In this document: piece by piece, positions 1 to 32,509 of the stretch
Layout: each line of letters starts with the position of its first letter
Position numbering within the stretch: the first letter of the stretch is position 1
Assembly: GCA_002788675.1 (NCBI GenBank)
Contig: PFRS01000006.1
Coordinates: forward strand, 193-32,701
From: Candidatus Pacebacteria bacterium CG_4_9_14_0_2_um_filter_40_15
GTDB taxonomy: Bacteria > Patescibacteriota > Microgenomatia > UBA1400 > PJMF01
Direction of reading: 5' to 3'
Length of the DNA stretch: 32,509 nt
Position numbers and translations under genes: made by a program
Notes under the pieces: generated by a model
Seen by the model: the letters and a program-made list of their open reading frames with translations, nothing else
What the model was told of the DNA's origin: nothing
Database searches by the model: none

Positions 1-411
1 ATATCTAAAAAGCATGTACGGATCGACAATAACAATGTTGTCATAGTGCAAATCGACTATGAGAAGCATGGGAAGATCGAATCGGCCAAGACGACTGAAC
101 GTCTGAGTCGTTTCGATAAGGGTTTCTCGGACTATGTGAAAGCCGAACTAAAGCCGATCAAATCCGCCAAGGAAAAGAAGGAACTGAAGTGGCTTCTTGA
201 TCAACAAGAGACTAAGTGTTTGAAACACGCACTGGTTAAGAAAGCGCTGGTTGGCTATCTGAATGGCCAGCCGCTCATTTGGCAGTTTACTGGCATGAAG
301 GATATCAAGATTACTAACGAAGTGAGAAGTATTTTTAAGCGTTCCGACATTTGGGAGATCGTCTGGGAGGTGAGTAATCTATCGACGGCATCAAGAGGTA
401 AAATGAAATGA
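1..411 (+). CDS. Hypothetical protein, 5'-truncated by window edge
   Basis: The ORF listed from 46 stays open in frame back to base 1 (ISKKHVRIDNNNVVIVQIDYEK...), so the listed start is probably internal. It overlaps the next ATG by 4 nt (ATGA). Confidence 0.6.
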   Translation: MSKKHVRIDNNNVVIVQIDYEKHGKIESAKTTERLSRFDKGFSDYVKAELKPIKSAKEKKELKWLLDQQETKCLKHALVKKALVGYLNGQPLIWQFTGMKDIKITNEVRSIFKRSDIWEIVWEVSNLSTASRGKMK

Positions 412-641
412 GTTGGCTACATAACGAGATTATCAGTTGGATTGTTCACTTTGTTATCTTTTTTACGTTGGCTCGGTGGTCAGGAATTAAATGGCAGTGG
501 GCAGTCAGTTTGACATTCGGCATCGAGATATGGCAAATGATCGACTTCTCGTTGTTAGATCCACTAGCATGGTGGTTTAAAATAGATACATGGATGGATA
601 TACTATTCGGCTGGTTAGGAATTTACGCGTCGAGATGGTAA
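408..641 (+). CDS. Small polytopic membrane protein, loosely VanZ/YfiM-like pattern
   Basis: 77 aa, hydrophobic, with 'GIEIWQMID...IDTWMDILFGWLGIY' resembling an E/Q...D..D...G pattern. Coupled to the preceding ORF. Confidence 0.55.
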   Translation: MSWLHNEIISWIVHFVIFFTLARWSGIKWQWAVSLTFGIEIWQMIDFSLLDPLAWWFKIDTWMDILFGWLGIYASRW

Positions 642-1183
642 TGAAGAAGAACTTAGTTGTTTTAGCATGTTTAGTTAGCGTTCTTGTTGGATATGAAATA
701 GCAAGATGTAGCGAATTGCGTGGAGAAAATCTATACGCTAAATACACTGGATTGGCCCTTCAAGAAAGCGCTGCTTTTGCACTCGGTAATATTGATGCCT
801 GGGCTTGGAATGGTGGGAAGAGTTACTGGCCGCCATATAATAGAGACATCTGGCATCTACATGATGGACTTATGTTTTGCTCAACCTTAACAAGTTATAT
901 TAGTTATAGTAGATGGAAGCCACAATATTCTATCTTTTCTGAGCGCGGATTTGTGTTTGTTACTGGAAATCTTCTATTCACAAGCTGGGTACATCAAAGA
1001 GGTATTCGTCTTGTACAAACTGGCAAACTTTTCCCATCTGAGAAAGGGCATGGATTCTATGTTCGTTGGAAATGGATTAACCTTGAGATTAAGTCTAGCG
1101 ACAAACTGCAATGGAGCCTGTTTGGAACTGGAATCGTTTTGCTAACGCTTGATGCTGTTTGGAAGGAGATTTTTGGTGACTAA
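641..1183 (+). CDS. Membrane-anchored hypothetical protein
   Basis: ORF listed from 590, but MKKNLVVLACLVSVLVGYEIARC at ATG 641 is a more plausible start (signal/anchor). C-terminal hydrophobic segment LFGTGIVLLTLDAV. Confidence 0.55.
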   Translation: MKKNLVVLACLVSVLVGYEIARCSELRGENLYAKYTGLALQESAAFALGNIDAWAWNGGKSYWPPYNRDIWHLHDGLMFCSTLTSYISYSRWKPQYSIFSERGFVFVTGNLLFTSWVHQRGIRLVQTGKLFPSEKGHGFYVRWKWINLEIKSSDKLQWSLFGTGIVLLTLDAVWKEIFGD

Positions 1184-1439
1184 ACTGCTTGCCAAACTTG
1201 CTATGTTTTTGTTGCCCAATGCAGCAAAGCTTTGGTTGAAGGCCGACGGAAAGAAGACATTTTCTGGTCTTATAGGAACGGCTCTTGGTATCTGTTTGTG
1301 TCTGTTTTCGCAGACCGCTGAATATGGTAAAGATATTATTGTAATAGGAGTGCTGACAACTGTTGGTGGTTTTTGGCATAAAATAGTAAAGTGGAACAAA
1401 AAGCGAAAGGAAGAAGCAAATGGCACTAACAACGTATGA
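1176..1439 (+). CDS. Holin-like small membrane protein
   Basis: GTG at 1176 preceded by GGAAGGAG (1161-1168). Two hydrophobic segments (SGLIGTALGICLCLF, DIIVIGVLTTVGGFW) and a basic tail (KWNKKRKEE). Confidence 0.5.
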   Translation: MTKLLAKLAMFLLPNAAKLWLKADGKKTFSGLIGTALGICLCLFSQTAEYGKDIIVIGVLTTVGGFWHKIVKWNKKRKEEANGTNNV

Positions 1440-1599
1440 AGCAGTTAAGGTAGTTGGTATGACTTTGGAGGATGTTGGAGCTAAGGGTGAGGAGTTCGAA
1501 GATGCTCATCCTGGCGAGAGCTACAAACCTTCTGTTGGAGACATTGTCAAGTTTGTAACTGACACTCTGACCAACATGGGTAAGGAAGTTCTCGACTAG
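1420..1599 (+). CDS. 59-aa hypothetical protein, absent from supplied ORF track
   Basis: ATG 1420 to TAG 1597-1599: MALTTYEAVKVVGMTLEDVGAKGEEFEDAHPGESYKPSVGDIVKFVTDTLTNMGKEVLD. Upstream AAAGGAAGAAG acts as SD. Just below the 60-aa reporting threshold. Confidence 0.7.
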   Translation: MALTTYEAVKVVGMTLEDVGAKGEEFEDAHPGESYKPSVGDIVKFVTDTLTNMGKEVLD

Positions 1600-1701
1600 T
1601 AAGAGGAAGCCTGCTCCTTCCTGAGCAAGCCGCTAGTTAATTGTGCAGGTTCTTCAGCTGGCGGCTCTAAGGTGTAATAATAACAACATGAATTATATAC
1701 T

Positions 1702-1983
1702 TTGAGAAAGTTAATGCTCAACAAAGATGAGGCTATTGAAGTAAGAATGAAGGTATGGCTTACTATTCTTATTTCCATCATTGCCATTATTACTTCAACT
1801 ATTGCAATGGGACAGTATCTAACGTTTGGGCCTCTTGAAGAACACTATGAGCAGCTAGATATTCGTCTTGATTCGCTTGAGAAGAAATACGTTCAGGATA
1901 TAGCTGATATTCGTGCAGATCAGAAGGTTATATTAGCAATGTTGCATGATGTTAGAAGACAACAATTAGCAGGTTCAAATTAA
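1702..1983 (+). CDS. Single-TM protein with C-terminal coiled coil
   Basis: WLTILISIIAIITSTIAMG followed by a charged heptad-like region (LEEHYEQLDIRLDSLEKKYVQDIADIRADQKV). Start may be TTG 1702 or ATG 1714. Confidence 0.6.
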   Translation: MRKLMLNKDEAIEVRMKVWLTILISIIAIITSTIAMGQYLTFGPLEEHYEQLDIRLDSLEKKYVQDIADIRADQKVILAMLHDVRRQQLAGSN

Positions 1984-1996
1984 AAATTTTGATTTG
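1976..1996 (+). repeat. 21-bp intergenic palindrome, copy 1
   Basis: CAAATTAAAAATTTTGATTTG, followed by TGAGA. The stop TAA of ORF 1702-1983 lies inside it. Confidence 0.9.
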
Positions 1997-2005
1997 TGAG
2001 ATATA

Positions 2006-2353
2006 TTGATGCTTGCAGCACAGCACGATTTTACAATAGAGGGTGGAGCGAGGTTTCTTCGTATTATTCAGTGGAACGACGATGCGGGTAATGCTGTTGA
2101 TTTAACAGGTTATACTGCATCAATGCGCTGTAAATATACGAAGGAACATGCTGTGACTATCTTCGATTGGGGTACAGTTAGTGGCGAAATAGTGCTTGGT
2201 GGTGTAAACGGTTCCATAACGATAGACGTTGGCGAGCTAGTAACTGTGATGCTCGATTTTAATAGGGCTGTTTATAATATTGAGCTGACACCAAGTGGAG
2301 GGGTTCCAATTAGAATTCTTGAAGGAAGTGTTATTCTGTCGAAAAGAGTATGA
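2006..2353 (+). CDS. Small structural protein, BppU-N/tail-accessory-like
   Basis: Beta-rich sequence (FTIEGGARFLRIIQWNDDAGNAVDLTGYTASMRCKY) located just before the tailspike. Start TTG 2006 or ATG 2009 after TGAGA. Confidence 0.5.
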   Translation: MMLAAQHDFTIEGGARFLRIIQWNDDAGNAVDLTGYTASMRCKYTKEHAVTIFDWGTVSGEIVLGGVNGSITIDVGELVTVMLDFNRAVYNIELTPSGGVPIRILEGSVILSKRV

Positions 2354-2556
2354 ATAAGGATGCAAAAAGAACAATATCCACTTCGGCCGATGTTAGAAGA
2401 ACAGTTGACGAAATAACAGCTGATACATCATTAAGAATTGCTGATGTTGTTGATACTATAATAGTTACGGAGCTATCTATTGTTGCTGATACTATTACTA
2501 TTGTTGGAACGCCGGTTTTTATAGAGGAAGAACATGAACAAGACTTTGATCGTTAG
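2350..2556 (+). CDS. Hypothetical small protein
   Basis: ATGA coupling with the upstream ORF, 68 aa, low complexity (I/V/T/D rich). Overlaps the tailspike start. Confidence 0.45.
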   Translation: MNKDAKRTISTSADVRRTVDEITADTSLRIADVVDTIIVTELSIVADTITIVGTPVFIEEEHEQDFDR

Positions 2557-5500
2557 ATCAGTTTTAGTAGTTTTGCTGTTGGCTACGACTATTGGTGCTA
2601 TTACAAACACTACGCCCTGGCGTGAGAAGATGAAAAGTAGTTTGTCAACTGCACAGCTACGTGGGATTGCTATGACACCAACAGCTGGAATTACTGTTCA
2701 AGGCTCGTATGTTGCTGGGCTAATGATGCATCAGTTTAGTGTAGCAATCAGTGGAATGTACACACTGTGGGAAGATATTCTTGGTGGTTCAAACTATTCA
2801 CGAAGAACAGATTGGAGTGGGACTGCTGGTAAGTTTGTTCAAGGTGGCGATACGCAGTTTGGAATTTATGGAGGAAGAAACAGGAAGTTCTATTCAAGTT
2901 TACTTGATGCGATTTATTCTGGTGGAGTCGTTCCTTCAACTGGAACGGTCTATGGACAACCATCTACAATTGACGCGATCGCCGATACTGAGATATTTCT
3001 TAGCTCTGGTCAGAAACTTGATCTTCCTCCCAGTAATAGAGTATCATGGACATATAGAAAGAATACAGAACGTTGTCAAAATTCATTTATTCAGGCGTGG
3101 AGAGATTCTGATATTGTTATAACTGGGGGACTATTTGATGGAAATAGTGATACAGAATATGCAACTGGTAATATAATTTCTGCTACAGCTGGTGGAGCGG
3201 TTTTAGGTGATCTTACTCTTCTTGTTGCTGATTCTCTTAAAGGTTGGTTTATTCATGTAATTGCTGGACTTGGAACTGGTCAATGTAGGAGGATAGCAAC
3301 CAGTGGAGTAACAGTTGGAGGCAACTCAGCAATAACAACTACAGCAAATTGGCAAACTATACCTGACGCTACCTCAGATTTTCGTGTTACTCCGATGCAC
3401 GAATTTAGAGGAGCAATAAATTTAGTAGAAAGCAATAATGTTCATATAACAGGCAGTCGAATAGAAAATTTTCCTGGTGATGGTATATATATAGATGGTG
3501 GTCGAGATATATTTATTAGTAATGTTTCTATAGCTATTCCTAGCAAATGGTTCTATGCGGGTGGTTACACTAATGGAGTAGTTGATGCTAACGGTTGTCA
3601 TAACCTTGTTGGAAGAAACGCAATAACTATAGAAGCAAAAAACTCTCTAACGCCTTATCCTTGTGGGAATCCTTTTGACACTCCTGTAGATTCTTCAGCA
3701 GAAGGAGAAGTTAGCAATATCGTTATCAACAACTTTAATATAATAGGCGGTTATTGTGGTATAGATATAGAAGAAGTATATCATGCAGAGTTTAGAAACA
3801 TTACTATATCGAACGGCAACATTTACACACCCACATGTATAGGAATAGGTGTAGGTGTCCATTATATTGAAAATCTACTGGTTTCTAATGTCAATATTAA
3901 GAGTGGTACTTCTTATGTACTCTCTTTATGTTGGCCAGGAGGGGGGAAAAATGTTACGTTTACTGGGTGTCATATTACAGGGAAATTAGGGGTATATCTA
4001 AATGGTGTTAGTGGATTAACATTTAATGGTTGTACGTTTGATAGTACCATTGGAAGCCCAGCTATAAACTCATTCGGAGATGTTAATAGATTGAGCTTCT
4101 ATAACTGTACGTTTAAAGATATTGACCAGTATGCTATATATTATGGTGGAGGTAGTGGTGACACTCTTAGATCGCTAAGTATAAAAAATAACCTATTTGT
4201 GAACTGTGGTAAGGAGTCTAATAATACATATAGTACCATATATTTAGCTGGTGGAGTGTTTGCTAAACATGTAGAAATAGTTGGAAACACGTTTAGAAAT
4301 GCAGTTGGTACTAACCTTCCAAGATATCCAATAGAGCTACATGGAATAGATTCTGTGTATGTGGCTTCTAATACTTTTGAGGGATGCAACTATAACTATC
4401 CATACTTTTCTGATTGTACGAATATTATCGAAAGTGGTTCTGCTCATGGTTCGGCAACTGATTTTAATGTTGTTGACAATGCTGCAAGATACTCAAATAT
4501 TACTATTAACGATACAACGTTTAATGCAACGGGAAGAAATACCTCTATTCGTCTTGGTCGGGGCTTTCATTATACAGGAACGCCTGCTAATCCGGAGAGT
4601 AAGAATCAAATACTATTTGGTGCTTATAGAGATGTTATAAATGGTCATCGTGGTTATGGAGATGTTCTTGGAGCTAAGATAGTTGGACTTAATTACTATA
4701 ACTATCCACCATTGTCCGGTTCGACTACTGGAACTGGTTTGTTGTTTCATAGTCTTAGTTCGGCGGCGACTAAGTATGATGATACAAAGTTGAGAATGTG
4801 GATTAGCAATTATGGTATTGGAATAGTTGGAACTGACTCGTCTCGCTATATAAACTTTACAACCAATACTGCTGATACTGCCTTTCTTGCTTCTACTTCG
4901 GCAGGTTCAGGTGGTTATGGTATTAGAACCACTGCAGGTGGTATAATGCAGACGAAGAATCTTGGTGGTAGTTGGCTTAATATTGCTGCTTCTACTACTT
5001 CTAGTAATCCGATTCTCGCAGATGGAACAGTCTCACTAACCGCTAATTGGGATGCTGGTAGTCATGAGATTCGTTCTAACACGTTTGAGAGCGATGTAAC
5101 AACTGGAACAGCTCCGTTAACAGTAGCTTCAACAACAGTTGCTACCAATTTAAATAGCGATGCTGTCGATGGGTACGAGGGAGCGGCATTAGCTAACCAG
5201 CTACAGGGCGATGGAACGGCTGGGCGAGTTGTTAGAATGTGCGATCTTCATTTAGCTAATGGAACAGATCCTGGTACCTTACAGGCGACATTATATAATA
5301 GATGGAATGGGGATGCTGTTAGCAGTACTGATAACATTGGTAAGGGCTATGTTGGGACTAATTTTCGCTTAGATAACGTTGGCATTGTTTTTACGATTAG
5401 AGATGCGGCGATTACAGGGACAGTATTAGCTGTGTTTGAGGGACTAAAGTATAATGCTTCTGGTGTAAATGTTGTAGTTTATGATGGTATAGGAACTACA

Positions 5501-5617
5501 GAATCGTACGGTATAGATGTAACTTTTATAGATCTTTCTGCTGCTTGCAAAGATATTACAGCGTTAGTAGACACTGGCAATCTGACAGTTAAAATCTTAT
5601 ATATAACATCATTGTAG
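2534..5617 (+). CDS. Tailspike / right-handed beta-helix protein
   Basis: 1027 aa with repeated beta-helix rungs (LLVSNVNIKSG, NVTFTGCHITG, LTFNGCTFDS, LSFYNCTFKD, VEIVGNTFRNAV, VYVASNTFEGC) and a fibre-like segment TGTAPLTVASTTVATNLNSDAVDGYEG. SD GAGGAAG before ATG 2534. Confidence 0.85.
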   Translation: MNKTLIVRSVLVVLLLATTIGAITNTTPWREKMKSSLSTAQLRGIAMTPTAGITVQGSYVAGLMMHQFSVAISGMYTLWEDILGGSNYSRRTDWSGTAGKFVQGGDTQFGIYGGRNRKFYSSLLDAIYSGGVVPSTGTVYGQPSTIDAIADTEIFLSSGQKLDLPPSNRVSWTYRKNTERCQNSFIQAWRDSDIVITGGLFDGNSDTEYATGNIISATAGGAVLGDLTLLVADSLKGWFIHVIAGLGTGQCRRIATSGVTVGGNSAITTTANWQTIPDATSDFRVTPMHEFRGAINLVESNNVHITGSRIENFPGDGIYIDGGRDIFISNVSIAIPSKWFYAGGYTNGVVDANGCHNLVGRNAITIEAKNSLTPYPCGNPFDTPVDSSAEGEVSNIVINNFNIIGGYCGIDIEEVYHAEFRNITISNGNIYTPTCIGIGVGVHYIENLLVSNVNIKSGTSYVLSLCWPGGGKNVTFTGCHITGKLGVYLNGVSGLTFNGCTFDSTIGSPAINSFGDVNRLSFYNCTFKDIDQYAIYYGGGSGDTLRSLSIKNNLFVNCGKESNNTYSTIYLAGGVFAKHVEIVGNTFRNAVGTNLPRYPIELHGIDSVYVASNTFEGCNYNYPYFSDCTNIIESGSAHGSATDFNVVDNAARYSNITINDTTFNATGRNTSIRLGRGFHYTGTPANPESKNQILFGAYRDVINGHRGYGDVLGAKIVGLNYYNYPPLSGSTTGTGLLFHSLSSAATKYDDTKLRMWISNYGIGIVGTDSSRYINFTTNTADTAFLASTSAGSGGYGIRTTAGGIMQTKNLGGSWLNIAASTTSSNPILADGTVSLTANWDAGSHEIRSNTFESDVTTGTAPLTVASTTVATNLNSDAVDGYEGAALANQLQGDGTAGRVVRMCDLHLANGTDPGTLQATLYNRWNGDAVSSTDNIGKGYVGTNFRLDNVGIVFTIRDAAITGTVLAVFEGLKYNASGVNVVVYDGIGTTESYGIDVTFIDLSAACKDITALVDTGNLTVKILYITSL

Positions 5618-5620
5618 ATA

Positions 5621-7168
5621 ATGGCTATATCTCAACAATATAATTTTCGAGAGAACGAAGAGTTAATGGACACACTTGCGATGTGCGTAGGTAATACTAA
5701 GCTATTCTGTAAGACGTTTTTTCCAGATACTTTTGATATTCCATTCTCGTCGTTGCATGACCAAATCTTTGATCTGATTGACAATAGTGACTGCAACTAT
5801 AAAGTAGTAGAAGCCCCTCGTGGTATCGGAAAGACGAGCATTGCGAGGGCCTTAGCCGCTAAAAATATATTGTTTCGTCTGAGTCACTTTATTCCATACG
5901 TTAGTAAAAGCGAGACAATGGCTATGATGCAAACCGAGAATCTGAAGAATGAGCTGCGTTACAGTCCGATAATTAGGAAACTCTTTGGTGATCTTAAAAC
6001 GGTTGATTATTCTGGGGACGATCCTCAGTTTAGCAAAAAGGGCTGGATTAGCTACCAAACATTAATAATGCCTCGTGGAAATAAGCAGCAACTACGAGGA
6101 CTTAATTGGATGAGTTTTAGGTGTGATCTACCTATTTTTGACGATCTTGAGGATGATGAAGAGGTTCAGAATGAGGAACTTCGTGCAAAGTTGATGGAGC
6201 TGTTTTTTTCCAGCCATATTAAGTGCGTTCCTCAACACCATAGAAAGTGGCAGATTTTTTATATAGATACTCTTAAACACGAAGATTCTATTATGGCTCA
6301 TTTGTTAGAAGCCCCTGAGTGGGAGTCGCTTAGATTAAGCATCTGTGATGATGATTTTAAAACCCTTGCTCCTAACTTTAAGCCTCAGATTATTTTAGAT
6401 CGAGAACTGAAAGAGCATCGTGATAAGAAGATGATGGATGTTTTTGCTCGTGAGTATATGGGTCAGGCAACATCAAAGGAGGATGCTGCTTTTAAAGAGG
6501 AAATGTTTCATTACTATAATGAGACAGATAAGGGGTTTCTGGAGCGTGTTAATGATGGCTATATTGAAACTGTTGTAATAGTCGATCCAGCTAAAACAGC
6601 TAAGATGTATAATGCTGAGAGTGGTATAGTTGTTTGGGGAGTTGATACTGAGAAGAACACATTCTATTTGCGTGAAGCAAGAGGTGAGCATTTCCACCCT
6701 GATGAACTTATTGCTGATGCGCTTAATACTTGCACAAGATATAGAGCTCGTGTTCTTGGATTTGAGAAAACAGGCCTTGGCGAGTTTGGAACCTTTCCGT
6801 TGTTAAATGAGATCAGTCGGCGCGGTCTTATTATAGAGCCCGTATTTTTAGAGGCTCGGAGTGGCAAAGGTGAGTTCAGTGGTGTAGGTGGTGGTAAGAA
6901 AGGTCGAGTCGCAAGTATGATAGGTTTCTACCGTCAAGGCCTTGTTTTTCATAACGAAGCTAACTGTTTGCCTTACGAAATGCAGTTGCTTGCATTTCCA
7001 AGACCAAAGCGCTGGGATATGATTGATGCGGCTGCTTACATAATTGAGCTGCTCGAAAAGGGTCTTCGCTACTTTGAACCGAAAGATGAATGTGATAACG
7101 TTAGCGAAGAGGAATTTGCTGAACTGATGGTGGAAGGTTCTGAAGAAGATGATTGGCGAACGATCTGA
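5621..7168 (+). CDS. terL: Terminase large subunit
   Basis: Walker A-like APRGIGKTSIA, Walker B-like LPIFDDLEDDEE, nuclease-type VIVDPAKTAK, and genomic position before the portal. Confidence 0.92.
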   Translation: MAISQQYNFRENEELMDTLAMCVGNTKLFCKTFFPDTFDIPFSSLHDQIFDLIDNSDCNYKVVEAPRGIGKTSIARALAAKNILFRLSHFIPYVSKSETMAMMQTENLKNELRYSPIIRKLFGDLKTVDYSGDDPQFSKKGWISYQTLIMPRGNKQQLRGLNWMSFRCDLPIFDDLEDDEEVQNEELRAKLMELFFSSHIKCVPQHHRKWQIFYIDTLKHEDSIMAHLLEAPEWESLRLSICDDDFKTLAPNFKPQIILDRELKEHRDKKMMDVFAREYMGQATSKEDAAFKEEMFHYYNETDKGFLERVNDGYIETVVIVDPAKTAKMYNAESGIVVWGVDTEKNTFYLREARGEHFHPDELIADALNTCTRYRARVLGFEKTGLGEFGTFPLLNEISRRGLIIEPVFLEARSGKGEFSGVGGGKKGRVASMIGFYRQGLVFHNEANCLPYEMQLLAFPRPKRWDMIDAAAYIIELLEKGLRYFEPKDECDNVSEEEFAELMVEGSEEDDWRTI

Positions 7169-7189
7169 CAAATTAAAAATTTTGATTTG
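7169..7189 (+). repeat. 21-bp intergenic palindrome, copy 2
   Basis: CAAATTAAAAATTTTGATTTG, identical to copy 1, between terL stop and portal start; followed by GAAGTATG. Confidence 0.9.
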
Positions 7190-7194
7190 GAAGT

Positions 7195-9144
7195 ATGATG
7201 AATAACGAAGGCTACAAACAAGTAGATTATGACTATAATTATTATGAGAAGCTTAATCTGAAGCCTGGTTCTGAGCTACATGATAGCATTGTTAGACGTA
7301 TAATGAAGCAGGTTAAAGATAGTTCTTCAATTGTTGAAACTCGCTTTGCATCATGGAGAAAAGTAGATCATACAATGACTACTTACGTTGAGTTGGATGA
7401 ATATGAGAAGAGCCTTCAACAATCTAATCCTCGTAAACCGGTAACTATTGTAGTTCCAGTTGCTTATGCAACGCGTGAGACTTTGTTAACCTATCGAGTT
7501 GCAGCGTTTCTTGAGTCTCCTATTTTTCGTTACGAAGGCTGGGGCGATGAAGATAGAATTGGTGCAATGCTGCTTGAGCGTGTTATTGAGCTTCAGATGC
7601 GAAGGTTTAAATCTGCCCTTTCACTTTATACAATGTGGAAAGATGACTTTACCTATGGACTTGGTGTAGTTGCTTGCAACTGGGAGACAATTGTAGGTAA
7701 GGTTAAGAAAGATGAAGAAGTGAACGAAACAGGTTTCTTTGCTTCGCTTGGTAGATTGTTCGATAGAAATGGAAAGAGTTATAGACGAACCGAAGAAACT
7801 GGTACGTTGTTTGAGGGCAGTACGATATACAACATCGACCCTTATAATTACTTACCAGACGCTAACTCAAATGCGATGTGGCCGCAGCGAGCATGCTCAC
7901 ATGGGTGGGTAGACCGAACAGACTACTATACATTGCTTGATGAGGAGATTTCAAATCCTGGCTCAGGGCTTATCAACGTGAGATATCTTGACCATTTCTC
8001 TAATCGTCGAAGCGCTTACTTTGTTAGTGATGAGACAGGTAGAGAGACTAAAGCTGGCTATCCATCTGTAGGCAATATTATTGGTCAAAATAATGATGTT
8101 GATGTTGTTTATCGCTATATTAAACTTATTCCAAGCGAGTGGGGACTTGGATCAAGTGACAATCCAGAGAAGTGGTTGTTTGCAGTTGCAGGTGATAAGA
8201 TACTGATAACAGCAAAACAGCTCGGTCTTGATCATAATATGTTTCCGATAGCTATTAGTGCAACTAATTGTGATGGTCATACGCCTATACCAATAAGTGC
8301 AATGGAGACTATTTATGGTCTTCAGCATACTATCGACTGGCTTTTTAGATCGCATATAGCTAACGTTCGTAAGGCTATTAACGATATGATTGTAGTTGAT
8401 CCATATCTTGTTAACTATAACGATCTAAAGAATCCTGAACCTGGTAAGCTTATCAGAATGCGCAGAGCAGCTTGGGGTAAAGGTGTTAAGGATGCTGTGA
8501 TGCAACTAACTGTGAGCGATATTACTCGACAGAACATTCCTGACATCGGTTTTGTTATGAGCATTATTGAACAGGTTAGTGGAGCAGGAGAAGCTGTTAA
8601 AGGACTGAGACGAAAGACAAGTGAGCGAGTTAGTGCAACTGAGGCTAACCAGGTTTTTTCGAGCGCTCTTTCGAGACTGGAAAAAGATGCTAAGATAGCG
8701 GGACTTCAGGCACATTTTGATCTTGCTTATCTGTTTGCTGCACAGACTAAGCAGCTTATGTCTACTGAGACCTATGTTAAGGCGATTGGTAGATTGGGTG
8801 AGGATTTAAGTGCTGAGTTTGGTGGACGGACAAAACTTGTCACTCCTGATGATATTGATGTTCTTTATGATGTAGTTCCTCATGATGGAAGCATTCCTGG
8901 TAATAGTGATGGAATAGCATGGACACAGATATTTCAGATATTAGCAACTAATCCTGCTGTTGCACAGCAATTTGATATTATTAGAATATTCAAACACATT
9001 GCAAGGTCACTTGGTGCGAAGAATGTAAATGATTTTGTTCAGAGGGGAGGAAATATTAACGCTCGAATTGCTACACCTGATAGAATTGATCAGCAGGCAC
9101 AACAGGGTAATATTGTCCCGATAGGAGAAATTGGTAATGGCTGA
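7195..9144 (+). CDS. Portal protein
   Basis: 649 aa, directly follows terL. Portal-like organisation (VPVAYATRETLLTYRVAAFLE; long alpha-helical C-terminal part VSATEANQVFSSALSRLEKDA). Confidence 0.85.
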   Translation: MMNNEGYKQVDYDYNYYEKLNLKPGSELHDSIVRRIMKQVKDSSSIVETRFASWRKVDHTMTTYVELDEYEKSLQQSNPRKPVTIVVPVAYATRETLLTYRVAAFLESPIFRYEGWGDEDRIGAMLLERVIELQMRRFKSALSLYTMWKDDFTYGLGVVACNWETIVGKVKKDEEVNETGFFASLGRLFDRNGKSYRRTEETGTLFEGSTIYNIDPYNYLPDANSNAMWPQRACSHGWVDRTDYYTLLDEEISNPGSGLINVRYLDHFSNRRSAYFVSDETGRETKAGYPSVGNIIGQNNDVDVVYRYIKLIPSEWGLGSSDNPEKWLFAVAGDKILITAKQLGLDHNMFPIAISATNCDGHTPIPISAMETIYGLQHTIDWLFRSHIANVRKAINDMIVVDPYLVNYNDLKNPEPGKLIRMRRAAWGKGVKDAVMQLTVSDITRQNIPDIGFVMSIIEQVSGAGEAVKGLRRKTSERVSATEANQVFSSALSRLEKDAKIAGLQAHFDLAYLFAAQTKQLMSTETYVKAIGRLGEDLSAEFGGRTKLVTPDDIDVLYDVVPHDGSIPGNSDGIAWTQIFQILATNPAVAQQFDIIRIFKHIARSLGAKNVNDFVQRGGNINARIATPDRIDQQAQQGNIVPIGEIGNG

Positions 9145-9448
9145 TGATAAGTGGCCTTTTAGTATTGAGGATGCTAAGAAGTTTAAAGATAATACTGTAT
9201 GGGTGGAAATACTTACTATGCTACAGGAGCGTTTGCGATTATATCAAATACAGATAGCGACCGCTCCAGTTCATAATGTTCATTTTCCTACTGAGGATGG
9301 TAAAGTTAAAACTACTTATGGTGTTGAAGCGATGCAGGGAGCAATAATGGAAATAGGCTTCTTGGTAGAGGCACCTGACTTAATTATTGAAGATCTCGAA
9401 GCACAACGAGATGAAAACAAGGAAAAGGAAGGAGAAAATCATGCCTGA
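9137..9448 (+). CDS. Small head-module hypothetical protein
   Basis: MADDKWPFSIEDAKKFKDNTVWVEILTMLQERL... between portal and scaffold. ATG 9137. Confidence 0.65.
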   Translation: MADDKWPFSIEDAKKFKDNTVWVEILTMLQERLRLYQIQIATAPVHNVHFPTEDGKVKTTYGVEAMQGAIMEIGFLVEAPDLIIEDLEAQRDENKEKEGENHA

Positions 9449-10220
9449 TTCGAAATCAGATAAACCGGCTGTTTCTGCTGAGTCAACAGTAGATGATGCT
9501 TTGATAAAGGAGCTTAGCGAACTTGGACCTACTAGTTCGTCAGGTGAACCTACTCAGTCCACGGCTCCAGAACCACCAGCTGCTGAGCCTCCTGCAGAAG
9601 GAGCTTCTGCTAAGCTAGCAGCTCCAGTTGAACCAGATGCGCTGACTGATGTTTTTAAAAGAATGAACGAGATGTTTGAGGTCTATGCGCCTCCGACAGC
9701 TGAGTCTGCACAGGCTACACCGAAACCTATAGAGCCTCAGAAGCCAGCAGTTTCGAGTGTCTCTTCTGTCGAGATTTTAACGGATAAAGAAATCGAAGAT
9801 GGAATTGATGCAAAGACTGTGAATAGTCGAATAGCCGAGTTTGGAAGTAGAATTCAGCAGGAAACAATTAACTCTATAACTCCTGTTCTTGCTAATATTG
9901 TTAATCAACAGGTTCAACTTCATATTGGGGCGTTTGAGTTCTACAAACGTAATCCAGAGTTTAATAAAATAAGACCTTTTGTGTCGAGTAGAGCTATTAC
10001 GTTAATCAAACAACATCCAGAGTGGGACTATCCTACTTTATTTAACGAACTTGAAAAGGAGGTAAAAGGAACTATCGAAACTTTCACAGGAAGGAAAGCA
10101 GCCGAAGAACCGAATAAAAATACTCCAGCTTTTGCAAAGGCACCAAATGCAGCAAGAAGGGCTGCAGACGTAAGAACATCGTTGCAAAAAGAGTTGGATG
10201 AACTTAGACTAGGAAGATAG
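9441..10220 (+). CDS. Scaffolding protein (probable)
   Basis: ATG 9441 after AAGGAAGGAG. Acidic, Pro/Ala-rich N-terminus and charged helical C-terminus (LQKELDELRLGR), located between portal and capsid. Confidence 0.65.
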   Translation: MPDSKSDKPAVSAESTVDDALIKELSELGPTSSSGEPTQSTAPEPPAAEPPAEGASAKLAAPVEPDALTDVFKRMNEMFEVYAPPTAESAQATPKPIEPQKPAVSSVSSVEILTDKEIEDGIDAKTVNSRIAEFGSRIQQETINSITPVLANIVNQQVQLHIGAFEFYKRNPEFNKIRPFVSSRAITLIKQHPEWDYPTLFNELEKEVKGTIETFTGRKAAEEPNKNTPAFAKAPNAARRAADVRTSLQKELDELRLGR

Positions 10221-10231
10221 GAGAAAGAAAA

Positions 10232-10573
10232 ATGGGATCACAAGCAAAAAGGGACATAGATGCTGTTGTGGTCGAGCGAGATAAGACGGTCTTCTGGACT
10301 ACTGTTGCTGTCACAGATATTACCAAAAGCTTAGAGCTTTGGGAGGAGAATATCTATGTGAGTACAGTAGCGGCCGCTGGAACACTAACGCTTCCAAATG
10401 TTAGTGAGGCAAAAGATTTGACGTTTAATATCTGTTCGCTTGGTGCAACAAACGTACTTACAATTAAAGATCGAGGCGATTCGTTTGGTTGGACTAATAT
10501 TACAGTTGTAAATGCAGGTGACAATCGTTCAGTCACGTCCAACGGCAAACAGTGGGTCTTGAACGAATCCTAG
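10232..10573 (+). CDS. Small virion decoration-like protein
   Basis: Beta-rich 113 aa (STVAAAGTLTLPNVSEAKDLTFNICSLGATNVLTIKD) immediately upstream of the capsid gene. Confidence 0.5.
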   Translation: MGSQAKRDIDAVVVERDKTVFWTTVAVTDITKSLELWEENIYVSTVAAAGTLTLPNVSEAKDLTFNICSLGATNVLTIKDRGDSFGWTNITVVNAGDNRSVTSNGKQWVLNES

Positions 10574-10729
10574 ATTAGGAGGAAAGATGAAATTGCTCGC
10601 TGGTAGGTTTCACTGCCATCGACGTAACTGGTGTAAATAATCTTGTTTGGACTAACCAACCTGCTGGCAATACTGCTGGTGGAATTGGTATAGCTCCGTA
10701 ACGTTAAAAAAAAAATAGGAGAAACTTAA

Positions 10730-12070
10730 ATGGCTGTATATCCGTTTCTTGGGATGAGAGGTACTGGTGATTGGACAGATCCAACGGCCAGACCTGGATC
10801 CTATCGAGAAAAGATTTTGGAGCTCTGGCCTAATGGTAGTGCTCCACTAACTGCAATTACAAGCAAGACAGGTAGAGGACAGAAGCTAACTGACTCGAAA
10901 TATACGTGGAAGACGAGGACGTTGGCGACTCAGGCAGGTGCAGTGACAGCAGTCTATATTGACGTTAGTCTTGTAACTGCTTATGTTTATGCTACCCATC
11001 AGGCTACTATCGGTATTGCTGGTGGAACTGTTCACGCAAAAGTTGCTGCCGCAACTGCGGCAATGTTTCGTGAAGGACACAAAGTGATCCTTAGGGACAG
11101 CAACCACCTTGAGGTGGACGTTCGTGGTAAGGTAGTTGGAGTTATTATTAATGGTGCTTCGAGTGTTATTAGCGTGAAGCTGCATGAAGCTGATGATAAC
11201 GGTTCTGTAGCAGCATCATTTAACCTTGCCACTGTTGATCGAATCATGGTTATTGGTAACATCAATTCACAGTGTGGGACTCGGCCGAGAGCACTACGTT
11301 ACGATCCCGTAGATGTGTACAACGTTACACAGATCTGGCGTACACCTGTTGAACTGAGTGGTACTGCCCTTGAAACTACGCTTCGAGGCAGGGATGCTTA
11401 TATTGATGAGAAACAGCAAGGTCTTCTCTATCATGGAATTGAGATGGAGAAGGATCTAATCTGGTCAGTAAGAACAGAAGGTACAGGAGCTAATGGTAAG
11501 CCTGAAAACTCTATTATGGGCATTATTCAGTTCATCACAACTTATGTACCTGCGTCGGTCGATGATTTCTCATTGAATTCTGACTACATTGGAAAGACCT
11601 GGAAAGAGGCTGGCAAGAATTGGCTGGATGCTATGATTCAGACGATCTATGCAGTTGGTTCAGGTGAGCTTGGTAGTGAGGTGTTAGCGCTGTGTGGTGG
11701 CGGTGCTGCTGCTGGCATTCAGCAGCTGGTTGAAGCAAATTCGATGTATACAATTACTGAGAAAACTGCTGCCTATGGAGTTAGGGTTCTTGAGCTTCGT
11801 AGCATCTTTGGAACGATCTTTCTGAAGATTCATCCATTGCTCAACTTTGAGACAACTAACGCTCATACAATGCTGTTGGTTCCACCAGCAGCTGTGCGTT
11901 GGCTGCCTCTTCGCGATACACACTATAAACCTGATATGCTTTACGATCAGGGTGGTGCGCAAGGAGTTGATGGAAAGCAAGAAGAGTATCTTACTGAAGG
12001 TACATACGAGTACATGCTAGATGGCCCTTGGGGCTATTTAAAAGGTGTTGGTATGGACAACGCAGCGTAG
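10730..12070 (+). CDS. Major capsid protein, SU10-MCP/HK97-fold-like
   Basis: 446 aa after the scaffold. Motifs such as YTWKTRTLATQAG and TQIWRTPVELSGTALETTLRGRDAYIDEKQQG resemble the SU10-type major capsid family. Strong SD TAGGAGAAA. Confidence 0.82.
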   Translation: MAVYPFLGMRGTGDWTDPTARPGSYREKILELWPNGSAPLTAITSKTGRGQKLTDSKYTWKTRTLATQAGAVTAVYIDVSLVTAYVYATHQATIGIAGGTVHAKVAAATAAMFREGHKVILRDSNHLEVDVRGKVVGVIINGASSVISVKLHEADDNGSVAASFNLATVDRIMVIGNINSQCGTRPRALRYDPVDVYNVTQIWRTPVELSGTALETTLRGRDAYIDEKQQGLLYHGIEMEKDLIWSVRTEGTGANGKPENSIMGIIQFITTYVPASVDDFSLNSDYIGKTWKEAGKNWLDAMIQTIYAVGSGELGSEVLALCGGGAAAGIQQLVEANSMYTITEKTAAYGVRVLELRSIFGTIFLKIHPLLNFETTNAHTMLLVPPAAVRWLPLRDTHYKPDMLYDQGGAQGVDGKQEEYLTEGTYEYMLDGPWGYLKGVGMDNAA

Positions 12071-12073
12071 AAG

Positions 12074-12100
12074 GAAGGGGGGAAATTTCTTCCCCCTTTC
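12074..12100 (+). terminator. Strong GC hairpin after the capsid gene, terminator or attenuator-like
   Basis: GAAGGGGGGAA (12074-12084), loop ATTTC, TTCCCCCTTTC (12090-12100): 11-bp stem with one G-T. It begins 3 nt after the capsid stop and lacks a classic U-tract. Confidence 0.6.
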
Positions 12101-12120
12101 AAATTAAAACTTTTAATTTG
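12100..12120 (+). repeat. 21-bp intergenic palindrome, copy 3
   Basis: CAAATTAAAACTTTTAATTTG, perfect palindrome around a central base; followed by TGAGG and ATG 12133. Confidence 0.92.
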
Positions 12121-12132
12121 TGAGGTTATAAT

Positions 12133-12486
12133 ATGCAAACTATATTGCAATTACGCGAGCTTGCAGACAATTTTGATAAAATCTGCACATACGAGAATAG
12201 ATTGCTCAAAATGAAAAAAGGAGTGATTGTGCTCTGGGGAACTGAGCGGATCTATGCGATTAGGATAGAAGAGGAAATGAAGAAGAGAGAGCTATGGAAG
12301 ATTACAGGTAATGGAAAGTTTACAGTTCTAATTACAGACAACTTCATTAACCAGTCTAAGCGACTGGCCGACTATAGTGATGTTGTTTCTATGGAAGCAC
12401 CCGATAGCCTGTTTGAGGAGAAAAAAGTTCAATCAAAAAAGAGAGTAGTTGAACCGGTTGATGATCTTGAAGGATTACTGCAGTGA
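12133..12486 (+). CDS. Hypothetical protein following the capsid gene
   Basis: 117 aa, SD TGAGG 5' of ATG 12133, 4-nt overlap with the next gene. Confidence 0.7.
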   Translation: MQTILQLRELADNFDKICTYENRLLKMKKGVIVLWGTERIYAIRIEEEMKKRELWKITGNGKFTVLITDNFINQSKRLADYSDVVSMEAPDSLFEEKKVQSKKRVVEPVDDLEGLLQ

Positions 12487-13214
12487 CACTTGTAAATCTA
12501 AAGAAGATGATTCTCGAATCAAGTGGTCGTTACGATCTATACAATTCAAACGATTCGATTTGGAATCTAACTACTTTTATCAACGCTGGTGTGAAGTATC
12601 TTGATAAGAATTTCCCACTGTCGGAAGAACTTCGTTGGTATAAGAAGGATGTAGCGATAGGAGATGTTAGACTTAGTGTAGCAGATCTTCGAGCAGTAAA
12701 AGAGGTTTGGGCAGCTGACTCAGATGAAAGGAAGCTAGTTAGTCCAGTTACAGGGGGATGGTTGAGAGTTAACTATAGTGATTCTACCTCTGCTAATGTT
12801 ACCTCTGGCCTGCCAAAGTATTGGAGCTATGATCTACATCGTTTAGCTCCATCACAGAAAGCTTTGACACAAGCAGTTCATACCGGTTTTACATATAGTG
12901 TTTATGACATTCTATTTGATACTGGCTATACACTACGTGGCATTCAGTGGATGCCACCTGCTGATGAGGTCTATACTATAGAGCTTCTTGGAACGTTCTT
13001 TAGCGAGGTCCTTTCAAATGCTAGCGATGTTAATTGGTGGACTATGTATGAGCCTGAAGCTGTTATTGCTTCTACAGTTTTGTGTATTGAGCGTCATAAT
13101 CGCAATCTGGAGGGGGTAAGAACGCAGCGGGCGTTTATCGAGGATCTGTTGAAGGGTGATCAAGATGATCGTGTCGAGCAAGAGCTTGTTGGTAACAGCT
13201 TTATGGAGGGTTAA
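12483..13214 (+). CDS. Head-tail adaptor/connector-like protein
   Basis: 243 aa, GTG start in coupled overlap. Position and organisation (NLTTFINAGVKYLDKNFP..., AVIASTVLCIERHNRNLEGVRTQRAFIEDLLKGDQ) typical of podoviral adaptor proteins. Confidence 0.6.
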   Translation: MTLVNLKKMILESSGRYDLYNSNDSIWNLTTFINAGVKYLDKNFPLSEELRWYKKDVAIGDVRLSVADLRAVKEVWAADSDERKLVSPVTGGWLRVNYSDSTSANVTSGLPKYWSYDLHRLAPSQKALTQAVHTGFTYSVYDILFDTGYTLRGIQWMPPADEVYTIELLGTFFSEVLSNASDVNWWTMYEPEAVIASTVLCIERHNRNLEGVRTQRAFIEDLLKGDQDDRVEQELVGNSFMEG

Positions 13215-13496
13215 ATGCGGATAAGAAAGGATATGATAGCAAAAGCTAAGGCGCTCAAGGAAGAAGCGGAAAGAGCGAAGCGCTTAGAACTTGAAGCTAT
13301 GCTGGTTGAAAGAAAGGAGCAGATCTATGACGAGGAAGAAAAGTGGAAAGTGGAAGATTCACAAAGTGATGCGCGAGTTCAAGGCGGGAACGCTCAGGAC
13401 TCCGAGTGGAAAGAAGGTAACGAATCGAAATCAGGCTATAGCAATAGCAATGAGCGAAGCGAAAATGACAAAGAAGAAGAAGCCAAGAAAAGCTAA
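13215..13496 (+). CDS. Highly charged protein, overlaps the DUF6496-like ORF in another frame
   Basis: ATG 13215 directly after the previous stop with GGAGGG SD. Coiled-coil-like N-terminus (IAKAKALKEEAERAKRLELEAML). The C-terminal half lies in an alternative frame of the next ORF. Confidence 0.45.
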   Translation: MRIRKDMIAKAKALKEEAERAKRLELEAMLVERKEQIYDEEEKWKVEDSQSDARVQGGNAQDSEWKEGNESKSGYSNSNERSENDKEEEAKKS

Positions 13497-13506
13497 GAAG
13501 CGATGA
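13327..13506 (+). CDS. Small basic DUF6496-like protein
   Basis: Within listed ORF 13291-13506; start ATG 13327 after AAAGGAGC. MTRKKSGKWKIHKVMREFKAGTLRTPSGKKVTNRNQAIAIAMSEAK matches the recognisable 'VM.EFK.G.L.SGSGKKV....QAIAIA.SEA' pattern. Confidence 0.75.
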   Translation: MTRKKSGKWKIHKVMREFKAGTLRTPSGKKVTNRNQAIAIAMSEAKMTKKKKPRKAKKR

Positions 13507-15080
13507 GAGAGGTTACTAAAATATTGCAGCTTAAAAAAGGCCTTCGTAGAGACTACAGGTTTCGAAGAAACAGCGATGAGCTCTATGAGCTATTTAATGC
13601 TGAGGTTACTGAGAACGGTGTAACAAAGCTTGTTGCTATTGAGAATGCTCTCAGTGTAGGTGTTATTAGTGCAGCAGCTGCCGAACTTGAGTGGCCATTT
13701 CCTCAGATAATTAGAGGGAACAAATATAGCTTCTTATGTGGGAAGACAAGAGTTGATCTAATACAAGAAAGCGATTGGACAACGCTTGAAGTTCCTACAT
13801 ATAATGCTATGGCTAAGGATACCGAGAAGAGTATTAGCATCGGGGGAGTTTGGCAGCTCTGTGATTTTCATGACAGTTGGTTGTTAACGAACGGAGTTTC
13901 AACAGTTTTTCATACAAAGGACATATTTAATGAGCCTGATAAGGTCTACGTCCAAGATAGTATTCCAGTAAACGCCTGCTGTGCTTTCCGTGGTAGAGCA
14001 GTTCTTGCTGGCTTTGATTCAGATAATTTCTGGAATAACGCTTGGAGAAGATTCTTTGAGGACTGGGGAAATAGAAAAGGGTTAAATATTCCTACCTATG
14101 AACCGCTTGGAGAAAATTTTGTATGGTGGAGCACAGTTGGTGGCGGAGACATGCTTTGGTTGTTTGATACTAATCTTCTGTTGGGAGGTAAAATAGATGG
14201 AACAGAGTACAGCTACGATAAGCCACTAATCTTTGACTATTGGCAACGTAATGAGAGTGGCTTCATGCCAATGAACTGGCGAGGCGCTGTTTACCAAGTT
14301 AGACCGCTTGGCAAGGGGCTAATGGTTTATGGACAGAATGGAATGACGTTTCTGTTTCCTACTACAGAACCTTTTTCAACACTTGGTAGACAAGACATTT
14401 TCAATCAGATTGGCTTGGCAAGTAGAGGAGCTGTTAGTGGAAACGAGAGCAATCACGTCTGTGTAGATGGCTCTGGTGTTATTTGGAGAATTACAGAGAA
14501 AGGACCTGAGAAGCTTGGTTATCAAGAGTACATGGTTCCGCTACTTGGAACGGAGATTATTGTAAGCTATACAGAGGAAAATAATACGTTCTATATTGGT
14601 GGATCTGATAGAACATTCAAACTAACACAGTTTGGTTTATCAAAACTTGATCAGATAATAACTTCTGTTTTCGTTGCCGAAGGTGAAACAAAGGGGTTCT
14701 GTAACATTGTTGGTGATAATGATTCAGAAGTTCGTATTGTTACTGATACGCTTGACTTTGGAGTTAGAGGAGAGAAAACAGTTACACAAATAGACATTCC
14801 TGTTGTTATGGATGTTGATGCTGCAGCTGATTGGTATGTCTGTATTTATTATCGTTATGATAAGAAGAAAACGTTTGTCCAGACCGAGTGGAGAGCATTA
14901 AATAAAAAAGGTTGGATTAGGTTTCAAGTCAGCGCAGTCGAGTTTATGATAGGAGTTAAGGCAACTAATTATGTTGAGACAGATGTACCTGAATCAATTA
15001 GCATTAATATTGCTTACACTGATAAGAGCAGCTTAAGGAGCCGGAATGTTAGCGAAAATGCTACCAGAATTAGTAGCTAA
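13503..15080 (+). CDS. Large structural protein (tail/stabilisation, propeller-like)
   Basis: 525 aa beta-rich protein in the virion block, ATGA coupled to the preceding gene. Repeated beta/blade-like segments (WQLCDFHDSWLLTNG, AVYQVRPLGKGLMVYGQNGMTFL). Confidence 0.55.
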   Translation: MREVTKILQLKKGLRRDYRFRRNSDELYELFNAEVTENGVTKLVAIENALSVGVISAAAAELEWPFPQIIRGNKYSFLCGKTRVDLIQESDWTTLEVPTYNAMAKDTEKSISIGGVWQLCDFHDSWLLTNGVSTVFHTKDIFNEPDKVYVQDSIPVNACCAFRGRAVLAGFDSDNFWNNAWRRFFEDWGNRKGLNIPTYEPLGENFVWWSTVGGGDMLWLFDTNLLLGGKIDGTEYSYDKPLIFDYWQRNESGFMPMNWRGAVYQVRPLGKGLMVYGQNGMTFLFPTTEPFSTLGRQDIFNQIGLASRGAVSGNESNHVCVDGSGVIWRITEKGPEKLGYQEYMVPLLGTEIIVSYTEENNTFYIGGSDRTFKLTQFGLSKLDQIITSVFVAEGETKGFCNIVGDNDSEVRIVTDTLDFGVRGEKTVTQIDIPVVMDVDAAADWYVCIYYRYDKKKTFVQTEWRALNKKGWIRFQVSAVEFMIGVKATNYVETDVPESISINIAYTDKSSLRSRNVSENATRISS

Positions 15081-15474
15081 ACATTGGAGTGAAGTGGCTC
15101 CAATGATTGAAGCAGCTATGCCATTAGTTGAGAACGTTGAGCATAGACGAAAGCAGTTGCTAAGTAGTTGTTTAGCTGGGTTGCTTACCTGTTGGGGAAT
15201 GCTTAATGATGATAATAAGCTTCTTGGAATGGCTACTACAATATTTACTTATGATATAGTGACTGGTGAAAAGAATCTACTTATATATTCACTTCTAAGC
15301 ACTGGAACGGAGCCAAGACTTTGGCAGGGATATTTTTTAACTCTTTCATCGTATGCTAAACAGGAAGGGTGTAAGTATATAGTTGGTTATACTCGCGTTC
15401 CAAGAATGAAAGAAATTGCAAAAGGTCTTGGTGCTGATTTGGAAGAGATTGTTATCAGATTGGAGGTTAAATGA
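15046..15474 (+). CDS. GNAT-like internal virion protein
   Basis: 142 aa. C-terminus 'SYAKQEGCKYIVGYTRVPRMKEIAKGLGADLEEIVIRLEV' resembles phage acetyltransferase-fold virion proteins (T7 gp13 type). Confidence 0.5.
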   Translation: MLAKMLPELVAKHWSEVAPMIEAAMPLVENVEHRRKQLLSSCLAGLLTCWGMLNDDNKLLGMATTIFTYDIVTGEKNLLIYSLLSTGTEPRLWQGYFLTLSSYAKQEGCKYIVGYTRVPRMKEIAKGLGADLEEIVIRLEVK

Positions 15475-16700
15475 GCGGAGGCGGCGGAAATAGTGGAGCG
15501 GTAAGTTATCCTCCTTATATGCAGAATGTTCATGGTTCGTGGCTTGGTGATGCGCTAGCGAATCCATCATACTATATGACAACGTTGATTGAAGCAGGTT
15601 CGGCAATGTCTCCTTATGATAATGCTAACGCATATATTCCTGATGCGCCACTTGCATCTAACCAGTCTCGATTCGATACGTTTAACACTCTTGTTGCTTC
15701 ATTGAACCACTCTACCGAGTGGGACGCTGCAATTAGTCAAGCTAACGCAAAAAGGGGAGCTGTTTTCATTTCTCCTAATAATGACGTTGAGACTATTGAA
15801 TTGTTATCAAGAGGTAATGCTAACAACGAGTTTGGTGATGCTGCGGCAGACGCTATAACAAGAACAGGAAATTTGTTTACAGCAGGTGATGTAGCAATTC
15901 AGTTGCTTATAGATGGACTCGTAGATGATGCAGTTGCTAAGGCCACGTCAATAGATCTATCCGATGTAATGGATAATCTTGTTGATGCTTATGAGGACGA
16001 CATTAAACCGGCGCATCTTCGATCTATTAGTAGAATGACTGGCGGAATGGCGGATATTAACGCAGTGAATAGTTCTGCATTTGTTATCGGTCTGACGCTT
16101 GCTGAGAATCAGTTTCAGAACGATGTTCGTAAGTTTATAGCAGAACGAAGAGCTGCTACGATGGATCGAGTTATTGCTGAATATGGAGAGACGTATCGAA
16201 CAATGATGCAGCTCTATGCTAATACAGGAACTGCTAAAACAGCACAGCAGCTACAAACATACGCACAGGATTTACAGAACTATATGTCAAGTTATTTACA
16301 GTATCAAAAAGATAGAGATCTATTTCTTATTGAAGGTGCTAATCAGATAACCCAGCTGTTGTCTATTGAAATAGATTCTGATAAAGTAGCAACTACTATT
16401 CAAACCGAACTTAATAGAATGAAGATAATCGCGAAAAAGGAACAGACAGATCGTAATATAGATCTTGATGTGCTTGATGCGAAGTGGCCATTCGATCTAT
16501 TACTGATGGGAGGCAATATGCTTGCTTCGATGAGTGGAGCAGCGTATGTTGTGAATCGTCCTATGTCTGCTGTACAGAGTGCATTAAGTGGAGTTATGAC
16601 AGGTGCATCAGTAGGAGCAACTATTGGAACCGGTATTGAGCCTGGTGTAGGCACAGCAATAGGAGCCGGTATTGGTGCGGTAGCTGGGGCTTTTTTATAA
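15471..16700 (+). CDS. Internal virion / ejection protein with C-terminal glycine zipper
   Basis: 409 aa; C-terminus GVMTGASVGATIGTGIEPGVGTAIGAGIGAVAGAFL. Located between the GNAT-like gene and the large ejection gene. Confidence 0.6.
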   Translation: MSGGGGNSGAVSYPPYMQNVHGSWLGDALANPSYYMTTLIEAGSAMSPYDNANAYIPDAPLASNQSRFDTFNTLVASLNHSTEWDAAISQANAKRGAVFISPNNDVETIELLSRGNANNEFGDAAADAITRTGNLFTAGDVAIQLLIDGLVDDAVAKATSIDLSDVMDNLVDAYEDDIKPAHLRSISRMTGGMADINAVNSSAFVIGLTLAENQFQNDVRKFIAERRAATMDRVIAEYGETYRTMMQLYANTGTAKTAQQLQTYAQDLQNYMSSYLQYQKDRDLFLIEGANQITQLLSIEIDSDKVATTIQTELNRMKIIAKKEQTDRNIDLDVLDAKWPFDLLLMGGNMLASMSGAAYVVNRPMSAVQSALSGVMTGASVGATIGTGIEPGVGTAIGAGIGAVAGAFL

Positions 16701-16706
16701 CAGTTT

Positions 16707-16727
16707 CAAATCAAATATTTTAATTTG
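16707..16727 (+). repeat. 21-bp intergenic palindrome, copy 4
   Basis: CAAATCAAATATTTTAATTTG, followed by TGAGG and ATG 16740. Confidence 0.88.
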
Positions 16728-16739
16728 TGAGGCACGGTT

Positions 16740-17789
16740 ATGCCAGTAGATCAGAGTTTAATACAGAAAATTTTAATGGGCGATAAGCTTGTTAATCCTT
16801 ATCCAATGAGTTCTGCTCCTAACGTTGCTAGCGCTGGTTTTGTTACTCCGAGCGGCGGATTGCCTACTCCAGTTAGTCAAGAAGATGTTATGAGAAACGC
16901 ACCTACACAGATAGGAGCGGCTCAGCAGAATCAAAGTTTCTTCTCTCAAATTGGTAAAGCCTTTGGCCAGCTCGGTAAGGCGCTTGAAACACCTGGATTT
17001 CGTGAGACGCTTGCAAGGATAGGTGGAAGCATTGCTAATCCTGGTACGTGGCAAGCGAGGCTTGGAGAGCAAGTTGCTGGAATTAACCAGATGCAAGTTC
17101 AGTCGCAAGGGATGCAGCGTTATTTAGCGAAGCTAATGAGCAATGAATCAGTAACAGCTAATGATGTGCAAGGTATGACATCAGAGCAGATTGCTCAGGC
17201 CAACCAGCTTGCTACATCAGCGAAGAACCAACAGGCACTTAGCCAATATTATCAGGGGTCAGTTGCTGCACAAGGAACTCCGCAAGAGAGAGGGATTGAA
17301 TCGAGAAAAGAGCTGCTACTTCGTCAAGCTCTTGAAGAGGGTGCCCCACAGAAGGTTGGTGCTGTTGTTGGACCTTCTGGTGTCAATGAGGAGACACTAT
17401 TCATGTTTGATCCTAACACAAGAGAATTTATTCCTATTAGTTCTGGGACAACAACACGTGGTACTAGTGGAGATAGAGGTATTACTCCTGGCCAGCAACA
17501 AAATCTGTATTTTAGATATCATAGTAATCTTATCAAAGAGGTGGAAAGGGAAATGCCTAAAGCAGATAGTTTTTATGAAGGTCAATTCGGGCCTCAGCCT
17601 GTTTGGAATAGTCCTACATTGCAGGAGGAGTTTAAGAATAAGCTGGCTCTTAAAATTAGGAGAGAACAACAAGCAGGAAATCTTCCTATACCCTGGATGG
17701 GAGTTACTGGAGAACAGAGCCAATTACAAGGCCCACCAGCTCCTTCTAGCACAATAGCACCTGGTAAACTTAAAATAGGCCCTTATTGA
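16740..17789 (+). CDS. Virion protein (probable internal/ejection protein)
   Basis: 349 aa, Gln/Gly-rich; SD TGAGG; ATGA-type coupling with the 1175-aa ORF. Confidence 0.6.
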   Translation: MPVDQSLIQKILMGDKLVNPYPMSSAPNVASAGFVTPSGGLPTPVSQEDVMRNAPTQIGAAQQNQSFFSQIGKAFGQLGKALETPGFRETLARIGGSIANPGTWQARLGEQVAGINQMQVQSQGMQRYLAKLMSNESVTANDVQGMTSEQIAQANQLATSAKNQQALSQYYQGSVAAQGTPQERGIESRKELLLRQALEEGAPQKVGAVVGPSGVNEETLFMFDPNTREFIPISSGTTTRGTSGDRGITPGQQQNLYFRYHSNLIKEVEREMPKADSFYEGQFGPQPVWNSPTLQEEFKNKLALKIRREQQAGNLPIPWMGVTGEQSQLQGPPAPSSTIAPGKLKIGPY

Positions 17790-20700
17790 TGCCACAAGAA
17801 AATAGACAAAATCTCTATAACTTGCTAAGTCAGCAGGCTGATATAGGAACGTTTGAATTCTTTGATGCTGCGATGGATGATTCTAATCGTAGGCAGAAAT
17901 TCTATGAGCAGGTTTCACAGCATTTTAATATTGGTGATGCTAAAACGTTTAATAGCAAGATGGAAGTAGCACCTATCCCAGAAGGTTTCTTCGGTGGAGG
18001 GAAGCCAAGTGGAAAGGGGATTAGTGTTGACTATTCAACTGGTGCTATTCCTGCTGTAAAGAGCGGTATACAAGAAAGCACGCTTGGCTTACTTCTTCGA
18101 GAACGCTTACCAGACGACTATGAAGCTCAGAACTTTTGGGAGCGTCAGCTTAAAAACGCAGCAACTGTGGTTGGTGACATTCCAGCTATGTTTGTAGGAG
18201 GTCTTGTTGGAACAGCAGGAGGTGGAGGACTGGCATCAGCTGTAACTGGGACTGGTGCTGTGTTTGCTTTTCCTGCTGTGTTAAGACAGGTGTTAATGGA
18301 TAAGTATGAGAAAGGGGAAGCTACCTCGCTTGGAGAAGTTCTTAATAGAACGCTGGCTGCTGTTAAAGAAGGAGCTAAAGGATATATAACAGGCGCTGTT
18401 ACAGGAACAGCTGGACAGGTTCCAATAGGAATAGCGAAAGTTCCTACTGAGATTGCTGCGTTGACTGTAACAGGTGCAGCACTTGATCAGAGATTTCCAA
18501 AAGCAGAGGAGTTTTTAGATAATGCTGTTCTATTATTTGGTGCAAAGGCAGCCAGTAGAGGGGCTAAAGTGTTACGTAATCACTTTGCTAAAACTGGTCA
18601 GAGACCAAACGAAGTGGCTACTCAAGTGAAACCTGAGAATTTAGGAACAGCTAATGCGTTTAAAGATATAGCAGTACCTGTTGAAAAACCTGACGCTGTT
18701 TTTATCGGTTATCAAGAGCGCTTAGGTGGAGAGCCTCCGCTCGCGTTGTTTAATATAACAAAAGAAGGCCATCCAAAGATTAACAGCACTGTATCTGAGG
18801 GGACATTATTAACCGATGGTTTAAAGGTTCCTAATTATCCAAAGAGCGAACAGGAGTTAGCAAAAGATAAACCAGTTAATATTGGTAGTCAACCAGAACA
18901 TCCTGCTATCACAACAATTGCTGAGACTGGTGGAACTATTACACGAGAAAAGACTCGGTGGGATACACATTTTCTTAGACAGTTTATTAACTCTCCAGAA
19001 TATATTGTGCGTAAGCATAGAAGAGTTCCTTTTGTTGGAAGCTTGATAGATTTACCAGAAGCAAGAGCAATCGCAGCAAGAAACATAGAGGCAAAGCAGA
19101 AAGCTGATCACGAATCACATGTTCTTGATAGTGCTGTTATTGAGGAAGTTAAGGACATTGTTAGTAGTAAAGAAGAACAGAAGCAGGTTCGTGGGGCAAT
19201 GGAGAAGCTATATGAGTTGAGTAAAGAACCGGAAAAGGCACAGGCGTTAATAGACAGAAATCCTACCTATAAAGCAGCTAATCGTATTATTCAGATGTTT
19301 GAGAGTATAAAGGGAGAATATATAGAAAACAGGCGTCAGCTTTATAAGATATTGATGAACAACAAGATGCACGAGGCATTTGAGGAAGCGATAAAGGTTG
19401 AGGAGTCTGATACCAAGACTATTGCTGAGAAATATAAAGTAGATGTTGAAGAGCTTACTGAAACAGTTAAAGAATATAATAACATTCTCAAATGGGGACT
19501 TAATGAATATATTACTAATATCGAACGTGGAACTTATCGAGTTATTGATAGCGAAGGAAAGGTTAGAGCTCTTGGTATAACCAGACGAGAAGCAAAACGA
19601 AAAGCTAAAGAGAAAATGGCTTCAGGAGAAATTAAAGGAAATGTTACTATTTCATCTGAGTTTCGTAAGACTCTTGACCCGACAAAGGAAAGAGAGGATA
19701 TTCTAGCTGGCGAAGAAAATATAGTTGATGCTCTTCCAACCTATAGCTATATTATGAGAAAGAAGATGAACTTAGATATCGCTGAGGCTGAAATGGAGAA
19801 AGCATTTGAGAAAGATGCTGGACAGATTCTTGTTCCTCAGCATGTTAGAAATCTTTTGCGCGAACAGCTAAAAGATGCGCGAGGACGTTATAGTTGGGGA
19901 GATATGTTTATTGATAAGATCAGTAGAGCAATTGGCACAAAGCCTATGTTTTTCTCAAGAGCGTCACGTGTAGCTACTATTATGGAAGGTTATGCAAAGT
20001 TTTCTTATCGTTCTGTTGCAGGTCTTGTAAACTTTCTTTCTGGTCACGGTAATACATGGGCAGTTTCTGGTCTGAAAAGAATGCGTGTGGGTATAGAATG
20101 GATGAAGTCTGAAGAAGGTAAGCGTCTGTTGAAAGAGGACGAGTATGCACTAGGTACAGACTTTATAACTAATATTGAAGGAAGAGTTACTACTAAACAA
20201 AAGTGGTATAAGCCCTTTGGTATGTTTGCTATGCCTGAACCAGGTATTCGTAAAGTTGCATACGCAACAGCCTTTACATGGGCACGAGAGAGAGGTCTTA
20301 GTGAAACAGCTGCAAGGGCTGAAGCGAGAATGGCAGTGCGTGTTCAAAGCTTTATTTATAGTTCAGCTGCTCTTCCGCGGCTGCTTCGTGGGCCTGGTGG
20401 AAGGCTTGTTGGGCAGTATAGAACATATATGGTTAAGCAGCTTGAGTTAATGTCTACATTGAATGGTAAGCAATGGGCTCGTTATCTATCAATACAACTT
20501 GCCCTTGCTGGGCCTCGTGGAGTTCTACTTATAATAAAATCGCTGCCTATACTTGGTCTCATCGGAGCTATAGATAAGTTAGAGGAATGGCTACTGAATA
20601 AGAATAGAATTGGGGCATCTGGGCTACCTGGAATGATTGAGAATCTTGGTACGAAGCTTGGAATAGATATTAGTGCTCCAGCTACATTTCAGTTCTTACC

Positions 20701-21313
20701 TAATAACCCAGAAGATAGTCTAGGGCCGGCTATTTCTGATATAATAAGGATAGCGAAGGTTACAGTTGTTCCAGCTCTTCGTGATCAGGAACAGCGTTTA
20801 AATAAAGAGGGAAGAGTAGACTGGTTGGTAAACTTTCCTATTATTTATCGCTATTGGAACACTATTCTTCAAGCTGAGGTTACTCCAGATGGATGGATTA
20901 GAGATCGTTACGAGCTAAAGAAAAACGACAGTGGTAAGATAACTGGAATTCAGATTGGCGCTCCAAAGTATCGCTTTGGAACTGAGTGGGAAAAGCGCTG
21001 GTTGCAAGTAATGTCAGCAGCGGGAATGCAGCCTACAGCTAAGACAAGAGTTAGCAATGCGTTGAGGATATTAGCAAGAGCTGAGAGAGTTGATAGGGAT
21101 TCGAGGAGGAAGTTATTGGTATCTATCGTTAGGGGTCTTGATCGTGGTGAAGAAATAGAACGATGGAAGATAGATACAATGGTGATGCTTGGAATGGCAC
21201 CAAATAGTTTGTTTGATGCTTATAAGATGAATAAAATGACTCCTCAGCAGAGAGCAACACTAAGAAGTCAACTAATTGATAAAGCAAAAGCCTGGAAGAT
21301 TTTTATAGACTAA
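17786..21313 (+). CDS. Large internal virion / ejection protein
   Basis: 1175 aa, last gene of the late block. Glycine-rich hydrophobic segments and long charged helices. C-terminal part (LPRLLRGPGGRLVGQYRTYMVKQLELM...) resembles large polyvalent-protein-type phage proteins. Confidence 0.6.
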   Translation: MMPQENRQNLYNLLSQQADIGTFEFFDAAMDDSNRRQKFYEQVSQHFNIGDAKTFNSKMEVAPIPEGFFGGGKPSGKGISVDYSTGAIPAVKSGIQESTLGLLLRERLPDDYEAQNFWERQLKNAATVVGDIPAMFVGGLVGTAGGGGLASAVTGTGAVFAFPAVLRQVLMDKYEKGEATSLGEVLNRTLAAVKEGAKGYITGAVTGTAGQVPIGIAKVPTEIAALTVTGAALDQRFPKAEEFLDNAVLLFGAKAASRGAKVLRNHFAKTGQRPNEVATQVKPENLGTANAFKDIAVPVEKPDAVFIGYQERLGGEPPLALFNITKEGHPKINSTVSEGTLLTDGLKVPNYPKSEQELAKDKPVNIGSQPEHPAITTIAETGGTITREKTRWDTHFLRQFINSPEYIVRKHRRVPFVGSLIDLPEARAIAARNIEAKQKADHESHVLDSAVIEEVKDIVSSKEEQKQVRGAMEKLYELSKEPEKAQALIDRNPTYKAANRIIQMFESIKGEYIENRRQLYKILMNNKMHEAFEEAIKVEESDTKTIAEKYKVDVEELTETVKEYNNILKWGLNEYITNIERGTYRVIDSEGKVRALGITRREAKRKAKEKMASGEIKGNVTISSEFRKTLDPTKEREDILAGEENIVDALPTYSYIMRKKMNLDIAEAEMEKAFEKDAGQILVPQHVRNLLREQLKDARGRYSWGDMFIDKISRAIGTKPMFFSRASRVATIMEGYAKFSYRSVAGLVNFLSGHGNTWAVSGLKRMRVGIEWMKSEEGKRLLKEDEYALGTDFITNIEGRVTTKQKWYKPFGMFAMPEPGIRKVAYATAFTWARERGLSETAARAEARMAVRVQSFIYSSAALPRLLRGPGGRLVGQYRTYMVKQLELMSTLNGKQWARYLSIQLALAGPRGVLLIIKSLPILGLIGAIDKLEEWLLNKNRIGASGLPGMIENLGTKLGIDISAPATFQFLPNNPEDSLGPAISDIIRIAKVTVVPALRDQEQRLNKEGRVDWLVNFPIIYRYWNTILQAEVTPDGWIRDRYELKKNDSGKITGIQIGAPKYRFGTEWEKRWLQVMSAAGMQPTAKTRVSNALRILARAERVDRDSRRKLLVSIVRGLDRGEEIERWKIDTMVMLGMAPNSLFDAYKMNKMTPQQRATLRSQLIDKAKAWKIFID

Positions 21314-21330
21314 TTGCTATACATACCTCA

Positions 21331-21351
21331 CGAATTAAATAATTTGATTTG
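21331..21351 (-). repeat. 21-bp palindrome, copy 5, at the convergent junction
   Basis: Minus strand CAAATCAAATTATTTAATTCG followed by TGAGGTATG. Abuts the stop of the 21352 gene. Confidence 0.85.
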
Positions 21352-21834
21352 TTAGAACGTTATTGGCCATTTAATCTCTTTGCTGTAACCGCTCTCATTG
21401 CCTGTAGTATCATAAGCAGTTACAGCAAAGAACCAATCTTGATGTTTATAAAACTTACCTAAAGCATAAGATGTTAAAAGACCAACATCTTTGCTGCTGT
21501 TATATAGCCTACTCTTGTTTCCCCAATAGATGATATATCCAGCAAGATCTGGTTCTGTGTTAGCGTTCCAAGAAACAGCAAGATCGATGCTATCAGAGCA
21601 AACATAGTCTTCGAGAGCAATCAGCCTAGCATTAATACTATCGATAGTTGCATAGAGACCAAAGTGCTTTGGAACAATAAACCTCTGATGCAATGAATCA
21701 TTCATCCAGAATTCAATCCATTGAGCTGTGCTGTCCTCGCCTGTTTTGATAGAAAGCTGTGGCTGTGTCGTAGCACAGTTAGTCAGCAGATATATCATCA
21801 GTGTTAGAATTGCCAATCCTATTGCTTTTTTCAT
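21352..21834 (-). CDS. Lipoprotein with a fibronectin type III-like domain
   Basis: MKKAIGLAILTLMIYLLTNC (lipobox-like LTNC), then FN3-like 'DLAVSWNANTEPDLAGYIIYWGNKSRLYN...WFFAVTAYDTTGNESGYSKEI'. SD AAGGAGCAGAA. Confidence 0.75.
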   Translation of the reverse strand: MKKAIGLAILTLMIYLLTNCATTQPQLSIKTGEDSTAQWIEFWMNDSLHQRFIVPKHFGLYATIDSINARLIALEDYVCSDSIDLAVSWNANTEPDLAGYIIYWGNKSRLYNSSKDVGLLTSYALGKFYKHQDWFFAVTAYDTTGNESGYSKEIKWPITF

Positions 21835-22255
21835 TTCTGCTCCTTGTTATTAAAAAGTGCTCGTTTACTAATTTAGTTACTGCACGTATAAGAAGATCAT
21901 CCATCCGTTCATATTTAGACACAATCCAACCAAAGACAGGTAAAACGGTTTTAGCGTCCTCTTCCGATAACTCGCACGATCTCCTAAACGCTCTGAATTT
22001 CTCTAACCATCTTCTATGTGCCGGCTGTTCCCAGTTGTTCTGCATAACACCTTCTGGAAGGAACGTACAAGAAATATCAACACATAGCAGCGAGTGGTAT
22101 AGACATACTAATAGCGCTTCTGTCTCACCAACAACAGCGTCTCTCAGCTCTTCCACCTCTTGTTCAAGTCTGTCGAGTGTTATCTCAATACAGCCTTCAG
22201 CCTGCAAGTTTCGGATGAGTTCGTCCAGTTCGTTTTTCCCTTGAGATTGTTGCAT
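21779..22255 (-). CDS. Hypothetical protein
   Basis: 158 aa, SD GAGG before ATG, overlaps the downstream lipoprotein start by 56 nt. Confidence 0.6.
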   Translation of the reverse strand: MQQSQGKNELDELIRNLQAEGCIEITLDRLEQEVEELRDAVVGETEALLVCLYHSLLCVDISCTFLPEGVMQNNWEQPAHRRWLEKFRAFRRSCELSEEDAKTVLPVFGWIVSKYERMDDLLIRAVTKLVNEHFLITRSRNEKSNRIGNSNTDDISAD

Positions 22256-22266
22256 AATGCACCTCG

Positions 22267-22287
22267 CAGATTAAATGATATAATTAG
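22267..22287 (-). repeat. 21-bp palindrome, copy 6 (degenerate)
   Basis: Minus strand CTAATTATATCATTTAATCTG followed by CGAGGTGCATTATG, between the 22289 and 22255 genes. Confidence 0.7.
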
Positions 22288-22288
22288 C

Positions 22289-22540
22289 CTATTTCTTTAT
22301 TTCAGATAGCCAATTAGCAAGGCGATAACATTTCACGCCTTCTTTAAATTCTTCATCGGAAAAAGTTTGAGCACAATTACAGAACTCATCGCAAGGCTTA
22401 TACCGAATTTCAGGCAAAAGAATTTTGTGTTTCTCGGCAAGATCTTGCAATGTGCCACCGTCAATATCACTGCAGTCTGGATAGAACCCATTAAACAGAT
22501 CACAGAGAAAGGCCTTCATTTTTCTTTCTTCTTCGCTCAT
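22289..22540 (-). CDS. Hypothetical Cys-containing small protein
   Basis: 83 aa (CDEFCNCAQTFSDEEFKEGVKCYRLANWLSEIKK), SD AAGG, followed by element copy 6. Confidence 0.65.
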   Translation of the reverse strand: MSEEERKMKAFLCDLFNGFYPDCSDIDGGTLQDLAEKHKILLPEIRYKPCDEFCNCAQTFSDEEFKEGVKCYRLANWLSEIKK

Positions 22541-22551
22541 AATGTACCTTG

Positions 22552-22572
22552 CAAATTAAAAGTTTTAATTTG
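22552..22572 (-). repeat. 21-bp palindrome, copy 7
   Basis: Minus strand CAAATTAAAACTTTTAATTTG, identical to copy 3, followed by CAAGGTACATTATG. Confidence 0.92.
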
Positions 22573-22591
22573 ATAGTTACATAAACAATGG

Positions 22592-22619
22592 AACATAAAT
22601 TGTTTGCATTTTTTGTCAA
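22592..22619 (-). promoter_or_regulatory. Candidate sigma70-type promoter
   Basis: Minus strand TTGACA (22619-22614), 16-nt spacer, TATGTT (22597-22592), upstream of the 22540 gene. Confidence 0.4.
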
Positions 22620-22786
22620 AGTCCCCGATATGATATTTTGCTCATTTTACAATCGTAAATATGGCTCGATTTTTCGTGATCGGTCAATATTCACGATTTT
22701 TGGCGATTTCGCCGTTTTTAATGTCAACATCTATAAACTTTCTCTTATTTTAAGTGCAGCATCTTTTTCGTAATATTCTATAGTTC

Positions 22787-23968
22787 TCATTTCTCGTTGC
22801 CAGCATAAGATAGTGTATAATCAATTGCGCCAGGTTTTCTATCCATTCTTGCTCTTTTCATAGTCACTATCGATGAAACAGCTCTATTGATCTTCTCTCC
22901 ATCTGCATCATTATAATAGTAACGAACAAGCTCAGAATAGGTAACAGTCCTTCTTTTAATAAGCAGCTGGGTTATTCGTTCTATTAGTTCGCTAATATCG
23001 CTCTCGCCTATTCCAGCAAACGCTCTTGGCATTACAGCCTCAACTTCTTCAAGCAACACAAGCGCTTCATTAAATTCACGCTTTGTTAAAACCATTTCTT
23101 CACTACAGCTTGCGTTAAGAACCATGCACAGTTTTAATAGATGTTTGGGTCTTCGACGTTCATAGCCTTCGAAGAAATCGCCAGGAAAGATTTTGTGGTT
23201 ACTAGGATTCTCATACCAAGGAACATATAGGTCTATAAAACTGTTGTCGAGTCTAAACATTCCTTGCATAGGTGATATTAAGTTGGCCAGATCGCTAATC
23301 AAATCATCTTTTAGCTTTTCATCAAGTTTGTATAACCAAGGCATAGCAACATAACTGCCACGCTCCTGTGCATAAACGAAGATCATTCGAGCAGTAAGCC
23401 CTCCGCCTGTTGCATCAGAAGAGAGGGTTGAACCAAGAAGTTTTGGGGTTGTAGCACCTATCATATTTACATAGAGATTATTAAGAATGTTTCTACCACT
23501 ATTCTTTGTGCTATATCGCCATAGATCTGGACAGTCATACCAGTCTGTTAGATCCATTATAAGCTGCCGTTTATCGTATCCTATAAAGACAGTAAACTCT
23601 TGACTGAAGATAGTAATCGACGTAGTAAAAACCTGGATTCCATTATCAAGGTGAAATGATGTGCTCTTCTCAATCTCATTAATAAGTTGCTCACGAATCA
23701 CACTTTCGCTAGCAACATTAATATCAAGCTGATTGATTATTTGTTTAGCTGGCCACATAGCAGTATTCTTACCAACACCACTAGGGCCTATAAGAACAAT
23801 GTACATATTTGCGTAAGTAGGACAATCCCACTCCAAGTAGCACTTTCTACCTAACACGCTGGCAATTGTACTAAACGCTGTCCATTTTCTATAGATGGTT
23901 GGCGCCTCGCTGTTGCGTGTATAGTATAGAAAACTTTTAATCCAGTCATCAAGTTTTCGCTTATACAC
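22787..23968 (-). CDS. DUF3987-like ATPase / replicative helicase-primase-type protein
   Basis: 393 aa; YIVLIGPSGVGKNTAM (Walker A-like, GKN instead of GK[ST]), FSQEFTVFIGYDKRQLIMDLTDWYDCPDLWRYST, GGGLTARMIFVYAQERG. Typical of phage DUF3987-type proteins. Confidence 0.7.
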   Translation of the reverse strand: MYKRKLDDWIKSFLYYTRNSEAPTIYRKWTAFSTIASVLGRKCYLEWDCPTYANMYIVLIGPSGVGKNTAMWPAKQIINQLDINVASESVIREQLINEIEKSTSFHLDNGIQVFTTSITIFSQEFTVFIGYDKRQLIMDLTDWYDCPDLWRYSTKNSGRNILNNLYVNMIGATTPKLLGSTLSSDATGGGLTARMIFVYAQERGSYVAMPWLYKLDEKLKDDLISDLANLISPMQGMFRLDNSFIDLYVPWYENPSNHKIFPGDFFEGYERRRPKHLLKLCMVLNASCSEEMVLTKREFNEALVLLEEVEAVMPRAFAGIGESDISELIERITQLLIKRRTVTYSELVRYYYNDADGEKINRAVSSIVTMKRARMDRKPGAIDYTLSYAGNEK

Positions 23969-26402
23969 TTATGCTGTTCCATATTATTTCAAGTTGTTTA
24001 GCGATGTCAGTTATAGATTTGGAAAGATCTACTTTTCTCAGCCCATAAAGGTTATTGTTATCAGCCTCTTTTAGATTCCCACCAGCTTTTAGTTCTGCTG
24101 GAATAAAGAATTCTCGCCCTTGCCACTCAATAGGAGCCTCTAAAGATGCTTTAATATCAAGGAGCATTTTAGCCAGTCTTTCAAAGTCCTTAGCGGCAGA
24201 TTCAAACTCGATACTATCATGCTTTTGGTTAATGAGAATGACCGGTTTAAACTTGCTGCTGTAGTATATATAATTGAGTCCTCTTCCGTTAATGATGTCT
24301 CCAACGGTAGATTGAGGGATAAAGTCGAAGGCACTATTAAAAAGTTCCTGTCCCCAGCGTTCAAAGAATATTCGACTGCGGCCAAGGGGATTGGTAAGTC
24401 TTCTTCCTTTAGCATATAGCTCTCCTATTACCCACTTCTGGTAACTTTTAACTCCTGGATACATTTGGAAGTATCCATCTACAATCATCTTAGCATCACG
24501 TTCCTGAAGTTGGTTCTGCAAAGCGAATTTTTTGTAGCCTTGACCGTAATTGAGTCCATGATTTGCCTTCTTGCCCCAAAAGCGCCAATCATGAGTACCA
24601 TTTCCGAGTGGGCTGATGCTTCTTACGTTTATATCAGGTGGGACTTTTCCTCCATAATAGAGAAATATAATCATCTCAGCAGTTAATTCATGAACATCTC
24701 CATCAAGAAACGCTTGAATCATTTTAGGTTCTGGTGCAATGTTAGCGACAACTCGATTCTCTGCCTGGGAGAGGTCAATACTAAACATTAGATTGCCATC
24801 GTTAGGAATCATAAATTCGTTCACTTCGTGGGGTTGATTCTGAACGTTATTTCCTTCCCCAAAGATGCTCTCGCTTGATGACAGTCTACCACTAACTGTG
24901 CCAACAGGATTAAAGGCGGTACGAAGTCTGCCGTCTAAACTAATCTTATCAGTGTTATAATAGTTGCTATTCATCTTGCTAAGACGACGTAGTTGTAGAA
25001 TAATATCAGCTTCCTTGAAACCTTTGCGAGCGAGACGAATCATAGCCGTTTCATCAGTAGTAACTCGACCATCTTTGGTATAAGGCTTCTGACCCTTCTT
25101 GTTGTAGAAATAGTCAGCCAGCTGTTTCGGTGAAGCATAGTTTAGCTCTGTTTTACAAATAGAATAAAGTTCGGCTGTTAGTTCCTCTATCTTGTTTTTG
25201 TTCTCCTCACATTTCTTTTTAATTCCTTCAACGTTCATTCTAATACCTCGCTCCTGCATAAAAATAAGCGGTTCTACAATACGAGATTGGCGTTCGTATA
25301 CTTCTATATTATTAAGCATCTCAAGACTTTGTTTTATTGAAGGAAATGCTTCGAGAAGAACAGCGCTATCTTTAGCGTTATATTCCCTAAAAACTTTTTC
25401 TCCTCCTTCCATACCTCTCCATTTCTTACCTTCATCTTTATAATAAGGCTCTGTTGTGTGAATGCTACAAATAAAATCAAGACCCTTTTTAAAATCAGGC
25501 ATAATAATTGCTTGGCCTATCATTGTATCGTCGCAGTTATGGACACGGATTCCATAGCGGCGATAGAGAAAGTGAGAATCGAAAATCTTGTTCTGAGCTA
25601 TTTTGCGAATGTGAGGATTCTCAAGGATTAGAGCTATTTTGTGCCATATAAATGCTTCTTTGTCCAAGGAAAAATAGCTCTGTCCTTTAGATATAAAAGG
25701 AATGCACATAGAGTAGTATGTGCTGCTGGCGAATGATATATGAGATACCTGCTCGTTTATAACTTCTATATCAAATGCAACTTCTTGCCCAGTTTCCAGC
25801 GTGTCTAGAAAAGCAGCAGCCTCTGTAAATGATGGCTCAGTTATAAGCATTCGTTCTGTTCTACGAATCTCAGGAAACTCGCTTTCTGTCTTAGCCTTCT
25901 TTAAATCATGTATAATAAGATATTGATTTAAGTAAACTCGAAGAGCGCTTGCTGGATGAAATGTAGCTATTACCTTTCGACCAGGAAGGAGCAAACTTTC
26001 ATAGATAGAACCACGCCGCTGTGTTATGCGATCATGGTAGCCACAGAGAGCATAGAGAGCTGTTTGACCAAACGCTACAATAATGTTGCTTTTAATAGCA
26101 TCGAGCTCTTCTTTTAAGTAGGTTACATATTCTTTATAGGCGGGAGTTTCAACTATATTCTTTTTTGCAAGATCGATAAATACTTTGATATTGTTATTTG
26201 GAGGTCGCTCTTTAACAACGTTAGTAATATAACACTCCGATCGAGGTATGAATGCAGTTTTAAGAACTGTACTGAGAAGGTATCCAGCACTGCCAACAAA
26301 CGGCTGGCCAAGACGTTCTTCACGTTCGCCAGGAGCTTCGCCAACGAGTGTTATAGCGGCGTTAGAAGGGCCTATGCCAAGAACGAGACGTTTTTCAGTC
26401 AC
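23961..26402 (-). CDS. Fusion: family-4-like uracil-DNA glycosylase + 3'-5' exonuclease + family A DNA polymerase
   Basis: UDG: VGEAPGEREERLGQPFVGSAGYLL, TFHPASALR. Exo: AFDIEV, IAQNKIFD, YNAKD. Pol motif A FSIDLSQAENRVVANIA, motif B RFWGKKANHGLNYG, motif C KHDSIEFE. Confidence 0.95.
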   Translation of the reverse strand: MTEKRLVLGIGPSNAAITLVGEAPGEREERLGQPFVGSAGYLLSTVLKTAFIPRSECYITNVVKERPPNNNIKVFIDLAKKNIVETPAYKEYVTYLKEELDAIKSNIIVAFGQTALYALCGYHDRITQRRGSIYESLLLPGRKVIATFHPASALRVYLNQYLIIHDLKKAKTESEFPEIRRTERMLITEPSFTEAAAFLDTLETGQEVAFDIEVINEQVSHISFASSTYYSMCIPFISKGQSYFSLDKEAFIWHKIALILENPHIRKIAQNKIFDSHFLYRRYGIRVHNCDDTMIGQAIIMPDFKKGLDFICSIHTTEPYYKDEGKKWRGMEGGEKVFREYNAKDSAVLLEAFPSIKQSLEMLNNIEVYERQSRIVEPLIFMQERGIRMNVEGIKKKCEENKNKIEELTAELYSICKTELNYASPKQLADYFYNKKGQKPYTKDGRVTTDETAMIRLARKGFKEADIILQLRRLSKMNSNYYNTDKISLDGRLRTAFNPVGTVSGRLSSSESIFGEGNNVQNQPHEVNEFMIPNDGNLMFSIDLSQAENRVVANIAPEPKMIQAFLDGDVHELTAEMIIFLYYGGKVPPDINVRSISPLGNGTHDWRFWGKKANHGLNYGQGYKKFALQNQLQERDAKMIVDGYFQMYPGVKSYQKWVIGELYAKGRRLTNPLGRSRIFFERWGQELFNSAFDFIPQSTVGDIINGRGLNYIYYSSKFKPVILINQKHDSIEFESAAKDFERLAKMLLDIKASLEAPIEWQGREFFIPAELKAGGNLKEADNNNLYGLRKVDLSKSITDIAKQLEIIWNSISV

Positions 26403-27748
26403 TTTTGTTCTCCCTTCTTGTAGCTTGTAAACTCTCCATAGTTCTGCTCCAGAATCTTTGTATCGAAGATACTTTTATTCTCTAACAAGAGATCATAACC
26501 AAGAGCGGTGCATTTTATATTAGCCGCTGCAAGTAGTGAATTACCACTACCAGCGAAAGGAACAAGAATATTGCTACCTTCCATGACGAAGGTATAAAGC
26601 AAATCCTCGTACATTTCAATGGGCTTCTCAGTAGCGTGTTCTTTATCATTGACAGTTCGATAGTCGTAGACATTGTTACGAGCTTTGTTAATAACTGCAT
26701 TCCCTTTTCTACCATAAAAGGCCATTTCATAGGCATTACCCATATAGCGATCTGGTCGTTTCGTCTGACCAATTCGCTTAGACCAGATAAGAGGCATTCT
26801 GCGAGATTCCCAACCTGCTTGGGTCAGTAGCTGAAACATCGGCTCGAACCAGGGTTCAGGAGCGAACCAAAGAATAATCCAAGCATTTGGTTTAGCAACT
26901 CGGTAAGATTCAGCAAGGATATGTTGCATTGTTAGAAGGTACTGTTCAGATGGAATATCTATATAGTTCTCAGTTTGGTTAGTTATACTCCCCTTATTGT
27001 CAAGTTTCTTTGCGTCTTCTAGATCAATCGCATAGGGAGGATCAATTTCAATTAGATCAAACGTTCCACTTTTTAATTTTGTCATAAACAAGCGTGCGTC
27101 GCCAATAATGTAGCTATCCATCAGTTTCTTTTTTAGAACATTAGCTGGTTTTCCTGCTTCATTGGTTGTAAACTGTGTTATGGCTCTATTTCGTTTGAAG
27201 TTCTTAATAGCGTCACTAAGAATTTTTTTGGCCTCCGCTTTTGTTTTAGCAGCGTTCAACTCAGGCAGCATTTCAGCGGCCTTACTAAGTTGGATATCAT
27301 CACTGATACTTGCAGCAGTAACACCAAAGAGTTTAGCAGTTTCTTCTTGGTTCCAGCCTGTTAGATTCTTTTTACTCTTTTCACCGAACTGAGCCGTTTG
27401 TATACGTGTTATTTCCGCCTTTAAATGAATCTCTTCCATCGGCTCAAGTTGCTTGCGATGAATATTTTCAATTAGTTCGATAGTTCTTGAACTGTATTCA
27501 TTAGTATTGGCAGGAAGAACAACAGCAGGAACTCCATTTTCAACATAGCTGCTAACATCAGCAAGTGCTGCCATTCGTCTACCGCCTGCAAGAAGTTCAT
27601 AGCAATCATGTTCAGCTTGCTTGACAATAACAGGAACATGCAAACCATGTAGACGAATGCTAATAACTAATTGTTTAATGTCTCCATAATCTTTACGAAA
27701 GCGTTCCCCAATGTGAATCTTGTTGTACGGTATTGTAGATACATTCAT
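26399..27748 (-). CDS. ParB/KorB-like domain fused to a beta-type N6-adenine/N4-cytosine DNA methyltransferase
   Basis: ParB-like 'ELLAGGRRMAALADV', 'IELIENIHRKQLEPMEE', HTH 'NQEETAKLFGVTAASISDDIQLSKA'. MTase motif IV 'FDLIEIDPPYAIDL' precedes motif I 'LVPFAGSGNSLLAA'. ATG 27748 preceded by AAAAAGGATAG. Confidence 0.9.
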   Translation of the reverse strand: MNVSTIPYNKIHIGERFRKDYGDIKQLVISIRLHGLHVPVIVKQAEHDCYELLAGGRRMAALADVSSYVENGVPAVVLPANTNEYSSRTIELIENIHRKQLEPMEEIHLKAEITRIQTAQFGEKSKKNLTGWNQEETAKLFGVTAASISDDIQLSKAAEMLPELNAAKTKAEAKKILSDAIKNFKRNRAITQFTTNEAGKPANVLKKKLMDSYIIGDARLFMTKLKSGTFDLIEIDPPYAIDLEDAKKLDNKGSITNQTENYIDIPSEQYLLTMQHILAESYRVAKPNAWIILWFAPEPWFEPMFQLLTQAGWESRRMPLIWSKRIGQTKRPDRYMGNAYEMAFYGRKGNAVINKARNNVYDYRTVNDKEHATEKPIEMYEDLLYTFVMEGSNILVPFAGSGNSLLAAANIKCTALGYDLLLENKSIFDTKILEQNYGEFTSYKKGEQK

Positions 27749-27820
27749 TTTTGCTATCCTTTTTCTTATATCATCCAATCTACAAACTGTTTCCTTGTTG
27801 GAGGGTCAGTTCTTATCTTT

Positions 27821-27849
27821 GATATAATTAACAAGTCTAAGCAGCTCAA
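27821..27849 (-). promoter_or_regulatory. Candidate promoter for the ParB-MTase / polymerase operon
   Basis: Minus strand TTGAGC (27849-27844), 17-nt spacer, TATATC (27826-27821). Two short inverted repeats lie just upstream. Confidence 0.3.
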
Positions 27850-27886
27850 CTTTTAGATATGATCTCAAGATCGAAAGTGATTATGC

Positions 27887-28099
27887 TCACTGTAGTTCCT
27901 CCAGTAGTTTCTCAAGTTGTTCTTCTGACATTGAACGGATAGTTTTTTCAAACCTACTGGACATTCTCTTAGTTTCTTTTTTCTCTTCTTGAATAGCTTT
28001 CTTGCTAACAAAGCGATCAAGGCGAATAGCTTGGTGAATAGCATAGGCCTCAGTAGCAGAGAGCTGGCTAATACTTGGTTTGTAATCATCTAGGGTCAC
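27887..28099 (-). CDS. Hypothetical small charged helical protein
   Basis: MTLDDYKPSISQLSATEAYAIHQAIRLDRFVSKKAIQEEKKETKRM... . Overlaps the upstream gene end; preferred over 27865-28089. Confidence 0.6.
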   Translation of the reverse strand: MTLDDYKPSISQLSATEAYAIHQAIRLDRFVSKKAIQEEKKETKRMSSRFEKTIRSMSEEQLEKLLEELQ

Positions 28100-28418
28100 A
28101 ATAGCACTCCTTTAAAGCCTTTGCAATAAAGTCAAGAATAGATGAAACGATTTTTTTATCATTAGTTATTCCGCTTGTTTCAGCGCGATGATACATAAGG
28201 CGCTCTATTATCTTTTCAATACTAATATTCTCATCAAGACAAAGATTAATGAGCTCCGTTACACCAACAATTAGATGGTGTATATCACTGCCAGTTCGTG
28301 GGCCTGCTATATAAATGTAAGCAAGTTTATTGTCACGATTAGCAAGCAGAAGATAAAGATCGAGCTCTCCAATTTCTAGCTTTTTTACCATGCCAGGAAG
28401 GGTTTCGTTAATCTGCAT
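28086..28418 (-). CDS. TSCPD-domain-like protein
   Basis: 'LAYIYIAGPRTGSDIHHLIVGVTELINLCLDENISIEKIIERLMYHRAE...IVSSILDFIAKALKE' resembles the TSCPD pattern (G..G......L...IS..L..G....I...L...V.S..D.IA..L). Confidence 0.45.
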   Translation of the reverse strand: MQINETLPGMVKKLEIGELDLYLLLANRDNKLAYIYIAGPRTGSDIHHLIVGVTELINLCLDENISIEKIIERLMYHRAETSGITNDKKIVSSILDFIAKALKECYCDPR

Positions 28419-28626
28419 CTTTACTAAATGTTTCGCTATAGTCAGCCAGTTTGATATTGCGAGTTAAGATGCCACCAAGAACAGCATTCTCGTTTGGTCC
28501 TTCAATAGCATCAAGTGCATCGTTTAGTGTAACAATTGTTACTGCACGTATCATTCCATGAGGAAGGCGCTCAAGACGCCTTTTTAAGGAGGTAGGAATT
28601 TCAACAGATAAACGTGAAGTAGTCAT
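28408..28626 (-). CDS. Ribbon-helix-helix-like small protein
   Basis: MTTSRLSVEIPTSLKRRLERLPHGMIRAVTIVTLNDALDAIE: a beta strand followed by two helices. Upstream CTAAGGAACC. Confidence 0.45.
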   Translation of the reverse strand: MTTSRLSVEIPTSLKRRLERLPHGMIRAVTIVTLNDALDAIEGPNENAVLGGILTRNIKLADYSETFSKDAD

Positions 28627-28640
28627 TATGGTTCCTTAGT

Positions 28641-28691
28641 TAATAAAAAAATAAGCCAGAGCGAGGAAAATCATGAAAGCTCGCTCCGGCT
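28641..28691 (-). terminator. Rho-independent terminator on the minus strand
   Basis: Minus strand AGCCGGAGCGAG (28691-28680), 14-nt loop, CTCGCTCTGGCT (28665-28654): 12-bp stem with one G-U, followed by TATTTTTTTATTA. Confidence 0.88.
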
Positions 28692-28701
28692 ACTGTGAGC
28701 G

Positions 28702-29112
28702 TTAGGCGCTCTTTATAAAGCGTTTGATTTTGTTACTGATTCGACCTTCATATTCGTTTTGAACCAGGTGCGCCCAGCCTTGGCTGCCGATGATATCTTC
28801 AAAGCTATCATCGGCCACACATGCTGCAAATGTTTCAATAGGAATGTTGAAAGCGTCACAGTAGCGCTTCACATCAAGCAGACGACGCTGTTGGTCTTTC
28901 TGTGACATAGAATCAGTTGGAAGGATGAGGTAATAGAACACCGGAGGTGTAAGAACGTCTCCGACGATTTCATGAGAGAACTCCACCATTGAGTTTCCGC
29001 TCTTTGAATCTTTCCTTTTTGCGCTGACCAGCAATAGTTGATATTCGGCCTCGGCTACTGCCTCAGGCTCGGATATGTTAGCCGCCAGAGCGAGATCTAG
29101 AATGTTTGACAT
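28702..29112 (-). CDS. SSB-like / DUF669-like protein
   Basis: AEYQLLLVSAKRKDSKSGNSMVEFSHEIVG...VFYYLILPTDS...RRLLDVKRYCDAFNIPIE. Next to Sak4-like and nuclease genes. Confidence 0.6.
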   Translation of the reverse strand: MSNILDLALAANISEPEAVAEAEYQLLLVSAKRKDSKSGNSMVEFSHEIVGDVLTPPVFYYLILPTDSMSQKDQQRRLLDVKRYCDAFNIPIETFAACVADDSFEDIIGSQGWAHLVQNEYEGRISNKIKRFIKSA

Positions 29113-29130
29113 AATTGTCTCCTTGTTTAG

Positions 29131-29158
29131 TTGTTAGTTGTTAGTTGTTAGTTATTAG
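29131..29158. repeat. Tandem heptamer, TTGTTAG x3 plus TTATTAG
   Basis: Plus strand TTGTTAGTTGTTAGTTGTTAGTTATTAG, i.e. CTAACAA repeats on the minus strand between two minus-strand genes. Confidence 0.9.
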
Positions 29159-29346
29159 CTAGTTGCTAAAAACCGTACTCGAAGAAGCTCAATAGAAGTA
29201 CTAAAAGAGTACACTTTAGCCTCTAACTCCTCTATCACTGCATCGGCAGCAAGAGAATTGTTAATAGCATGGCAGAGTGGACACTTATCACCATCAAAGC
29301 GATGGTCAAATACTATAACCTGGTGGCCTTTATCACAGATAATCAT
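29155..29346 (-). CDS. Small zinc-ribbon-like protein with C-terminal helix
   Basis: MIICDKGHQVIVFDHRFDGDKCPLCHAINN...IEELEAKV. ATGA-type coupling with the upstream ATPase. Confidence 0.65.
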   Translation of the reverse strand: MIICDKGHQVIVFDHRFDGDKCPLCHAINNSLAADAVIEELEAKVYSFSTSIELLRVRFLATS

Positions 29347-30134
29347 ATTACTTTGTCCTCCGCTGAGAGCCCTGCTTTTTTAAGCAGAAGTTTTATGTCA
29401 GGTTCTTCTTCATTTGCAAACTTTCCGTTTCGGCCAAGCTGAGTTGAGGCCCTATAGCGACCAGCTGCATTAGTCAGTAGAACGTGTTTAATACCAGCTG
29501 GAACCTCTTTCGAGAGTGTTACAAGCTTTTCTGTAAACAGCAGTGGGACACGTGTTTTCAGCCGTTTGTATATATCAAGCTCGCTATAGGTTCGGCCAGT
29601 TACTTCGTCCTGATAAGCGACAAGGTGGCCAGTTAGAATAAAGTCAGCTCCTTGAGTAGAGCTAATTTTGATAGTATCCTTGATAATATTGTAAATTACT
29701 TGGTAGTCCTGAATTTCTGGAATATTGTTCTGCCTGCCTTTCTTCTTGCAATAGGCATTAACAAGAGCCTCAATCCAGGTAGTGCAACTATCAATGCTAT
29801 AAGTTCCCATCATTCCAATGAAACCAGTATCACAATCTTTGCTCCACTGTTTTTCCCACCGCTCATATTCAGTAGGAGCTATTGATTGCTCGCTCCAGAA
29901 TTGACGAACAAGAACTTCGCCTTTGTCGGTCAGTTCTTTTAGGACGAGAGTATTAAGTGGGTCGAATGAATCTATTAAGATTGGCTTACGACCTGTTGCA
30001 ATAATAGAGGTTTTTCCTGTACCTGCTTCACCCATTATAAGTGCGCTAAAGTTGTCAAACTTAGTGCTTTCAGCATACTTAGCACGAATATCAGCAAGCT
30101 GAGCACGAGCCTGTTCAGATGTAAGTTTAGTCAT
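29343..30134 (-). CDS. Sak4-like RecA-fold ATPase
   Basis: Walker A MGEAGTGKTSII, Walker B-like region YSIDSCTTWIEALV, ILTGHLVAYQDEVTGRTY. Recombination gene neighbourhood. Confidence 0.8.
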   Translation of the reverse strand: MTKLTSEQARAQLADIRAKYAESTKFDNFSALIMGEAGTGKTSIIATGRKPILIDSFDPLNTLVLKELTDKGEVLVRQFWSEQSIAPTEYERWEKQWSKDCDTGFIGMMGTYSIDSCTTWIEALVNAYCKKKGRQNNIPEIQDYQVIYNIIKDTIKISSTQGADFILTGHLVAYQDEVTGRTYSELDIYKRLKTRVPLLFTEKLVTLSKEVPAGIKHVLLTNAAGRYRASTQLGRNGKFANEEEPDIKLLLKKAGLSAEDKVI

Positions 30135-30162
30135 TGTAATCTTCCTTTTTGTTTAACACTTC

Positions 30163-30183
30163 CAAATCAAAATATTTAATTTG
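30163..30183 (-). repeat. 21-bp palindrome, copy 8
   Basis: Minus strand CAAATTAAATATTTTGATTTG followed by GGAAGTG. Contains the TAA stop of the nuclease gene and precedes the Sak4-like gene. Confidence 0.88.
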
Positions 30184-31120
30184 CCAGTATGATCGTTTCC
30201 TTCTCCGCCGGATTCCACCACTCAATCTTAAATCCTTCAGGAACATCGCCGACGTGCCTAAGAGGATTTGCCCAGACGCTACAGAAGTCGGCAAATTGGC
30301 ACATGCGCATATACTGTACACACTGAGTGGTTCGACGAGGAAAGGCGAGAAGAACAGGAACAGCCGAAGATGTTATAGATAGTTCTTTGAAATCTCCTTT
30401 TATCTTTCTCGCAAGAACTTGAGCTTCTTGAAACCAAGCGTTCAAGGATTCAAGAGATTTGTTGATTGGCACTCTTATATGCTCAATCTTGCTTTTGAAG
30501 AACCGAGTTCCATTGATAATCAGGCCTCCTATTGGATTGCAGGGATACATACAGTGGAGAACGTGAAGGTAAGCGTAAACTTGAAAGTCAAGCGAGAACT
30601 GCTCCGTCCATGTTGAGGCTGCCCACTTTGTGGTCTTATGATCGATTACGAAGATTCGATCATTCTCATCTCTAACAACAGCATCGAGACGAAAGTGTAG
30701 TGGGATGCCTTCGTCAATCAGAACGGTACCAGCACGCTCAGTGAATAGAACCTCCCAGTGGTCTTGCCGCTCGTATTGAGTTACATACTCAATTAAGGCC
30801 TTGAGAGCGTCCCCAGGACTTTTAGGGATATAGTTTAAATCGCTATCTTCGCTAAAGTTGGTGCGATAGTAAGCCAGAAAATCGTCGAAGGCCTTTTCAA
30901 TTGTTTTCTTTGAGAAGCCTTCATCAAATAGACGTTTCATAGCGCGGTGCCACGCTTCGCCAAAAACTAAATCATGTGAAGGAAAATCACGCCGCCAACC
31001 GAGCACATATCTGTAGAAATACATGCGTTCGCAGGTAGTATAGGCCTTAAATTTACTGCTATCACAAACGTTCCAGGTTGGATTGGTAGGAATAGGATAG
31101 TTGGCATTAAGATTGATCAT
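30176..31120 (-). CDS. Cas4/RecB-like PD-(D/E)XK nuclease with candidate Fe-S cysteines
   Basis: FGEAWHRAMKRLF, FRLDAVVRDENDRIFVIDHKTTK, plus Cys residues CERMYFYRY...QCVQYMRMCQFADFC. Confidence 0.85.
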   Translation of the reverse strand: MINLNANYPIPTNPTWNVCDSSKFKAYTTCERMYFYRYVLGWRRDFPSHDLVFGEAWHRAMKRLFDEGFSKKTIEKAFDDFLAYYRTNFSEDSDLNYIPKSPGDALKALIEYVTQYERQDHWEVLFTERAGTVLIDEGIPLHFRLDAVVRDENDRIFVIDHKTTKWAASTWTEQFSLDFQVYAYLHVLHCMYPCNPIGGLIINGTRFFKSKIEHIRVPINKSLESLNAWFQEAQVLARKIKGDFKELSITSSAVPVLLAFPRRTTQCVQYMRMCQFADFCSVWANPLRHVGDVPEGFKIEWWNPAEKETIILAN

Positions 31121-31434
31121 TTTTGCTCCTTCTTTATTAGTTCGCCAAGAAGAATGCGTCTCTCAACATACTCACCATTTTTGAACAGCAGAAGATTAAG
31201 ACAACCATGCTTAAACGCAAACATTGCACTTAATATCTGTCTCATAATAGGAAGCCCAGTTGAGAGGATATAATCATCTTGGTGACTGGCTGAAATAGCT
31301 TCTGCCATTTCTCGATACATGCTATTTATTTTAAAGGGGTCTATTGAACCCTCGCTAAGATAAACGAGCTTACCAAAACGTTCAGCTTTAGAGAAATCAT
31401 GGCCGCCTTTATTGACAACAAAGATATTAGACAT
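31117..31434 (-). CDS. Conserved-looking phage hypothetical protein
   Basis: MSNIFVVNKGGHDFSKAERFGKLVYLSEG...DDYILSTGLPIMRQILSAMFAFKHGCLNLLLFKNGEYVERRIL. Coupled to the nuclease gene. Confidence 0.6.
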   Translation of the reverse strand: MSNIFVVNKGGHDFSKAERFGKLVYLSEGSIDPFKINSMYREMAEAISASHQDDYILSTGLPIMRQILSAMFAFKHGCLNLLLFKNGEYVERRILLGELIKKEQK

Positions 31435-31482
31435 TTTGAGCCTCCACTAGCTTACAATGGTTATAGAGATATATGGTTATCA

Positions 31483-31785
31483 TTAGTCCTCCTTATAAAA
31501 GATAGTCATTACTGAGTTAGTAGGATCATTGAGTGGAGCGAGGTCGAGCCATCTATGTTCAATACCATCTATTCTTTTGTGCTTATGGATAGTAAGCTCC
31601 GCTGCTTCGGGTAAGTGTTTAATCATTTCAAACTGAATTTGGCGCATAGTATGATATGCACGCCTACAGTTCATCGGTACTTCTAGAAGGTCTCCATATA
31701 TAGTAGGCTGTATATGAACGCTGTTGGGCTCAGACGATTTAGCTACTATTTTTGCAGCCTCAAGTTGTGCAAGAAGAATGTTCAT
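31483..31785 (-). CDS. Hypothetical protein
   Basis: 100 aa, leader AAAAAGGAGCAAAAATATG. Confidence 0.65.
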   Translation of the reverse strand: MNILLAQLEAAKIVAKSSEPNSVHIQPTIYGDLLEVPMNCRRAYHTMRQIQFEMIKHLPEAAELTIHKHKRIDGIEHRWLDLAPLNDPTNSVMTIFYKED

Positions 31786-31808
31786 ATTTTTGCTCCTTTT
31801 TGTTATTA

Positions 31809-32015
31809 TTAGCTATAACAGGATGATAATTCTATTTTGTGGAAGTTCTTACATACACACCTTACTTCAGCAATTACAATACTACCTATAATGTGGTCTT
31901 CACTTTCTTTAACTTCATACCCACTATAGGTAATTTCGTTGCCTATTGCTCTACATATTCTTTTTAGCAAGGGGCATGTATACACAATAATAACACTTGC
32001 ATCTTTTATCTCCAT
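31809..32015 (-). CDS. Hypothetical small protein
   Basis: Start moved from 32051 to ATG 32015 (MEIKDASVIIVYTCPLL...) because AAGAAGGAGCAAAAAG directly precedes it. Confidence 0.55.
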   Translation of the reverse strand: MEIKDASVIIVYTCPLLKRICRAIGNEITYSGYEVKESEDHIIGSIVIAEVRCVCKNFHKIELSSCYS

Positions 32016-32067
32016 CTTTTTGCTCCTTCTTCTTAATGTTCTAATTCCCACATTCCTAGCTCCAAAA

Positions 32068-32137
32068 AAGAGCAGATTAAAGTAACAAATCGCTCTTAGC
32101 CCTCAACTAAGCTGCATCCATTATGTAATCTGCTCTT
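32068..32137 (-). ncRNA. Structured intergenic element, long-stem hairpin ending in a U-tract
   Basis: Perfect 12-bp inverted repeat AAGAGCAGATTA (32068-32079) / TAATCTGCTCTT (32126-32137) with an inner CTTAG/CTAAG hairpin. On the minus strand it is followed by TTTT. Confidence 0.45.
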
Positions 32138-32153
32138 GTTTATCTTATGGAGG

Positions 32154-32504
32154 TTAAGTTCGAGAAGCGCGAGCAGCCTTAGCCTCACGTAGACGCTCAG
32201 CGACAAATTTTGCCATGTCCGCCTTTTCTTCTTCATTAAGGCTGTTATAGGCGTCATGAGCTTTTTCAATCTTGGTCTTACCACGAGTTCTGGTTACAAC
32301 GCCTGGGAGCCAGGCGTTGGCAATAGTTTGCAGTTCTTCTTTTGTTTTTCCCATCTGCTGGTTGCGGTAAAGATTCGCTCTTAATGTAATAAGAGCAGCA
32401 GCCTCAAAATGGTTTCTTTTAACCTTCTCATCTACCTTATCAAAGGCGGCATCGAAGTCGTAGTTAGCAAGGAAAATCTCTTCTTTGTTAACCATCTTAG
32501 TCAC
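32154..32504 (-). CDS. Hypothetical charged helical protein
   Basis: 116 aa near the right window edge (ALITLRANLYRNQQMGKTKEELQTIANAWLPG). GTG 32504 or internal ATG. Confidence 0.6.
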   Translation of the reverse strand: MTKMVNKEEIFLANYDFDAAFDKVDEKVKRNHFEAAALITLRANLYRNQQMGKTKEELQTIANAWLPGVVTRTRGKTKIEKAHDAYNSLNEEEKADMAKFVAERLREAKAARASRT

Positions 32505-32509
32505 TTCAC

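Follow-up and report, generated by a model that had tools for sequence, protein, structure and literature searches.

The systems that most closely resemble the one described here are ParB-parS, known from chromosomes and plasmids, and Noc-NBS. In both, a short palindrome, present in several copies per replicon, is recognised by an HTH that comes after a ParB_N domain with the motifs GxRR and ENxxR, and this same HTH region sets the specificity for parS or NBS (PMC7383237). These features recur in the phage system considered here, in which specificity likewise appears to reside in that region. By contrast, a DNA methyltransferase replaces the C-terminal dimerisation domain of ParB and Noc, no convincing ParA gene was found in 30 relatives, and the sites are distributed genome-wide as a 21-bp palindrome with an odd centre. 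KorB of plasmid RK2 is also a ParB-family CTPase clamp, which loads at its OB operators and slides (PMC11790492). It differs from the phage protein in having no methyltransferase and in repressing together with KorA.

Phage ParB-N6N4-methyltransferase fusions with the same domain pair are reported as phage-enriched in a survey of the ParB-CTPase fold, where an anti-defence role is speculated upon and some ParB-fold fusions are said to bind ATP or GTP rather than CTP; the part of that survey drawn on here gives no DNA target for these fusions (PMC12704722). The sites and recognition code proposed below, which are derived from sequence comparison, most likely provide such a target and a readable code for a phage ParB-methyltransferase, and dozens of related phages seem to possess their own matching version of the site. 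For these fusions, which are common in phages, knowing the DNA target, its layout across the genome and the code from residue to base would make function directly testable. The lineages would also offer dozens of natural protein-site pairs in which to study the evolution of DNA specificity in the ParB fold.

Dispersed sites of other kinds occur in phages. The stoperators of L5-like mycobacteriophages, which serve a single phage protein, the lysogeny repressor, are numerous, scattered mainly between genes, asymmetric and 13 bp long; the sites described here are also dispersed and mostly intergenic, but symmetric and 21 bp long. The SAS and ESAS of cluster K mycobacteriophages are similar in being dispersed repeats beside translation starts, and the inverted-repeat consensus of the ESAS differs by subcluster (PMC3203893). 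However, the SAS are asymmetric 13-mers limited to the non-structural half of the genome, and the ESAS consist of two 17-bp repeats with a variable spacer of 4-13 bp and have no known binder (PMC3203893). The present sites fall outside both classes, as they have a fixed 21-bp symmetric form and no 13-mer.

The phage contig and its palindromic sites

The window, i.e., the whole stretch of DNA analysed (32,509 nucleotides), covers contig C6 (32,701 bp) almost entirely. C6 belongs to a 1.22-Mb assembly in which no match to 16S rRNA was found. A run of N (C6 positions 148-192) lies immediately ahead of the window start, where the contig is incomplete or masked. C6 is a phage contig that encodes terminase, portal, major capsid protein, a DUF3987-like primase and a family A DNA polymerase, together with a Sak4-like protein, a PD-(D/E)XK nuclease and the ParB_N-methyltransferase; no integrase, repressor or KorA-like partner was recognised in the window. 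A small stand-alone protein encoded at 28086-28418 contains a TSCPD domain (PF12637), which is known from ribonucleotide reductases. The same phage species is present in IMG/VR at ~99.86% identity, and relatives of the phage have been binned with MAGs from many phyla. Since C6 has no end repeat and the genomes of the relatives measure 44-52 kb, part of the phage genome is probably missing.

Eight 21-bp palindromes are located at gene junctions of this phage, where 0.09 matches are expected by chance (mean of 100 dinucleotide shuffles):

1976..1996, plus strand: site 1, CAAATTAAAAATTTTGATTTG; overlaps the stop codon of 1702-1983 and precedes the tail-region gene at 2006/2009
7169..7189, plus strand: site 2; follows terminase (stop 7168) and precedes portal (start 7195)
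12100..12120, plus strand: site 3; 3' of the major capsid gene and 5' of 12133
16707..16727, plus strand: site 4; between 15471-16700 and 16740-17789
21331..21351, minus strand: site 5, with 1 mismatch; located where the two genome arms converge, with no gene after it
22267..22287, minus strand: site 6, degenerate, with 3 mismatches; between 22289-22540 and 21779-22255
22552..22572, minus strand: site 7; upstream of 22289-22540
30163..30183, minus strand: site 8; upstream of the Sak4-like gene 29343-30134 and overlapping the nuclease gene 30176-31120 at its stop codon

All eight coordinates had been correctly given by an earlier, sequence-only reading of this DNA, as had the identity of copies 1 and 2 and that of copies 3 and 7, the latter pair on opposite strands. 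The mismatches listed are relative to the pattern proposed in that reading, which the other six copies (1976, 7169, 12100, 16707, 22552 and 30163) match exactly. The motif is limited to C6; elsewhere in the assembly there are just a few matches, with 2-3 mismatches. A ninth match in the window (12542-12562, 3 mismatches) lies within a coding gene and is probably due to chance. In addition, the major capsid gene is followed, immediately ahead of site 3, by a G+C-rich hairpin, GGGGGAAATTTCTTCCCCC (12078-12096), which could act as its terminator or attenuator.

The claim that every copy is intergenic holds for most of them, but the copies at 1976 and 30163 each overlap the upstream gene at its stop codon, by 8 nt. 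Apart from these two and the convergent site 21331, the palindromes are located between a stop codon and a Shine-Dalgarno sequence. Similarly, co-orientation with the genes and fusion to the ribosome-binding site were borne out for seven copies and not for 21331, which lies between convergent genes and has no real gene after it, the ATG that follows opening an ORF of a few codons only.

Intrinsic terminators were considered and rejected: the palindromes are A+T-rich, lack a T tract and are followed by a Shine-Dalgarno sequence, and a terminator scan detected none of them (0/8). The initial judgement had been that the element looks like neither a T7-type promoter nor an ordinary terminator. Sigma-70-like boxes near two sites overlap the start-codon region and occur at chance level.

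Dispersed palindromes in related phages

When IMG/VR was scanned with the exact motif of the window, only the same phage species gave matches, and relatives were therefore located by protein and searched de novo. Portal and terminase searches led to distant relatives. Among them are Desulfofustis phage LS06-2018-MD01 (DesLS06, OP947158; 42% for terminase, 38% for portal) and, related by portal (43-44%), several IMG/VR contigs. The 21-mer of the window is absent from all of these, and each has its own palindrome: DesLS06 contains nine TATGTCCCAAATTGGGACATA-like sites, and contigs G003 and G005 contain about twenty TATGTTYAAAAATTRAACATA-like sites. The palindrome of DesLS06 is found upstream of the portal gene at 29967, comparable to site 2 of the window, which also precedes the portal gene.

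Profile searches with the ParB-methyltransferase yielded 80 loci, and another 28 contigs were examined over their full length, in stretches. Between 7 and 21 dispersed palindromes each were found de novo in the window phage, DesLS06, G003, G004, G005 and 27 of the 28 further contigs, against 1-4 per genome in Markov shuffles; the sole exception, G020, has seven imperfect sites. The arms are nearly always in 21-bp register across lineages, whereas the half-site sequence is lineage-specific. Lack of conservation in relatives had been named beforehand as an outcome that would speak against a regulatory element. It is the architecture that proved to be conserved, and not the letters: all 33 examined relatives (33/33) that encode the ParB_N-HTH-N6/N4-methyltransferase of the window carry about 7-21 dispersed palindromes, in genomes that are related to one another and whose counts are not independent.

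Three family members without a clear or close ortholog of this protein, Kuura, VS-ABTNL-3 and Mel-JY34, have 3 palindromes each, which is the null level. As the genomes were picked via the ParB-methyltransferase or the linked polymerase, the presence/absence contrast consists of these three negatives; among the polymerase-selected loci, 58/58 also carry the ParB-methyltransferase gene. The control phages Campylobacter CAM-P21 and MW202796 gave only A+T-rich low-complexity matches. In Rhizobium phage RR1-B, which has a stand-alone ParB, four GACCGG palindromes were considered as ParB sites and rejected. These four near-identical GACCGGAACC copies (L291, at 11531, 18995, 26072 and 31109), three of them directly followed by ATTTT, look like ordinary intrinsic terminators with a T run, present as a repeat.

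Phage-specific promoters, either T7-like or sigma-type, that are fused to ribosome-binding sites could also be dispersed and mostly co-oriented with genes. Such promoters are nevertheless hardly credible here, because the core is symmetric, the window shows no gene for an RNA polymerase or sigma factor, one window site serves no gene, and between relatives the letters change completely while the symmetry stays.

A candidate reader and its proposed recognition code

The symmetric core had been taken to suggest a dimeric DNA-binding protein. Covariation between half-sites and HTH supports this idea and points to the phage's own ParB_N-HTH-methyltransferase as the candidate:

26399..27778, minus strand: gene for the ParB_N-HTH-N6/N4 DNA methyltransferase, which is proposed to read the palindromes; counted from the ATG at 27748, the product has 449 aa
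27254..27367, minus strand: HTH, aa 128-165 (numbered from the ATG at 27748); residues 141, 144, 145 and 150 track the half-site sequence

The protein has a ParB_N domain (Pfam PF02195, E = 1.3e-9) and a methyltransferase domain (N6_N4_Mtase, PF01555). In the AlphaFold model (pLDDT 86.5) the HTH directly follows ParB_N, with helices at 134-141 and 145-160. Foldseek matches in the PDB for the HTH region and ParB fold are Noc (7nfu, E = 1.4e-9) and a Noc-DNA complex (7ol9), and those for the methyltransferase are the beta-class enzymes 8s9o and 6pbd; the DPPY and FxGxG motifs and the fold identify the latter domain as a beta-class N6/N4 DNA methyltransferase. Nearly all members keep the ParB nucleotide-binding motifs GxRR and ENxxR, and 30/31 keep DPPY. 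In the DesLS06 protein (L016 10342-11634), motif IV is DFPY instead of DPPY, so that methylation may have been lost in this phage while the sites persist.

Across 31 genomes, motif distance was set against the distances of 16 shared proteins, with overall divergence removed. The best two of 901 40-aa segments in these proteins correspond to the ParB HTH (aa 118-162; r = 0.38 and 0.33), and the methyltransferase domain shows no positive association with motif distance in the same genomes. When 57 genomes and two proteins were analysed, the HTH gave the peak within its own protein (0.324) and one DNA-polymerase patch scored 0.338. Because this patch is as high as the HTH, the segment statistic alone is not decisive, and the claim rests on residue-level evidence.

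The ranking of columns by corrected mutual information with the core half-site positions supplies such evidence. The top four of 1033 variable columns (ParB-methyltransferase plus DNA polymerase) are ParB aa 144, 145, 141 and 150, which lie where one HTH helix ends, in the turn, and where the following helix begins. Grouping amino acids by type weakens the ranking and puts two polymerase columns first. Across the 57 genomes, Asp144 accompanies G at position 7 (5/5 carriers vs 0/52 others), Arg150 accompanies C at position 8 (4/4 vs 0/53) and His145 accompanies G at position 5 (6/7 vs 3/50). In a tree from which the HTH was left out, 3 independent origins are seen for the Asp144 rule and 4 for the Arg150 rule, all concordant with the base change. 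Arginine to the guanine opposite C, and histidine to G, are common types of base contact.

The rules extend to held-out loci, several of which are close relatives of each other and many of which have just two sites. In these loci C8 was found in 9/10 carriers of Arg150, most of them from one clade, vs 1/28 non-carriers; G5 in 5/6 carriers of His145 vs 4/32; and G7 in 2/2 carriers of Asp144 vs 4/36. Residue-base covariation and held-out prediction therefore agree in predicting that the palindromic sites are read by the HTH.

The sites might instead be operators of another dimeric phage regulator, such as stoperator-like or repressor sites. The contig is incomplete, DNA binding is conceivable for a conserved small gene or for the terminase small subunit, and several other proteins are moderately associated with motif distance when the polymerase serves as control (DUF669-like 0.32, TerS 0.30). 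These whole-protein values, however, drop to 0.17 or less with the mean of the other proteins as control. The ParB HTH, moreover, has a residue-level code that performs well in held-out phages (in a comparison of ParB-methyltransferase and polymerase columns), and a different regulator appears improbable.

Since the half-sites track HTH residues and the rules hold in held-out phages, the ParB-methyltransferase can with high confidence be taken as the reader of the palindromes, and these are very probably its parS-like binding sites. In a dimer, the two HTH domains would each contact one half-site, through residues at the turn and at the start of the recognition helix.

Placement of the sites and possible function

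Pooled over 32 genomes, 341/452 sites (75%) are intergenic, against a background of 9.5%. Palindromes follow the stop codon at a median distance of 4 nt and precede the start codon at a median distance of 19 nt. The apparent polarity towards the ribosome-binding site results from tight co-directional packing, in which the only free space extends from the stop codon to the next Shine-Dalgarno sequence; the "fusion" is the packing order of stop codon, site, Shine-Dalgarno sequence and start in tight junctions. For annotators, the proposed reading would explain dispersed palindromes that can be mistaken for promoters, terminators or ribosome-binding-site elements. Gene calls in the relatives were simple longest-ORF calls, which makes the junction classes approximate, but divergent junctions are not enriched for sites (22/335 vs 184/2125, p = 0.24) and convergent junctions are mildly enriched (48/335 vs 198/2125, 14% vs 9%, p = 0.006). 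This argues that the sites are not simply promoter or translation elements.

An RNA element, namely an mRNA hairpin beside the Shine-Dalgarno sequence that acts in translation, stability or processing, would be compatible with palindromes that can pair in RNA and mostly lie ~12-30 nt from a start codon. In the mRNA sense, however, C:A mismatches exceed G:U pairs (162 vs 100, p = 1.5e-4), the opposite of pairing selection, and this imbalance also tells against the cruciform or RNA-processing signal that the sequence-only reading had offered. The sites at convergent junctions and inside a coding region, and half-sites that follow protein residues, make an RNA element more doubtful still, to the point of being very improbable.

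Spacing is more even than expected by chance, with a mean CV of 0.52 in 32 genomes; the null values are 0.89 when sites are placed uniformly and 0.78 when they are assigned to gene boundaries at random. Individually, p < 0.05 was reached in 24/32 and 20/32 genomes under the two nulls, respectively; in the window phage alone evenness is not significant (p = 0.11 and 0.26). The largest site-free gap per genome is 4.4-10.9 kb. The sites are even over the whole genome, and clustering near an origin, as in ParABS systems, was not found. A search for a ParA partner in 30 relatives gave no PF13614 match above the cut-off and three weak sub-threshold matches, which makes a partition system unlikely. 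Loading sites fit better than promoter operators, because the spacing is even and the choice of junctions depends neither on which gene is involved nor on its direction.

The sites, which recur every few kb, would be places where the ParB-methyltransferase loads on phage DNA. Once loaded, the protein would form a closed, nucleotide-gated clamp, as ParB, Noc and KorB do, and spread over the DNA between sites, and the attached methyltransferase would thereby modify the phage genome selectively. The function favoured is thus to load as an NTP-gated clamp and methylate the phage genome, and self-DNA methylation by loading is tentatively put forward as the main role. A slightly more tentative proposal is the complete scheme, in which a nucleotide-gated sliding-clamp methyltransferase marks self DNA processively and selectively via spaced parS-like sites, and in which sites and reader helix have co-diversified across dozens of lineages. 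It would suggest that a modification enzyme can recognise self DNA through loading sites and not through a methylation motif.

The main rival is a possible KorB-like role, in which the same protein binds the palindromes as a global transcription regulator that silences or times operons, its methyltransferase being secondary. KorB, a ParB-family CTPase clamp, represses RK2 promoters up to 1.5 kb from its OB operators (PMC11790492), and many phage sites adjoin start codons, at the median distance given above. Nevertheless, operators are not expected to be evenly spaced, the sites show no enrichment at divergent junctions and a mild one at convergent junctions, two copies in G004 are within a giant virion gene, and the methyltransferase motif is kept in 30/31 members. 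A primarily regulatory role is on balance the less likely reading, and loading for methylation is preferred.

The giant virion gene (1626-1772 aa) itself contains copies of the lineage palindrome, at 14851 and 15205 in G004, at 31743 in G003 and at 30434 in G005. The two in G004 appear to be translated in frame as similar short peptides (TYVKKMNIV-like).
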